Part shown: in pieces, positions 1 to 53,335 of the stretch
How the letters are laid out: each line of letters begins with the position of its first letter
Position numbering within the stretch: position 1 is the first letter of the stretch
From: a virus
Length of the DNA: 53,335 bases
Direction: 5' to 3' (one strand)
Virus record (IMG/VR): IMGVR_UViG_3300032326_001284
Location: 1 to 53,335 of that record
Position numbers and translations under genes: made by a program
Notes under the pieces: model-generated
The model's database searches: none
The model's input: the letters and a program-made list of their open reading frames with translations, nothing else
What the model was told of the DNA's origin: nothing

Positions 1-324
1 CAACAAAAAGGTATCAGTTCTAAAGTTGGTAAAGGGTATGCGGGTAACGAGGGAACATACAACGGTGGTTATAATTTAAGAAGATGGAACGTGTTTACTG
101 AAACAAACTTAGGTAATGTGGCAAAACCACATGGAAATTGTGGAGAAGAAAATTTTACTCTGGGACAAGACCATCAGTATATGCTAGGGAATTATGATGG
201 TTTACAAAATAACACAAGTTGGAAATTTATTTATTCAACAGACACGGGAACTGTTAACCCATCTGGTTTAGCTCCGGGAGTTAATGGGGGAACATCATCT
301 GGACATTGTGGTTGGAGAACATAA
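1..324 (+). CDS. Tail-fibre-like protein, C-terminal part (5' end outside window)
   Basis: The reading frame is open from base 1, so this is the end of a gene that starts upstream. Its 107 visible residues match the C-termini of the next two genes almost position for position. Shared blocks include QQKGISSKVGKGY, GGYNLRRW, a central NCGEENF and the terminal GTSSGHCGWR. The conserved Cys, His and Trp residues suggest a folded C-terminal domain, perhaps receptor-binding or trimerising. The late-promoter-like motif at 331-338 separates it from the next gene. Assignment to tail fibre or spike is inferred from tandem repetition, Gly/Ser/Asn-rich beta-type sequence and phage context. Confidence 0.7.
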   Translation, partial: QQKGISSKVGKGYAGNEGTYNGGYNLRRWNVFTETNLGNVAKPHGNCGEENFTLGQDHQYMLGNYDGLQNNTSWKFIYSTDTGTVNPSGLAPGVNGGTSSGHCGWRT

Positions 325-330
325 AATTTG

Positions 331-338
331 TATTTATA
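331..338 (+). promoter_or_regulatory. Putative late promoter TATTTATA
   Basis: TATTTATA lies 4 nt before the ATG at 343. The same octamer recurs at many other starts in the window. It is the reverse complement of the T4 late core TATAAATA. If it works as a -10 box, transcription would begin at or next to the ATG. Confidence 0.55.
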
Positions 339-342
339 AGAT

Positions 343-1449
343 ATGCTACACGAAAATATAGAAATAAGTGGTTCGTTAAGAGGACAAGGGGTAACCAAAC
401 CACCAATAGGGACAAGAGCCAATAGACCAGGTAGTCCACAAACGGGTTCTTTATATTTAGAACAAGCTGCTAGTGGTAGCTTTTTAATGGTTTATGTTGG
501 TGTAAGTAATAACGATAGTGGTTGGGTTAGAGTATCATCCCAAGTAAATGCCAATGTTAGTTTTAAATTCAGACAGATAATTAGTACATCTTTCCTTGCT
601 GGAGGTTATAAAAACTCTTCTCCTTGGAAAAATGTCCACAAAACAATTAATGCGACCGATCAGACAACACACATTGGTGAGTTATTAGATTTTCCTGCGT
701 CGTATACATCTGGAGCTTGTAGTAAATATATTTTTTTTGTTTGGTCTGTCAATGAAGACAACGCTTTTAAGGGGCCAAGTGATGTTAATGGTGTGAGAAC
801 ATCTGCAATTAATATGGCAAACGATACCAAGTATGCACATAATTCTAAGTTTAACATAACAACAGCTAGAAGCGATGTTGGAACTATGCACAAAGAAACT
901 GAAATTGCATATCTATTTACAGGCGGTAGCTCCACTGTTGAAAAATTTGACCTAAGTACGGAGACAATTGCAACTGGTTTTAATTTATCAACAATAAATG
1001 GTGGTGATGGTGGTTCAGCATTTTCTGATGAAAATTTTGGATACGGTTGGACATCTAGTGAAGGAATTAAAATGAGTTTTGCCACAGAAACATTTACATC
1101 ATCTGGAATGTGGGGGGCACATTCACAACAGAAGGGAATAAGTTCTAAAGTTGGAAAAGGTTACGCCGGAAATGAGGGGTCTTATAGCGGCGGTTACAAT
1201 CTTAGACGATGGAGCAACGCGAACGACACCAATCTCGGTAACGTAACAAAACCACATCCAAACTGCGGCGAAGAAAATTTTACAATGGGACAAGATCACC
1301 AATATATGTTGGGTAATTATGATGGCGCTCAAAATAATACAAGTTGGAAATTTTATTACTCAACGGACACCGGGACGACCAGCGTAAGCGGTCTAGCCCC
1401 TGGCGTAAATGCGGGGACATCATCCGGACATTGTGGTTGGAGAGCATAA
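343..1449 (+). CDS. Tail-fibre-like structural protein, copy 2
   Basis: A 368-residue protein paralogous along its full length to the next gene. The N-terminal about 70 residues (RANRPGSPQTGSLYLE, then a GSFLMVYVGVSN block and a Trp) resemble the adaptor-like N-terminal domains often seen on phage fibre proteins. The rest is rich in Gly, Ser, Asn and aromatic residues and ends in GTSSGHCGWRA. No transmembrane segment or coiled coil is apparent. It follows a late-promoter-like motif directly, as expected for a structural gene. The exact virion location is not determined. Confidence 0.7.
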   Translation: MLHENIEISGSLRGQGVTKPPIGTRANRPGSPQTGSLYLEQAASGSFLMVYVGVSNNDSGWVRVSSQVNANVSFKFRQIISTSFLAGGYKNSSPWKNVHKTINATDQTTHIGELLDFPASYTSGACSKYIFFVWSVNEDNAFKGPSDVNGVRTSAINMANDTKYAHNSKFNITTARSDVGTMHKETEIAYLFTGGSSTVEKFDLSTETIATGFNLSTINGGDGGSAFSDENFGYGWTSSEGIKMSFATETFTSSGMWGAHSQQKGISSKVGKGYAGNEGSYSGGYNLRRWSNANDTNLGNVTKPHPNCGEENFTMGQDHQYMLGNYDGAQNNTSWKFYYSTDTGTTSVSGLAPGVNAGTSSGHCGWRA

Positions 1450-1462
1450 AAATAATTAAATT

Positions 1463-2572
1463 ATGATATACGAGAATTTAGAAGTTAGTGGTAGTTTAAC
1501 ATCAGATAGAGTTATTAATAGACCACCTAAAGGAACTAGGGCAAATAGACCAAGCTCTCCGCTATCCGGATCTTTATACTTAGAGGAATCTAACAGCGGT
1601 AGTTTTTTAATGTTATATACCGGGGTATCAAATATTGATAATGGATGGGAAAGAATTGCGGCGCAAGAACCTGTGCCAATAGCATTTAAATATAGACAAA
1701 TTTTAGCATATACATATTTGGCTGGAGGTTATAAAGACGCGTCACCATGGAGAAACGTTCATAAAACAACAAACTCAACGAGTCAAACAACACACATTGG
1801 TGAGTTGTTGGATTATCCAGTTTCTTATACCTCTGGCGCATGTAATAAAACAATATTATTTATTTGGTCCGTAAATGATGATGGGGCATGGAAAGGTCCT
1901 GATAGTGTTCATGGAACCAGAACATCTGCCATCAACATGTTTAATGATACAAACTACGCACATCAAACAAAATTTAATACTGGTATAGCTAGAAGTGACG
2001 TCGCTACCATGCAAAAAGAAACCGAGTTCGCTTATTTAATTTCAGGCGGATCTACTTCAATTGAAAAATTTAATTTATCAAATGAAAGTTATGTGAGTGG
2101 ATTTGGGGTAACATCTATTAATGGTTCTGACGGAGGTGGTGCGTTTTTTGACGAAAGTTTTGGTTATGCTTGGACGTCAAGTGCCGGTATTAAATTTAAC
2201 TTTTCGAATGAAACACCAAGTTCTTCTACTCACTGGTCAGCACACGCTCAACAAAAGGGAATAAGCTCTAAAGTGGGTAAAGGTTACTGTGGTAACGAAG
2301 GTTCATACAATGGTGGCTACAATTTAAGAAGATGGAGTAACGCCACAGATACAAACATTGGCAACGTAGCAAAACCTCACCCCAATTGTGGTGAAGAAAA
2401 CTTTGGAATGGGCCAAGACTGGCAATACATGTTAGGGAATTATGATGGCACAGGTCAAAATAACAGTAGTTGGCAATTTGTTTATGCAACAGATACTGGA
2501 TCAAATGCAGTTACCGGATTAGCGCCTAGAGTTAATGCTGGAACATCATCTGGGCATTGTGGATGGAGATAA
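1463..2572 (+). CDS. Tail-fibre-like structural protein, copy 3
   Basis: A 369-residue paralogue of the preceding gene, starting 13 nt after its stop with no promoter motif between, so probably cotranscribed. It keeps the same order: N-terminal RANRPSSPLSGSLYLEE, the TTHIGELLD(Y/F)P block near residue 115, KGISSKVGKGY near residue 270, and C-terminal GTSSGHCGWR. Protein identity with copy 2 is high, but codon choice differs strongly, so this is not a recent duplication. Likely a fibre or spike subunit. Confidence 0.7.
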   Translation: MIYENLEVSGSLTSDRVINRPPKGTRANRPSSPLSGSLYLEESNSGSFLMLYTGVSNIDNGWERIAAQEPVPIAFKYRQILAYTYLAGGYKDASPWRNVHKTTNSTSQTTHIGELLDYPVSYTSGACNKTILFIWSVNDDGAWKGPDSVHGTRTSAINMFNDTNYAHQTKFNTGIARSDVATMQKETEFAYLISGGSTSIEKFNLSNESYVSGFGVTSINGSDGGGAFFDESFGYAWTSSAGIKFNFSNETPSSSTHWSAHAQQKGISSKVGKGYCGNEGSYNGGYNLRRWSNATDTNIGNVAKPHPNCGEENFGMGQDWQYMLGNYDGTGQNNSSWQFVYATDTGSNAVTGLAPRVNAGTSSGHCGWR

Positions 2573-2575
2573 TAG

Positions 2576-2606
2576 TTGACATTATGAAAAAATTTGAGTA
2601 TATTAA
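2576..2606 (+). promoter_or_regulatory. Host-type promoter (TTGAC, 20 nt, TATATTAA)
   Basis: TTG at 2576-2578 and TATATTAA at 2599-2606 are separated by 20 nt, matching the Bacteroidota housekeeping promoter layout. It lies 14 nt before the ATG at 2621 and would drive the operon 2621-6826. Confidence 0.6.
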
Positions 2607-2620
2607 ATAAAAAAACAAAT

Positions 2621-3385
2621 ATGGAACAAGGTTACAAATATGACAGATCTAACTTCATCAATAATCCTTTTGATGAAAAATTAATGCAAATATCTGAAGA
2701 CATGTCTTTCGCACTACCAAAATACAAAGCATACAATTTCGTTGGCGGGGCACAAATAACACCATATGCAAGATTAAAACAATGGCTTTTGGAATTAAGA
2801 GGTAGGGAAGATGCTGTTGAACATTTGGAATATACAGTAAGAAAAGCAGAACTAGAAATTCAAATGGATGAGGAGAGTAAAGAATTTATTACCGACGCTA
2901 AAAGAAAAGAAATGGTTGATTTAACCATTGCCGACAAACGTGTTGATTTAAGAAAGTTTAAAAGAAATTTAAAAGATGCATATATTGAAAGACAAGGGTT
3001 TATAGATTTGATTAAAGAATATTTGGAAACAGATGATGCTGTTCTTCCAGATGGCACAAAATTAATTGACGTTTTTGGTAACAAAGCATTGGAAGAAAAA
3101 TATGAACATGAATATTGGACAGTTCGTATGGCTAAACAAGCTATGTTAGATATGATTTCATATGGTAGAATTGGTACTGGTAACTTAGATTCAATTCTTA
3201 TGATGGACCCAGAACAACAAAAGCAAGTCTTAACACTAGCTTCAGCATATACAATTTCAATTGACAAAAACATTAATCAATTAATGTCAGAAGCAACAAC
3301 AAATAATTTTTCAATTGAAGAGTCATTAAAGAATCAATTGAAATTAACAGAGCCGAATAAAATAGAAACAGAAAAATTATTATAA
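2621..3385 (+). CDS. Helical phage protein of unknown function
   Basis: A 254-residue protein that I do not recognise. The first ATG in frame is used; the upstream TTG at 2594 lies inside the promoter. The sequence is mostly predicted helix, with charged heptad-like stretches between residues about 60 and 140 (REDAVEHLEYTVRKAE and DKRVDLRKFKRNLKDAY). There is no signal peptide or membrane segment. Its stop overlaps the next start (TAATG), so the two genes are translationally linked. Its place after the fibre genes could mean a fibre-assembly role, but the host-type promoter makes it separate from the late fibre transcript. Confidence 0.75.
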   Translation: MEQGYKYDRSNFINNPFDEKLMQISEDMSFALPKYKAYNFVGGAQITPYARLKQWLLELRGREDAVEHLEYTVRKAELEIQMDEESKEFITDAKRKEMVDLTIADKRVDLRKFKRNLKDAYIERQGFIDLIKEYLETDDAVLPDGTKLIDVFGNKALEEKYEHEYWTVRMAKQAMLDMISYGRIGTGNLDSILMMDPEQQKQVLTLASAYTISIDKNINQLMSEATTNNFSIEESLKNQLKLTEPNKIETEKLL

Positions 3386-4125
3386 TGACACACATACTTT
3401 TTAAAGTTCAAGGAAATGTTCCAGGTTACATACACGTAGTTGGAATGTACTTAAATTACAATTATGGTAGAATAGCAGATGAATACAACGACATGAGAGT
3501 TGAATTAAACAAACTTGGGGCGATCGTTATACCAGAAGAAGTCGCTAGAGGATTTGTTTTTGCGGACATATATAAAGATTATATTAGTGTTAGAACTAAC
3601 TCACATATTATGGATGAGATTCCGCAGTTAGCAGAATCTGGTGAAGTAGAAACAGAAAAAGTAAAACATTTTCTCACGGATGAAGACAAAGCATCTAGTG
3701 TAGCATTTAACAAAGCTGTTATGAAAAAAGTAGTTGCTGATAGATTCTCTGAAAGGTATAAAGAACTTATGCTTGATGCTTCTGTGTTAGAAAAAGACAC
3801 ATGGGAAGAACAGAAAAGAGAAGCGTTTGGTTGGATTGCAGATGATGATTATCAAACACCAATTATTGATATTTTATCTGCTGGCAGAAATATTGATAAA
3901 GCAACATTCATACAAAAAATAATTAACAATGTCACATCGTACAATACAAAATTGGCTAATTTATTGTTAGAACAACAACTATTAGAAGAAAGAATTAAAG
4001 CATGTGAAACTATTGCTGATTGTCACAGACTTAAGCATGAGAAGTTTGGCGTTGCAATGAGTAAGCAACAAAGAGAAGATGAAAATGTTGAAACAACTCC
4101 TCTTACATTGAAAATGGACTTTTAA
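3385..4125 (+). CDS. Hypothetical protein with helical C-terminal domain
   Basis: A 246-residue protein, second gene of the operon. The C-terminal half runs W-EEQKREAFGWIADDDYQTP, then DILSAGRNIDKATFIQKI and a long Leu/Glu-rich helix ending ERIKACETI. This type of 'W..EA....TP..D.L...R.I....' segment occurs in phage tail-associated proteins, so a tail or fibre-assembly role is possible but weakly supported. There is no catalytic motif, signal peptide or membrane span. Confidence 0.7.
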   Translation: MTHILFKVQGNVPGYIHVVGMYLNYNYGRIADEYNDMRVELNKLGAIVIPEEVARGFVFADIYKDYISVRTNSHIMDEIPQLAESGEVETEKVKHFLTDEDKASSVAFNKAVMKKVVADRFSERYKELMLDASVLEKDTWEEQKREAFGWIADDDYQTPIIDILSAGRNIDKATFIQKIINNVTSYNTKLANLLLEQQLLEERIKACETIADCHRLKHEKFGVAMSKQQREDENVETTPLTLKMDF

Positions 4126-4135
4126 ATTATAGTTA

Positions 4136-5137
4136 ATGAATTTAGCGATAAATGGAACTTGTGCTAAAGGTTGTTCATTTTGTTTTACTAAAGAAGACGC
4201 AAGGTTAAAACACACATTAGGTGAAATGGATATAGAAATGGTCGATAAAATTATCGACCATTATCGTCTAAATAACTCTAATGAAGAAATTACAATACTT
4301 GGGGGTGAACCAACACAGCATTCAAATTTTATTGGGATATTAGATCATATTTTTGCTAGAGGGTTTAAAGTAAACCTTGTTAGTAATTTTTTATTTAGTA
4401 AAACCACCAGAGAATACTTGATAGAAAATATTAAGAACATTAGGTGGGCGTTCCCCAATGCAGCAGAACTTAATGAGAAAAATAGAATGGTTTTATTTAA
4501 AAAAAACTATCTAGAAATTTATAAAGCATATGCAAATACATGGGGATTTGAAAATCACCCAAGACTTTACTTGGCATTGACTATGTCAAGCGATTGGAAG
4601 AGTAGAAATTTCTACGAATATGTAAAGTGGATGTACCATGAACTAGATGGTAAAATAAACGCAATAAGACTTGGATTAGATTTGACAGGAACTTATCTCA
4701 TCAACAATAAAGAGATGGGAGAAGAAATGACCAAAATACTTAAATTTGGTTTGTATAATCAAATAAAGATCACATCAGATTGTCAGGTACCCCCATGCTT
4801 ATGGGAGGGCAAAACAAAAAAAGCTGTTCAAGAGAATTCGTTAAACTTCGCAACCTTTAAAATACCTGAGTATGAAACAATATGCGGCTTTATGCCGTTG
4901 GATATTTTTCCAGACGGAAGTTCAATTCACTGTTACCCGTTAGAAGATAAAGTAAAAATCAAAAACGTTTTGGAAATATCGGGGGAAAATAGTATATTAG
5001 GTCTGAGGGAAGAGTTTGATAAACTCTATATCGATAATCATAAAAATTATTCAATCCCACAGGATTGTTTAGATTGTGTTTTTTATAAAACAGAATGTAA
5101 CGGAATATGTGGTGGTTGTATGGAAGGTAGCAAATGA
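4136..5137 (+). CDS. Radical SAM enzyme with C-terminal Cys-rich (SPASM-like) region
   Basis: A 333-residue radical SAM protein. CAKGCSFCF at residues 9-17 is the CxxxCxxC motif that binds the 4Fe-4S cluster for SAM cleavage, and GGEP near residue 59 is the usual SAM-contacting motif. The C-terminus holds a second cysteine group (DCLDCVFYKTEC then GICGGC), consistent with an auxiliary Fe-S cluster as in SPASM or twitch enzymes that modify peptides or carry out related chemistry. The start is fixed by the N-terminal position of the cluster motif. It overlaps the next gene by ATGA, suggesting stoichiometric expression. The substrate is unknown. Confidence 0.85.
   Translation: MNLAINGTCAKGCSFCFTKEDARLKHTLGEMDIEMVDKIIDHYRLNNSNEEITILGGEPTQHSNFIGILDHIFARGFKVNLVSNFLFSKTTREYLIENIKNIRWAFPNAAELNEKNRMVLFKKNYLEIYKAYANTWGFENHPRLYLALTMSSDWKSRNFYEYVKWMYHELDGKINAIRLGLDLTGTYLINNKEMGEEMTKILKFGLYNQIKITSDCQVPPCLWEGKTKKAVQENSLNFATFKIPEYETICGFMPLDIFPDGSSIHCYPLEDKVKIKNVLEISGENSILGLREEFDKLYIDNHKNYSIPQDCLDCVFYKTECNGICGGCMEGSK
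4238..4261. repeat. Perfect 11-bp inverted repeat inside the radical SAM gene
   Basis: The arms ATGGTCGATAA (4238-4248) and TTATCGACCAT (4251-4261) are exact reverse complements around a 2-nt centre. It lies within coding sequence (MVDKIIDH), so it may be a coincidence of codon choice or an internal regulatory site. Confidence 0.6.
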
Positions 5138-6174
5138 CAAAGAAAATATTTTCAATACCGTTTAATCCGATGTTAACGGAGGATATGTTTATAAATGAGT
5201 TTTATCCATTCTTAGAAAGAAATAAAGAGTGGATCTATGACATTTATTTCACATGTAGAATCCCACCATTCACGCAGGATGCGATGGGTGCAGTATTCAA
5301 AGAAGAGGACAGAGATATTGTATTTGAAAATGCAATGATAATTCAAAAGTCTTTGGGGATTAAAATAAGTGCAACATTTAACAATGTTAACATCTCACCA
5401 AATTTTCAGAATTATAAATTGTTTGTTGATAATCTAAAACCCTTATATGAAAAGGGTTTGAGGTGCATAACCATACCACATGGTCACTGGGTTGCAATGG
5501 GGTTAAAGAAACATTTTCCTGAGATGGAAATTAAAAATACCATATTAAGAAAGGTTGCAACTGGACAAGACTTTTGGTATAATGCTGATCAAGGGTTTGA
5601 TTATATTAACCTTGATAGAATTTTAATGAGAGATGTCGAAGAACTAAAAAACATCAAAAGAGCACAATTAAAATACCAAGAAGATAAAGGTAGATATGTG
5701 AAAATATCGTTGCTTGTAAATGAGGGTTGTTTGGGTAGATGCCCAGTAATGGATGAACATTACACATACAATAACTTAAGAACAAATAATGAGTTACCAT
5801 ACTTTCATCATGAGATATCTAAAGTAACTTGTGAGCATAAATGGGAAAAAGATATCAATGCATTCTTTTTTAAGACTGGGACAATTCCACCATTTAAAGA
5901 AGAGTTTGATGAGTTCTTGGAATATATCGATGTGTTCAAAATGCATGGTAGGGATAGCTTCAATCGTTTAAAAGAAACGATGGAAATTGTTGACTCATAT
6001 GTTCAGGGTAAAGAAGTTCTATCAGATACATCACACATTTATCTTGACGGTATTCCTCATGAAGAACTAAAGGGTTGGAGAAATAAAATAAAAAAATGTA
6101 AATTCCAATGTTGGGATTGTAACTATTGTGATATTGTTGCAGACCATAAAAAGAAATCATATGGACTTAGTTAA
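5134..6174 (+). CDS. U32-peptidase-like Fe-S TIM-barrel protein
   Basis: A 346-residue protein. Residues about 192-210 read LLVNEGCLGRCPVMDEHY, closely resembling the conserved 'N..C...CP....H' signature of the U32 family (UbiU/UbiV, RlhA, TrhP), where cysteines bind a 4Fe-4S cluster. Further cysteines occur at VTCEH and in the C-terminal CKFQCWDCNYC. U32-type proteins catalyse oxygen-independent hydroxylation of tRNA, rRNA or quinone precursors, or act with partners. The N-terminal part alternates strands and helices like a TIM barrel. The gene overlaps the radical SAM gene (ATGA) and the methyltransferase gene, so the three probably act on one substrate. An atypical radical SAM or hydrolase is the alternative. 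Confidence 0.6.
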   Translation: MTKKIFSIPFNPMLTEDMFINEFYPFLERNKEWIYDIYFTCRIPPFTQDAMGAVFKEEDRDIVFENAMIIQKSLGIKISATFNNVNISPNFQNYKLFVDNLKPLYEKGLRCITIPHGHWVAMGLKKHFPEMEIKNTILRKVATGQDFWYNADQGFDYINLDRILMRDVEELKNIKRAQLKYQEDKGRYVKISLLVNEGCLGRCPVMDEHYTYNNLRTNNELPYFHHEISKVTCEHKWEKDINAFFFKTGTIPPFKEEFDEFLEYIDVFKMHGRDSFNRLKETMEIVDSYVQGKEVLSDTSHIYLDGIPHEELKGWRNKIKKCKFQCWDCNYCDIVADHKKKSYGLS

Positions 6175-6826
6175 ACATATCGACGATTCAATTGAATGGG
6201 GCGAATTAGAAGTATCTAAATTGACTCAAGATATTTTAGATATACATGGAATCACCAGTAACAAGGTGAGATCTTTTCTCAATAACATTTGCAACATTGA
6301 TAATGCAACATATCTTGAGGTTGGTGTATTTCGAGGGGCCACATTCTGTTCCGCCATTTATGGTAATAACATTTACTCAATCGCAATAGATAATTTTATG
6401 TCGCCTAATCTAACACCTAAAGGAGTGAGCCAAAAATTAGGTAACTATTATAAACACAATATTGATATTTTACCACAAGAAGATTTTTTAAATAATGTTA
6501 AAAAATTTGGCGACGTTAAAAAAATATCAGTATATAAAACAGATTATCACACATTTGATTTTAAATCATTATCAAATGTGGACATCATTTTTTATGATGG
6601 TGAAACAAAATACCATGACCAATATGTTGCATTAACAAATATGTTACCGATTTTCTCAGATGAAACAATTATTATAATGGATGATTGGAATTGGGATAGT
6701 GGAGCCTTTGAAAAATTTGTTGAGGACAATAATTTATTTATAAAACACTCTAGACAATTATTCACATCTGGAGAAGATTCTAAAGACTTTTGGAATGGTT
6801 TAGGTATATTTTTAATAGAGAGATAG
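6161..6826 (+). CDS. Class I SAM-dependent methyltransferase-like protein
   Basis: A 221-residue protein starting at the ATG at 6161; the longer frame from a GTG at 6128 would only read through the preceding gene. Motif I appears as YLEVGVFRGATFC near residues 48-60, and the acidic ends of later strands appear as IAIDNF and DIIFYDGETKYHDQY, followed by IIIMDDWNW. This matches the Methyltransf_24 type of Rossmann methyltransferase. It shares architecture with the gene at 52257. The substrate is unknown; operon context suggests it acts with the Fe-S proteins upstream. Confidence 0.75.
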   Translation: MDLVKHIDDSIEWGELEVSKLTQDILDIHGITSNKVRSFLNNICNIDNATYLEVGVFRGATFCSAIYGNNIYSIAIDNFMSPNLTPKGVSQKLGNYYKHNIDILPQEDFLNNVKKFGDVKKISVYKTDYHTFDFKSLSNVDIIFYDGETKYHDQYVALTNMLPIFSDETIIIMDDWNWDSGAFEKFVEDNNLFIKHSRQLFTSGEDSKDFWNGLGIFLIER

Positions 6827-6857
6827 TTGATTATGTAACATTTTTTGTTTATATTAA
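6827..6857 (+). promoter_or_regulatory. Host-type promoter for the tRNA region
   Basis: TTG at 6827-6829, 20 nt, then TATATTAA at 6850-6857. The tRNA begins 12 nt further on. The spacing is identical to the promoters at 2576 and 41828. Confidence 0.6.
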
Positions 6858-6869
6858 TAATAATTGTAA

Positions 6870-6959
6870 GGGGAGGTGGGTGAGTGGTTTAAACCGACAG
6901 CCTCCGAAGCTGTTATTGGACTTAACATTCAATCGAGAGTCCGAATCTCTTCCTCCCCG
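6870..6959 (+). tRNA. Class II tRNA, Ser-like body with CCG anticodon
   Basis: A full cloverleaf can be folded. Acceptor GGGGAGG (6870-6876) pairs with CCTCCCC (6952-6958), followed by discriminator G6959. The D arm is GGT/ACC with GG in the loop. The anticodon stem ACAGC/GCTGT (6897-6901, 6909-6913) encloses the 7-nt loop CTCCGAA, giving anticodon CCG. The 21-nt variable arm contains an ATTG/CAAT stem. The T stem GAGAG/CTCTT holds the loop TCCGAAT. The long variable arm and G73 are serine identity features, yet CCG reads the Arg codon CGG; a one-base shift would give CGA (Ser, UCG). Position 55 is C rather than the near-universal T. CCA is not encoded. Confidence 0.85.
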
Positions 6960-6992
6960 CAATTTTATAAACTTTTCTTAAACAAAAACAAA

Positions 6993-8765
6993 ATGAGAAA
7001 AACAATCACAATGCTATCGCTAATGTTAGCACTATTGTTTACTACCACTATGTCATTTGGACAAAAAGGCAACAGTACAACTCAAAAAGACACAGCTTCA
7101 ATAGAATTAAAAGAAGTTGTTGTTGTTGGTGGCACCAACTATCAGGTGCAACAAGTAATAAAAAATCCGAAAGTATATTTGAACTCTGCACGCATTCAAG
7201 AAACAAGTCCGGGACAATTAAGTCCATATGTTGGTGCGTTTACTGGTAATCAAGTTGACCAATCAATTAATGGTATTAGGGTTAATAACGGTTTGTTTAG
7301 AACCGGGCCAAACCAATATTTTGGATGGGTTCCATTAGAATTTACAAAGTTAATTTCTATTACAGATGGTGGTAATATTGGTGGAACAATCGAAAGAAAG
7401 GTTGGGGTACAATCATCACATGTTGGATTAAATTATGTGGGTGGTACGGATGGATTTAGCCAATCAGCATCTTATAAAGGTAAGAAATTTGGTATTGGTT
7501 TTAACAACATCGATTATGGTAATGTTATATCTCCAGATAGTACATTTCAACACAGTGCTTACAACCAAAAAGCATTGGTGTCTGAAGCCAACTGGTCTTC
7601 AACACAAAAAACAACTTTAATTTTTTCACAATCAAATGATTTAGAAAGAACAGATAGATGGAACGGTGGTTTCAGAAGTTCTGGTTATCAAAGACCGGCG
7701 GTTTATACGTGGGAACTACAAAGATATTTGTTTGTTAATCATGAGATGAATTTAAACAGACTACGCGTGAATCTTGCATATCAAAATAGTGCGGAAGATA
7801 TTTTAGATGGGACAAAAAAAGTTGCTAGTCGTCTAGAAGCATATACCGCAAATCTTGAATATCAATTACCACATTCATTTAGTATATATTCAACAAACAC
7901 AATTGAAAAAATCAGATATGAAAATGGTTTAGTTGGCGGGGTATCAAACGATGATTATAAAACAACAAAGCATGGTATTCGTTGGATTAATGAAATTGGT
8001 AAAGTAAAAGTTTACACAAGTTTAGGATTAAAGAATGTTCAAATAACTGATATTGATCCATTTAATGGTTTTGAATATTCAGCAATTGTTGGATACAAAG
8101 GTCTATTTGCAAGTTATGACAATAGCTTAAACGCACCAAGTTATTTGATGATTAAACAAGCAATGACAAATGGTAGAGGCACACAATTACCAAACCCGGA
8201 TTTAATACAAGAGAGAGGTCAAACATATCGATTTGGTTATAAAAGAAGTAATTTATATTTTGATGTTTACTTCAAAGAATTAGATGATGCATTTAATGTA
8301 ACCGTACTATCGACAAACGTATTTAGGACCGATAACATTGGTGGTGTCTCAGTAAATGGCACAACTTTAGGTTATTTTAATGATAGTTTGTTTGGAACTA
8401 AACTAGGTGTGAATGCTAGAGCAGAATATATTTATGGTGTTAAAAGATTAACAGGAACAACAGAACCAGTTGATAAAACAGTACCATATTTTGGCTACAT
8501 CAAACTAAATTATAATAAGCTATGGGTGGAAGGTAGATATCAACCAATTGATCAATCTTTATCATTTGCAGATAGAAATGATGTTCGACAATTTTTACAC
8601 AATAAAGGTGTGAGATTGGTGAACATTGGATACACCACAAAGTATAAAAATTTAGAATACACAATGTTGTTTTATAACTTATTTAATGATGCTAGTAGAG
8701 TCTGGGGGTCATCAGTAGATTTACCAACAAGAAGTATTAATTTAAATCTTAAATATAATTTCTAA
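6993..8765 (+). CDS. TonB-dependent receptor-like outer-membrane beta-barrel protein
   Basis: A 590-residue protein. The start is the ATG at 6993, which begins a clear signal peptide (MRKTITMLSLMLALLF, cleavage near SFG-Q); an in-frame upstream start would lie inside the tRNA. After cleavage comes IELKEVVVVGG, typical of the TonB box and plug entry in Bacteroidota receptors. A plug-like segment follows (QVDQSINGIRVNNG, then GGNIGGTIERK), then alternating aromatic strands. The chain ends NLNLKYNF, with the C-terminal Phe expected for barrel insertion. It is somewhat shorter than usual receptors. The next gene, an inner-membrane permease-like protein, starts 3 nt after the stop. Such a receptor is unusual on a phage; uptake or receptor masking are possible roles. 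Confidence 0.8.
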   Translation: MRKTITMLSLMLALLFTTTMSFGQKGNSTTQKDTASIELKEVVVVGGTNYQVQQVIKNPKVYLNSARIQETSPGQLSPYVGAFTGNQVDQSINGIRVNNGLFRTGPNQYFGWVPLEFTKLISITDGGNIGGTIERKVGVQSSHVGLNYVGGTDGFSQSASYKGKKFGIGFNNIDYGNVISPDSTFQHSAYNQKALVSEANWSSTQKTTLIFSQSNDLERTDRWNGGFRSSGYQRPAVYTWELQRYLFVNHEMNLNRLRVNLAYQNSAEDILDGTKKVASRLEAYTANLEYQLPHSFSIYSTNTIEKIRYENGLVGGVSNDDYKTTKHGIRWINEIGKVKVYTSLGLKNVQITDIDPFNGFEYSAIVGYKGLFASYDNSLNAPSYLMIKQAMTNGRGTQLPNPDLIQERGQTYRFGYKRSNLYFDVYFKELDDAFNVTVLSTNVFRTDNIGGVSVNGTTLGYFNDSLFGTKLGVNARAEYIYGVKRLTGTTEPVDKTVPYFGYIKLNYNKLWVEGRYQPIDQSLSFADRNDVRQFLHNKGVRLVNIGYTTKYKNLEYTMLFYNLFNDASRVWGSSVDLPTRSINLNLKYNF

Positions 8766-8767
8766 TT

Positions 8768-9775
8768 ATGTCAATTCTTATCAAAGGGCAAGAGTTCCTT
8801 GTCTATTTAATATTCATTATGTTCGTAACTGGTATCCTCAAAGAAAGAGGATACCTTATGGACATCTTCAGACTACTTGAACAAAAAGTTAAGTCTAAAA
8901 GAATGGTGGTGTTTTTGGTATCATTATTTGGTGGTATATTACCCATTCCTGGACGAGTTGCGTTATCAGCATCTATGTTAAACAGCATAGCACCAGTTGA
9001 TAATAAGAAGCGTAAGAAATTTGGTATTATTGATTACCTAGCAACACACCATTACTATCTATGGTCACCACTAGAGAAGACAGTTATCATACCAATGGCG
9101 GTATTGGGGTTAACTTATACGCAGTTCATGTCATATATCTGGCCATTACTTTTAATTTCCGTATTGTATGTAACTTATTATATTTTATCTTTAGATGATG
9201 ATGAAATTGATATTGAAGTTAAAGATGAACCGATCAATGTTAAAAACATCACAATGGTAGTTATACCATTCTTAGTGACTATACTAATGTGCGTGTTTCT
9301 TACAAAGTATTATTTTGGTTTCTTTACTGGATTCACACTATGGTTAGTTTACTATTCTAAAAGTTGGAATAAAATAATGGGCTACATTGATTGGGAACTA
9401 ATATGGATTGTTGCATTAGTGATCATTTTAGGTAACCTTGTTGGATCTTATTATGATGTTATAGAATCATATATCAAACAGTATAATAAACCTGAATACA
9501 TATTAGTGGTTTCTGTTATATCATTTCTTTCATCATTTATGTTAGGGTCTTCTGCTAAGTACGCAAGCATTGTTAGTTTACTAACAAGTGTGTTTGGTAT
9601 GGAATATTTTGTTTTATTCTTTACACTTGAGTATTCCGCATATTTGATCTCCCCATCACATAAGTGTTTACCAATAGGTCAAAGGTATTTTCATACCGGG
9701 TTTATGACATATCTTAAAGCATTAATTATTTGGATATCTCTTATGATGACCTATGCTCTTTTAACGATTTTATAA
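8768..9775 (+). CDS. DUF401-like integral membrane permease
   Basis: A 335-residue polytopic membrane protein with roughly eight to ten hydrophobic segments. FGGILPIPGRVALSASM near residues 55-72 and SAYLISPSHKCLPIGQRYF near residues 290-310 match the two most conserved stretches I know from the DUF401 family (P(M/I)PG.AL.SA and LSP.H.CL). DUF401 proteins are transporter-like and of unknown substrate. The gene follows the outer-membrane receptor with a 2-nt gap, so the two may form an envelope transport pair. Confidence 0.75.
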   Translation: MSILIKGQEFLVYLIFIMFVTGILKERGYLMDIFRLLEQKVKSKRMVVFLVSLFGGILPIPGRVALSASMLNSIAPVDNKKRKKFGIIDYLATHHYYLWSPLEKTVIIPMAVLGLTYTQFMSYIWPLLLISVLYVTYYILSLDDDEIDIEVKDEPINVKNITMVVIPFLVTILMCVFLTKYYFGFFTGFTLWLVYYSKSWNKIMGYIDWELIWIVALVIILGNLVGSYYDVIESYIKQYNKPEYILVVSVISFLSSFMLGSSAKYASIVSLLTSVFGMEYFVLFFTLEYSAYLISPSHKCLPIGQRYFHTGFMTYLKALIIWISLMMTYALLTIL

Positions 9776-9777
9776 TC

Positions 9778-9808
9778 TTTACTTTTTAAATAAAGAAATA
9801 TATATTAA
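9778..9808 (+). promoter_or_regulatory. Host-type promoter (TTTAC, 20 nt, TATATTAA)
   Basis: TTT at 9778-9780 replaces TTG, but the TATATTAA at 9801-9808 and the 20-nt spacing match the other host-type promoters. The ATG at 9826 follows 17 nt later. Confidence 0.45.
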
Positions 9809-9825
9809 TAAAGAATTTAAATTAT

Positions 9826-10299
9826 ATGGAAAAAATAACATTAAAATTAGGAGACGTTCTACAATTAGAGAGCGAAATAAATGGGTATGTTGAACCACAA
9901 TCTGGCGATCAGATCTATGAAGGTTTCACAAAACAAAACTTATCTATCATTTTGAAATATGAGTTAAGTGATTTTTCAACAACACTTAAAACTGAAAGAA
10001 CCAAAATTGATTCATTAAGAGATGAGTTAATTAAAAAATATGGAGAAGATGATGGTAAGGGTGGTTTATGGGTAAAAATGCATAACGAAGTGAAAGACGA
10101 AGAAGGTAGTGTAATTGGGAAAGTTTTTAATCCAAATTATCTTGAATTTGATAAAGAGTATGGTACTCTTTTAAATCAAGAAATTGAACTTGAATACCCC
10201 GAAATTACTAAACAAGATCTAAAAGACGCGGGAAAAACAAAAGACAAGTATACAGTCTTGTTTAAATTAATCAAAAAAGAAAAAGAGGGAGCTAAATAA
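9826..10299 (+). CDS. Hypothetical phage protein
   Basis: A 157-residue protein beginning MEKITLKLGDVLQLESEINGY. It is charged and soluble, with a coiled-coil-prone segment near residues 45-65 and a C-terminal lysine-rich tail. The N-terminal 'LKLGDVLQLESEIN' pattern recalls small phage proteins such as DUF1617, but the match is too short to name it. It is a single-gene unit with its own promoter and a terminator hairpin overlapping its stop. Confidence 0.75.
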   Translation: MEKITLKLGDVLQLESEINGYVEPQSGDQIYEGFTKQNLSIILKYELSDFSTTLKTERTKIDSLRDELIKKYGEDDGKGGLWVKMHNEVKDEEGSVIGKVFNPNYLEFDKEYGTLLNQEIELEYPEITKQDLKDAGKTKDKYTVLFKLIKKEKEGAK

Positions 10300-10310
10300 G
10301 CTCCCTTTTT
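10284..10310. terminator. Bidirectional terminator shared by convergent genes
   Basis: GGGAGCT (10287-10293) pairs with AGCTCCC (10299-10305), flanked by an A run on the left and a T run on the right, so it can terminate both strands. The stop codons of both convergent genes (10297-10299 plus, 10292-10294 minus) lie inside the hairpin. Confidence 0.85.
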
Positions 10311-11398
10311 ATTTCTATTTTCATATTTCCAATTGAATATTCTCCCGGTTCGTAGTGAGGTATTGACATTCTAAGTGTTCTTAATGTTGTGATGTCATCA
10401 TCTGTAAATGGTTCCATCTCATAAACCATAACGTCAACGGTGTCTGTTAGTACAAATTTCGACCTTAAATCATATCGAGTATGCTTCTGTTCATTATTAA
10501 CATAGTCCTCTGGAATCGTCCCTAAATCGATTTTATCAAAAAATGGTTCTACCTCCATCAGTTTGTTTTTATTTCTTGTTGTTAACCCCATTGAGAATGT
10601 ATTAAATTTAAATTCTTTTTCTTCCCAATATCTCATTTGTACGAATGCACCATATTGAACTCCCCATTTCCTTACAAAGTTTCTATTTGAGGAAACTTCA
10701 TATCTAAGTCTATCTTTTTTGTAATCATCACTAAATCTAGATGTTTGTGAAACAAAGTGATAAACAATTGCACTATCACAAGTTTTTAATTCATAACCTT
10801 TTAATTTAGCTCTCAATAAAAAATCATCATCCTCACAGAAAGCAGGAACAAAACTAAAGCCATCGAAACCACCAACCTCATCAAACATTTTTTTGTAGCC
10901 ACTCATAAAGAAAACAGCACCATCGTATATGTTATCACTTTGGTTCCACTGTTTAACGAATTCATTGAATTGATAATGATCAAAATTATCGAAACCAGAG
11001 CCCATATCTAATAATACTTTACCCGGACGTTTATGCCCCTTAAAGATTGGTGGTTCAATTGTTGTATATGATAATAACATATTTGGTTTTAGTAATCTAT
11101 TAATAGCTTCTAAGAACCCCTCACCAATAACCATATCATTGTGAATGAGAACTATCTTTTCAGTATCAACTAATTTAATACCAGCGTTGTATGTGTCTGA
11201 AAACGTTAAACGATCATCATCATGTATAAAAGAAAGATACTCATCGTCTAATGAGTCAAGCCATTCTTTTGTTCCGTCACTTGATCCACCGCTGCTTATT
11301 GCTAATGGGGCATTTGGATATAACTCACGAAGATGTTTATAACACTCTTTTGTTAAATCTAATTTATTATATACTGCAAGTACAAATGTTATATCCAT
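10292..11398 (-). CDS. Family 2-type glycosyltransferase
   Basis: A 368-residue GT-A-like enzyme. Start chosen at 11398 (MDITFVLAVYN), because that is where the GT2 fold begins and because it shares a TAATG junction with the upstream gene. Nucleotide-binding features are SSGGSSDGTKEW near residue 34 and the HNDMV segment near residue 86, which corresponds to the DxD position. GGFDGFSFVPAFCEDDDFLLRAK resembles the acceptor-site ED motif. The C-terminal about 120 residues are an extra domain with no recognised match. It is the last gene of the minus-strand glycan operon. Confidence 0.85.
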   Translation of the reverse strand: MDITFVLAVYNKLDLTKECYKHLRELYPNAPLAISSGGSSDGTKEWLDSLDDEYLSFIHDDDRLTFSDTYNAGIKLVDTEKIVLIHNDMVIGEGFLEAINRLLKPNMLLSYTTIEPPIFKGHKRPGKVLLDMGSGFDNFDHYQFNEFVKQWNQSDNIYDGAVFFMSGYKKMFDEVGGFDGFSFVPAFCEDDDFLLRAKLKGYELKTCDSAIVYHFVSQTSRFSDDYKKDRLRYEVSSNRNFVRKWGVQYGAFVQMRYWEEKEFKFNTFSMGLTTRNKNKLMEVEPFFDKIDLGTIPEDYVNNEQKHTRYDLRSKFVLTDTVDVMVYEMEPFTDDDITTLRTLRMSIPHYEPGEYSIGNMKIEIKRELI

Positions 11399-12249
11399 TA
11401 TAAATTTTTTATGTAATTTTCTAATTTGTCTGAAGGAGACCAACCTAGTCGGTCAATCGCATCGTTGTTAACTCTAATTGTTTCTCGGTAGTTACCTTTT
11501 TGTTCGGTCATGTAAACTCTTACACAACTAAATCTTTCAATAAACATATTCGCAACATCATTTATAGAGTAGTTTTTACCAGTTCCAAGTTCCCAAGCGT
11601 CGTCATGTTGTTCATTACTTTCAGCGATCTTGATTAAACCATCAACAATATCATCTATGTGTGTAAAATCTCTTCTTTGTTTACCGTCACCTATAATAGT
11701 GATTGGATAATTCTTTTGAACTTGTCCTCTCCATAAACCAATTACCGCAGCCATATGTGAATCAACTAATTCACCTGGGCCATATACGTTATAGAATCTA
11801 ACTATCTGTGCATTTAAATCATAAACTTCTTTATACATCTTGATCCATTCTTCACCCATATGTTTAGTCATAGCATATGGTGACTTCATTGGTATGTGCC
11901 ATCTTGAAGATGATCCAGAATATATTAATTTTGATTTATTCTTAAGCGCATAGTCAACCACTTTCTTTGTACCATCAACATTAACAGAGAATGTTAACAT
12001 CGGATTTTGAAATGATGGTTGTATTCTACTCAATGCCGCTAGATGAAAAATATATGCGTATGGTTTATCTTCAATGTTATCCATAGCTCTCACGTCACCA
12101 CCTAAGAAGTTACAACCATTTGGTATTTTCGCTTCATTACCTATTGATAAGTTATCGATCACATCAACTTCATAACCTTTTTTAATTAATGCCAAAGATA
12201 ATGCATGTCCAATAAATCCACAACCCCCAGTTACTAAAACTTTTTTCAT
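11398..12249 (-). CDS. NAD-dependent nucleotide-sugar epimerase/dehydratase (extended SDR)
   Basis: A 283-residue extended short-chain dehydrogenase. TGGCGFIG at the N-terminus is the GxxGxxG dinucleotide-binding motif, and YAMTK near residue 123 is the catalytic YxxxK, with a preceding SGSSSR segment supplying the Ser. FYNVYGPGE is typical of the UDP-glucose 4-epimerase and dTDP-glucose dehydratase group. It probably makes an activated sugar for the adjacent glycosyltransferases. It overlaps the upstream gene by ATGA. Exact sugar specificity cannot be read. Confidence 0.9.
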   Translation of the reverse strand: MKKVLVTGGCGFIGHALSLALIKKGYEVDVIDNLSIGNEAKIPNGCNFLGGDVRAMDNIEDKPYAYIFHLAALSRIQPSFQNPMLTFSVNVDGTKKVVDYALKNKSKLIYSGSSSRWHIPMKSPYAMTKHMGEEWIKMYKEVYDLNAQIVRFYNVYGPGELVDSHMAAVIGLWRGQVQKNYPITIIGDGKQRRDFTHIDDIVDGLIKIAESNEQHDDAWELGTGKNYSINDVANMFIERFSCVRVYMTEQKGNYRETIRVNNDAIDRLGWSPSDKLENYIKNL

Positions 12250-12866
12250 ATTGAGCTATAAAGATTGTTTTGTTTTTCTTGTTTATCAATTGTTTTGTGA
12301 TGTTGTATACAATATACTTCATCAGTTGGTAGTGTTGAAAAGTATTCACCACCAATTATTCTTTCATGTACCCTACCATACCATGACATTTTGGTTCTAT
12401 AGATTCTCCCCTGCATATCAGGAAAATTAACCCAATTCTTTTCATTAATATTCCATCCCCATTTACTGATATGTTCTTCAGTTAATCCATTAACAGTATT
12501 GATTCTTGGTACAAATATTAAATCCACATTTGGGTTCATCTCAAGAATCGTACTTATATTTTTAACCAAGTACTCATCAATCATTTCATCAGCATCAAGT
12601 TGAAATGTATAATCACCAGTACAATATTCGTTTAACTTATTTTTCCAATCAGCAAAGTTATTGTTCCAATCAAATGATCTCCAAGTTTGAACATTTGGTT
12701 TGATATTAAATGGTAGCAAGAAATCTAAAACATCTTTACTACCATTTTTCTCGTCGAACAAGATCACAATCTCATCCTGTATTCTTTTGTGTTCCAATAA
12801 GAAAGGAACTAATCTTTTTATTTCATCTAATTCATTACATACTGTAATTGCAAATGATATTTTCAT
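12246..12866 (-). CDS. Small family 2-like glycosyltransferase
   Basis: A 206-residue protein with a GT-A N-terminus (ISFAITVCNELDEIKRLVPFL) and FQLDADEM near residue 93, the DxD motif that binds the metal and nucleotide sugar. Near residue 133, GRIYRTKMSWYGRVHERI matches a segment common in short GT2-like enzymes. It is shorter than usual (250 or more residues), so it may be a minimal transferase. It shares one-base and four-base overlaps with its neighbours in the operon. Confidence 0.8.
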   Translation of the reverse strand: MKISFAITVCNELDEIKRLVPFLLEHKRIQDEIVILFDEKNGSKDVLDFLLPFNIKPNVQTWRSFDWNNNFADWKNKLNEYCTGDYTFQLDADEMIDEYLVKNISTILEMNPNVDLIFVPRINTVNGLTEEHISKWGWNINEKNWVNFPDMQGRIYRTKMSWYGRVHERIIGGEYFSTLPTDEVYCIQHHKTIDKQEKQNNLYSSI

Positions 12867-14116
12867 TAATTAATTTTTGTTAACTTAGGTAAAACTAATT
12901 GAGTTTGTTTTGGTACACTTGGAACATCTTGAATTAATTTTTTAAATTCTTCTCTCATAGCATCCATTGAAAATGCCTCAGCGTTTTCTAATCTTAATGC
13001 TTCAGATCTTTCTAAAAACTTTTCATAGTCTTTATGTACCAATTTGAAAACCTCAACCGCTTCATTATAATTTGCTGTAAACCATTTTGAATCTTTTAAA
13101 ACAAAAGCGTCTACCGCACTCTCATGAACTTCTGTAAGTTTACCACCGATCATGATTGCTTTATTCATTGGTAAGAAGTCTTTATGTCCAGACCAATTAG
13201 ATGCTATGATTGGTTTACCGGTCATTGTGAACTCTAATAATGGTCTACCGAATCCCTCACCTTTAGTTAAAGTAACCATCGATTTTATTTTAGGGTGATT
13301 ATATACTTCATTCATCTCTTCATTGGTTAAATCACCAAACAATAGATAAATCGATGGAGGATTTTTTATATCTTTTACTGTGTCTTCTATCTTTTTTCTA
13401 AAGTTTTCTCTTTCTTTGATTGAGAATGTTGCTGAAGATGTTTTTAAAACAAGTGCCGGCTTATTTTCAGCATCACTGAATGCTGTTGCGAAACACTTGA
13501 TTAACATACCCACATCTTTTCTATCTTGTCCTAGATCTCCTTTTAACCAATGACCAACAAATAGAAACGCGAAGTCTTCTTTGATATCTAAATCAATTCC
13601 TTTGTATGTGTTGTTGTAAACATTTAGATCGACGCCTTCAAATAAAACACTAATAGGTGTTTCTATTTTATATTGTTTAATAAGTTTACCAGTATTTTTT
13701 TCGTTCTCATTGTATACTGTTGATACTAACACATCTCTAGAAAATATAGAAGTTGTTATAACTTTATCCATTCTGTTACAACCATCTACCCAATCCTTTG
13801 GAGCGACGGTGGTTTCAATACCAGCAGTTATTCCAATGTTAAATTTACCGACCTTTTGAAATTCATTTGGCACTGTTACTTGAACATATATGTCTGGTGT
13901 TTCCGAAAGCGATGTGATAATGTTTTCCTCAATCCACTTATGAAATTGGTTATCGTTCTCTAATGCAGTTAAAGGAGTAACCCCCCAACCACAACTATCT
14001 ATTTTAATATCAAACAAATCCATTTCATACAATGCTTGTAATAGATCTCTTGAATGCGCACCGTAACCGCTTCTTGTTTTTACAGGTCCTCTAAATAATA
14101 ATGTTTTTTTGCTCAT
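12866..14116 (-). CDS. Family 4-type glycosyltransferase
   Basis: A 416-residue GT-B enzyme. The N-terminal domain starts LFRGPVKTRSGYGAHSRDLL, with the Gly-rich acceptor-side loop. The C-terminal domain includes FLFVGHWLKGDLGQDRKD and KGEGFGRPLLEFTMTGKPIIAS, the E(x7)E nucleotide-sugar signature of GT4. The junction with the upstream gene is ATGA. Two GT4 enzymes in one operon suggest stepwise building of a glycan. Confidence 0.88.
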   Translation of the reverse strand: MSKKTLLFRGPVKTRSGYGAHSRDLLQALYEMDLFDIKIDSCGWGVTPLTALENDNQFHKWIEENIITSLSETPDIYVQVTVPNEFQKVGKFNIGITAGIETTVAPKDWVDGCNRMDKVITTSIFSRDVLVSTVYNENEKNTGKLIKQYKIETPISVLFEGVDLNVYNNTYKGIDLDIKEDFAFLFVGHWLKGDLGQDRKDVGMLIKCFATAFSDAENKPALVLKTSSATFSIKERENFRKKIEDTVKDIKNPPSIYLLFGDLTNEEMNEVYNHPKIKSMVTLTKGEGFGRPLLEFTMTGKPIIASNWSGHKDFLPMNKAIMIGGKLTEVHESAVDAFVLKDSKWFTANYNEAVEVFKLVHKDYEKFLERSEALRLENAEAFSMDAMREEFKKLIQDVPSVPKQTQLVLPKLTKIN

Positions 14117-15471
14117 ACTATTTTATATAAATCGAATCTTTTTCTAGGTTTAAAATTATCTAAAGTTTGTTCAATACCTTGGATCATTTTATCACACATT
14201 ATTTTATTTGATAAGTTATTAATTATAAATTCCCTACCAGCTAAACCTTTTTCTTTTCTTTTCTTTTTACCAAACTTATACATTTTCATAATAGCGTTTG
14301 ACACATCATTGTCATTAACTCTATCATCAAAAATATATGGTGTAGGTATAGAACCATTTAAGTTTATTGCTGATGGCCATACTGGAATAACCCACTCACC
14401 ATGTTGTTCTTTATTGTATTTGTCTTTATCGTGCATGGAACCGATTTGAATGTAATCATTTTCATTGTACGAGAAACCACATTGATCTTGTAATCCTCCA
14501 GTAACATTAACAATGATCGGCGTACCAGCCATTAATGATTCTGCTGTGGTTAAACCAAAACCTTCATTGTTTGCTATGTTAATTGTACAATCAACTGCGT
14601 TATAAAAATGATTTAGTTTATCTTGTTCTAATTTTAAATCAGTAAACTTTACATCATAGTTAGGGCAAATAGCTTCTTTAACCGCAACCAGATCCGTGCC
14701 ATTCTCGTCCATTGGATTTGTGTGCATTAACAACAAACATTTCTCAGCTTTTTCTTTTGGTAACTTATCACAGAATAATCTAAAAGAATATATAACATCA
14801 CTAGGTTGTTTTCTTCTTATGTTTCTATTGTTATAAAATAAAACAAAATCGTACTCTTTATCTCCGTGAATATAATTTTTAACATCATCGGACACGGAAT
14901 CGATTGGTTTGAAAACATCTGGATTAATACCATGTGGAACATAGCTTATTTGCCAGTCCTCTAATGGTTTATATGTTTCTTTCTCTTTTGACTTACCAAC
15001 TCTATGTACAATACCATACGTTTGTTTAGAGATACAACCTAACCAATCGCAACTCTCGTAGAAATTTCTATTGTATTTTGGATCTGGTAAATCATCCCAG
15101 ATGTGATAGTACAAGATTGGTGTGTGTTGTCTAATTTCATGTTCGTTATCATATAACCATTGCCAATAATGTGGGTCAGTAAAATGCAAAATAGCATCAG
15201 GCTTTTCGTCATTTAATAATTTTCTTAAAATATTCATATCACCATAACCATGATATGGAATAACTTTTAAATTGGCGTCTTTAACACCAGTTCTTTTTCT
15301 AACATCATCGTTGATGTCAATGATTTTACCATACTCTGGGTGTTTAATTGCTGCACCTAATTGAACCCAATCATATTTGTGTAATGTACCTAAAACAAAT
15401 TCTTTGGACATAGTAGCAATCCCTGATGTCATTCTTAAATCATCAGATAGTAATAATATTTTTTTCTTCAT
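14113..15471 (-). CDS. Family 4-type glycosyltransferase
   Basis: A 452-residue GT-B enzyme. It begins ILLLSDDLRMTSGIATMSKEFV, the N-terminal acceptor-domain loop. NNEGFGLTTAESLMAGTPIIVN near residue 305 is the E(x7)E donor-binding motif. The length is normal for GT4 with a slightly extended C-terminus. It is the second gene of the minus-strand operon after a short RHH-like gene. Confidence 0.88.
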   Translation of the reverse strand: MKKKILLLSDDLRMTSGIATMSKEFVLGTLHKYDWVQLGAAIKHPEYGKIIDINDDVRKRTGVKDANLKVIPYHGYGDMNILRKLLNDEKPDAILHFTDPHYWQWLYDNEHEIRQHTPILYYHIWDDLPDPKYNRNFYESCDWLGCISKQTYGIVHRVGKSKEKETYKPLEDWQISYVPHGINPDVFKPIDSVSDDVKNYIHGDKEYDFVLFYNNRNIRRKQPSDVIYSFRLFCDKLPKEKAEKCLLLMHTNPMDENGTDLVAVKEAICPNYDVKFTDLKLEQDKLNHFYNAVDCTINIANNEGFGLTTAESLMAGTPIIVNVTGGLQDQCGFSYNENDYIQIGSMHDKDKYNKEQHGEWVIPVWPSAINLNGSIPTPYIFDDRVNDNDVSNAIMKMYKFGKKKRKEKGLAGREFIINNLSNKIMCDKMIQGIEQTLDNFKPRKRFDLYKIV

Positions 15472-15475
15472 TGAT

Positions 15476-15673
15476 TTAAAACTTAGAACCGGTTGTTGCT
15501 AAACCAGTGTGGTTGTTTATTTGATTTCTGAACTCTTCGTTCTTGTTGTACAGGTCCATTGATCTGTTAACTAATTTTTGAAAATTAATACTTCCTTCAA
15601 TGACATTAATTTTAAACTTCTTGTAAACATCATCTATGACATTGACAGTTGTTAATTTTGTGTTTGCTTTCAT
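15476..15673 (-). CDS. Small ribbon-helix-helix-like protein
   Basis: A 65-residue protein from the ATG at 15673; an upstream in-frame ATG at 15700 would add nine residues but sits in the promoter region. KLTTVNVIDDVYKKFKINVIEGSINFQKLVNRSMDLY reads as a strand followed by two helices, as in RHH DNA-binding proteins. It is the first gene of the glycosyltransferase operon and could autoregulate it. The assignment is by pattern only. Confidence 0.6.
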   Translation of the reverse strand: MKANTKLTTVNVIDDVYKKFKINVIEGSINFQKLVNRSMDLYNKNEEFRNQINNHTGLATTGSKF

Positions 15674-15704
15674 ATTAGTATATATGTCTTTATATATCAA
15701 ATGG

Positions 15705-15730
15705 TTAAAAAATAACGGACATAGTCCGCT
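15705..15730 (-). terminator. Intrinsic terminator after the 52-residue MGCGCKK gene
   Basis: Read on the minus strand, AGCGGAC and GTCCGTT form a 7-bp stem (one G-T pair) with loop TAT, followed by a T-rich run. It separates the gene ending at 15753 from the glycan operon. Confidence 0.75.
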
Positions 15731-15752
15731 ACTTTATTATGTTTAGATAAGT

Positions 15753-15911
15753 TTAACCATTTTTCTTATTCACCATTTCACGTAAAATGGTTGTTATTTT
15801 AACCATTTCATCGGTAGTTTGTACCGCTGTTGGTGTTACCGACGGAGTTTGTTGTGTCGGCGCCTCTTGTGTTGTTTCTTGAACAGATCTCTTTTTACAT
15901 CCGCATCCCAT
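15753..15911 (-). CDS. Small Cys-rich N-terminal protein (MGCGCKK)
   Basis: A 52-residue protein beginning MGCGCKKRSVQETTQ, with a Gln/Thr/Pro-rich middle and a helical end (EMVKITTILREMVNKK). Small phage proteins with this CGCK start are common in Bacteroidota phages; function unknown. A GATAAATA complement (15927-15934) gives TATTTATC upstream on its strand, and a hairpin terminator follows, so it is a complete transcription unit. Confidence 0.75.
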   Translation of the reverse strand: MGCGCKKRSVQETTQEAPTQQTPSVTPTAVQTTDEMVKITTILREMVNKKNG

Positions 15912-15926
15912 AATAAAAGTCTTTTA

Positions 15927-15934
15927 GATAAATA
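15927..15934 (-). promoter_or_regulatory. Putative late promoter TATTTATC
   Basis: On the minus strand TATTTATC lies 15 nt before the ATG at 15911. It differs from the consensus octamer only at the last base. Confidence 0.45.
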
Positions 15935-15984
15935 TTTGTTTATTGTTTTGATTAATATACCGAATTTTAAAATAAAATTGAATA

Positions 15985-16341
15985 TTAAACTGGATTATAT
16001 TTTGTCCCTAAATATAAATTTACGTTATCTCCCTCAGACCATTCATCACAGGTACCAGAAGGGAATTCATATACCATATCAGCAGCAGCGGTGAATCTTT
16101 GACAATCCTCGCCATTACAAGGTTGACATCCAGGGAAAATCTTATTTATTTTGTCATTAACCACAAAAACGATGTCTAATGGGATTAAACAATCTTTCAT
16201 CCAAAAGCTATGGAATCCCCTTTTTAGTTTGAACCCCATGCATCCTTCAAGGTTATCTCTACCCATCATACCATTGCTGATATCCTCTGGACTTCTCATA
16301 AGTTCCAATGGGAACACCTTACCATTTATTTCTACTTGCAT
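15985..16341 (-). CDS. DUF192 family protein
   Basis: A 118-residue protein matching DUF192 along its length. GMMGRDNLEGCMGF, HSFWMKDCLIPLDIVFV and the C-terminal YEFPSGTCDEW segment correspond to the family's conserved blocks. Usual members are 110-150 residues, often secreted; this one has no signal peptide, like a cytoplasmic or virion form. It has extra cysteines (GCQPCNGEDC). The start is supported by the TATTTATA motif 3 nt upstream. The biochemical function of DUF192 is unknown. Confidence 0.85.
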   Translation of the reverse strand: MQVEINGKVFPLELMRSPEDISNGMMGRDNLEGCMGFKLKRGFHSFWMKDCLIPLDIVFVVNDKINKIFPGCQPCNGEDCQRFTAAADMVYEFPSGTCDEWSEGDNVNLYLGTKYNPV

Positions 16342-16344
16342 ATC

Positions 16345-16352
16345 TATAAATA
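16345..16352 (-). promoter_or_regulatory. Putative late promoter TATTTATA
   Basis: Exact octamer on the minus strand ending 3 nt before the ATG at 16341. It lies back to back with the host-type promoter of the plus-strand gene at 16394. Confidence 0.6.
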
Positions 16353-16358
16353 TCTTGT

Positions 16359-16389
16359 TTGACTTTTAAGATTTTTTTATATATATTTG
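16359..16389 (+). promoter_or_regulatory. Host-type promoter (TTGAC, 20 nt, TATATTTG)
   Basis: TTG at 16359-16361 and TATATTTG at 16382-16389 match the Bacteroidota consensus exactly. The ATG at 16394 is only 4 nt downstream, predicting a leaderless or nearly leaderless mRNA. Confidence 0.75.
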
Positions 16390-16393
16390 AAAT

Positions 16394-16633
16394 ATGAAAG
16401 CAATCTTTAACGGTATTCTCGAATTTGAGAACGACGAAAAACTGGAAGAAATTCTAAATCAGATGGATAAAAGCTTGGCTGTCAAGCTATTAACTATTGC
16501 GTTAGACCTCACTACAGAGAATTTTAGCCTGGCTGAGAACCATGTAATCTATAAATGTTTAACTAAATTAAAACAAAATGAAGCTAAGACAGATCATTTA
16601 CGTAATGATGATAATAACGGGGATATTGGTTGA
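16394..16633 (+). CDS. Small hypothetical protein
   Basis: A 79-residue acidic, helical protein (MKAIFNGILEFENDEKLEEIL at the start, asparagine and aspartate-rich end). No motif recognised. It is the first gene of a run of short overlapping genes leading to thymidylate synthase and starts 4 nt after a strong host-type promoter, suggesting early expression. Confidence 0.7.
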   Translation: MKAIFNGILEFENDEKLEEILNQMDKSLAVKLLTIALDLTTENFSLAENHVIYKCLTKLKQNEAKTDHLRNDDNNGDIG

Positions 16634-16751
16634 GAGGTACGGTCTTAACACCAATAATCCAGAACTTGAAAAATATTTTGGATTCGGAGCAATAGGTCTT
16701 GGATCTTTTAATATTGTGCTAGATTATATTCGTAAACCTAAAAAAAAATAA
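16605..16751 (+). CDS. Small hypothetical protein, 48 residues
   Basis: Overlaps the end of the preceding gene in another frame (ATG ATG at 16605) and ends one base before the next ATG. The sequence MMIITGILVERYGL..FGFGAIGLGSFNIVLDYIRK has a weakly hydrophobic centre and a basic end, consistent with a small membrane-associated protein. Gene-like packing supports it; the product is unverified. Confidence 0.55.
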   Translation: MMIITGILVERYGLNTNNPELEKYFGFGAIGLGSFNIVLDYIRKPKKK

Positions 16752-16752
16752 A

Positions 16753-17043
16753 ATGGACTTAACGGCGGAAATGGAAAATTACAACAAGGTTAAAGACATT
16801 GTACTAAACAAATTGGTGAGTGAGGGTCTATTAGACCAATCTGATTCAGAAGAATTTTCCGAAAGATGTCAGGTTTTAGCTTACAAAGGTAAATGGTTTA
16901 GTAAATGGTTTGACAAAAATGTAAAATCAGAAAACTCTGATGCAAATCCTAATGGCTATTACATTCGCATTATTGAATTAAAAGAAAGAGAAGACGATGT
17001 AGATCGTTTATTAAGAAGAACAACCGGAAATTATGACGACTAA
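16753..17043 (+). CDS. Hypothetical protein, 96 residues
   Basis: Charged soluble protein with a KGKWFSKWFDKNVK segment near residue 45 and an Arg-rich end. It starts one base after the preceding stop and overlaps the next gene by 11 nt. No family recognised. Confidence 0.7.
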   Translation: MDLTAEMENYNKVKDIVLNKLVSEGLLDQSDSEEFSERCQVLAYKGKWFSKWFDKNVKSENSDANPNGYYIRIIELKEREDDVDRLLRRTTGNYDD

Positions 17044-17251
17044 AGAACCAAAATATTTAACAGATTTTTTTATCTACAATAAAAGATATCATTGGTTTAT
17101 TATACCAACGGTAGTATTTTTTTATAGAAAAGATGTATTTTTTGAAACAGGTCTTTGCACCCCAGCCTTTGGGTTTAGTGTAAGGTGGTTAACATTTTTT
17201 ATAGGAGTACAATTTCAACGAAACGCATATTACAACAAAAATGGAATATAA
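17033..17251 (+). CDS. Hypothetical hydrophobic protein, 72 residues
   Basis: Aromatic-rich protein with two hydrophobic stretches (WFIIPTVVFFY and WLTFFIGVQF), possibly a membrane hairpin. It overlaps both neighbours (11 nt each), as in a translationally coupled cluster. Function unknown. Confidence 0.6.
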   Translation: MTTKEPKYLTDFFIYNKRYHWFIIPTVVFFYRKDVFFETGLCTPAFGFSVRWLTFFIGVQFQRNAYYNKNGI

Positions 17252-17609
17252 AAATAAAGTTTTGCTTTATGGTTGTATCTGTCTGGCATTTCTAATATCA
17301 TATGGGTATGTTAAAGATTTAAATGAACGGCAATCACCCTTACCTGAAACAACTTCTTGTAGGGAAGATTCGTTACAGAATGTAATTAATCAATTAGTAA
17401 TTGATAAAGAGCATGATGAAGATGGCTGGGACGATAAAGAAAAAAGATACGAACAAGTAATTTTTGAATTTCAATATGGTTTAGATCATCTAAAAAATTA
17501 TCATCCAAAAGCTTACCAAGAATTCCATAGAATTATTGGTTACAAAGAGGACTACTCTCATGAGGTAGAAAGAGAAAACAAAAAAAGATTATATGAATAC
17601 ACTAGATAG
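17241..17609 (+). CDS. Membrane-anchored protein with periplasmic helical domain
   Basis: A 122-residue protein with an N-terminal transmembrane segment (VLLYGCICLAFLISYGYV) followed by a charged helical domain. This layout resembles an inner-membrane spanin subunit, but no outer spanin partner is embedded or adjacent, so the role is uncertain. Codon 30 is CGG, a codon relevant to the phage tRNA. It overlaps the thymidylate synthase start by 17 nt. Confidence 0.65.
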   Translation: MEYKNKVLLYGCICLAFLISYGYVKDLNERQSPLPETTSCREDSLQNVINQLVIDKEHDEDGWDDKEKRYEQVIFEFQYGLDHLKNYHPKAYQEFHRIIGYKEDYSHEVERENKKRLYEYTR

Positions 17610-18747
17610 TAAGTACCAAGAACTATTACAAGACATTTTGGATAATGGTGTTGTTAAAAGAGATAGAACTGGTACTGGAACTATTTCAGTATTCGGTAGA
17701 CAAATTCGCCATAAAATGTCACAAGGGTTTCCATTATTAACCACGAAGAAAATGGCATGGAAAACAATGGTGACTGAGTTGATATGGTTTCTAAGCGGGA
17801 GTACCAACATTAAGTACCTTGTTATGAATGGTTGTAATATCTGGAATGGTGATGCTTATAAAAATTACACCAAAGAGGTAAATGAAATCATTGATGGCTA
17901 TATGTGTGGAGACATAATAGGGATGGATAATGATACTGAAAAATTGTTTAGTGATTCTGATAAGTTAACACCATTGACTCAAGAAGAATTTATTGATTTA
18001 ATAAAAAAAGATGATGAGTTCGCCGAGGAATGGGGTGAGTTGGGCCCAATATATGGTGCACAATGGAGAAGCTGGCATACTAAAACATTATTCAAAACAA
18101 CAATAAAAGATCCATTAAGTGGAAATGACACATATGTTGAAGGCGAAAAAGTAATTGATCAAATTCAAAACCTAATGGATGAACTTAAAACAAATCCAGA
18201 TAGTAGAAGATTGATGGTGAGTGCATGGAATGTAGGTGACTTAGATCATATGATACTACCGCCATGCCACTATGGCTTTCAAGTTTATACAAGATTATTA
18301 AATGGAGAAGAGAGATGGGAATTATTAGAAAAGAAAGTTGGTAAAGAAAAATTTGATTTAATGGTTGAAGATATAATGCCATTCGGTGGTGGATTAAGCG
18401 AAGAGTTACAATCGTACAATATACCATCAAGAGCAATATCTTTGATGTGGAATCAAAGATCGGTTGATACATTCTTAGGATTACCATTTAACATAGCATC
18501 ATATGGTTTATTATTGATGATGATTGCTGACGAAATGAATATGGTTCCTGATGAACTAATTGGCAACCTAGGTGATGTTCATTTATATTCCAATCACGTT
18601 GACCAAGCAAAAGAGCAAATAAAAAGAGAACCATATGATTTACCAACAGTACACGTTATGGATGGTATATTTTCATTTGGTGATAAAGATGTTATATTAG
18701 AAAACTATCAATCACATCCATCAATAAAAGCCCCATTATCAAATTAA
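17593..18747 (+). CDS. thyA: Thymidylate synthase
   Basis: Converts dUMP to dTMP using methylene-tetrahydrofolate. LPPCHYGFQ carries the nucleophile Cys225; RDRTGTGT near residue 23, DSRRLMVSAWN near 203, the RSVDTFLGLPFNIASY block and GDVHLYSNH give the phosphate and substrate-binding sites. At 384 residues it is far longer than bacterial ThyA (about 264). The extra length lies mainly at residues about 85-140 (Asp/Glu-rich) and 235-275 (ERWELLEKKVGKEKFD and following). All catalytic motifs remain intact. Phages carry it to raise dTTP for replication. Confidence 0.96.
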   Translation: MNTLDSKYQELLQDILDNGVVKRDRTGTGTISVFGRQIRHKMSQGFPLLTTKKMAWKTMVTELIWFLSGSTNIKYLVMNGCNIWNGDAYKNYTKEVNEIIDGYMCGDIIGMDNDTEKLFSDSDKLTPLTQEEFIDLIKKDDEFAEEWGELGPIYGAQWRSWHTKTLFKTTIKDPLSGNDTYVEGEKVIDQIQNLMDELKTNPDSRRLMVSAWNVGDLDHMILPPCHYGFQVYTRLLNGEERWELLEKKVGKEKFDLMVEDIMPFGGGLSEELQSYNIPSRAISLMWNQRSVDTFLGLPFNIASYGLLLMMIADEMNMVPDELIGNLGDVHLYSNHVDQAKEQIKREPYDLPTVHVMDGIFSFGDKDVILENYQSHPSIKAPLSN

Positions 18748-18748
18748 T

Positions 18749-19000
18749 ATGTTTATTCACATTACACCTGATGAATTGGAAGCAGAATTTAAAGAGTCTT
18801 GGAAACTTGGCTTCATAACTCAACCATCAATTGATTATGCAGATAATGCGATCTATGCTAATTTTGAGGGTAAGTTGGTAATTATCTTTAGGTTTAAAGA
18901 TTATGGTTGGATCAATGACAACAGATTCAACACATACAAAGTTACCGCCGGACCTGCGGGAATAACAATACAAATAATAAGAAATGAGAGAAACAATTAA
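18749..19000 (+). CDS. Hypothetical protein, 83 residues
   Basis: Small beta-rich protein (ANFEGKLVIIFRFKDYGWIND) starting one base after the thymidylate synthase stop and overlapping the next gene by 17 nt. No family recognised. Confidence 0.7.
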   Translation: MFIHITPDELEAEFKESWKLGFITQPSIDYADNAIYANFEGKLVIIFRFKDYGWINDNRFNTYKVTAGPAGITIQIIRNERNN

Positions 19001-19529
19001 AATAGTTTTAATTTTTATAACCCTGATGTTATTGTTAGGTTTATCATGTGTTGGTCAGAATCAATTTTCTGATTACACCAACTATCTACGTAACAAATCA
19101 GAAGGTGATTACCTTTATGTAAAGGTTAAAAATAAAACAGAACAGATTTTAAATACGGATAGTGCTAAGTTAAATGCGTTTATCAGAGATTGGATGGGAG
19201 TTCGTTATCGATTAGGTGGAAGCACCAAGAGAGGTATTGATTGTTCTCAGTTCAGTAAGAAACTATACATGGTGGTTTATGGTAAAAGTTTGGGTAAAAA
19301 CTGTGCTGAACAGTGGGACCAAACAACCAGAGTCCTCAAAGATAGTTTAAAGACCTCCGACATAGTGTTCTTCAGAAGCAGACAAAGTCCTAGTGGTTGG
19401 CACTGTGGTATCTACATTGGGGACAACAAGTTCGTACACGCCGCAAATCGAGCCGATGGCGTGAAGATTAGTAGTTTAGATGAACCAAGATATAAACGAG
19501 CCTACAAGGGCTCTGGTAGGCTTAATTAA
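18984..19529 (+). CDS. Exported NlpC/P60 peptidoglycan hydrolase
   Basis: A 181-residue protein with an N-terminal signal peptide (IVLIFITLMLLLGLSC, possible lipobox or cleavage at CVG-Q). The NlpC/P60 core follows: GVRYRLGGSTKRGIDCSQF carries the catalytic Cys, and SGWHCGIYIG carries the catalytic His. It cleaves peptide stem bonds of peptidoglycan. The export signal suggests a periplasmic lysis or cell-wall-remodelling enzyme rather than a holin-dependent endolysin. It converges on the small gene at 19526, overlapping it by four bases. Confidence 0.9.
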   Translation: MRETIKIVLIFITLMLLLGLSCVGQNQFSDYTNYLRNKSEGDYLYVKVKNKTEQILNTDSAKLNAFIRDWMGVRYRLGGSTKRGIDCSQFSKKLYMVVYGKSLGKNCAEQWDQTTRVLKDSLKTSDIVFFRSRQSPSGWHCGIYIGDNKFVHAANRADGVKISSLDEPRYKRAYKGSGRLN

Positions 19530-19657
19530 CGGCCCTGGCCCCTATATTTTTTAGGTTTTTGCGCTTTCGGACCGTAGTTCTTCTTAGCTTTTCCCTTACC
19601 TTTTTTACCAAAGCTAACTTTCATTGAACTAGCTGAGGAACCCTTTGCTTTTGCCAT
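19526..19657 (-). CDS. Small basic phage protein (KGKGKAKKNYGPK type)
   Basis: A 43-residue, Lys/Gly-rich protein starting MAKAKGSSASSMKVSFGKKG and ending KKYRGQGR. The upstream in-frame extension crosses the promoter and is rejected. Short proteins with the NYGPK and YRGQGR blocks recur in Bacteroidota phages; the composition suggests nucleic-acid binding. A TATTTATA motif precedes it. Confidence 0.75.
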   Translation of the reverse strand: MAKAKGSSASSMKVSFGKKGKGKAKKNYGPKAQKPKKYRGQGR

Positions 19658-19671
19658 ATAATATTTTTTTA

Positions 19672-19679
19672 TATAAATA
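19672..19679 (-). promoter_or_regulatory. Putative late promoter TATTTATA
   Basis: Exact octamer on the minus strand, 14 nt before the ATG at 19657. Confidence 0.55.
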
Positions 19680-19701
19680 CATATTGTGTAATTTTTTTTA
19701 T

Positions 19702-19709
19702 TATATTTG
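19702..19709 (+). promoter_or_regulatory. Host-type -7 box TATATTTG for the first PcfJ-like gene
   Basis: A consensus TATATTTG faces the gene at 19754. No well-spaced TTG is visible, only a T-rich stretch. A palindrome lies between this box and the ATG. Confidence 0.5.
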
Positions 19710-19725
19710 TTCACAAATACTAACC

Positions 19726-19742
19726 GTTCACGGACCGTGAAC
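19726..19742. promoter_or_regulatory. 17-nt perfect palindrome, candidate operator or leader hairpin
   Basis: GTTCACGG and CCGTGAAC are exact inverted arms around a single A. It sits 16 nt downstream of the TATATTTG box and 11 nt before the ATG at 19754, in DNA otherwise very AT-rich. A further GTTCAC half-site overlaps the box end (19709-19714). Confidence 0.6.
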
Positions 19743-19753
19743 ACCTAAATAAA

Positions 19754-21712
19754 ATGAACATGAAAAAAGAGGTTCTAACCCAGAGGTTCAATTACGGAAT
19801 TATAACCCTTTATAAGGATTATTCTAATATATCGGAAAAACCGGCGGATCGTAAGTCATTGCATGAGATTGGACAAGTCTGTGGCTCAACTATAACGGAC
19901 ATTGATGACAATTATCAAATTAAATTCGTTGACGAAAATGATAGCTTAACCAAATTGAGACTTTCTTTTGAGGACAATCTTTTTGGCTTAACTCCAGAAA
20001 AAATTAGTAATAATCTTCTTTTGCATGGTAAAAAGTTTGGTAAAAAAAGAAACACCAAATATTTTTATAATGAAAACGAAAATGGTGAAGAGACCATTAA
20101 GTTTCATAGTAAACAAAGGTTATCTCACTTTACCACAAAGGATAGACAAATAAAACGTCATTACGGTAATCCGTTTTCGAGCATCTATGTACATCTTATT
20201 GAACGTTCAATTAAAATTGATGGTGATAAAATATGTGTAAGAGTTTATAGTCAATCAAAAACCAGAGAATTAAACTGCAAATATTTTAAAAGAAGAAAGA
20301 CAACTATCGGGTTTGTTTTTAATATAAAAACTGGGAACTTCATTACATATGATACATCTGGAGATTCAAAATCATTCAGACAAAATAACTTTAATCACTT
20401 ATTAAATGTTATTAAAAATGTTCTTGATAAATCAACAATTAATCATTTATCAATATCTGGAGATACAAGTGTATCTCGCACCGACGTTCTATTGAAAAAA
20501 GAATTAGATAACAATGAATTCAATAGTACATTATTTCATCTAATCGGCAAGCACCTAAACAATAGAGAAAACTATTCTTTCACTAAAGATTTGAAAAGCA
20601 CCCAACAAGCTGATCAACTTCTTGATTGGATCATGAAATTGTTTTTAGACATAAATAAAATCAAAGTACCTAATTTGTACAAAGCTTTGTTAATGGAGTG
20701 GTACCCAACAAAGCCATTCCTAAAAAAGAATGATAATAAATTAATAGTTTCAATTTTGGATAGACTAGGTTTGAAAACAAAGTCTATGATTAAATTAATG
20801 CATAAAGACAATTTTGATATTAAAAAAGTTTTATTGCTAGTAAAATATTTTGGTTACAAGGATATTTCAAAGTATCTATCAAACATTCATCCCGATTTTC
20901 TAGGTATGCACTGGAAACATGATTCGGTGTCATTTTCTAGTATAGAAACGTCATATCATTTTTTCCAAAAACCAAAAGAATATGATCTAACAACTAGAGA
21001 GAAAACAAATATCTTAAAGTTAATCAATCAGTTGTTTATAGATAATGGTAACACTGAATCACTCAATAAGGTTACCGGTAATTCTTTCAGACAATTTGAT
21101 GATCATTTTAATATGATCGCTAAAATAAGAAAGTACATTCCTGAAACAGAAATGCGAGCAACAACGCAAATGGAGTTTCATCATGAACACTTGGAGTTAT
21201 CAAAGATTGAGAGGACAATTAGAAAAGGTTATTCTATTCAATATACTTTTGAAAAACGTTTAATTGACACAATTGAGAAGGCGATATTAAATCATGTAAG
21301 TGATGATACATACTTTACAACAACGGCGTTCTATCCTGTTATTTTAAAAACAGACGCCGAGTACACTGAAGAAGGTGGACACATGCATCATTGTGTTGCG
21401 AGTTATGCGGATTCGGAAAATTCGTTAATTATTTCTCTTCGTGAGAATAGTTCAATTGGTGATGAAAGAGTGACTTGTGAGTATAGCACAAAAACCAAAG
21501 AGCTGATCCAAGCCAAATCTTTTTGTAATGCTAAGCCACCAGAAAGATTTGAAAATGTTATAGAAGAACTCACTAAAAGAATTGAAAAATTCAGAGGGTC
21601 TATTAAATCTACGGGTAAAGAAAAAATACCATTACTTATAAATGGTATTGAAGTAGCCCCTCCGCCGAAAGACGAGTTTACAGACTTGATGGATAGGCTA
21701 GCACTATTTTAA
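19754..21712 (+). CDS. PcfJ-like protein
   Basis: A 652-residue protein. The C-terminal region EEGGHMHHCVASYADSENSL, then SLRENSS and VTCEYSTKTKELIQAKSFCN, follows the PcfJ signature (G..M.HCV..Y......I..LR...), a domain common in conjugative plasmids and Bacteroidota phages, with unknown activity. The N-terminal about 450 residues are basic and helical. A second ATG two codons downstream is also possible. It is controlled by a palindrome-bearing leader and followed by a paralogue. Confidence 0.75.
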   Translation: MNMKKEVLTQRFNYGIITLYKDYSNISEKPADRKSLHEIGQVCGSTITDIDDNYQIKFVDENDSLTKLRLSFEDNLFGLTPEKISNNLLLHGKKFGKKRNTKYFYNENENGEETIKFHSKQRLSHFTTKDRQIKRHYGNPFSSIYVHLIERSIKIDGDKICVRVYSQSKTRELNCKYFKRRKTTIGFVFNIKTGNFITYDTSGDSKSFRQNNFNHLLNVIKNVLDKSTINHLSISGDTSVSRTDVLLKKELDNNEFNSTLFHLIGKHLNNRENYSFTKDLKSTQQADQLLDWIMKLFLDINKIKVPNLYKALLMEWYPTKPFLKKNDNKLIVSILDRLGLKTKSMIKLMHKDNFDIKKVLLLVKYFGYKDISKYLSNIHPDFLGMHWKHDSVSFSSIETSYHFFQKPKEYDLTTREKTNILKLINQLFIDNGNTESLNKVTGNSFRQFDDHFNMIAKIRKYIPETEMRATTQMEFHHEHLELSKIERTIRKGYSIQYTFEKRLIDTIEKAILNHVSDDTYFTTTAFYPVILKTDAEYTEEGGHMHHCVASYADSENSLIISLRENSSIGDERVTCEYSTKTKELIQAKSFCNAKPPERFENVIEELTKRIEKFRGSIKSTGKEKIPLLINGIEVAPPPKDEFTDLMDRLALF

Positions 21713-21759
21713 CTACACAATATAAATAATTCCACCTATATTACTCAAAAGGTTTATAG

Positions 21760-23142
21760 ATGGAATTATTATATACTTACAATCAAGAAAAGATTGAACA
21801 AAAACATAACCTAAAATCTAATTGTGAGCTTAATTTATATAGTGATGGAGATTATTTACAATATACATCAAAATATGTTTTAGAGTACATTAGACTTGGT
21901 GATAAGAATATATTAACATTCGAACATAACTTAACTTTAAACAAAGTTAAAGGTGAGTTTAGTGTTGGATATAGGATTTTAAATAGTAAGAAAAATAAGT
22001 ATTCTATATATAAAACAACTAATAGAGTTTCAAAAAATAATTTTGACCTATTATTAGAATTAACACAAAGAGGTTTTTACACTGGCGAAAAACGTTTTAG
22101 TTTCTGGGGTGTCAAATATAAAAGAGCGTGTGTAGATATATATAAAATTTTCTCAGATCAATTAAGTATGCCAATCATTGTGGAGAAAGATTCCTATCTG
22201 AATCCATTATATGATATGTTTGTTGACTACATATTAAAAATCAAGAACATTAAAGCGCACGATAGTGTTTATTGGGACATCAGATACATCTTCCCCAAAA
22301 AGAAATGGTTAAAATTAAATGAGAACAAATTTGTGCCAGCCGTCTTGGATCAATACGGTATCAAAAGTAGATATCTTGTTGGGGCATTATCAACAAGATC
22401 AAAAGAGAATGAAAAGATTAATTTAAAATCATTAAGATTTATTTGTTCTTTATTTGGTAGCAACTATATTGATTATATAAAAGATTTTGACTGGAAAACC
22501 ATATCATCAGATGAGGTAAAGTATTCAACCCCATACACCTGTGAGAATGAGAGTGAAAAAAGAGCATTAGTTAATTCATTAAAAACCTATTCTGAAGCAG
22601 AACAAATAATTTTCAATGACAATATTTTAGTCATCATTCAAAAGCTTTTTATTTTAAAAAAGTTCTTATCTGATAATGGTCTGAATTTAAAAATAAAAGC
22701 CAGGTCTGCAAATGAATTGAATTCATTATACGAGCAATGGGAACTACATAAAAAACATATTAAGCTTGGATACAAAACAGCATACTATGTTCCAGAGGAC
22801 ATGGCAATAGAAATTCAGGAGCCAATTGAATACTCCGGATTAACATACAAACCAATGATGATCCTAAGTGAAGATCAATTTAAAATAGAAGGTCTGTTAA
22901 TGAAGAACTGCATGGCCAAACAATTCCCAATGGGTAGTTTATATTATCATATAGCAATTTCTTGTGGTAAAAAAAGAATCAATGTGCAGTATAGAAAGGG
23001 AGTGTTAAATCAAGCAAGAGGTAAAACCAATAAAGATATCTCAGCGGAGTTTGAGCCAGTAGTTGATATTTTATCAGAAAGAATGAAGAAATTTGCACAC
23101 ATCTCCCCAGTAAAAATAAAGTACGATTTCATAAATCGTTGA
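21760..23142 (+). CDS. Divergent PcfJ-like protein
   Basis: A 460-residue paralogue of the preceding gene. The corresponding motif reads IEGLLMKNCMAKQFPMGSLYYHIAI, then INVQYRKGVLNQARGKTN, so the His of the HC pair is replaced by Asn. This suggests either loss of activity or a divergent subfamily. The helical N-terminal part is shorter. It begins 47 nt after its neighbour and probably shares the transcript. Confidence 0.65.
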   Translation: MELLYTYNQEKIEQKHNLKSNCELNLYSDGDYLQYTSKYVLEYIRLGDKNILTFEHNLTLNKVKGEFSVGYRILNSKKNKYSIYKTTNRVSKNNFDLLLELTQRGFYTGEKRFSFWGVKYKRACVDIYKIFSDQLSMPIIVEKDSYLNPLYDMFVDYILKIKNIKAHDSVYWDIRYIFPKKKWLKLNENKFVPAVLDQYGIKSRYLVGALSTRSKENEKINLKSLRFICSLFGSNYIDYIKDFDWKTISSDEVKYSTPYTCENESEKRALVNSLKTYSEAEQIIFNDNILVIIQKLFILKKFLSDNGLNLKIKARSANELNSLYEQWELHKKHIKLGYKTAYYVPEDMAIEIQEPIEYSGLTYKPMMILSEDQFKIEGLLMKNCMAKQFPMGSLYYHIAISCGKKRINVQYRKGVLNQARGKTNKDISAEFEPVVDILSERMKKFAHISPVKIKYDFINR

Positions 23143-23172
23143 TAATCAATTAAAAATAATTTAAACTTTTTT

Positions 23173-23202
23173 TTGTGATTTCAAGAAAGTTTTATAATTT
23201 TA
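23173..23202 (+). promoter_or_regulatory. Host-type promoter (TTG, 19 nt, TAATTTTA)
   Basis: TTG at 23173-23175 and TAATTTTA at 23195-23202. The -33 region, TTTTTTGTGATTTCA, resembles the palindromic element upstream of 42700. Confidence 0.45.
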
Positions 23203-23223
23203 TACCCAGAAAACAATAAAACT

Positions 23224-23343
23224 ATGGGAACATTACAACACTATCGAGAAAAGTACAAAGATTATCAAAGAGAAAACACCTTTAAAGGTTGGTTATTGCA
23301 TATCAAATTAGTTTTGATATCATTATTAATCAATAAGGGTTGA
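23224..23343 (+). CDS. Small hypothetical protein, 39 residues
   Basis: A short frame (MGTLQHYREKYKDYQ, then a hydrophobic LLHIKLVLISLLI end) behind a promoter-like sequence. It could be a tail-anchored membrane peptide. Supported by promoter position and packing only. Confidence 0.5.
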   Translation: MGTLQHYREKYKDYQRENTFKGWLLHIKLVLISLLINKG

Positions 23344-23345
23344 TT

Positions 23346-23375
23346 TTGTTTTTAAAAAAAAAACACATATATTAG
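23346..23375 (+). promoter_or_regulatory. Host-type promoter (TTG, 19 nt, TATATTAG)
   Basis: TTG at 23346-23348 and TATATTAG at 23368-23375. The ATG at 23380 is 4 nt downstream, again predicting a leaderless mRNA. Confidence 0.6.
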
Positions 23376-23379
23376 ATAT

Positions 23380-23544
23380 ATGCAAGAAAAAGAATCAAAA
23401 ACAAATACTCACTTTTGGATAAGTTTATTTAAAAGTGTTTTAAGAATTGGAGCTTGTTATTTTTTATTTAATGAACAATTTGGTAATGCCGCAATAACTT
23501 TTGGCCTAGCTGAAATATTGGGGATAGCTGAAGAAGTTTTCTAA
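23380..23544 (+). CDS. Small membrane protein, 54 residues
   Basis: MQEKESKTNTHFWISLFKSVL followed by a hydrophobic stretch (IGACYFLF...AAITFGLAEILGI). Likely one or two short membrane spans. It directly follows a well-formed host-type promoter. Function unknown. Confidence 0.6.
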   Translation: MQEKESKTNTHFWISLFKSVLRIGACYFLFNEQFGNAAITFGLAEILGIAEEVF

Positions 23545-23565
23545 ACCAATATAAAACTATGATTT

Positions 23566-23802
23566 ATGCCAAAAGAAAAATGCGTTGTATGTGGCGCTGA
23601 AACACAATACGAATTTGAAACACACATTGATTTTCGCACTGGTTACATTGAAGGCGTTGGCCAACATTGTTTAAAGTGTTTTAACATGGGTGAAAAAAAA
23701 GAAATGATTATAATTCCAGAAAGTTTTATAAAAAACTTTTCAAACGATATGGAATTGGGTAAAGAAGTTAGACGTTTTTATTATCAAAACTATAACGGGT
23801 AA
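23566..23802 (+). CDS. Small zinc-finger-like protein
   Basis: A 78-residue protein with CVVCG near residue 6 and HCLKCF near residue 37, two CxxC pairs that probably bind one Zn ion. The rest is charged. Small phage zinc-ribbon proteins often bind host proteins or nucleic acid; the partner is unknown. Confidence 0.75.
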   Translation: MPKEKCVVCGAETQYEFETHIDFRTGYIEGVGQHCLKCFNMGEKKEMIIIPESFIKNFSNDMELGKEVRRFYYQNYNG

Positions 23803-23847
23803 CTATGAATTTTTATTTAATGCGAGCATTCGCACAAAAGGTAAAAC

Positions 23848-24147
23848 ATGAACTTAACAACAAGAAAACCAAACAGTCAAAACGTAGTAACGTTTCAGGA
23901 ACTAGAGTTTCAATTACATCCAATGGGGATGGGAAAACAATGTATAGTACAATACTCAAATGGTTACGGAGCTAGCATTGTGCAAGGGCCACACACATAT
24001 GGCGGTAAAGATGGTTTGTATGAACTTGCTGTCTTTGGTAAAGATGGTGAAATAACATATGACACCACGATCACAAATGATGTGCTTGGTTATCTCTCAG
24101 AAGCAGAGGTTGAAAAAACATTATTAGACATTAAAAACTTAGATTAA
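23848..24147 (+). CDS. Hypothetical phage protein, 99 residues
   Basis: Soluble beta-rich protein (QCIVQYSNGYGASIVQGPHTYGGKDGLYELAVFG). An AAAGG stretch precedes the ATG by 5 nt, one of few Shine-Dalgarno-like signals here. Its stop overlaps the next start (TAATG). No family recognised. Confidence 0.75.
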   Translation: MNLTTRKPNSQNVVTFQELEFQLHPMGMGKQCIVQYSNGYGASIVQGPHTYGGKDGLYELAVFGKDGEITYDTTITNDVLGYLSEAEVEKTLLDIKNLD

Positions 24148-24440
24148 TGACAACTGAAACTAAACTTAGGGCAGGAATTACAATGTCCTTGCTGGGATTA
24201 ATAATGGTAACATTTGCATATCTTGAAAAGGATAGAGTTCACATTGAAACTGTTAAAGAATTAATGCTGACACGGGATAGTTTATCTGCCCAAAAAATGG
24301 TATCAGATAGTTTACATGATGAATTATTTATTTCAAAAGTTGATAACGGTAGACATGAGTTTACTAGAGATTTTTTCTTTGGTAAACATCCAAAACTACA
24401 ATTAGAATATGAAAATTATTTAAATCACGAAACAGAGTAA
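24147..24440 (+). CDS. Membrane-anchored small protein
   Basis: A 97-residue protein with an N-terminal transmembrane segment (AGITMSLLGLIMVTFAYL) and a helical tail containing a direct VSDSLHDEL/LTRDSLSAQ-like repeat. The topology resembles small phage inner-membrane proteins; function unknown. Confidence 0.65.
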   Translation: MTTETKLRAGITMSLLGLIMVTFAYLEKDRVHIETVKELMLTRDSLSAQKMVSDSLHDELFISKVDNGRHEFTRDFFFGKHPKLQLEYENYLNHETE

Positions 24441-24441
24441 A

Positions 24442-24765
24442 ATGAGTGAAAACATTAACGAATTTCATATTGGTAGCGGAGCATATATGAATATTCAAAC
24501 GAGTGCATTAGTAAGATTAAACGAAGAATTTGAAATTATTACAGAGGACGGCCCAGTAACATTAACTGTGGAAGTTAGTGCAGACTTCGCAAAAATTGAT
24601 AGGAAATATCACGAAATATTTTTTAACGTGTTGACATCAAAATACTTAAATAAAGTTTCATTTGGTGAGAATCCATTTTCTGAATGTAAACCAATGGTAA
24701 AAAGAAAGTGGTGGCAGTTTTGGAAATCAAAATATGTTGAACAACTTAAAAATCAACAACTATGA
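24442..24765 (+). CDS. Hypothetical protein, 107 residues
   Basis: A beta-rich N-terminal part (EEFEIITEDGPVTLTVEVS) and a basic, Trp-rich C-terminus (KRKWWQFWKSKY) that could bind membrane or nucleic acid. It starts one base after the preceding stop and overlaps the next gene by four. Confidence 0.7.
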   Translation: MSENINEFHIGSGAYMNIQTSALVRLNEEFEIITEDGPVTLTVEVSADFAKIDRKYHEIFFNVLTSKYLNKVSFGENPFSECKPMVKRKWWQFWKSKYVEQLKNQQL

Positions 24766-24905
24766 AAATTCTAGCATTGTTTATGATTGCTTCGGCGCTT
24801 TGGACTGCGTTTGAAATTTATAGAGCACCCACAATGGATCAAACTGGGAGAATAACTAAACCTGGTAAAAAACTAAAAGACCTATGGCAAAGGAAGAAAA
24901 AGTAA
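24762..24905 (+). CDS. Small exported or membrane peptide, 47 residues
   Basis: MKILALFMIASALWTAFEIYR is a signal-peptide or anchor-like start, followed by a basic tail ending QRKKK. It overlaps both neighbours (ATGA at its start), which supports translation. Confidence 0.6.
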   Translation: MKILALFMIASALWTAFEIYRAPTMDQTGRITKPGKKLKDLWQRKKK

Positions 24906-25156
24906 CAAAGGATAATATTGTTGAGCACATGATCAATAAGCAACTTGAATATGTTGGAAAGACTATTGAAGAGGTTAGAGAAGATCCTAATTGGTTCACC
25001 AATAATACCTTGACAAAAGAACAGCATACCGAATGGAGGGAGTATTGTTTGAAGTTGATGAAGAAGCATTTGGTTAGAAAACATAGACTAGAATATGAGT
25101 TTGGTATGTTTGATTTAATGTATGGGTTAAAAGTAATTGAAGAGTCAAATGATTGA
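24884..25156 (+). CDS. Hypothetical helical protein, 90 residues
   Basis: Charged helical protein (KEEKVTKDNIVEHMINKQLEY, then NWFTNNTLTKEQHTEWREY). It has no membrane segment and overlaps the genes on both sides. Not recognised. Confidence 0.7.
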   Translation: MAKEEKVTKDNIVEHMINKQLEYVGKTIEEVREDPNWFTNNTLTKEQHTEWREYCLKLMKKHLVRKHRLEYEFGMFDLMYGLKVIEESND

Positions 25157-25376
25157 TCTTATCGGGTACCTGGCTGCAGCAATAATACTAATATCCTTTG
25201 CGGTTAAGGATATAATTAAGTTACGTATTATTAATTCAATCGGCTCGGTTGTCTGGATTGTATACGGGACATTAATTAATAATCCCCCAACAATATTTGT
25301 CAATGTAGCGGTTTTAATGATCCACACTTGGTGGTTAATTAGAAATAAATTAAACAACAAGAATTATTTTAAATAA
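25149..25376 (+). CDS. Small three-helix membrane protein (YgjV/SemiSWEET-like)
   Basis: A 75-residue protein starting at the ATG at 25149, which overlaps the preceding stop (ATGATTGA). Three hydrophobic helices (IGYLAAAIILISFAV, SIGSVVWIVYGTLI, TIFVNVAVLMIHTWWL) match the half-transporter layout of YgjV, CBU_0592 or SemiSWEET-type proteins, including the early GY and later NP residues. Transport activity is not demonstrated. Confidence 0.6.
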   Translation: MIDLIGYLAAAIILISFAVKDIIKLRIINSIGSVVWIVYGTLINNPPTIFVNVAVLMIHTWWLIRNKLNNKNYFK

Positions 25377-25427
25377 CATGGAAAAATACTATTTTTCTTG
25401 ATATATATGTATAGTAAAAATATACTA

Positions 25428-25832
25428 ATGCAAGAAGAATTTGTTCCCTATCACCAACACTTATTACTTAAATGTTGGGTAGCTAATCCACCGAAAGAGG
25501 TGGATGTTTTAAATAAGTGGTTTGTTAACCTGGTTGAAACCGTTGGTATGAAAGTAGTTGCTGGTCCAACCAGTGTTTACGTTTCTGATCCGGGTAACGA
25601 GGGGTTAACAGGTACTGTTACATTAGCGACGTCACATGCGTCTATACACATATGGGATCATTATGAAATACCAATGGTTCAATTTGACATCTACAGCTGT
25701 AAATGTTTCACGTTTGAACAAGTGATGGAATGTTTTATGCCATGGGGGGTAACAAGAGTTGAGTGGGTTATGATTGATAGAAATCAAAAACCAACAATAG
25801 CATCTGAAGGTGTTTGGGTTCCAAAAGATTAA
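25428..25832 (+). CDS. speD: S-adenosylmethionine decarboxylase-like protein
   Basis: A 134-residue protein. TSHASIHIWDHYEIPMVQFD matches the pro-enzyme self-cleavage region of prokaryotic SpeD/SpeH (ESHxSIHTWPE), where the first Ser becomes the pyruvoyl group; here Thr replaces the Glu before that Ser. YSCKCFTFEQV matches the downstream Cys acid/base segment. The enzyme would make decarboxylated SAM for spermidine, a polycation for packaged DNA. An alternative ATG lies at 25407. Homologues are known in some marine phages. The substituted cleavage-site residue leaves activity uncertain. Confidence 0.8.
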   Translation: MQEEFVPYHQHLLLKCWVANPPKEVDVLNKWFVNLVETVGMKVVAGPTSVYVSDPGNEGLTGTVTLATSHASIHIWDHYEIPMVQFDIYSCKCFTFEQVMECFMPWGVTRVEWVMIDRNQKPTIASEGVWVPKD

Positions 25833-25833
25833 T

Positions 25834-26634
25834 ATGAGAAAAATATTGGGTATTTGTGGCGATAGTTTTATGTCATCGGACTTACCCGATAGGATAAATG
25901 GTGCGTATGGTAAACATTTTACCGAAATATTAGGTAAGATGTTAAATTGTGATGTTGTCACATATGCTAGAGGGGGTATAAGTAATCAATCAATAAGATT
26001 ACAAATTGATGAAATTATAAAACATAAACCACATCATATAATCATAGGAACAACCTCACCTGACAGAATTGAAATACCTATCGATGATTTAAGTGTGGTT
26101 AATTTATGGGACAAATGGTCTAATCATAAATTTAAACCATCAAACGGTCTTTATAATATCGTTTATGAGGGTTTTGAAAATCAATCATTATTACATGAGA
26201 ATTTTAAGAAAATAAAACCAACCATGTATAGTCAAAACCTTTCAGCTATTCTAGAAATTTTTGAAGAGCAGATATGGGTTTCATCTAAACACCATTTAAG
26301 TAAAGAGACATCGGATGCAGTAAGATTGTATTTTCAAAACCTATATGACATGGAATGGAAAAAACAACAAGATACTTGGATAATATCAGAGGGATTGTAT
26401 AAATTAAATTCATTGGGGTTAGATTTCAATGTTATTACACAACAACTCAATGATGATTATTTTACCCATTGTAAAGATAAAGTTATAGGTATACATGATA
26501 AATTAAATCCTTGGACATATTACGAACAAGATAGTGTTTGTCCTAACCCTTTTCATATTTCCGATGAGTCATCAATTAAATTGGCTGAATTGTGGTTTGA
26601 AAAATTAAAAGAAAAATTTATAAAAATAATATGA
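25834..26634 (+). CDS. SGNH/GDSL hydrolase-like protein
   Basis: A 266-residue protein. LGICGDSFMS near residue 5 holds the nucleophile Ser of block I, YARGGISNQS supplies the Gly and Asn blocks, and the C-terminal NPFHISDES may give the catalytic His. Related to the gene at 43975, which shares CGDSFMS and an N/TT.DRIE segment. SGNH enzymes remove or transfer acetyl and other acyl groups, often on glycans. It begins one base after the SpeD-like gene. Confidence 0.7.
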   Translation: MRKILGICGDSFMSSDLPDRINGAYGKHFTEILGKMLNCDVVTYARGGISNQSIRLQIDEIIKHKPHHIIIGTTSPDRIEIPIDDLSVVNLWDKWSNHKFKPSNGLYNIVYEGFENQSLLHENFKKIKPTMYSQNLSAILEIFEEQIWVSSKHHLSKETSDAVRLYFQNLYDMEWKKQQDTWIISEGLYKLNSLGLDFNVITQQLNDDYFTHCKDKVIGIHDKLNPWTYYEQDSVCPNPFHISDESSIKLAELWFEKLKEKFIKII

Positions 26635-26693
26635 CAACTTTAATTATAACATCCGAAGGTATTTGGGTTCCAATTTACAGAAAAAATGATTAA
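26631..26693 (+). pseudogene. 20-codon remnant homologous to the end of the SpeD-like gene
   Basis: This short frame (MTTLIITSEGIWVPIYRKND) resembles the last residues of the SpeD-like protein (TIASEGVWVPKD), and the nucleotides around GAAGGTRTTTGGGTTCCA match as well. It overlaps genes on both sides. It looks like the scar of a duplication in which the copy was replaced, though a translated micropeptide cannot be excluded. Confidence 0.6.
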
Positions 26694-27027
26694 ATTTATT
26701 AAAAATAAATTGGATATTCAGGAATTACATGTAATTTCATGGTTGTTAAAGGATATGTTTTGGTGTTTAAAACTTAATATGTTAGCAACAATCATGGTGA
26801 TTCCAACAGCATTTTTAACCATATATCTTTTAATAAAAGAAAAAGATAAAAGATTGTTGAATTTGACATTGTTCTCTTGGGTGTTCATGAATATAACATG
26901 GATGCTACATGAGATTTATGATACGCCAGAATGGCCAATAAGGGTGTTTATGTTATTGGGTATAGCAATGACAATAAGATTTGTAGCAAAGAGATTAAGA
27001 GATGAAGGTAATATTTTTAGACCATGA
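26686..27027 (+). CDS. Membrane protein, 113 residues
   Basis: Three probable membrane helices (LNMLATIMVIPTAFLTIYLLI, LNLTLFSWVFMNITWML, IRVFMLLGIAMTIRF), with charged N- and C-termini. It overlaps the next gene by 26 nt. No family recognised. Confidence 0.7.
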   Translation: MIKFIKNKLDIQELHVISWLLKDMFWCLKLNMLATIMVIPTAFLTIYLLIKEKDKRLLNLTLFSWVFMNITWMLHEIYDTPEWPIRVFMLLGIAMTIRFVAKRLRDEGNIFRP

Positions 27028-27589
27028 TGGGGTTATTTGTTTATCCGGTGAATGGGGAGGTAGAGTTAAAAAACAACAAAAAGCGGGACGTAAATTAACA
27101 CAATCTGTGCTTAGTTTACCAGTTGACGCTAGATTTGATAATTTTAATAAGAAAGCAATTGATGTTTTAAATGAAATATTGGAAGAAACTAGTGCTGAAA
27201 TTGTTGTCTCATCTGATTGGAAAAGATGGGCCACTGTTGAGGAGATGGGTGAATATTATGAGTCACAGGGGATCAAAAAGAAACCCATAGCGTTTACTAA
27301 AAGTGTTAATGATTGCACTTGTTATAACGAACACACATTTGCATGGTCACCAAGATGGTTATCGGAACAAGAACGTTCAATTGAAATTAATCAATACTTG
27401 GTGGATCATCCAGAAATAACACACTGGGTTGCTGTTGACGATCTTAACATGGGTATTCCACAAACCCACGATACTTGGGGGGATATGGTAATGGATTGGG
27501 GTTTAACTAACTTTGTGCTAACACCTAAAGGTAGTGAGGGTATTAAACAAAGCGGTATTAAAGATGAAATTTTAAACTTACTAAAATAA
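27002..27589 (+). CDS. HAD-fold phosphatase of the RNA-repair (Swiss-army-knife) type
   Basis: A 195-residue HAD protein. FLDHDGVIC at the N-terminus carries the DxD motif I (nucleophile Asp), IVVSSDWKR supplies the motif II Ser, and WVAVDDLNM the motif IV acidic pair. The SSDWR and AVDD pattern is the one seen in HAD domains linked to predicted RNA-end repair systems (HAD_SAK). Such enzymes remove phosphates from nucleic-acid or nucleotide ends. It may act with the cREC protein at 36953. Confidence 0.75.
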   Translation: MKVIFLDHDGVICLSGEWGGRVKKQQKAGRKLTQSVLSLPVDARFDNFNKKAIDVLNEILEETSAEIVVSSDWKRWATVEEMGEYYESQGIKKKPIAFTKSVNDCTCYNEHTFAWSPRWLSEQERSIEINQYLVDHPEITHWVAVDDLNMGIPQTHDTWGDMVMDWGLTNFVLTPKGSEGIKQSGIKDEILNLLK

Positions 27590-27590
27590 T

Positions 27591-27761
27591 ATGGAACACT
27601 TATTAGTATTTGGGATTATGTTCGTAGTCGTTGGATTAATTTCTTGGCGATGGGTTGTCGGTATTGATTATATGCAGAAAAATCATCCGGATTATAAGGG
27701 GGAAGACTTTCTCGATTGGGGGGATGAAGATAATGAAGATGATAAGAACCAAATTATGTAA
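27591..27761 (+). CDS. Small membrane protein with acidic tail, 56 residues
   Basis: One N-terminal membrane helix (HLLVFGIMFVVVGLISWRWVVG) and an acidic cytoplasmic tail (DWGDEDNEDDKNQ). It starts one base after the HAD gene and is cotranscribed with it. Function unknown. Confidence 0.65.
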   Translation: MEHLLVFGIMFVVVGLISWRWVVGIDYMQKNHPDYKGEDFLDWGDEDNEDDKNQIM

Positions 27762-27780
27762 ATAAACTGATGGTTTATTA

Positions 27781-27788
27781 TATTTATA
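27781..27788 (+). promoter_or_regulatory. Putative late promoter TATTTATA
   Basis: Exact octamer ending 4 nt before the ATG at 27793, the start of a probable virion protein. Confidence 0.6.
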
Positions 27789-27792
27789 ATAG

Positions 27793-30780
27793 ATGAAAAT
27801 TACTTTAACCGAAGACCAAATTGCTACAATTAGAGCAAAAATATCTAAAAGCACCCTTAACGAGGACTTCCTTGACGATTTAATATCAAAGGGTAGCAAC
27901 TTTGTAAATAAAGGTATTGAAGCTGGAAAAGAATTTATTTCTGGTTTAGAATTTCCGGTTGAAAAAAAGTCGGAAGATGTTCCAGGGACCGCTGATTTTA
28001 TTAGCGAAAACGTTGACGACTTCTTCAATATATTAAAAAGTATTGACACGCCACTTACACAACAGAAATTGGGTACCATGGTTCACCAACAAGGTGTGGA
28101 AGCTGTTCAAATTGGTTTACAAATATTAGGGTATGAATTACCTAGATTTGGTACGGATGGATTGTTTGGCCCTGAGACAGCGGCAGCCGTTAAGAAATAT
28201 AAACAAGATAAAAGTATTATAAACGAAAGTTCCATACCTGGTATTGATGAAATGGTGTGGAATAAAATGCCATGGGGTATTGATGCGGGTAAAAAACAAC
28301 CTGGCATTAAATGGGCTAACCATGATACTCATATTCATTTTGGATTTACAAATGCCGAGGTTGCTGTTAAAGTAATTGAAAAAGCTAAAGAATTGGGATT
28401 ACACGCTGGTGAAAACCCATACTCAGCTAAAGTACATCCAGTGCATGTGGATGATAGTCATCATTATAAAACGTTCAATCAAACTATAAATGGTAAAAAA
28501 GTAGGCGGTGGACTAGACGTTAGTGGAAATTCCCAAAAAATGGCGGAATTATTTAATTGGGTTTCAACCACATTAGGGGATGGTGGTTCAGTTACTATGG
28601 ATACATCATATGTTGACGGATCTGATAGTTCAACAATGGAAACCATAACACCAAAAATGGCTGAACAAATGGTTCAAGATCTATCATCTAAAGGTGTAAC
28701 ATCCGATGAACTTAAAAAATATATTGACCCAGCAGTTTCTTCTGGGGGTGCTGCATCATTTACTGATATTGATTTAAATACAAATGAAGGTAAAGAAGCA
28801 TACGCAAGAATTTGTCAAAACTATATTGATTCTAGAGATCCAAATGCTAAGGTAAATGGTAAGATGATGGCTGATAGTGCAGCAAATGCATTTAAAACAT
28901 ATAGAAAATATGTTCCACCTGAATTAGCATTGGCCCAATTAACTTTAGAAGGTGGTATTGGTGCTGACGATACTAGTAGACCAATGAAAACCAAAAACCC
29001 ATTTAATGTTGGAAATACCGATAAACCATATCGTGACAACTATCAACCTACTTTTGAAGCGGGTGTAGATCTTTATTATAGTCTTATCGCTAGAAAATAT
29101 TTAGTTAAAGGTAAAACAGCTAGTGATTTAGTTAATGATTTTAGAAATTCTGCAGGTAATCACTATGCTAAACCTGGTGCATATGAAGCAGGATTAAAAA
29201 CATTATTGAATAGCATTAGAAGAAGAAATGCTTCAGTATATGCAGAATTAGCAAAACAAAATACTCAATCGGTAACCGAATCATTATTGTTAGAAGCGGA
29301 TAAGAGACAAGCAATTATGAATGCCTTTGGTTTAAACCAATGGTGGGCTGATGAGTTTCATAGAATGAGTGATAAACTTTCTATTTGGATTGCTGATACA
29401 TTTATTAAAGATTGGTCTAGCAAATCACAAGAGTTAGATAAAAAAGAAATTATATCCACGCTTAATAGACAACCAAACAATTTTGCTTGGAATGGTAGAG
29501 ATGGTTATAAAGAAAAGTATGAATACATTCTACACTGGATTCGTGCACCAAGAAGAGAACCATTGAACATAAGGGCGTTATCATTCGAAGAAGCATATCA
29601 ACAAGCACAAGAGTGGCATGAGAGTTTAAATTATAAAACACAATCTGATTATAACGAGACTGGTGATGTGTTTATTGATTACAGAAATGAAAGTGGGCAA
29701 GGTTACTATTGGGTGCACTTACACAAAAACTATTGTGGTGAGGAAGCCGATAGAATGGGTCACTGTGCAAGATCAAATAACGGGCAATTAATTTCATTTA
29801 GAAGAATAAACGAATTTGGTGAGGGGTCTTCATTATTAACAGTTGACTACAGACCAGGTGGTATCATTGGTGATTTCCATAGACATGGTAATAACAAACC
29901 TACTGCTCGTTTTCATCCACAAATTATTGACTTTCTTACTAATACAACATATCCTGTTACACAGTTAACACGTGAAGGTGTACACAGATATGAAGATAAT
30001 TTCCAATTAGCTGATTTAACTCCAGCTCAAAGAGAAAGCGTTTATGCAAGAAATCAATCATTAAAATATAACATAAATGATCCTGAATCAGTTGTTAATA
30101 TTGTTAATGCGATTTTAGGTGGAGATATTAATTTGAATCAATATCGTGGCGCTGATTTAGTGAAATTAATTAAGAAAGCTAAATCAATTAACAAGGCTGA
30201 TGAACTTAAACAACTCTTTAATAAGCAAACAGTTATTAATTACTATGAAAATCCATCAAGAGATACTAAAGACAATGTAGCATTCTTTAATGAGTTTAGT
30301 GATTTGATAAACGAACATCTAATAGATAAAATAAATGAGCAGAAAGCTAGAGGTAATGGTATGCACATGTTCCAAGATATTTTACGTAACATATCACAAA
30401 ACTTTTTTGAAGCATATCAATCATTCTGTGGGGTAATTGATTTTGGATTTAACGAATTTCCAGATAGACATGCTGAGATATTAGGTGGTAGAGCAATTAA
30501 AAGAACGATACTTTCTTGTACAAACTCTGTTGAATTCTTACATAGATACGTGGACAACAAACCTACAGATAGAAATGGTAATATGGCCGTTAAAACAGAA
30601 GAAGGTTTATGGGGTCTAGTTAACCAGAGTGGTGAAACTGTATTGTTACCAGCATTTTATGGAATCGTCGTTAACCCACGTGATAAATCAGGAAAAACAT
30701 ATCAGGTTGTAAATGCAAACAGAGATATGTTCGTACTTGATATTGAAAGTGGTGACGTTAAAAAATTAGCCAGAAAATAA
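27793..30780 (+). CDS. Multidomain virion-associated lysin with capsid-targeting-like N-terminus
   Basis: A 995-residue mosaic. Residues 1-24 hold LTE and LNE sites in a peptide (MKITLTEDQ) like those of six other genes here. Residues about 98-140 (VEAVQIGLQ, FGTDGLFGPETAAAVKKYK) are a PG_binding_1 domain. Residues about 178-258 (HIHFGF, VHVDDSHHYKTF, GGGLDVSG) resemble a metallopeptidase-like M15-type segment. Residues about 330-470 (PPELALAQLTLEGGIG, KNPFNVGNTD) match a glucosaminidase/lysozyme fold. Near residue 655, RMGHCARSNNGQLISFR is a PcfJ-like motif, and near 936 EGLWGLVNQSGETVLLPAFYGIV is a WG-type repeat. It probably travels in the particle and degrades cell wall during entry. Confidence 0.8.
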   Translation: MKITLTEDQIATIRAKISKSTLNEDFLDDLISKGSNFVNKGIEAGKEFISGLEFPVEKKSEDVPGTADFISENVDDFFNILKSIDTPLTQQKLGTMVHQQGVEAVQIGLQILGYELPRFGTDGLFGPETAAAVKKYKQDKSIINESSIPGIDEMVWNKMPWGIDAGKKQPGIKWANHDTHIHFGFTNAEVAVKVIEKAKELGLHAGENPYSAKVHPVHVDDSHHYKTFNQTINGKKVGGGLDVSGNSQKMAELFNWVSTTLGDGGSVTMDTSYVDGSDSSTMETITPKMAEQMVQDLSSKGVTSDELKKYIDPAVSSGGAASFTDIDLNTNEGKEAYARICQNYIDSRDPNAKVNGKMMADSAANAFKTYRKYVPPELALAQLTLEGGIGADDTSRPMKTKNPFNVGNTDKPYRDNYQPTFEAGVDLYYSLIARKYLVKGKTASDLVNDFRNSAGNHYAKPGAYEAGLKTLLNSIRRRNASVYAELAKQNTQSVTESLLLEADKRQAIMNAFGLNQWWADEFHRMSDKLSIWIADTFIKDWSSKSQELDKKEIISTLNRQPNNFAWNGRDGYKEKYEYILHWIRAPRREPLNIRALSFEEAYQQAQEWHESLNYKTQSDYNETGDVFIDYRNESGQGYYWVHLHKNYCGEEADRMGHCARSNNGQLISFRRINEFGEGSSLLTVDYRPGGIIGDFHRHGNNKPTARFHPQIIDFLTNTTYPVTQLTREGVHRYEDNFQLADLTPAQRESVYARNQSLKYNINDPESVVNIVNAILGGDINLNQYRGADLVKLIKKAKSINKADELKQLFNKQTVINYYENPSRDTKDNVAFFNEFSDLINEHLIDKINEQKARGNGMHMFQDILRNISQNFFEAYQSFCGVIDFGFNEFPDRHAEILGGRAIKRTILSCTNSVEFLHRYVDNKPTDRNGNMAVKTEEGLWGLVNQSGETVLLPAFYGIVVNPRDKSGKTYQVVNANRDMFVLDIESGDVKKLARK

Positions 30781-31329
30781 TTATTGATTTTCTTGATCAG
30801 GACTAAATCCATAAAGTTCATGGAACTTTGGATCAATAGCCGATTTATCTACTTTAGAAATAATATTAGATGCGTATAGAGAATTAGCATTAGATGGCAT
30901 AACAATATGTCCATCTTCATGTACTTCCATACCGTCTTGATAAGGGAAACTACCATTGCTTCCATGTATAGTCCAAACTCTTTTTGCTTGGCTAATAAAA
31001 ACATTTTTACACCTCAAGAATTGATTTAAACGATCTTTGGTTGTTTTAGTTTCCCAACCATTAACATCCACTGTGATTATATTAGCGTGATCAATTCTTA
31101 ATATATCGGTTCTGTAATGTCTAATAGCTATATTGTGGTCGTTAATTTTTCTTAAAACTGTCTCATAACCAAGAGGTCTTTGATCTTTTTTACCTAAGTA
31201 ATTGTCCAATGAATCAAAGTCTAAATTTGTACATTTTAGACTAGTTCCGCCCCATTCTTGCATATCTTGGGCTAATTGCTCATCCATTCTTTGAGCTTGG
31301 CTTTCCGTAATAATTAATTTAATTCCCAT
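30781..31329 (-). CDS. Putative capsid-cargo protein, 182 residues
   Basis: Starts MGIKLIITESQAQRM, matching the ITESQ N-terminus of the gene at 49190. The rest is a soluble mixed alpha/beta protein of unknown family (LRIDHANIITVDVNGWET, then VWTIHGSNGSFPYQDGMEV). It converges on the 995-residue lysin with no intergenic base. A TATTTATG motif precedes it. Confidence 0.65.
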   Translation of the reverse strand: MGIKLIITESQAQRMDEQLAQDMQEWGGTSLKCTNLDFDSLDNYLGKKDQRPLGYETVLRKINDHNIAIRHYRTDILRIDHANIITVDVNGWETKTTKDRLNQFLRCKNVFISQAKRVWTIHGSNGSFPYQDGMEVHEDGHIVMPSNANSLYASNIISKVDKSAIDPKFHELYGFSPDQENQ

Positions 31330-31334
31330 AATAT

Positions 31335-31342
31335 CATAAATA
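31335..31342 (-). promoter_or_regulatory. Putative late promoter TATTTATG
   Basis: On the minus strand TATTTATG ends 5 nt before the ATG at 31329; one mismatch at the last position. Confidence 0.5.
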
Positions 31343-31355
31343 TCTAGAATTTTTT

Positions 31356-31385
31356 TTGTTTTTTAAAGATTATTACATATATTTG
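31356..31385 (+). promoter_or_regulatory. Host-type promoter (TTTG, 19 nt, TATATTTG)
   Basis: TTG at 31356-31358 and TATATTTG at 31378-31385; the ATG at 31393 is 7 nt downstream. It stands back to back with the late-type motif of the minus-strand gene. Confidence 0.7.
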
Positions 31386-31392
31386 ATAGCAT

Positions 31393-31869
31393 ATGGCAAC
31401 TAAACAAGAATTTAAGATATATTGTGACATGGACGGGGTCCTTGTCAACTTTGATAAGGGATATTTCCAATTGACTGGTATTGATTCTACCGAAGATTTA
31501 CCTAATAACCATACGTTTTGGGACCCGATAAACAAAGCCGGGTACGATTTTTGGTTTAATCTTGAATGGATGCCAGACGGTAAAAGGTTATGGAAGTATA
31601 TTTCAAAGTATAATCCAGAACTACTATCCGCACCATCTCGTCAAGAAGATTCAAGAGTTGCAAAACACGATTGGGTTAATAAAGAATTACCCGGCGTGCA
31701 TTTGATTTTAAGAAGTGCAAAAAACAAAAAAGAGTTTGCAGCGCCAAAATCTATTTTAATAGATGATAGAATAGCAAACATTAATGATTGGAGAGAAGCT
31801 GGTGGAATTGCTATTCATCATGTTAATACGAAACACACTATTGATCAACTAAAAAGTTTAGGGTTATGA
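31393..31869 (+). CDS. 5'(3')-deoxyribonucleotidase-like HAD protein
   Basis: A 158-residue protein. IYCDMDGVLVNFDKGY is HAD motif I with the nucleophile Asp, LLSAPSRQ corresponds to motif II, and SILIDDRIANINDWREAGG is motif IV. The DMDGVLVNF start, small cap and length match phage and bacterial NT5C-type nucleotidases, which remove phosphate from deoxynucleoside monophosphates. It could adjust nucleotide pools together with thymidylate synthase. Confidence 0.8.
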   Translation: MATKQEFKIYCDMDGVLVNFDKGYFQLTGIDSTEDLPNNHTFWDPINKAGYDFWFNLEWMPDGKRLWKYISKYNPELLSAPSRQEDSRVAKHDWVNKELPGVHLILRSAKNKKEFAAPKSILIDDRIANINDWREAGGIAIHHVNTKHTIDQLKSLGL

Positions 31870-32042
31870 ATTTAGAAACGTACAAGGATAAATTATCCGA
31901 AGAAAGTCTTAAGTGGTTAGAGGAGTATAGAAAGAAACATCCATTCGATGAGAGAAAATATAAATCAGCACATAAAACTTTTAAGAAAATTAAAAGAGAT
32001 AGACAAATGAGTTATTTAAAAAGTACATTATATGGGAACTAA
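31866..32042 (+). CDS. Small basic helical protein, 58 residues
   Basis: A short Lys/Glu/Arg-rich helical protein (EESLKWLEEYRKKHP, then KTFKKIKRDRQM) coupled to its neighbours by an ATGA overlap upstream and an 11-nt overlap downstream. Function unknown. Confidence 0.65.
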   Translation: MNLETYKDKLSEESLKWLEEYRKKHPFDERKYKSAHKTFKKIKRDRQMSYLKSTLYGN

Positions 32043-32532
32043 CTATTATAGAATACCTACCGTAGAGGAAATGGAGTCTCGTAAGCAAACTCTTATTGGG
32101 TTTGTTAACAATCTTGAATTGTCTCCTGAGAATATTGAAGGTGGATTTAAATTAATAAGTCCCTCAAAAGATTGGGAATGGTTTTCACCGTGGGAAATGT
32201 TTTTGATGGACACTAACGTTCATCTAGGTAAAAGAAGTTCTGGTTGGAAGTTTTGTTGGAATTTCCATAAAGACAAATATTATCATGATAAAGAAAGTTT
32301 ATTAGAATTTATTCGTTCTGGTAGAGTTGTTGATGAATATGGTGACGAAATGAATGCGGAGGAATTTATCACAATGGCACTTGAATGGGGGCAACCGGAT
32401 GGTTTAGTTGTTAATGAAATATACCGATTACAGCAACGCGCCAAAGGTGCTGGATCTTTCTTTGATAGACCTGAATATGACGATTTAATCATTGATGGTT
32501 TAAGGGTTTCAACATCAACTGAGTTTTGCTAA
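32032..32532 (+). CDS. Conserved-type phage hypothetical protein, 166 residues
   Basis: Begins MGTNYYRIPTVEEM and contains repeated Trp-rich stretches (SKDWEWFSPWEMFLM, SSGWKFCWNFHKDKY). The MGTNYY start with the HLGKRSSGWKF block is familiar from small phage and bacterial hypothetical proteins, without assigned function. Soluble, no signal peptide. Confidence 0.75.
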   Translation: MGTNYYRIPTVEEMESRKQTLIGFVNNLELSPENIEGGFKLISPSKDWEWFSPWEMFLMDTNVHLGKRSSGWKFCWNFHKDKYYHDKESLLEFIRSGRVVDEYGDEMNAEEFITMALEWGQPDGLVVNEIYRLQQRAKGAGSFFDRPEYDDLIIDGLRVSTSTEFC

Positions 32533-32545
32533 AAAAATTTAAATT

Positions 32546-32740
32546 ATGTATATTTTAAAAATAATTGGTATAATACTATTATCATTCATTTTTAGTTTTG
32601 CCATGTGGTATTTGATTTTTTGGTTTGTTACCGCCGAAGATAATTTATTTGCTTGGGGCGGCTGGACCAAAGCGGCCTACTTATTTTTGTCTTTCCTGTC
32701 AATGAGCGGGATTGCAGATGAAACATTTAAAGAATTATAG
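32546..32740 (+). CDS. Small membrane protein, 64 residues
   Basis: Two hydrophobic helices (IIGIILLSFIFSFAMWYLIFWFV and AAYLFLSFLSMSGI). It ends one base before the phosphoesterase start, so probably cotranscribed with it. Confidence 0.65.
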   Translation: MYILKIIGIILLSFIFSFAMWYLIFWFVTAEDNLFAWGGWTKAAYLFLSFLSMSGIADETFKEL

Positions 32741-32741
32741 T

Positions 32742-33395
32742 ATGATAAAAATAGATAACGATATTAAAGCTTGGATAACATCCGACACACATTATAACCA
32801 CACAAACATATGTCGTGGTGTGACTAACTGGAGAATGCCCGATGGATCAATACCAATCGCACAAACAAGGGACTATGAAACTCTTGACAGAATGAATAGT
32901 GCAATTGTAAACAACATCAACGAGGTTGTTGGTCAAGATGATGTGTTAATCCATTTAGGTGATTGGTCATTCGGTGGATTTGAAAACATTGAAGAGTTTC
33001 ACGATAGATTGATTTGCAAGAATATACACTTAGTTCTTGGTAATCACGATCATCATATTGATAAAAATAGAGACAACATAAGAAGCAAGTTTTTATCTGT
33101 TAGTTGGTTTGAACAATTCTCATATCAAGGGGAAACTATTGAAGCGTGTCACTATCCAATATCAAGTTGGAATGGGCTTCGTAAAGGGCGTATTCATGTT
33201 CATGGGCATTGTCATTTACCGATGCACAAGAAGGTCAGCAATGGCAGAAGAATTGATATTGGTATGGATGGTAGCCCAATGTTTAGACCTTACGATTTAA
33301 AAGAATTGATAAAGTCAATGAAGAAATTTCCTATTGGTTCAGAGATGGGAGCTGATGATCATCATATGGATGAAATGTTAAATGTTGATCGATAA
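32742..33395 (+). CDS. Calcineurin-like metallophosphoesterase
   Basis: A 217-residue protein starting at the ATG at 32742. SDTHYNHTNI, HLGDWSFGG, LGNHDHH, CHYPIS and VHGHCHLP supply the five metal-binding motifs in order. The substrate class (nucleotide, RNA or protein phosphate) cannot be read; similar phage proteins are generic phosphoesterases. Confidence 0.88.
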   Translation: MIKIDNDIKAWITSDTHYNHTNICRGVTNWRMPDGSIPIAQTRDYETLDRMNSAIVNNINEVVGQDDVLIHLGDWSFGGFENIEEFHDRLICKNIHLVLGNHDHHIDKNRDNIRSKFLSVSWFEQFSYQGETIEACHYPISSWNGLRKGRIHVHGHCHLPMHKKVSNGRRIDIGMDGSPMFRPYDLKELIKSMKKFPIGSEMGADDHHMDEMLNVDR

Positions 33396-33446
33396 TTTTT
33401 TTATTTGGAATTAATTAACTATATTAGTTTATAAACATAAAAAAGC

Positions 33447-33557
33447 ATGAAAAAATTATTAGAAAAAATCAGAACATTTTTTGGTAAACTTTTTATTAAA
33501 AAAGTTGACAATAAGCCATACTATCATAACAATAAAAAAACAGATTTTAAAATATGA
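33447..33557 (+). CDS. Small basic peptide, 36 residues
   Basis: MKKLLEKIRTFFGKLFIKKVDN is an amphipathic basic helix, overlapping the next start by four bases. A promoter-like ATATTAG lies 20 nt upstream. Function unknown. Confidence 0.5.
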   Translation: MKKLLEKIRTFFGKLFIKKVDNKPYYHNNKKTDFKI

Positions 33558-33943
33558 AAGAAATAATTAAAAAGGTGTTTAGTAAAAAGGTAACAACACC
33601 AGTATTTGTAATTTTTGGATTCATTGGGATTCTTAACTTTATAGTATTTCCTGGGTTAACAACAGCTGATACTGGATCTAACATTGTTTCGGCGTTACTT
33701 GCTGTTGTTACTTTGGCATTCCTATTTTATTACATTGACAGTTTTAAATTGATGGAACCACCAAAGGTTGAACCTGGTGAAACTGAATTGGATTATATTA
33801 ATCCCGAAGAGTTAACCCCCAAAAGAAAAAGAAATAGTAAACAATTTCCGGAGGTTAAAAGTGAAGAACCGTTTGTAAAAACTAGAAAGAAAAAGAAATC
33901 GGAATTTCCTTTACCACCTCACCATCCAACTAAAAAGAAATAA
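33554..33943 (+). CDS. Membrane protein with basic cytoplasmic tail, 129 residues
   Basis: Two transmembrane helices (TPVFVIFGFIGILNFIVF and NIVSALLAVVTLAFLFYYI) followed by a Pro/Lys-rich tail ending HHPTKKK. Possibly a small inner-membrane protein of the envelope-takeover set. No family recognised. Confidence 0.65.
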   Translation: MKEIIKKVFSKKVTTPVFVIFGFIGILNFIVFPGLTTADTGSNIVSALLAVVTLAFLFYYIDSFKLMEPPKVEPGETELDYINPEELTPKRKRNSKQFPEVKSEEPFVKTRKKKKSEFPLPPHHPTKKK

Positions 33944-33944
33944 T

Positions 33945-34211
33945 ATGGCAAGATTTAGAAAAAAACCTGTAGTAATAGATGCGGTACAATATGATGGTAA
34001 TTTTAGAAGTTTAGATTGCTTCTCAATTAACGAAGTGTCGCATTTTATTGTTTCAAAAGATTCAGAAGGTAATCAGTGTATTAAGATACCAACATTGGAA
34101 GGTGAAATGATTGCATCAATTGGTGATTACATCATTAGAGGTGTGCAAGGTGAATACTATCCATGTAAACCTGACATTTTTGAAATGACTTACGAAATTG
34201 TAGAAAATTAA
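33945..34211 (+). CDS. PGDYG-like phage protein
   Basis: An 88-residue protein. FRKKPVVIDAVQYDG at the start, TLEGEMIASIGDYIIRGVQGEYYP and KPDIFEMTYEIV at the end match a widespread small phage family with a GDYI.RGV.GE.YPCKPDIF block. Function unknown; often found near replication or structural genes. Confidence 0.8.
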   Translation: MARFRKKPVVIDAVQYDGNFRSLDCFSINEVSHFIVSKDSEGNQCIKIPTLEGEMIASIGDYIIRGVQGEYYPCKPDIFEMTYEIVEN

Positions 34212-34223
34212 AAACAAAACAAT

Positions 34224-35138
34224 ATGGCTTTCGAATCATTTGAAGAACGATACGCCCGCCAAGAAAAAGAGCGGGAACAATTAAAATTAGAACAACAATT
34301 AAAAAAACAAAAACTCATGAAAACAATTGGTGCTGCGGTATTAGGATTTTTTACATTAACTTTTTTATTTTTCTCGTGTGAGAGAATTGATGCTGGTCAC
34401 GTAGGTGTTAAAGTTAATCAGTATGGTGATAATAAAGGTGTGGATGATGTTGTTGCGGTTACCGGTATGGTATTCTATAATCCATTTACTACTACAGTTT
34501 ACGAGTTCCCAACGTTTATTCAACACAAAGAATATAAAGGTGAAAATTCATTCGTTGTAAATAGTAAAGACGGTTCTGAATTTAGTGTGTCACCTATCAT
34601 GAACTACTCAGTTCAACGAGATAAGGTACCAGCAATTTTCAGTAAGTATCGAAGACCGCTAGAAGATATTGAAGAGGGGTTCTTAAAGACAGCAGTATAT
34701 GATGCGTTCAGATTAGCCACTAACAAATATACAGCAGATGAATTGATTTCAAACAGAGCTGTATTTGAAATTGAAGTTCGTAGATTATTAGATGGTCAAT
34801 TATTAAAAGAAGGGTTTGTTATTAATCAGTTTACATCTAATTTGATTTATCCTGAAACGTTTAAGAAATCAATTGAGGCTAAGAACAATGCAGTTCAAGC
34901 AGCATTGAGAGCGGAAAATGAGGTTAAGACAGCAGAAGCTCAAGCTAAGATCAAAGTAGCAACAGCTGAAGGTAATGCTCAAGCAATGCTAACATCAGCA
35001 AAAGCAGAAGCAGAATCAAATAGAATGAAACAACAAACGTTAACACCATTGTTGTTGCAACTAGAATATATTAATAAATGGGATGGTAAGCTGCCAGTAT
35101 ATGGTACTGCGCCAATGTTATATAAACCCGTTAACTAA
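34224..35138 (+). CDS. SPFH/prohibitin-like membrane protein
   Basis: A 304-residue protein. A charged N-terminal helix (residues 9-33) precedes one transmembrane span (TIGAAVLGFFTLTFLFF). The SPFH domain follows (ERIDAGHVGVKVNQYGD, AVTGMVFYNPFTTTVYEFP, KDGSEFSVSPIMNYSV). The Ala/Glu-rich coiled coil KTAEAQAKIKVATAEGNAQAML is typical of band-7 oligomers. Such proteins form membrane rings; in phages they may stabilise or segregate membrane. Codon 17 is CGG. A terminator follows. Confidence 0.85.
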   Translation: MAFESFEERYARQEKEREQLKLEQQLKKQKLMKTIGAAVLGFFTLTFLFFSCERIDAGHVGVKVNQYGDNKGVDDVVAVTGMVFYNPFTTTVYEFPTFIQHKEYKGENSFVVNSKDGSEFSVSPIMNYSVQRDKVPAIFSKYRRPLEDIEEGFLKTAVYDAFRLATNKYTADELISNRAVFEIEVRRLLDGQLLKEGFVINQFTSNLIYPETFKKSIEAKNNAVQAALRAENEVKTAEAQAKIKVATAEGNAQAMLTSAKAEAESNRMKQQTLTPLLLQLEYINKWDGKLPVYGTAPMLYKPVN

Positions 35139-35166
35139 TTTTATTAATTAGCATCAGTTATTTAAT

Positions 35167-35197
35167 AACCCCGGATTTTATCTGGGGTTTATTTTAT
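35167..35197 (+). terminator. Intrinsic terminator after the SPFH gene
   Basis: AACCCCGGA (35167-35175) pairs with TCTGGGGTT (35181-35189), allowing one G-T pair, with loop TTTTA and a downstream T-rich run. Confidence 0.8.
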
Positions 35198-35206
35198 TAA
35201 AAAAGC

Positions 35207-35214
35207 TATTTATA
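35207..35214 (+). promoter_or_regulatory. Putative late promoter TATTTATA
   Basis: Exact octamer 7 nt before the ATG at 35222 and just after the terminator at 35167. Confidence 0.55.
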
Positions 35215-35221
35215 TTAAGAT

Positions 35222-36328
35222 ATGAGTGGAAATAAAATCGGGTGTTATAAACCCTGGGCGACATTATATTTTGAAAATAGCAGTAACAATGCTGGACCAT
35301 GCTGTTGGTTAACAGGACCAGAGTATGGTAAATTAAATAACGATTCTAATCTTAGTGACGTATGGGGAACCGACGCGTGGGAAAAGCTTAGAAGAGATAT
35401 GTACGAAGCTGATGGTGGATTACCAACACAGTGTCGTTTATATTGTAATGGTAAACAGACATATGTGAACCCATTATATCAGCAGTCCGTTATTGAATGG
35501 GCTATGAATGATAAGAGATGGGAGTTACCCCCACAAGGTTTAGCATTAACGGTTGCAAATGCTTGCAATCTAAAATGTAAGTTATGTTGGATATTTGATG
35601 ACTTCGATTATGTTATCCCAATGGAAGGAGCTGAAAGAGTTATTAAACAAATTAGAGAGTCTGTTATTCCTGGTCAGGATCATAAATTTGCAATGAATCT
35701 CGCAGGTGGTGAGGTGTTCTATGCCAAGCCAATGAGAAAGTTGGTCTACCAATTTGCTGAAGATCCAACCCTTGGTGATGAGTTCCAATTTGGATTCATA
35801 ACAAACTCAACAGTGTATGAAGAGAAGTGGTGGGACCTTATTAAAAATAAAAGACACGCTATCTGTGAGTATGTGACATCAGTCGATGGTTGGGATGCTG
35901 AAAGTTATAAGAACTATAGAGGTAGAGATATGTTTGATCAAGTTCTTACCAACGTTGATAAAGTAATCAAGTGGAGAGATGATCATATGGATACACATGG
36001 ATATTTTAACATCTTTATCAACTCACTGATAATGACAAAGACATATCCACATCTAAAAGATATTATTGATCTGTGGTGGAATAGAAATGTTAAACTACAA
36101 TTCATACCACTTATTGTACATTATAAGCCAGATGATTCTGAACAAGTATATAACATACCTGGAGTAAGAGAGGACTGTTTGGTTAAATTAAATGAGGCGT
36201 TAGATTATATTAATTCAAAAGAAATTACTGTTTGGTATCAAGAAGAAAACAGAAATTCAATTATTAGATCCCTTACAGATAACATTGAATATTTGGATAA
36301 TCTTATCAAGGGATCACAAACACGATGA
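35222..36328 (+). CDS. Radical SAM protein
   Basis: A 368-residue protein with the cluster motif CNLKCKLCW near residue 117 and NLAGGEVFYAK near 160 (the GGE motif). The N-terminal part has another cysteine set (GPCCWLTG, QCRLYC), like a SPASM-type region placed first. It overlaps the sulfotransferase-like gene by ATGA, so the two probably share a substrate. Radical SAM plus sulfotransferase suggests peptide or glycan modification. Confidence 0.85.
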   Translation: MSGNKIGCYKPWATLYFENSSNNAGPCCWLTGPEYGKLNNDSNLSDVWGTDAWEKLRRDMYEADGGLPTQCRLYCNGKQTYVNPLYQQSVIEWAMNDKRWELPPQGLALTVANACNLKCKLCWIFDDFDYVIPMEGAERVIKQIRESVIPGQDHKFAMNLAGGEVFYAKPMRKLVYQFAEDPTLGDEFQFGFITNSTVYEEKWWDLIKNKRHAICEYVTSVDGWDAESYKNYRGRDMFDQVLTNVDKVIKWRDDHMDTHGYFNIFINSLIMTKTYPHLKDIIDLWWNRNVKLQFIPLIVHYKPDDSEQVYNIPGVREDCLVKLNEALDYINSKEITVWYQEENRNSIIRSLTDNIEYLDNLIKGSQTR

Positions 36329-36903
36329 GGGTCTTAGTCTATTCAACACAGAGATGTGGAAGCACGGCTGTTATGCATTGGATATCAAAAGAATTGGATC
36401 TAACTCCTGTGTTTGAACCATTTATACCTTGTGGTGAAGAAGACTATCGACGTTATAATAATAATTGGATAAATGATTTGGATACTTTCAATAGATTAAA
36501 ACATATTGTTGCTAAAGTTATTCATTACAATTTAGATGAAATTATTCACAAAGATAATATTGAAAGAGATTTTTTTTCTAAGTTTGATAGGGTTATTGTT
36601 ATTTATAGAGAAAATATAAGAGATCAAGCAGAAAGTTTATTGATAGCCGCTAAACGAAAAATATCATTTGGTGAATATAATTTAAAAAAAGAATTATCTG
36701 ATTTAAATCCAGATCATATTGAGGAGACATCTAATATTATGTTAGAACAGACGGAATCTTTACTATCATATAACAATTGTTTTAAGATAACCTATGAGGA
36801 TATTTTTATTAGAAAAGATTACAATAAACTTATTGAGTACCTAGGTATAGATGAACCAAAACATTTAGATCTATTTAATCCTAAAAACAAATACGGAAAG
36901 TAG
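36325..36903 (+). CDS. Sulfotransferase-like protein
   Basis: A 192-residue protein starting RVLVYSTQRCGSTAVMHWI, which matches the 5'-phosphosulfate (PAPS) loop of sulfotransferases (TQRSGST). FDRVIVIYRENIRDQAESL near residue 86 corresponds to the 3'-phosphate-binding Arg/Ser region. It is shorter than usual (250 or more residues). It would transfer sulfate from PAPS to a hydroxyl or amine, perhaps on a surface glycan. Coupled to the radical SAM gene. Confidence 0.75.
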   Translation: MRVLVYSTQRCGSTAVMHWISKELDLTPVFEPFIPCGEEDYRRYNNNWINDLDTFNRLKHIVAKVIHYNLDEIIHKDNIERDFFSKFDRVIVIYRENIRDQAESLLIAAKRKISFGEYNLKKELSDLNPDHIEETSNIMLEQTESLLSYNNCFKITYEDIFIRKDYNKLIEYLGIDEPKHLDLFNPKNKYGK

Positions 36904-36906
36904 ATT

Positions 36907-36936
36907 TTGTAATGTGGGTTTAAAATGTTATATTAA
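36907..36936 (+). promoter_or_regulatory. Host-type promoter (TTG, 19 nt, TATATTAA)
   Basis: TTG at 36907-36909 and TATATTAA at 36929-36936; the ATG at 36953 follows after 16 nt. Confidence 0.6.
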
Positions 36937-36952
36937 ATAAAAAGAAACCGTA

Positions 36953-37423
36953 ATGACAAAAATTAGCATTTACTTAGATGATATAAGAACCCCAACAATT
37001 GAAGGGTGGAAAGTAGTCAGAAACTATGATGAGTTCGTAAGCACAGTAATGCATCATGGGCTAGAAAATATTGAGGTGATATCCTTGGATCATGATCTTG
37101 GTGACCAGGCAATGGTAGAATATTATACTAATGTTAAAAATAATTACCAACTTGACTACTCAAACATTCAAGAAAAAACTGGTTATGATTGTTGTAAGTA
37201 CTTGGTTTCCAAGAGCATGGAGACCGGAATTCCATTACCACAAATCTATGTACACTCTGCGAATCCAATAGGTAGCGCTAATATGATGGGGTATATTAAT
37301 AACTACTTCATGAATTCTAGGCTCCCTCAGACCTGTGTTAGAGTCAATATTCCTCACATAATAGAAGAAACTTTACAGTTGTCTCCAGAAGCTAGAAAAG
37401 CTAAATGGGATAGATCAAAATAA
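36953..37423 (+). CDS. Cyclic-phosphate-processing receiver-like (cREC) protein
   Basis: A 156-residue protein. ISIYLDDIRTP at the start, VISLDHDLGD near residue 43, TGYDCCKYL and IYVHSANPIGSANMMGYI near residue 95 match the cREC family, a receiver-fold domain predicted to process cyclic phosphates at RNA ends. The invariant DD, SLDHDLG and HSAN blocks are intact. It may work with the HAD protein at 27002 in RNA repair. Confidence 0.82.
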   Translation: MTKISIYLDDIRTPTIEGWKVVRNYDEFVSTVMHHGLENIEVISLDHDLGDQAMVEYYTNVKNNYQLDYSNIQEKTGYDCCKYLVSKSMETGIPLPQIYVHSANPIGSANMMGYINNYFMNSRLPQTCVRVNIPHIIEETLQLSPEARKAKWDRSK

Positions 37424-37490
37424 TTTTCTTTATTTATTTTTTTTATTAAAAAAGTTTTAATATTTTTACACTCGAAAGATATTCACATTC

Positions 37491-37955
37491 ATGAAGAAAA
37501 GCGTCATTGATAATAAAGCCTTGTTTGTAAAGTACCAAATTCCGTTCGAAGATGCAACGGATGAGTCTATATATGTCAAGACTAAAAATTGTCAATACGA
37601 AATTGATTTGAATACTTTTGCCAATAACAAATTTATTTTTAGGGTTTTAAATCTAACAAAAAAAACATCAAAGTTTGTTTCAAAAGACACATTCTTTAGG
37701 CTGATGTGTGATCACTTTAAATTACCCTTTGAACATTGGGATAAGTCAGTTAAAGATCAAGAATTAACAGCAACAAAAGAATCGCCGAAAGAAATTATTA
37801 TTGGTGAAATATACACAACAACTTGGGCCAAGCCATTTGCGGTGTGGAAACTTAAAGACATTATCGGTGAAACGGATGTTGTTTTAACATCACCAAAAAC
37901 TGGTGTGGATTTAACTTCAAAGCTTTCCGAATTAAGAGTGTGGGCAAACAGATAA
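37491..37955 (+). CDS. Hypothetical protein, 154 residues
   Basis: Soluble, Lys-rich protein with no recognised family (YEIDLNTFANNKFIFRVLNL, TTWAKPFAVWKLKDIIG). It starts after a promoter-like TTTTAATATTTTTAC region and precedes the exonuclease genes, suggesting a DNA-metabolism setting. Confidence 0.72.
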   Translation: MKKSVIDNKALFVKYQIPFEDATDESIYVKTKNCQYEIDLNTFANNKFIFRVLNLTKKTSKFVSKDTFFRLMCDHFKLPFEHWDKSVKDQELTATKESPKEIIIGEIYTTTWAKPFAVWKLKDIIGETDVVLTSPKTGVDLTSKLSELRVWANR

Positions 37956-37971
37956 AATTAAAATTACAAAT

Positions 37972-38586
37972 ATGAAAAAAATGTTTTTTGATCTTGAGAC
38001 GACTGGTTTAGATAAAGTTGTCAATGGTATTCATCAGATCTCTGGTTGTATTGAGATTGATGGAGTAGTTGCTGAATACTTTAACTTTAAAGTGCAACCT
38101 AAAGAAGGTGCTGTCTATGATCCAGAAGCATTGCGTATTGGTAATGTTACTGAAAGTGATTTGAAAGCGTATACACCAATGAAAGAAACATATCATGCTT
38201 TTATAAACATGTTAGCAAAACATGTTGATAGATATGATACTGGAGATAAATTCTTTTTAGTTGGGTATAATAACGCAGCATTCGATAATCAATTTCTTCG
38301 CCAATGGTTTGCTGATAATGGTGATCAATATTTTGGATCATGGTTTTGGCCAAACACATTAGATGTTTATATTCTAGCAACACAACATCTCTTAGAAGAG
38401 AGACAGAGTATGAAAGATTTTAAATTAAAATCTGTTGCGGCTCATTTAGGTTTACTTATTACCGAAGATAAACTTCACGATGCTGAATATGATATTGAAC
38501 TAACAAGAAGTGTTTACCGAATTGTTACAAATCAAATAGCACCAAAGCAAGTAAGTTTTGCTGCTTTAGATGAACTACCATTCTAA
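37972..38586 (+). CDS. DEDDh-type 3'-5' exonuclease
   Basis: A 204-residue DnaQ/RNase T fold protein. FDLETTGLDK carries the DxE of ExoI, VGYNNAAFDNQFLRQWF the ExoII Asp, and KLHDAEYDIELT the ExoIII HxxxxD. Such enzymes proofread DNA or trim RNA ends. Paired with a second exonuclease 16 nt downstream. Confidence 0.9.
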   Translation: MKKMFFDLETTGLDKVVNGIHQISGCIEIDGVVAEYFNFKVQPKEGAVYDPEALRIGNVTESDLKAYTPMKETYHAFINMLAKHVDRYDTGDKFFLVGYNNAAFDNQFLRQWFADNGDQYFGSWFWPNTLDVYILATQHLLEERQSMKDFKLKSVAAHLGLLITEDKLHDAEYDIELTRSVYRIVTNQIAPKQVSFAALDELPF

Positions 38587-38602
38587 TTTTAAAATAGATA
38601 AT

Positions 38603-39259
38603 ATGATTTACGTAAGTATTGATATCGAGACTTCTGGTTTGAATCACGATATGAACCATGTCTTGTCGATTGCCGCAATCGTTGAAGATACAAATAAAAA
38701 GTTACCATACGAAGAACTACCTAAGTTCAACGCAATAGTACTTCAGAATAATATTCAGGGGTCCCCAAGAGCAATTACAATGAATAAAGATATTATTTCT
38801 TTGATGGGTGATTATCTTGAAGGCACAAACGAAACCAGAGAACTTCTAAATAACAATAGTGGGTACAATTTTTATGAGGAAGAAGACGTTGTTAAAGAGT
38901 TTTATATGTTTCTTTGGTGTAATGGATTTGGTACTTTAGATTCAGCATCAACTCATGTGAATGGTAAATTAACTCCTATCATTGATAGTAGAACTAAACC
39001 AATCACATTAAATGTTGCAGGTAAAAACTTTGGTACATTTGATAAGTTGTTCTTACAAGAACTTCCTTGGTGGCAGAAGTTAATTAGAACTCGCCAAAGA
39101 GTTTTAGATCCAGCAATTCTATGTGTTGATTGGGTAAATGATAGTTCATTACCATCACTTACTGTTTGTAAGGAACGCAAAGGTGTTCAAGGTATTGTCA
39201 CCCATAATGCATTGGAAGATGCTTGGGATGTTATTGAAATTTTAAGAAAGTTTTATTAG
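38603..39259 (+). CDS. DEDDh-type exonuclease, second copy
   Basis: A 218-residue protein starting at the ATG at 38603; an earlier in-frame ATG overlaps the preceding gene. SIDIETSGLNH is ExoI, GKNFGTFDKLFLQEL the ExoII region, and THNALEDAWDVIEI the ExoIII HxxxxD. It is more divergent than its neighbour, with an insertion near residues 75-115. Probably acts on nucleic acid; substrate unknown. Confidence 0.85.
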   Translation: MIYVSIDIETSGLNHDMNHVLSIAAIVEDTNKKLPYEELPKFNAIVLQNNIQGSPRAITMNKDIISLMGDYLEGTNETRELLNNNSGYNFYEEEDVVKEFYMFLWCNGFGTLDSASTHVNGKLTPIIDSRTKPITLNVAGKNFGTFDKLFLQELPWWQKLIRTRQRVLDPAILCVDWVNDSSLPSLTVCKERKGVQGIVTHNALEDAWDVIEILRKFY

Positions 39260-39260
39260 G

Positions 39261-39518
39261 ATGACTAAAAAATATGAAATGTTTTTTGTATCAGAACCAG
39301 GTGATGATATAAAAATTGATGGTTGGTGCCCTATTGATGTCAATAGGTTAAATAATCCAGAGAAGTTAGATGATTTTATTTCTGCTGGGATTATTAGAGA
39401 ATATTTTTACTGCAAGAAAATAATGGATGGTTCTGAAACAGAAAGATGTTCAGATCAATGCGGACGTTGTGGTAGATACGAAGACGAGTTAAACAATATT
39501 TCTAACCCTAAAAAATAA
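39261..39518 (+). CDS. Small Cys-rich protein, 85 residues
   Basis: Ends with CSDQCGRCGRYEDEL and contains an earlier FYCKKIM, so four cysteines could bind zinc. It starts one base after the exonuclease stop and ends directly at the next ATG. Function unknown. Confidence 0.7.
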   Translation: MTKKYEMFFVSEPGDDIKIDGWCPIDVNRLNNPEKLDDFISAGIIREYFYCKKIMDGSETERCSDQCGRCGRYEDELNNISNPKK

Positions 39519-39794
39519 ATGAAAAAAACTATTGTATTAGCGTTGTTATTGGGAGTGGTAACACCGGCTGTGGCGATTCGTGAGAGGTATAAAATAATGA
39601 TTAGACAAGATTTTGAAGGTAGGAATTGGTACTATCCAATGAAAAAAACCAATACTGGTTACATATTTAAAACCTGGGTGATTGCTTGGCCATCCCTAAC
39701 AGAAGACGGTGCTAAAAAAACAATAGATGATTGGAAATTTGATGACGAGCAAACGAGGTTAATGAATAAGAAAAAGTACATTTATATTAATTAA
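39519..39794 (+). CDS. Small exported protein, 91 residues
   Basis: MKKTIVLALLLGVVTPAVA is a signal peptide with probable cleavage after AVA. The mature part is a short basic domain (RERYKIMIRQDFEGRNWYYP) with no recognised family; it may act in the periplasm. Confidence 0.7.
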   Translation: MKKTIVLALLLGVVTPAVAIRERYKIMIRQDFEGRNWYYPMKKTNTGYIFKTWVIAWPSLTEDGAKKTIDDWKFDDEQTRLMNKKKYIYIN

Positions 39795-39795
39795 T

Positions 39796-39972
39796 ATGAA
39801 AAAACTACCCCCCATATGGTTATGTAAACTCCTCAGTATTATGTCAGCATTTATACTGGGGGGTTTCTGTACTCAGGAGTATAAGTTTAACCAACCTGTG
39901 GAGTTGTATAAGTACTTATTTACCTTTCTTTTAGGTTATTTATTCTACTTACTTGGCGAAAGAAAAGAATAG
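39796..39972 (+). CDS. Small membrane protein, 58 residues
   Basis: Two hydrophobic stretches (LSIMSAFILGGFC and YLFTFLLGYLFYLLG) joined by a polar loop. It starts one base after the exported protein and may be its membrane partner. Confidence 0.6.
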   Translation: MKKLPPIWLCKLLSIMSAFILGGFCTQEYKFNQPVELYKYLFTFLLGYLFYLLGERKE

Positions 39973-39976
39973 TGGA

Positions 39977-39984
39977 TATTTATA
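39977..39984 (+). promoter_or_regulatory. Putative late promoter TATTTATA
   Basis: Exact octamer ending 3 nt before the ATG at 39988. Confidence 0.6.
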
Positions 39985-39987
39985 TTT

Positions 39988-40242
39988 ATGAAACTTACAG
40001 AAATAGCCAAGACAGTAATGAACGAATATAGTTACAACGGTAAATACGAAGGGGACGAGATCCGTGTTGGCTCATTTTCTAGAAGAAAACTACCGTCTCC
40101 AGTTCTGACTAACGTGTTAAGAGCAATATCTCAAAAGGTTTACGGTACAGCAACAAAAGCCAAATATCTTAATGGTGAATACAATGATATTGAAATAAAA
40201 CTATTTGGCCAACTTATCTCAGCCCTTAACGGGACCTATTAA
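39988..40242 (+). CDS. Small putative capsid-cargo protein, 84 residues
   Basis: Begins MKLTEIAKTVMNEYS, with LTE and a second MNE, like the other (L/I)xE-starting proteins. The remaining 70 residues are basic (GSFSRRKLPSPVLTNVLRAI). The late-type motif just upstream agrees with a virion protein. No family recognised. Confidence 0.65.
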   Translation: MKLTEIAKTVMNEYSYNGKYEGDEIRVGSFSRRKLPSPVLTNVLRAISQKVYGTATKAKYLNGEYNDIEIKLFGQLISALNGTY

Positions 40243-40252
40243 AAAATATTTT

Positions 40253-40279
40253 TTGATTTCACAAAATACCATATATTTG
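40253..40279 (+). promoter_or_regulatory. Host-type promoter (TATATTTG) with TTGATTTCACAAAA element
   Basis: TATATTTG at 40272-40279 fits the consensus; the nearest TTG (40253-40255) is only 16 nt away. The sequence between resembles half of the 22-nt palindrome at 42647. Confidence 0.5.
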
Positions 40280-40299
40280 TTAAAATAAATTTCAAGTAT

Positions 40300-40719
40300 A
40301 TGAGTAAAGAAACCGTGATCAAAATCAACCCCTACGTTTTTCCTGGAATTAGGAAAAGAGATCTCCCAAGACAAAAGTTTCCCTTTTTATTTGACGATTC
40401 AAAAGAGCCAGAGAAGGTATTCACAATGACTGACATGGATATACTCAATATTGTTTCAGAAACATGTGGTGTCACTGCTGAACAAGTTATATCTCAAATG
40501 AGAGATCGTAATATTGTAGATGCAAGAAAGATATTCAGTGCGGTTATGAAAAAGAAGAAGAAATATGCGTTGGTAAAAATTGGTAGGATAATTGGTGATA
40601 GAGACCATACAACTATTAGACATGAGGTGATTGAATATGAATCATTATATCGACATGAAGATGCATTTAAATTTAAAGCAGATGCGGTAATGTCTGCATT
40701 GGATATAAAAACATTGTAG
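40300..40719 (+). CDS. DnaA domain IV-like DNA-binding protein
   Basis: A 139-residue protein whose C-terminal two-thirds match the origin-binding domain of DnaA. DILNIVSETCGVTAEQVISQMRDRNIVDARKIF aligns with the first helices, and KIGRIIGDRDHTTIRHEVIEY with the signature helix-turn-helix (GGRDHTTVLHA). It lacks the AAA+ ATPase. It may bind DnaA-box-like sites as an early regulator, a replication factor or a competitor of host DnaA. Confidence 0.85.
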   Translation: MSKETVIKINPYVFPGIRKRDLPRQKFPFLFDDSKEPEKVFTMTDMDILNIVSETCGVTAEQVISQMRDRNIVDARKIFSAVMKKKKKYALVKIGRIIGDRDHTTIRHEVIEYESLYRHEDAFKFKADAVMSALDIKTL

Positions 40720-40746
40720 ATATTTTTTTTATTGGAAATTTTTAAA

Positions 40747-40754
40747 TATATTAG
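40747..40754 (+). promoter_or_regulatory. Host-type -7 box TATATTAG
   Basis: TATATTAG lies 8 nt before a UUCG hairpin and 50 nt before the ATG at 40805. No TTG at the standard spacing is present. Confidence 0.4.
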
Positions 40755-40762
40755 ATTACAGC

Positions 40763-40790
40763 GATAAGCTCTTCGGGGCTTATCATTTTT
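40763..40790 (+). terminator. UUCG-capped hairpin with T run (terminator or attenuator)
   Basis: GATAAGCTC (40763-40771) pairs with GGGCTTATC (40776-40784, one G-T pair) around the stable TTCG tetraloop, followed by ATTTTT. It could terminate the DnaA-domain gene transcript or act as an attenuator in the leader of 40805, because a promoter-like box lies just upstream. Confidence 0.75.
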
Positions 40791-40804
40791 AAGTAATTTA
40801 ATAT

Positions 40805-41788
40805 ATGAAACAAAAAGTTATTTATTTAAGCGCCGCACAAGTACTATACATCTATGAAGATTTGAAGGCGAATGGATATTACGAATTCTACATTACACTA
40901 AAGATAATTGACGAAGCTCAATTAGATTACACTTTTCTAGCAAAACTATCTTGGAAAGATCTCCTATCTGGAGACGAAGTTGTTGATGTTAGTGGAATCA
41001 AAAATAAAACATATTACTTAAGCGAAGATCTTCGTGATGAAATAGGATCTGTATTAGAGATTATGAATGTATATAATCTTAATGATAAGATTATTAAAAC
41101 ATCTGCAAGAGAATTAATTAAACATCTTTGTACGTATGAAAGAATACGCCACTACAAAGAATCTTTTGGTAATTTCAGAATAGATTTTTTTAGAGAATAC
41201 AGTGTTGATGTAAATGGTATCAAGACGTATATGATGAGAACCATCGACGACCTTGATGATATCATAACCGGTGATGAAAACATTTCATTATGTTTTTTAT
41301 ATGTCGCCACTTTCTGGGACAAATTTCATGATAAGAGGCCAGAACAATTCAAACTAAACTGGCCAGATAAGAAAATAGGTATATCTAAAGTGATAGAAGA
41401 ACGTATGGATAATCTATCAAAAGATAAAAATCACGGAGGAACATTATCACCACTGTATGTTAAAGCGTTGAGGGCTTGGGTGCTTCCAACGAAGTTATGT
41501 AAAGAAACTGAAAGAGTTCTACACAAATATTTTGAAGAAAGAAAATCTGATAACGATTTGTATCTTATGGGTAGAACCGAGGGAGAGTGGTTTACCGATT
41601 ACTCCAATGATTTAATTCCATATGTTGAGAAGCATATGAAAAAACTAAAACGCCAGGGCCACCAGGTTATTAAAGTGGATATAAATGAAACTAATGATGA
41701 TGTTTCATATGTGTATGAATTAAAGAAATCATTTAAAGATCAACTAATTATAGAAGAGGTTTCAGAGGGGATTAAACTACAAATGTAG
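40805..41788 (+). CDS. Two-part protein with GIY-YIG/T5orf172-like C-terminus
   Basis: A 327-residue protein. The C-terminal region KKIGISKVIEERMDNLSKD, ALRAWVLPTK, ERVLHKYFEERKS and GRTEGEWFTDY follows the Mug113/T5orf172 pattern of GIY-YIG-like nucleases (KIG....ER, LH..F, GEWF). The N-terminal about 150 residues (LYIYEDLKANGYYEFYITLKI, LAKLSWKDL, YLSEDLRDEI) loosely recall the core of tyrosine recombinases but lack a complete catalytic set. A mobile nuclease or a DNA-binding nuclease are both possible. Confidence 0.55.
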   Translation: MKQKVIYLSAAQVLYIYEDLKANGYYEFYITLKIIDEAQLDYTFLAKLSWKDLLSGDEVVDVSGIKNKTYYLSEDLRDEIGSVLEIMNVYNLNDKIIKTSARELIKHLCTYERIRHYKESFGNFRIDFFREYSVDVNGIKTYMMRTIDDLDDIITGDENISLCFLYVATFWDKFHDKRPEQFKLNWPDKKIGISKVIEERMDNLSKDKNHGGTLSPLYVKALRAWVLPTKLCKETERVLHKYFEERKSDNDLYLMGRTEGEWFTDYSNDLIPYVEKHMKKLKRQGHQVIKVDINETNDDVSYVYELKKSFKDQLIIEEVSEGIKLQM

Positions 41789-41827
41789 TAGCAGGATAAA
41801 ACTTTTTTATAAGGATGATACTTTTTC

Positions 41828-41858
41828 TTGACTTTTACATATTTATTAAGTATATTAA
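41828..41858 (+). promoter_or_regulatory. Host-type promoter (TTGAC, 20 nt, TATATTAA)
   Basis: TTG at 41828-41830 and TATATTAA at 41851-41858. The leader to the ATG at 41896 is 37 nt, longer than for most genes here. Confidence 0.65.
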
Positions 41859-41895
41859 TTAATATAATAATAAAATTCATTTTTAAACAAAAACA

Positions 41896-42591
41896 ATGGA
41901 AACAAAATTTAATTTATCACTGGAAAACATTCCTGGAGAAATCTGGTTACCGGTGAAAGGGTTTGAATCCCACTACTTAATCTCCTCTGAAGGGCGCTTA
42001 AAATCATTATCAAGAACAATTCCTCACAACCGATTCAAAGGTGTGATGGTTAACAGGGTTGAGCATATCATGAGACCAAAAGTCATGAAGACTACTGGAT
42101 ATGCTAACTATCAATTAAGAATAACTAATCAATATGGTAAAGCAGTTACAAAAGTTGCTACCGTACACAGATTTGTTGCAGAATATTTTATTGCAAATCC
42201 ATTTAATAAACCACAAGTAAACCACAAAAATGGTGACAAGTTGGATAACAGAATGGCTAATTTGGAATGGGCAACCAGAAATGAAAACGCTAGACATTCA
42301 CATTTGGTTCTAGGTAACCCATCGACAGTGGGTAAGAAAATCTGGAGAAGTAAAATAGATGGTTCTGATTACCAGACATTTGAAGCAATTTATGCTGGTA
42401 TGAGAGACATTTTAGGTGATGTTCATAGCCGTAAAATTAGAGACAAGAAATGGAATATTAGAAGAGCTATAAGAAAAAACGGAACAGCATATGGTTATAA
42501 ATGGGGTTATGTTTATGATGACGATGCTCCTCAAAAAGCAATTTCAGCACTAGAGTCCATGATCAATAAGCTCAGAGGATTTATTAAATAA
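41896..42591 (+). CDS. HNH homing endonuclease with NUMOD4-like N-terminus
   Basis: A 231-residue protein. EIWLPVKGFESHYLISSEGRLKS is the NUMOD4 DNA-binding module. VHRFVAEYFIANP, QVNHKNGDKLDNRMANLEWATRNEN is the HNH_3 catalytic core. The basic C-terminal region (IRDKKWNIRRAIRKN, AYGYKWGY) looks like a further DNA-recognition helix. Free-standing copies of this type move between phage genomes. It has its own promoter and terminator, consistent with an inserted cassette. Confidence 0.92.
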   Translation: METKFNLSLENIPGEIWLPVKGFESHYLISSEGRLKSLSRTIPHNRFKGVMVNRVEHIMRPKVMKTTGYANYQLRITNQYGKAVTKVATVHRFVAEYFIANPFNKPQVNHKNGDKLDNRMANLEWATRNENARHSHLVLGNPSTVGKKIWRSKIDGSDYQTFEAIYAGMRDILGDVHSRKIRDKKWNIRRAIRKNGTAYGYKWGYVYDDDAPQKAISALESMINKLRGFIK

Positions 42592-42622
42592 TTTTTTAAT
42601 CTATATTAAAATTATTTTTTTT

Positions 42623-42652
42623 AAACCCCCTCGAATTTCGGGGGGTTTTTTT
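42623..42652 (+). terminator. Strong intrinsic terminator after the HNH gene
   Basis: AAACCCCC and GGGGGTTT arms enclose a CGAATTTCG-containing loop region, followed by a T tract. The T tract is also the left end of the adjacent palindrome and promoter. Confidence 0.85.
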
Positions 42653-42668
42653 GTGATATCACAAAAAA
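42647..42668. promoter_or_regulatory. 22-nt perfect palindrome over the promoter of 42700
   Basis: TTTTTTGTGAT and ATCACAAAAAA are exact inverted arms with no spacer. The site spans the -33 TTG, so a bound dimer would block the promoter. It may be an operator. Confidence 0.6.
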
Positions 42669-42680
42669 TGTATACATTTG
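42651..42680 (+). promoter_or_regulatory. Host-type promoter (TTG, 19 nt, TACATTTG)
   Basis: TTG at 42651-42653 and TACATTTG at 42673-42680, a TAnnTTTG match; the ATG at 42700 is 19 nt downstream. Confidence 0.65.
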
Positions 42681-42699
42681 CTTATAAAACAATAAAAAC

Positions 42700-43125
42700 A
42701 TGAACAAACCTACCTTTTTAGATGAACTGTTAAAAGATTTTGAAGATCTGAAAACACATCCAATTTATTCTAAAATGCCACCAGTCATTTTTGATGATTC
42801 AATAAAACTCCTTACTAAACTTGCTAAGGGTGAATGTACAATAGATACCATTTTAGATGGTGCAACAGATAGAGAAAAGAAATCATATCATTTCTTATTA
42901 GCCGCTGTTGATAGTGTTGAAAAAATTAAAGAGGCTATTTCATCTCCAGACGTGTTAGAAAAAATGAGAGAGAATAGTAATTCTTTTATGTTAAAAGTTG
43001 TTGATGGTGATATTGAAACTCCAAAAGAACTTTCTAAAATTTATATTGACAAATATAAAGAAACAATGTTAGAGAAAGAAAACTATGAAGAACTAGAAAG
43101 ACTAAAAAAAGCAAACAAGATTTAA
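42700..43125 (+). CDS. Hypothetical helical protein, 141 residues
   Basis: Acidic, all-helical protein (LDELLKDFEDLKTHPIYSK, then DKYKETMLEKENYEELERLKK). No family recognised. It has its own promoter with a palindromic element, so its expression is probably regulated. Confidence 0.72.
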   Translation: MNKPTFLDELLKDFEDLKTHPIYSKMPPVIFDDSIKLLTKLAKGECTIDTILDGATDREKKSYHFLLAAVDSVEKIKEAISSPDVLEKMRENSNSFMLKVVDGDIETPKELSKIYIDKYKETMLEKENYEELERLKKANKI

Positions 43126-43141
43126 TAATAAAACCTATACT

Positions 43142-43441
43142 ATGAGAACATATCAATTTAGTTCAGCGATAACAAGATTCGGTCCGATTCTTACGCCGGA
43201 GAAATTAATCATTAATGATCAATTTGTTATCTGGTCACAAAACAAAGGTGCAACTAGTTTATTTTTGGCTAGTAGTAAAATTATTATTCCAAGAAACACT
43301 ATATCAGCAATTGAACTTGATGGTGGGTTAGTTGGTACAGATGTTTATATATTTAGTTTCGGTGGCCAGCACATTAGATGTAAGAACTTTACAATCAGTG
43401 ATGCAAAAGCTATTAAACATATCTTAACAACACAACCATAG
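43142..43441 (+). CDS. Hypothetical beta-rich protein, 99 residues
   Basis: Alternating strands (FVIWSQNKGATSLFLASSKIIIPRNTISAIELDGG) and a C-terminal helix, a layout like PH-type domains. It directly precedes the 2OG oxygenase gene. Function unknown. Confidence 0.7.
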   Translation: MRTYQFSSAITRFGPILTPEKLIINDQFVIWSQNKGATSLFLASSKIIIPRNTISAIELDGGLVGTDVYIFSFGGQHIRCKNFTISDAKAIKHILTTQP

Positions 43442-43442
43442 T

Positions 43443-43982
43443 ATGCTTCAAACTCTAGATTTATTTCCAACTAAATTATTCATTAAGAATGTACAATTAG
43501 ACAATCAAAAGATGATTGAAGAATTGTATCGCTTAAGAGTTTCAGAGAACAAGCCGACGCCACCTAATTCAAATCCATGGCAATCGGATAGACACATTGA
43601 TACTAACGAATCATTCTATGATTTGGTTTCGTCTTTGAAGTTAATGGTGTGGCAAATATTCAATTCTAATTGTAAAATATTAGAAATGTGGGGAAGTATC
43701 TATGAGAAGGGTCAATATAATAATGTACATAATCACCCACCATTGAATGCATCATATCATGATAATCCATTGTGGGTTGGAGCGTATTATTTAAAGACAT
43801 CTAATAATAGTGGTGGATTTAACATCCATTCACCGGTTAACTGTTCAAATAGAGAAACATTCTTCCCGAAAGAAGGTGACTTCTATATTTTTAATTCAAC
43901 AACTTATCATAGTGTTCATCCTAATGATGAAGATACTAATAGATTGTGCGTTGCTTTTAATTTAGAATTAATAAATGGATAA
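43443..43982 (+). CDS. 2OG-Fe(II) oxygenase-like protein (TIGR02466 type)
   Basis: A 179-residue protein. EKGQYNNVHNHPP near residue 95 contains the first iron-binding His, and GDFYIFNSTTYHSVHPN near residue 145 the distal His, followed by NRLCVAF with the 2-oxoglutarate-binding Arg. This arrangement matches small phage and bacterial TIGR02466 proteins, predicted hydroxylases. The substrate is unknown. Its end overlaps the SGNH protein start. Confidence 0.8.
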   Translation: MLQTLDLFPTKLFIKNVQLDNQKMIEELYRLRVSENKPTPPNSNPWQSDRHIDTNESFYDLVSSLKLMVWQIFNSNCKILEMWGSIYEKGQYNNVHNHPPLNASYHDNPLWVGAYYLKTSNNSGGFNIHSPVNCSNRETFFPKEGDFYIFNSTTYHSVHPNDEDTNRLCVAFNLELING

Positions 43983-44688
43983 AAAAAGATTGGTAGTATG
44001 TGGTGATAGTTTTATGTCACCAACAAGTAATTTACCGGGTACACATTTTTCTGAAATAATATCAGAAGAATTGAATATGGAACTAATTCCTTTGTCTCGT
44101 TCGGCCATGAGTAACGGTGGAATAGTTTCACAGCTCGAGTATGCATTGACATTAGACCCGTCTTTTATATTGTTTAATACAACCTTTGCTGATAGAATCG
44201 AGTTTACATTAACGAATGATAATCTTTTGGATGGTGATCGTGATTTGACTTGTAAAGATTTCTATTATGGTGAAAGAAAAGATTATAGTTGTGATCTTAT
44301 GCGCGATAACGTTCCATTAATTGGTTCTGAATCAATTGAATCTTTGGTTAGGAATGATGGTTTCTTTAAAAGTAAAATGGAATCTGCTAATTTATTTTTA
44401 AATAACATTTATAATAGAAGATGGAAGATACAAACAGATAAGCATCTTATATATTCAATCACACACAGAATGTTTTTAAAAAGAATACCATTCATATTGA
44501 TGTTGGATATTATAAATGCAGGAGAAAACATGGCGTGGTTACCGGAAACACATCGTGGATTTGATTGGACTATGTTGGATAACATAAGATTACTTAACAA
44601 ACCAATTAACTACTCAGATCCTGGATATCACACAACTGTTGAGGTTCAAGAAGTTGTTGCAAAACACACAATAAAAAAAATTAACTAA
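43975..44688 (+). CDS. SGNH/GDSL hydrolase-like protein, second copy
   Basis: A 237-residue paralogue of the gene at 25834. VVCGDSFMSP carries the nucleophile Ser, SRSAMSNGGI the Gly/Asn blocks, and YSDPGYHTTVE near the end fits the DxxxH catalytic pair. The shared NTTFADRIEF segment supports common origin. It follows the 2OG oxygenase in an overlapping pair. Confidence 0.75.
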   Translation: MDKKRLVVCGDSFMSPTSNLPGTHFSEIISEELNMELIPLSRSAMSNGGIVSQLEYALTLDPSFILFNTTFADRIEFTLTNDNLLDGDRDLTCKDFYYGERKDYSCDLMRDNVPLIGSESIESLVRNDGFFKSKMESANLFLNNIYNRRWKIQTDKHLIYSITHRMFLKRIPFILMLDIINAGENMAWLPETHRGFDWTMLDNIRLLNKPINYSDPGYHTTVEVQEVVAKHTIKKIN

Positions 44689-45348
44689 ATGATAGACAAT
44701 TTAGAACTTATTAAACCGTTATTAAACTTTGAAGATCATGAAGATTTCTATATGCTTTATGTTTTCAAACGCAAGAAGGACCAACCAGAAGGAGAAAGGG
44801 ATAACCATCAATCGGTTAGAACTATTAAATCATATTGCATAACATCAATTGCATATCTCGATATGCGATATGATGAGATCAAGATGTTATGTGAGGTGTT
44901 TAAGGCAAGAGCATATATCCACATACAGAAACAAAACCATAAAGATGTTTCTCTGGAAATGATGATGTCTTTATCACAAAGATTGGTTAATAAACAAAAC
45001 AATCAAAAGAATTTATTTGATAGTGTTGTTGGTCAAATGAGAACACTTGAGAAGAGATGGGTTGTTGATATTGATCAGAAAGAAATATCGCCATTGATGA
45101 TTTCACATATTGAATATGTTTGTAAACCAATCACCGAAATCAGTTTTGATCAAGCGGGAATGCCAAACGGATATGAGAGTGGGCCCAAAGTGGAAGCAAT
45201 CATTCCAACAAAGAACGGACATCATTTAATTACAAAAAGATTTGATGTACAAGCATTTAAAGAAAAATACCCAGATGTTGATATTCAAAAGAAGAATCCA
45301 ACATTATTATATTATCCAAACTCATTAGATCAAAATGCAAACGTTTAA
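44689..45348 (+). CDS. Hypothetical protein, 219 residues
   Basis: Soluble mixed protein (IDNLELIKPLLNFEDHEDFYM, then SYCITSIAYLDMRYDEIKMLCEVF). No catalytic motif noticed. It starts directly after the SGNH gene and overlaps the following gene by 14 nt. Confidence 0.75.
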   Translation: MIDNLELIKPLLNFEDHEDFYMLYVFKRKKDQPEGERDNHQSVRTIKSYCITSIAYLDMRYDEIKMLCEVFKARAYIHIQKQNHKDVSLEMMMSLSQRLVNKQNNQKNLFDSVVGQMRTLEKRWVVDIDQKEISPLMISHIEYVCKPITEISFDQAGMPNGYESGPKVEAIIPTKNGHHLITKRFDVQAFKEKYPDVDIQKKNPTLLYYPNSLDQNANV

Positions 45349-45553
45349 GTATTTTCCAAAGAACATTTTTAAAGATAAATGTAGATTAGAAATGGGTTCA
45401 ACATTTATTTTTAAAGGTTATTATTGTATTGTGACTCGATTAAAATTTAATTGGTTTGAATTTACTATTCAGGAAAATAATAGAGTTTGTCATATGAGTT
45501 ATAAGTTTTATTTAACAACACCGTCTGCTGCTGGTAGAAAACTAAATCGATAA
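45335..45553 (+). CDS. Small basic beta-rich protein, 72 residues
   Basis: Short protein with aromatic/basic strands (GSTFIFKGYYCIVTRLKFNWFEF). Overlaps the preceding gene; one base from the next. Not recognised. Confidence 0.65.
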   Translation: MQTFKYFPKNIFKDKCRLEMGSTFIFKGYYCIVTRLKFNWFEFTIQENNRVCHMSYKFYLTTPSAAGRKLNR

Positions 45554-45554
45554 C

Positions 45555-45755
45555 ATGGAACAATTCAATTACGTTATAGCAAGAAGATGGGAAAAAGAAA
45601 AGAATCAGTTAAATTGCTACACATATTTTAACACGGTTTTCTATGGAGATATGGAAGATGCTAGAAATACTTTAGAGTTCATTCGTGGCAGAGCAGATGA
45701 AGATAAAGCACATGAATTTGAGATTTATAAAATAGGTGACGAGCCTTTAAAATAA
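45555..45755 (+). CDS. Hypothetical protein, 66 residues
   Basis: Small soluble protein (MEQFNYVIARRWEKEKNQLN, then GDMEDARNTLEFIRGRADE). Tight packing with neighbours supports it. Function unknown. Confidence 0.65.
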   Translation: MEQFNYVIARRWEKEKNQLNCYTYFNTVFYGDMEDARNTLEFIRGRADEDKAHEFEIYKIGDEPLK

Positions 45756-45761
45756 AACAAT

Positions 45762-45890
45762 ATGGATATCAATAACAAACTATTTTTTTTTAGTATTAGG
45801 AAAGCTAAAGATTGTTTATTCTCTAGAAGAAACGGTTACCAAGGTGTTTTATTATTTGGTTACTCAATTTATTTTACTTTTAAAAAATAA
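45762..45890 (+). CDS. Small basic hydrophobic protein, 42 residues
   Basis: A short frame (MDINNKLFFFSIRKAKDCLFSRR, then VLLFGYSIYFTF) between two gene-like frames. Could be membrane-associated. Support is limited to packing and the absence of alternatives. Confidence 0.45.
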   Translation: MDINNKLFFFSIRKAKDCLFSRRNGYQGVLLFGYSIYFTFKK

Positions 45891-45897
45891 CATAATC

Positions 45898-46101
45898 ATG
45901 AGATTATTTGAATACAAAGAACTAAACAAAAAAGAGCATTACATAACAACAGAGGATTTAAATCGTCTTGGTCAAGAAGGTTGGGAGCTTGTTATGTGTG
46001 ATTCCGGTAACTATATCTTTAAAAGAGAGATCACCGATACATTGAAGAACGATCCGTGGGGAGACATTGGAACACCAAGATATAGACCTAACGGCGAATA
46101 A
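45898..46101 (+). CDS. DUF4177-like small protein
   Basis: A 67-residue protein from the ATG at 45898. FEYKELNKKEHY, LNRLGQEGWELVMCDSGNYIFKRE follows the DUF4177 pattern (L...G.EGWELV......FKR). Function unknown; such proteins are frequent in phages. Confidence 0.7.
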   Translation: MRLFEYKELNKKEHYITTEDLNRLGQEGWELVMCDSGNYIFKREITDTLKNDPWGDIGTPRYRPNGE

Positions 46102-46171
46102 ACTTCCGACTTTGGCAGCATTTTACTACCGAGTTTGGCCAAAAATTCACACCACATATATAGTGGGCGTA

Positions 46172-46179
46172 TATTTATT
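46172..46179 (+). promoter_or_regulatory. Putative late promoter TATTTATT
   Basis: One mismatch to the octamer, ending 3 nt before the ATG at 46183. Confidence 0.5.
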
Positions 46180-46182
46180 ATT

Positions 46183-46737
46183 ATGAAAAATCAAACATTA
46201 AACGAAGAATTATCCCGTATTAAGAATATCATGGGTGTGGCGATCAATGAATCGCCAGATAGACGCGAACCAGAACCACCATCTGATGAAGCCAGAGAGA
46301 TAGCAAAGAAAGTACTATCAGATGTTATGAATCGTGAAGTTAAATATCTATTTGACGATTACGATTTTAATAATGGCGAGATAATGATTTCATTTGGCCA
46401 TGATGATGGTGAAACTGTAACTTATTATTTAGACACAGATGTTACTTCTCATTCATCTTTTACACCAGGACGTAGCCACATGCCAAACGGCGATCCAGGT
46501 TATCCTGATGAAGGTACAGATGCAGATTACGATTTAGGGGTTAGCATGGTTGAAATCGAAAATAATGGCGCTATTGTATATAAAGGAAAAGATTTCACCG
46601 ACATTATGGATATGCCATTATCAGATGAAAGTACAGTTGGCGATAGAATACACAATCAATTTGATGAGAAAATTAGAGAATGGGAATCAGAATATGATAG
46701 TGAGCCGGACTATGATGATTACAGATATGAAGATTAA
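46183..46737 (+). CDS. Acidic putative capsid-cargo protein, 184 residues
   Basis: Starts at 46183 with MKNQTLNEELSRIKNIMG, nearly the same peptide as the gene at 46800 (LNEQISRIKQIM). LNE offers an (L/I)xE cleavage site. The body is strongly acidic (ESEYDSEPDYDDYRYED end) with a beta-rich centre (EIMISFGHDDGETVTYYL). Acidic cargo is plausible in a head. No family recognised. Confidence 0.65.
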   Translation: MKNQTLNEELSRIKNIMGVAINESPDRREPEPPSDEAREIAKKVLSDVMNREVKYLFDDYDFNNGEIMISFGHDDGETVTYYLDTDVTSHSSFTPGRSHMPNGDPGYPDEGTDADYDLGVSMVEIENNGAIVYKGKDFTDIMDMPLSDESTVGDRIHNQFDEKIREWESEYDSEPDYDDYRYED

Positions 46738-46751
46738 TATTGGTCCAAAAT

Positions 46752-46782
46752 AAAAAAACCCCTTTAATAAGGGGGTTTTTAA
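46752..46782. terminator. Bidirectional terminator between convergent genes
   Basis: CCCCTT and AAGGGG arms around TAAT, flanked by A and T runs (AAAAA left, TTTTT right), between the plus gene ending 46737 and the minus gene ending 46800. Confidence 0.85.
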
Positions 46783-46799
46783 TATATGTCCATTAACAA

Positions 46800-47309
46800 T
46801 TAGAATATTGGATCTGTACAGTTTCTTCTTCTATCTGGGTTATTACGTAACCAAGACTTAACTAGGTAATAGATGATAAACCCTAAGATTATTGCTGACA
46901 TAGCAATGAATAAAGCCCAACCTAATGATACACCGAATACCATTGTGGTAGATAGAGCTGCTTGTTCTTGCATTTCATCTTTAGATGCCATCGCTTCTTT
47001 AATCTTTCTTTTTTCTTGTTTCAATTGATCAGGAGTAGCTTTTTTCATTGCTTCAACTATCTGTGCAATTTTACTCTTACCTTCTTGACCAAATTTTTGT
47101 TCGATTTCAGGACCAACTTGTACAGCTGGTGCTTGATCTGATTGTGCTTCACAAGAGATTTCTTTATATTCCTGAACGGTTAACTCTTCATCAGCTTCTT
47201 GGTTAAAAGCTTCTGTATCTTGTTGCCATAAAGCCATCATGTTGCTTTCATCTTCATTTATGTTCATGATTTGCTTTATTCTACTAATCTGCTCGTTTAA
47301 TGTTTTCAT
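46800..47309 (-). CDS. Putative capsid-cargo protein with C-terminal membrane helix
   Basis: A 169-residue protein beginning MKTLNEQISRIKQIMNINEDES. The middle is acidic and Gln/Glu-rich with a helical AEQ-type region (KIAQIVEAMKKATPDQLKQEKRKIKEAM). A membrane span follows (TTMVFGVSLGWALFIAMSAIILGFIIYYLV), with a basic end. A packaged protein that can insert in the membrane would suit DNA delivery or early envelope modification. Confidence 0.65.
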   Translation of the reverse strand: MKTLNEQISRIKQIMNINEDESNMMALWQQDTEAFNQEADEELTVQEYKEISCEAQSDQAPAVQVGPEIEQKFGQEGKSKIAQIVEAMKKATPDQLKQEKRKIKEAMASKDEMQEQAALSTTMVFGVSLGWALFIAMSAIILGFIIYYLVKSWLRNNPDRRRNCTDPIF

Positions 47310-47327
47310 TATATATCTTTTATAGTA

Positions 47328-47335
47328 TATAAATA
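47328..47335 (-). promoter_or_regulatory. Putative late promoter TATTTATA
   Basis: Exact octamer on the minus strand, 18 nt before the ATG at 47309. Confidence 0.5.
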
Positions 47336-47392
47336 TAGTTATTTTTTAAATGATATAATAATTTGGTAATAAATTTTTGTTTATAAGGTGGC

Positions 47393-47400
47393 TATTTATC
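47393..47400 (+). promoter_or_regulatory. Putative late promoter TATTTATC
   Basis: Near-exact octamer ending 3 nt before the ATG at 47404. Confidence 0.5.
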
Positions 47401-47403
47401 TGA

Positions 47404-48111
47404 ATGAAAGTAGACGCGTTGTTTATTAGTGATGTTCATCTTGGATCAAAAGGATCCAATGCTGAGGAGGTTTTAAACGTTTTAAAATACTATCAACCAG
47501 AATATCTATTCTTGGTTGGGGATATTATCGATGGTTGGTTATTAAAACGTAAATTTCGCTGGCCCCAATCTCACACAAATGTATTAAGAAAGATCTTATC
47601 CTATTCAAAGAATGGCACAAGGGTCATATATATTCCTGGTAATCATGATGAGTTTTTAAGAGAGTACGGAGAATTCTCTTTTGGAAACGTTGAAATTCAT
47701 AATGAGTATATATGGAAGCAGACCTTTATTACTCACGGTGATTTATATGATGGTGTCGTAAAATTAAAGTGGTTGGGGGTTCTAGGTTCTATTGGATATG
47801 ATATGGCCATTTCTATTGATAGACAATTAAAGAAAATGGGTATGAAACGTTCTTTATCTAAGTTTTTAAAGAACAAGGTAAAAGAGGCGGTTAAGTTTAT
47901 TACTCAGTTTGAAGTAGAACTTGTTCGTCAGGCTAAGAAACATCATTGTATAAATGTAATGTGTGGCCACATTCATCATCCTGATGATAGAATGATTGAT
48001 GGTGTTAGATACTTAAACACCGGGGATTGGATTGAAAATAACAGTTACATTATTTATAAAAACGATGAGTTCATCTCTAAAAGATATTCTGACCATAGTC
48101 ATTCCAAGTAA
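47404..48111 (+). CDS. LpxH-like metallophosphoesterase (UDP-2,3-diacylglucosamine diphosphatase-like)
   Basis: A 235-residue protein. FISDVHLGSKGSNAEEVL, LVGDIIDGWLLKRKFRWP, IPGNHDE, FITHGDLYDG and VMCGHIHHP supply the calcineurin-like motifs in the spacing and context of the LpxH/YbbF group, which makes lipid X in lipid A synthesis. A phage copy could alter lipid A or a related surface precursor. It overlaps the following glycosyltransferase by 47 nt. Confidence 0.82.
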   Translation: MKVDALFISDVHLGSKGSNAEEVLNVLKYYQPEYLFLVGDIIDGWLLKRKFRWPQSHTNVLRKILSYSKNGTRVIYIPGNHDEFLREYGEFSFGNVEIHNEYIWKQTFITHGDLYDGVVKLKWLGVLGSIGYDMAISIDRQLKKMGMKRSLSKFLKNKVKEAVKFITQFEVELVRQAKKHHCINVMCGHIHHPDDRMIDGVRYLNTGDWIENNSYIIYKNDEFISKRYSDHSHSK

Positions 48112-48778
48112 GAATGAATCCAGAAACATATACGATTGTGTTTATCACATATCGAAGCAAGCCAACATTACTGGTACAAAAATAATCATTGCAGATGTGT
48201 CTGATGAAAAGGATTCTATTAACTGGATTCGCAGAACCTGTGTTGATTTTAATTACACGTTAAAGATAAAAGTTATCAAAGGTGGATACCCAGCAGAGGG
48301 AAGACTAAATGGATCAAAGCTAGCGTCTACCAAATATGTGTTGTTTATTGATGCGGATGTATTTCTAACAAACAAACATATTATATCTGAAGTTATAAAA
48401 CATGAAAAAGATCTAGCGACAGTTCCTTTCAACACAGATAAACCATATAATATTGTTTTTAGATTCTTTGATTTATTCCAATATCTTGGATCAAAACTTG
48501 GTTCCCCATTTGCAATAGGTGGGTTTCAATTATGGAACACTGAAGCCTACTGGTCAGTTGGTGGATATAATCCAGAGGAAAGGTTCGCAGAAGATTATTC
48601 TATATCACAAAAAGTTATTTCAAAGAACTTTAAAGTGGTTAATATACACGGAGCTTATACATCCGCAAGAAGATTTCAAAAGAAAGGAGTTCTATGGATG
48701 TTTAGTATTATGATTAAGAGTTATATAAACAGAAAGAAACCAGAATTCTTTAAACATCATCACAACTACTGGACTTAA
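48065..48778 (+). CDS. Family 2-type glycosyltransferase
   Basis: A 237-residue GT-A protein starting at the ATG at 48065. LTIVIPSKNESRNI is the nucleotide-binding start, VLFIDADVFLTN the DxD motif, and GGFQLWNTEAYWSVGGYNPEERFAEDYSIS the acceptor and catalytic region. Coupled to the LpxH-like gene, suggesting that both modify an envelope lipid or polysaccharide precursor. Confidence 0.88.
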   Translation: MSSSLKDILTIVIPSKNESRNIYDCVYHISKQANITGTKIIIADVSDEKDSINWIRRTCVDFNYTLKIKVIKGGYPAEGRLNGSKLASTKYVLFIDADVFLTNKHIISEVIKHEKDLATVPFNTDKPYNIVFRFFDLFQYLGSKLGSPFAIGGFQLWNTEAYWSVGGYNPEERFAEDYSISQKVISKNFKVVNIHGAYTSARRFQKKGVLWMFSIMIKSYINRKKPEFFKHHHNYWT

Positions 48779-48891
48779 TGCAAACAATATATCCCTGGAT
48801 TTTTTCGTTTACTATTGTTGGTGTATTCGTTATATTACAAATAATAGTAAATCAGTTAAATGGCAAAAAAACAACTACAGAAATTCGTTAA
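48778..48891 (+). CDS. Single-span membrane peptide, 37 residues
   Basis: MQTIYPWIFSFTIVGVFVILQIIVNQL is one membrane helix, with a short polar tail. It overlaps the glycosyltransferase stop by one base and the next gene by 32. Position suggests a small partner for the envelope enzymes. Confidence 0.6.
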   Translation: MQTIYPWIFSFTIVGVFVILQIIVNQLNGKKTTTEIR

Positions 48892-49177
48892 GGAATGGAA
48901 CGAAGCAACCCCGTCAGAAGTCTTTGAGGGTGTTAGAGATAACTTTATCTTTGGATTCTTAGGTGCAACCATTGTTGTATTCATATCCACTAGAGCCGAT
49001 CTAATGGTAATTCTTGGTTATCTGGCTTACTATTTCTTTATGGGTAGGATTGTAAACCGCCCAAAGTATGTAACTGATCTAGGTAAGTTGATCGTCTTTC
49101 CTATTCCATCCGCATTTGGTGCATTTGCGGGGTATAAGATATCATATCTCCTTCAAGGCTTATTAAATCATGTGTGA
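48860..49177 (+). CDS. Membrane protein, 105 residues
   Basis: A basic amphipathic start (KKQLQKFVKEWNEATPSEVF), then two or three hydrophobic helices (FIFGFLGATIVVFI, LMVILGYLAYYFFMG, FPIPSAFGAFAGYKISYLL). No family recognised. Last gene of the LpxH-like/GT2 cluster. Confidence 0.7.
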   Translation: MAKKQLQKFVKEWNEATPSEVFEGVRDNFIFGFLGATIVVFISTRADLMVILGYLAYYFFMGRIVNRPKYVTDLGKLIVFPIPSAFGAFAGYKISYLLQGLLNHV

Positions 49178-49185
49178 TATTTATA
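49178..49185 (+). promoter_or_regulatory. Putative late promoter TATTTATA
   Basis: Exact octamer ending 4 nt before the ATG at 49190; the TGA of the previous gene lies immediately upstream. Confidence 0.6.
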
Positions 49186-49189
49186 ACAT

Positions 49190-49750
49190 ATGAAGATATT
49201 AATTACAGAAAGTCAATTAAAGAATCTACTGTTAGAAGAAGATAAAACCTCAATTAATGAAGAAGATTCAAACGAATTATTACGTTCTATTTACTCTTTA
49301 GCTAAAAATAATAACGGTCTTTTTAAATCTGAGAAGCAAGCACAGTTTCTTAAACGACAGATAGATTTTAGAGACGGTATAGTCGGAAGTCAAGAAATGT
49401 ATGGTAACTCAGTATCTGTGCGTGCGGAATATGATGACAAAGGAATCACAAAGATATACACACACTCTCATAAGACTAACAGAGACGTGGTAAAGTTTAT
49501 AAGAATATCTGATGAACAGTTTAAAGATAATCAAGATAGGTTTATATCAAATCGAAATGCTGAGATTGAAAAAGCTAAATCCGGTATAGTACAGAACATA
49601 CAGCAACGTATTGATTTGTTAAGAAACGATATAGCCGAATTAGCAAATGAGATAGACAATGATCCGTCAATGGCTATAATCCTTAACAAACATATTGATA
49701 GATATCGTTTAGAATTGGTAGACTTAGAACGTCAACTAGCAGAGCTTTAA
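49190..49750 (+). CDS. Putative capsid-cargo protein with coiled coil, 186 residues
   Basis: Begins MKILITESQLKNLLLEEDK, with ITE and LLE sites and a further INE near residue 23. The C-terminal half (EIEKAKSGIVQNIQQRIDLLRNDIAELANEID and following) is a strong coiled coil. It converges on the gene at 49760. No family recognised. Confidence 0.68.
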   Translation: MKILITESQLKNLLLEEDKTSINEEDSNELLRSIYSLAKNNNGLFKSEKQAQFLKRQIDFRDGIVGSQEMYGNSVSVRAEYDDKGITKIYTHSHKTNRDVVKFIRISDEQFKDNQDRFISNRNAEIEKAKSGIVQNIQQRIDLLRNDIAELANEIDNDPSMAIILNKHIDRYRLELVDLERQLAEL

Positions 49751-49759
49751 CCGAATAAA

Positions 49760-51691
49760 CTACCCAACATCTAGGATTGATTTCTCAATTGAATTGATTG
49801 AGTATGGATTATCATCCCCACCCATCATATTGTATTTGTCTTGAATAATCTTTTTAAGTTCACCGCCTAATCCAAGTGATCCATATATTCTTGAATCGTC
49901 CAGATCAACTTGTTGTTCCATAAATTGTGGAAGAATACTTCTATAATAATTTACTAATGAACTCTTTAATCCCTTTTTTATACCGTAGTCAACTTCCTGA
50001 AAAGAAATTTCAACGTCTTCACCACGTCTAGCTCTTTGTATTTTATTTAAAACTATTGAACTTAGATTTGCTTTATCTTTAATTCGGTAAAACTCTGTAT
50101 GCGAATACTCACCCCCATGTTTTGTCCTTCTTAATCTAATAAGTTCGTTGATTTCATTGTCTGGAATATCAAAAGTCATTAACTCATGAGTTAAATTTCT
50201 ATATGTTTCTTGTTCCAATTCTCTTAGGTTTACGAAGATTTTTTTAAGCGCGATTTTAACGTCATTAGTTTTCTTTACTCTATTAAAGAATCCGGCGTGA
50301 ATTAAATTTATTTTTCTAGAACCATTAATAAACACCTCATAACCACCATCTCCATCAGAATATTCTTGAAACTTTATCCAAACATAATTCTGTAAGAATT
50401 TAATCATGTTTGCTAATTTCGTCACAAGAACATTTGGATTGACATCACTTAGATCATTGAGATATTTGGTGAATAAATCTTTATATGTATTCGTAAGAAC
50501 TTGAAGTTTTTCTGAATGAAACACATTGAAATTATAATCCTCTTCTTGCATATACAAACCAATGTCGCCCACAATACTTTTAACAATATCTTTGACGGCC
50601 CTTTGATATGTCCAATTTTTTTCACCATTGGTCATATCCTCATCGTCAAGCAATTGGTTAATATCTTTAATTAGTTTATCAACGTTTTGTTTATCCCTTT
50701 TAATCCTTTCTAATTCCTTATTAATTGATTTAAATTTAGGATAAACGCCAATGCTATTTAAATAGTTTATAACATTATCTATGTGAGTATCATCCATTAA
50801 ATGTGACGCACTAATCTGATCCCCATTCATTGTAAAGCCAATCATAACATAGTTTTCATCAACGTTTTCATCAAAGTTAAAAAATACATATTGATTTCTG
50901 TTGTCAGCGGTATAGTTGGCATATTGTTCTTTACTATCATAGATACACCAAGATGGCGAACCAATAAGTCTTAGCCCCTCAAATGAATTAACTAATACCA
51001 AAAGCTTTTCGTCTTTATCATAAACAACTTTTAAGTCGTTACTTGATTTGACTTTTTCCATAATAGAATCATATGAAACACCAAGTTTATGAAATTTAAT
51101 AAATGATGTTAAATAATTCTTAAGGTCTTGGGGTGTTTTATATCTGCTAAGTTTGCTTTTGAATCTGGTTTCAGCCGCTGTGCCTTCAATCTCTCTAAAG
51201 TAATAACTAATTTCCACGGACAAATCATTCCCACCCTCAATAAGTCTGGTTCTAAGATTTTTATCAGGGATTATATTATAGAATTTCTTAAGATTCTTTT
51301 TATGTTGTATTAGATTAATATCCTTTTCTAAATCTAATAAATCAATATACTCAGTTAATTTCTTTGGTAAAAGAGATAGGTCTTGTCTATTGGCTTTTAA
51401 TTTTTCATATATATGGGTTGAGTGAGCCCAAAGTCTTTCAAGATAATGAACTTTATTTTCGGGGTAATCAGTGATTATTTTTTGAATATCACTATGGTCA
51501 TTTAAAGTATTATATACAAGATTTATAATAATACCCAGAAAGCCGATAGAGTTATCGGCTGCCAATCTTTGTTTGAACGCAACGTAATCTGGATCATCAA
51601 GGGGAACTTGGATTATTTTTAGGATTTTCTCAGCTTTCGCCACGTCTTCCATAAGCATTAATTGTTCCGCAAGTATATTCTTAAACTTCAT
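49760..51691 (-). CDS. Large putative capsid-cargo protein with divergent PcfJ-like motif
   Basis: A 643-residue protein starting at the ATG at 51691 (MKFKNILAEQLMLMEDVAK, with LAE and LME sites); the longer frame reads through the late promoter. Near residue 270, GSPSWCIYDSKEQYANY followed by NQYVFFNFDENVDENYVMIGFTM is a WCI-type motif related in pattern to the PcfJ-like domains elsewhere in the window. Much of the rest is helical and charged. Probably a virion protein; activity unknown. Confidence 0.7.
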   Translation of the reverse strand: MKFKNILAEQLMLMEDVAKAEKILKIIQVPLDDPDYVAFKQRLAADNSIGFLGIIINLVYNTLNDHSDIQKIITDYPENKVHYLERLWAHSTHIYEKLKANRQDLSLLPKKLTEYIDLLDLEKDINLIQHKKNLKKFYNIIPDKNLRTRLIEGGNDLSVEISYYFREIEGTAAETRFKSKLSRYKTPQDLKNYLTSFIKFHKLGVSYDSIMEKVKSSNDLKVVYDKDEKLLVLVNSFEGLRLIGSPSWCIYDSKEQYANYTADNRNQYVFFNFDENVDENYVMIGFTMNGDQISASHLMDDTHIDNVINYLNSIGVYPKFKSINKELERIKRDKQNVDKLIKDINQLLDDEDMTNGEKNWTYQRAVKDIVKSIVGDIGLYMQEEDYNFNVFHSEKLQVLTNTYKDLFTKYLNDLSDVNPNVLVTKLANMIKFLQNYVWIKFQEYSDGDGGYEVFINGSRKINLIHAGFFNRVKKTNDVKIALKKIFVNLRELEQETYRNLTHELMTFDIPDNEINELIRLRRTKHGGEYSHTEFYRIKDKANLSSIVLNKIQRARRGEDVEISFQEVDYGIKKGLKSSLVNYYRSILPQFMEQQVDLDDSRIYGSLGLGGELKKIIQDKYNMMGGDDNPYSINSIEKSILDVG

Positions 51692-51695
51692 CACA

Positions 51696-51703
51696 TATAA
51701 ATA
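51696..51703 (-). promoter_or_regulatory. Putative late promoter TATTTATA
   Basis: Exact octamer on the minus strand, 4 nt before the ATG at 51691. Confidence 0.6.
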
Positions 51704-51711
51704 TAGAAATA

Positions 51712-52173
51712 TTATATAAACCATGCGGGTATTTCCGCATTTTTCCATGTGCTAAACGATCTTTTCTCACCCATGTAGTAGTTTCTATAGGATTGAACGT
51801 GACATGCTTCTTTGTATTCATCTGGCATGGCCAGCGGCGGATCGCTAAATGTGTTGTTTGGAATATCCGGGTGATTATCCGCACACCATAACAAAATATC
51901 ATAAGTCTTATGGGTTTTACCATAACGATTATTATATTCCCAGCATAGATTGATGGCCATTTCACATAACCACATGTAGTTATTCAAGTCACTACGGACC
52001 CATATACTACTTGGATGATTCTTGTGGGATAGTTTATATGGTGCTTCTGATCCGGTTACCCAGTGTGAACCACATAATAACTGCGCTGATTCAAGAATCA
52101 TTTTGACTACGTGCTTATCATTATGATACTGTGCACATTTGCTGGGGTTTTTATCTAAATAGAATATATTCAT
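51712..52173 (-). CDS. Conserved-type phage hypothetical protein (MNIFYLDKNP)
   Basis: A 153-residue protein beginning MNIFYLDKNPSKCAQYHNDKHVV, followed by MILESAQLLCGSHW and LSHKNHPSSIWVRSDLNNYMWL. The same pattern (YLD.NP..CA.YH.DKHVVKM..E.AQLL) is widespread in marine phages as an uncharacterised family. The many His and Asp residues could bind metal. I do not assign a function. Confidence 0.78.
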   Translation of the reverse strand: MNIFYLDKNPSKCAQYHNDKHVVKMILESAQLLCGSHWVTGSEAPYKLSHKNHPSSIWVRSDLNNYMWLCEMAINLCWEYNNRYGKTHKTYDILLWCADNHPDIPNNTFSDPPLAMPDEYKEACHVQSYRNYYMGEKRSFSTWKNAEIPAWFI

Positions 52174-52183
52174 AACTCAAAAC

Positions 52184-52191
52184 TATAAATA
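52184..52191 (-). promoter_or_regulatory. Putative late promoter TATTTATA
   Basis: Exact octamer on the minus strand, 10 nt before the ATG at 52173. Confidence 0.55.
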
Positions 52192-52222
52192 ATTTATTAA
52201 TATACCAAAAAAGTAAACAAAT

Positions 52223-52253
52223 TTGTTTATTTATTATTTTTATATTATATTAG
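52223..52253 (+). promoter_or_regulatory. Host-type promoter (TTTG, 20 nt, TATATTAG)
   Basis: TTG at 52223-52225 and TATATTAG at 52246-52253. The ATG at 52257 follows after 3 nt, another predicted leaderless start. Confidence 0.65.
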
Positions 52254-52256
52254 TAT

Positions 52257-52898
52257 ATGGTAAAGATAGAAAAACTTGATATGGAAAGAACCGAACTGAT
52301 AAGAAAGATCGGTAAACTATTCCCAAATGGTAAAGGTGTTGAGGTTGGAACGTTCAAAGGAACATTCGCCAGGGAGATACTTCTCAATTGGACTGGTCAT
52401 TTATATATGGTGGATGTCTGGCGTGGGTTGAGTGATAATGAATATCAAGATGGAAGTAATCATTACAGTCATAATGATGCATTCGAACTAACCATGCTCA
52501 ATATTGATGGTTTCGAGGATAGGGCCACAATGATTAGAACAAAATCTACACAAGGCGCGGATCTATTCCAAGATAATTCCCTGGACTTTGTATACATCGA
52601 TGCCAACCACGCATATGATTATGTTGTGGAAGATATGGAAAAATGGTACCCCAAAGTTAAAAATGGTGGTTATCTTATTGGTCATGACTACCTTGATATT
52701 GATTGGAATAATAATGAATTCAAACTACTGAATAATGGAAAAGACATATATCTGGATAAACCTCTAGAAGGTCAAGAGTTCAATGCTCAAGGTGTATTCG
52801 GTGTTAATCCAGCGGTTCACGAATTCTGTGAGAAATATAACCATACCGATCTAAAGTTAACAAATGAATTTTTCTCTAGTTGGATAATAAGAAAATGA
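52257..52898 (+). CDS. Class I SAM-dependent methyltransferase
   Basis: A 213-residue Rossmann methyltransferase. GKGVEVGTFKGTFAREILLNW is motif I, HLYMVDVWRG the second-strand acidic end, and LDFVYIDANHAYDYVVEDMEKW plus GGYLIGHDYLD the later strands, as in the Methyltransf_24 group. It resembles the gene at 6161. The acceptor could be a sugar, a small molecule or a protein. A second ATG seven codons in is possible. Confidence 0.85.
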   Translation: MVKIEKLDMERTELIRKIGKLFPNGKGVEVGTFKGTFAREILLNWTGHLYMVDVWRGLSDNEYQDGSNHYSHNDAFELTMLNIDGFEDRATMIRTKSTQGADLFQDNSLDFVYIDANHAYDYVVEDMEKWYPKVKNGGYLIGHDYLDIDWNNNEFKLLNNGKDIYLDKPLEGQEFNAQGVFGVNPAVHEFCEKYNHTDLKLTNEFFSSWIIRK

Positions 52899-52906
52899 TA
52901 TTTATA
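52899..52906 (+). promoter_or_regulatory. Putative late promoter TATTTATA
   Basis: Exact octamer directly after the methyltransferase gene, 15 nt before the ATG at 52922. Confidence 0.5.
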
Positions 52907-52921
52907 ATATAAACAAATACT

Positions 52922-53332
52922 ATGGCATATTCAGATAAGGTCTTGGACCACTACTCAAACCCTAAAAACGTAGGAACACTGGACAAATCTAAATCAAATG
53001 TGGGTACCGGGTTGGTTGGTGCTCCTGAGTGTGGTGATGTAATGAGACTACAAATTGAAGTGGTTGACAATATTATAACCGACGCTAAATTCAAAACCTT
53101 TGGGTGTGGTTCAGCAATTGCATCTTCTTCAGTGGCAACAGAATGGCTAAAAGGTAAAACCATAGATGAAGCTATAACCATTGATAATATGGATTTGGTT
53201 GAAGAACTTAATCTCCCACCCGTAAAAATACATTGCAGTGTTCTTGCTGAAGACGCCATCAAATCAGCAATAAACGACTATAGAAAGAAACAAGGATTAG
53301 AACAATTGGTCTTTGAAGAAACACATATCTAA
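52922..53332 (+). CDS. iscU: IscU/NifU-type Fe-S cluster scaffold protein
   Basis: A 136-residue protein, complete to its TAA at 53330-53332. YSDKVLDHYSNPKNVG at the start, GAPECGDVMRLQI (first Cys and following Asp), FKTFGCGSAIASSSVATEWLKGK (second Cys), and PPVKIHCSVLAEDAI (third Cys) reproduce the three-cysteine scaffold site and the LPPVK motif recognised by HscA. It assembles 2Fe-2S and 4Fe-4S clusters. Phage copies are rare; here it could supply the radical SAM and U32-like proteins. Confidence 0.93.
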   Translation: MAYSDKVLDHYSNPKNVGTLDKSKSNVGTGLVGAPECGDVMRLQIEVVDNIITDAKFKTFGCGSAIASSSVATEWLKGKTIDEAITIDNMDLVEELNLPPVKIHCSVLAEDAIKSAINDYRKKQGLEQLVFEETHI

Positions 53333-53335
53333 TGG

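Follow-up and report, generated by a model that had tools for sequence, protein, structure and literature searches.

Short swappable N-terminal tags on seven unrelated proteins of an uncultured T4-type phage are probable head-packaging signals

Why do seven otherwise unrelated proteins of one virus begin with short, similar peptides? To address this question, we analyzed a 53,335-nt stretch (the window), a 53-kb fragment with 32% G+C of the IMG/VR virus record IMGVR_UViG_3300032326_001284. A sequence-only reading had proposed that the genes at 27793, 30781, 39988, 46183, 46800, 49190 and 49760 share an N-terminal signal with (L/I)xE within about twelve residues, that this signal resembles the T4 capsid-targeting peptide MKTYQEFIAE, which is cut by the gp21 prohead protease, and that the rest of the proteins (lysin, coiled coil, acidic, membrane-anchored and PcfJ-like) is a packaged-effector set of a non-T4 jumbo phage. 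Our results suggest that the proteins are probably cargo packed in the virus head and carried into the next host.

First, we examined the N-termini themselves. All seven peptides are present, and thus the observation was confirmed. Two start positions need care. The gene ending at 46737 starts at 46183 (MKNQTLNEEL...), not at the longer TTG start at 46135, and the minus-strand gene 49760 starts at 51691 (MKFKNIL...), not at 51748. In both cases, a TATTTAT element lies just upstream of the start given here. Each protein has (L/I)xE within 12 residues (LTE, ITE, LTE, LNE, LNE, ITE and LAE, in the order of the genes above). By itself, this is not beyond chance: 14 of 80 genes in the window have (L/I)xE ending by residue 14, against 10.0 on average in internal stretches (maximum 18 in 200 draws). 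The features are as follows (a slash marks the presumptive cut site).

27793 to 27864, plus strand: type A tag MKITLTEDQIATIRAKISKSTLNE/ of the 995-aa protein (27793-30780); conserved in the homologues G006_40209 and G002_24316, with LNED/INED at the same column (here LNED or INED, without a cut mark).
27793 to 30780, plus strand: cargo, a peptidoglycan-binding domain (PG_binding_1, E=1.9e-5) plus a probable cell-wall hydrolase (endolysin phrog_2649), then an "MGHC" domain of unknown function.
29257 to 29295, plus strand: internal junction QSVTESLLLE/ADKRQ between the lysin part and the C-terminal MGHC domain.
31255 to 31329, minus strand: type A tag MGIKLIITESQAQRMDEQLAQDMQE/ of the 182-aa protein (30781-31329); the homologues G006_39674 and G002_23768 are likewise tagged, with PITE/A and DLNE/F at the same place.
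39988 to 40026, plus strand: tag MKLTEIAKTVMNE/ of an 84-aa protein (39988-40242), the weakest of the seven; similar to MISLVNIAKNLLE/SYS of the gene next to gp23 in G001; no family found.
46183 to 46251, plus strand: type C tag MKNQTLNEELSRIKNIMGVAINE/ of an acidic 184-aa protein (46183-46737); its core is near-identical to that of 46800 (TLNEELSRIKNIM and TLNEQISRIKQIM) on an unrelated body.
47253 to 47309, minus strand: type C tag MKTLNEQISRIKQIMNINE/ of a 169-aa protein with a C-terminal membrane segment (46800-47309).
49190 to 49261, plus strand: type A tag MKILITESQLKNLLLEEDKTSINE/ of the 186-aa protein (49190-49750).
51647 to 51691, minus strand: type B tag MKFKNILAEQLMLME/ of the 643-aa protein (49760-51691); it resembles the type B tags MKFKKILTSILIE/S and MKFRDLLQDLLEE/Q of G001; no family found for the body.
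27781 to 27787, plus strand: putative late/virion promoter element TATTTAT(A) before 27793.
31336 to 31342, minus strand: TATTTAT element before 30781.
39977 to 39983, plus strand: TATTTAT element before 39988.
46172 to 46178, plus strand: TATTTAT element before 46183.
47329 to 47335, minus strand: TATTTAT element before 46800.
49178 to 49184, plus strand: TATTTAT element before 49190.
51697 to 51703, minus strand: TATTTAT element before 49760.

In this list and below, G numbers are IMG/VR records compared with the window and L numbers are environmental loci. Within otherwise collinear proteins, the homologues G006_40209 and G002_24316 carry an M23-like stretch (recognized by eye) where the window has a different sequence, suggesting a lysin-domain swap.

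Motif discovery on phage N-termini had been proposed in advance as a way to check the shared signal, and we performed it on 495 non-redundant N-termini of relatives, with the window families left out. Two initial runs were captured by a paralogous family in G010 and by composition; therefore, non-redundant proteins and a capped motif share were used. The best motif was I-K-L-T-E-S-Q-x-K-K-L-V, with a log-likelihood of 345 against 275-290 for shuffled N-termini. The held-out window proteins 49190 (rank 1) and 30781 (rank 4) scored well, whereas 27793 (top 6%) and the others did not stand out. Thus, the longer similarity is beyond chance, but the seven do not share one motif. They fall into at least three tag types: A (27793, 30781 and 49190), B (49760 and, loosely, 39988) and C (46183 and 46800). 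The early ITE/LNE sites are probably part of the targeting helix. The likely cleavage sites are the second (L/I)xE at the tag end, namely LNE24, INE23, INE19 and INE24 in 27793, 46183, 46800 and 49190, respectively. In 30781 and 39988, the end site has M in place of L/I (MQE and MNE).

Next, we investigated what kind of phage carries these genes. The gene at 2594 encodes a phrog_1409 protein whose best isolate matches are T4-like cyanophages, and its close relatives in IMG/VR include records of 169-251 kb. The presence of a gp21-like protease had been set beforehand as a condition that the proposal must satisfy. No gp21 was found in the window, which is a fragment and also lacks the head genes. 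In contrast, record G001 (251 kb), which shares only 14 window genes at a median of 85% identity, encodes a gp21-type S77 protease (E=2e-24) and gp23 (E=1e-63), with gp17-, gp20- and gp22-like genes in T4 order, named by position and resemblance. G010, found through a relative of the 49190 protein, has the same set (gp21, E=2e-23). The His, Ser and Asp motifs of gp21 align with those of T4 and KVP40. The gp23 propeptide ends in SYLINE/A where T4 has SFLTE/A and KVP40 has AGLNE/A, and this INE/A is like the INE ends of the window tags. T4 gp21 cuts after L/I-x-E, and the T4 capsid-targeting sequence (CTS) is the 10-residue N-terminal propeptide of IPIII (PMC9026906). Thus, the phage is T4-type, not non-T4. 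In G010, about two dozen paralogous genes of unknown function beginning with ME/KKExLKRIFEFLEEK (here the slash marks an alternative, not a cut site) are scattered in clusters around the head genes (14117-16620, 49295-50517, 65334-68353 and 74654-79774). In the window, a tRNA-Arg(CCG) overlaps the start of the called ORF for a signal-peptide-bearing protein (6870-6960 and 6876-9775), followed by a DUF401 transporter-like gene; both have homologues in G001. A NifU/IscU-like iron-sulfur scaffold gene (E=1e-50) lies at the end of the fragment (52922-53332).

To clarify whether the tags are separable from the proteins, we compared the bodies. The 49190 body matches untagged proteins of Polaribacter phage Freya_8 (49% identity), Aeromonas phage PAc and coliphage JS10 (NrdC.8). 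The alignments begin at query residues 28-32 and at residues 2-5 of those proteins, so the roughly 27-residue tag is an extension. In the environmental locus L131, the same domain carries another extension, MIRYKEFIKEHTEAELQAIEDLLIE/A. The MGHC domain of 27793 occurs in seven aligned proteins. Upstream lie a type A tag, type B tags, a minimal MLISE, or the end of a lysin module; nevertheless, P1 is Glu and P3 is L or I in 7 of 7. One cargo carries a type B tag in G002 (MKFRSIIHQILE/D) and a type A tag in L199 (MKVIITESQLKRLLE/T), aligned at the same Glu. A deoxynucleotidase-like protein is tagged in the cultured Flavobacterium phage immuto (MKKVMGNLADLLLE/ESDFMPKYQIYCDMDGVL) but not in the window (31393, MATKQEFKIYCDMDGVL; NT5C). 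A broad regex listing of tag swaps was too noisy to use. Tag-A-like motifs also occur inside or at the C-terminus of G001 proteins (179062-180603, 82238-83071 and 2-472; RLSESELVKLISGMVNEAVPG and RLTESELIELVKKIM), perhaps multi-site scaffold proteins, and the signal is therefore not purely N-terminal.

We then asked how widespread tag A is. A short-peptide tblastn search of phage records with the tag gave no match. A DNA pattern for MK(1-3 residues)ITESQL gave at least 120 stretches in viral contigs. In the readable loci, 80 of 86 hits are in frame, every one of these opens an ORF of at least 45 aa, and the bodies fall in 44 clusters with no detectable similarity. The control pattern with the peptide reversed gave 44 stretches in the whole collection, with 15 in frame and two ORFs of at least 45 aa (Fisher p = 2e-12). 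Among 40 unrelated bodies, 29 have a second (L/I)xE within 18 residues of the core, against 5.3 +/- 2.0 expected; the commonest layout is MKxxITESQ(L/F)Kx(L/I)xE. In L182 (IMGVR_UViG_3300042569_001487; 5968-9494, minus strand), five tagged genes (MKYLITESQL...) lie in 3.5 kb, a cargo array with partly related bodies. Of 30 tagged records of at least 60 kb, 15 have gp21 and 14 have gp23, and all 14 with gp23 have gp21. The protease is found in the relatives G001 and G010 and in 15 further tagged records. One more has gp20 at its cut end, and none of the 16 without gp23 shows an HK97-type capsid gene. Since 2 of 9 control records of that size have gp21 (Fisher p = 0.14), gp21 co-occurrence alone is weak; it is supportive, not decisive.

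The upstream regions were also analyzed. TATTTAT lies within 40 bases upstream of 7 of 7 tagged window genes and 8 of 76 others (p = 1.5e-6; 1% of random stretches). In independent tag-A loci, it precedes 31 of 70 tagged and 157 of 754 other genes (p = 2.5e-5). TATTTATA is among the most enriched upstream octamers in G001 and G002, and precedes gp17, gp20, gp21 and gp22 in G001. T4's late promoter is TATAAATA and is known to diverge in relatives (PMC1524935). That TATTTATA is the late promoter of this group is our inference.

A cultured phage shows the same layout. Flavobacterium phage vB_FspM_immuto (immuto_2-6A, NC_055915), among the closest isolates by terminase and capsid, has an annotated prohead protease and Gp23. 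Four of its proteins begin with MENFDLKKFLVENKLT.NSKLLKEG-like sequences and two with MKKQILSEQFKRMQ.LAGIITES (presumptive cut site before the final S), with unrelated bodies. The best such pairs score 95, while controls show at most three pairs above 38. The second tag resembles those of 46183 and 46800. In this phage, TATTTATA precedes the terminase, sheath, tube, hub and tape-measure genes and the tagged genes 24569, 25061, 81525 and 117631. A second upstream motif, TTAGGTATC, precedes nine small genes at 67-74 kb and none in the structural half, and is possibly an early promoter. No paper describing its virion proteins was found in the literature searched.

The domains found on tagged proteins were PG binding (27793), amidase, phage lysozyme with LysM, cell-wall hydrolase, M23, GH19, C39 peptidase-like, SprT-like, Gp88, nucleoside 2-deoxyribosyltransferase, and 2H phosphoesterase with a sub-threshold match to anti-CBASS Acb1. 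Most tagged proteins have none, and no function in the host is known for them. Relatives of 46800, 30781 and 49760 were sought in viral contigs and none were found; the cargo is hypervariable. No PcfJ match was found for 49760 or 27793, and the Pfam PcfJ hit is in the untagged gene 19754; hence the name MGHC was used for the C-terminal domain of 27793. Some cargos looked by eye like ADP-ribosyltransferases such as T4 Alt. However, there was no Pfam hit and the AlphaFold models of two were poor (pLDDT 41 and 33), so this identity is not claimed and no fold search was run. An anti-phage-defence library searched with ten proteins gave nothing.

Based on these results, we consider, with good but not full confidence, that the N-termini are capsid-targeting propeptides. 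In this view, each cargo gene would be expressed with the virion genes from a TATTTATA-type promoter, and its 10-30 residue, mostly amphipathic tag would bind the gp22-type scaffold core of the prohead. The gp21-type protease would then cut after (L/I)-x-E at the tag end, and in at least one protein also at an internal junction, freeing the cargo inside the head; DNA would be packaged around it, and the cargo would be ejected into the next host. Tags would be interchangeable modules, so that any protein could be recruited by gaining a tag and a promoter. The sequences themselves demonstrate the modular tags, the conserved (L/I)xE at the junction, the gp21 and gp23 genes in relatives and the shared element, whereas packaging, cleavage, ejection and the action of each cargo are inferred; neither presence in the head nor cutting after the Glu was measured here, and no virion proteomics or N-terminal sequencing was found for any of these phages. 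Many cargos are cell-wall hydrolases, which are not an obvious class to hide in a head. The sequence-only interpretation was therefore partly supported: a T4-type targeting and processing tag on varied cargo is supported by independent evidence, but several tag families exist, the bare (L/I)xE count is not significant, and the sites it pointed to are mostly not the likely cleavage sites.

A broader reading, which we regard as somewhat more likely than not, is that a large group of uncultured T4-type phages, and phage immuto, runs an open protein-packaging system, in which several families of swappable tags, each ending in the prohead-protease site and coupled to a virion-gene promoter element, recruit dozens of unrelated cargo families into the head, some made as fusions cut apart inside it. 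The tag would let the injected proteins of an uncultured phage be read from sequence alone. Proteins injected with phage DNA act first against the host, yet few are known outside T4, P1 and the giant phages. A recognizable tag turns many hypothetical proteins of environmental phages into candidate injected effectors, gives new capsid-loading signals to test as delivery tools, and allows direct tests of which defences they meet.

Other explanations survive less well. The tags might be real localization helices that lead elsewhere, such as the tail or baseplate, the envelope, or a replication or assembly focus, with (L/I)xE reflecting helix end-capping. The many peptidoglycan hydrolases, which could belong in a tail or envelope, the internal motifs and the weak gp21 co-occurrence would fit this. 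However, we consider it unlikely, since at the MGHC junction the upstream sequences are unrelated, in three proteins not even a terminus, yet L/I at P3 and E at P1 hold, and the major capsid protein of the same phages has the same kind of site at its T4-aligned maturation point. Less likely still, another protease of host or phage might cut or recognize the tags for regulated activation or turnover, for example to hold lysins inactive. Cleavage-like junctions are well supported, nothing here identifies the protease directly, and half of the tagged records of at least 60 kb show no gp21. On the other hand, every tagged record with a visible gp23 also has gp21, the promoter element is shared with head and tail genes, and non-lytic cargo carries the same tags. 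Chance similarity of short Leu/Ile/Glu-rich N-termini in an AT-rich genome, suggested only by the non-significant (L/I)xE count, is already contradicted by the in-frame bias, the 44 unrelated bodies, the second sites, the immuto pairs and the promoter association.

Among known systems, in phage P1 the N-terminal 30 residues of DarB suffice to send a foreign protein into a head (PMC9024508). P1 has no separate T4-type scaffold, and no tag shared across many unrelated cargos is described in the parts of that work consulted. In phiKZ and SPN3US, many head-packaged proteins are processed after Glu by a gp21-related, gp245-type protease and ejected (PMC5694885, PMC10052503). These are giant phages with other capsid proteins. 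Their propeptides are not one swappable short tag family. Phage immuto shares the T4-type head genes including a prohead protease, tags on unrelated proteins and the TATTTATA element, although it is not annotated as having targeting tags and is only distantly related to the window phage (9 window genes, 44% median identity). The closest system is the T4 CTS of IPI/IPII/IPIII and Alt, processed by gp21 (PMC9026906, PMC3012670). As there, a short N-terminal propeptide ending in (L/I)xE is shared by unrelated internal proteins, T4-type gp21 and gp23 are present (here in relatives), and the cargo is hypervariable between phages. However, the tags (MKxxITESQLKxLxE, MKFKxILxxLLxE and MKxTLNEQxxRIKxIMxxNE) resemble MKTYQEFIAE only in the ending, are often longer with two (L/I)xE, head dozens of cargo types including cell-wall hydrolases, and are also used as internal junctions. 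Thus, we describe them as a variant that works like the T4 CTS, with other tags and far more kinds of cargo, and not as the T4 CTS itself.
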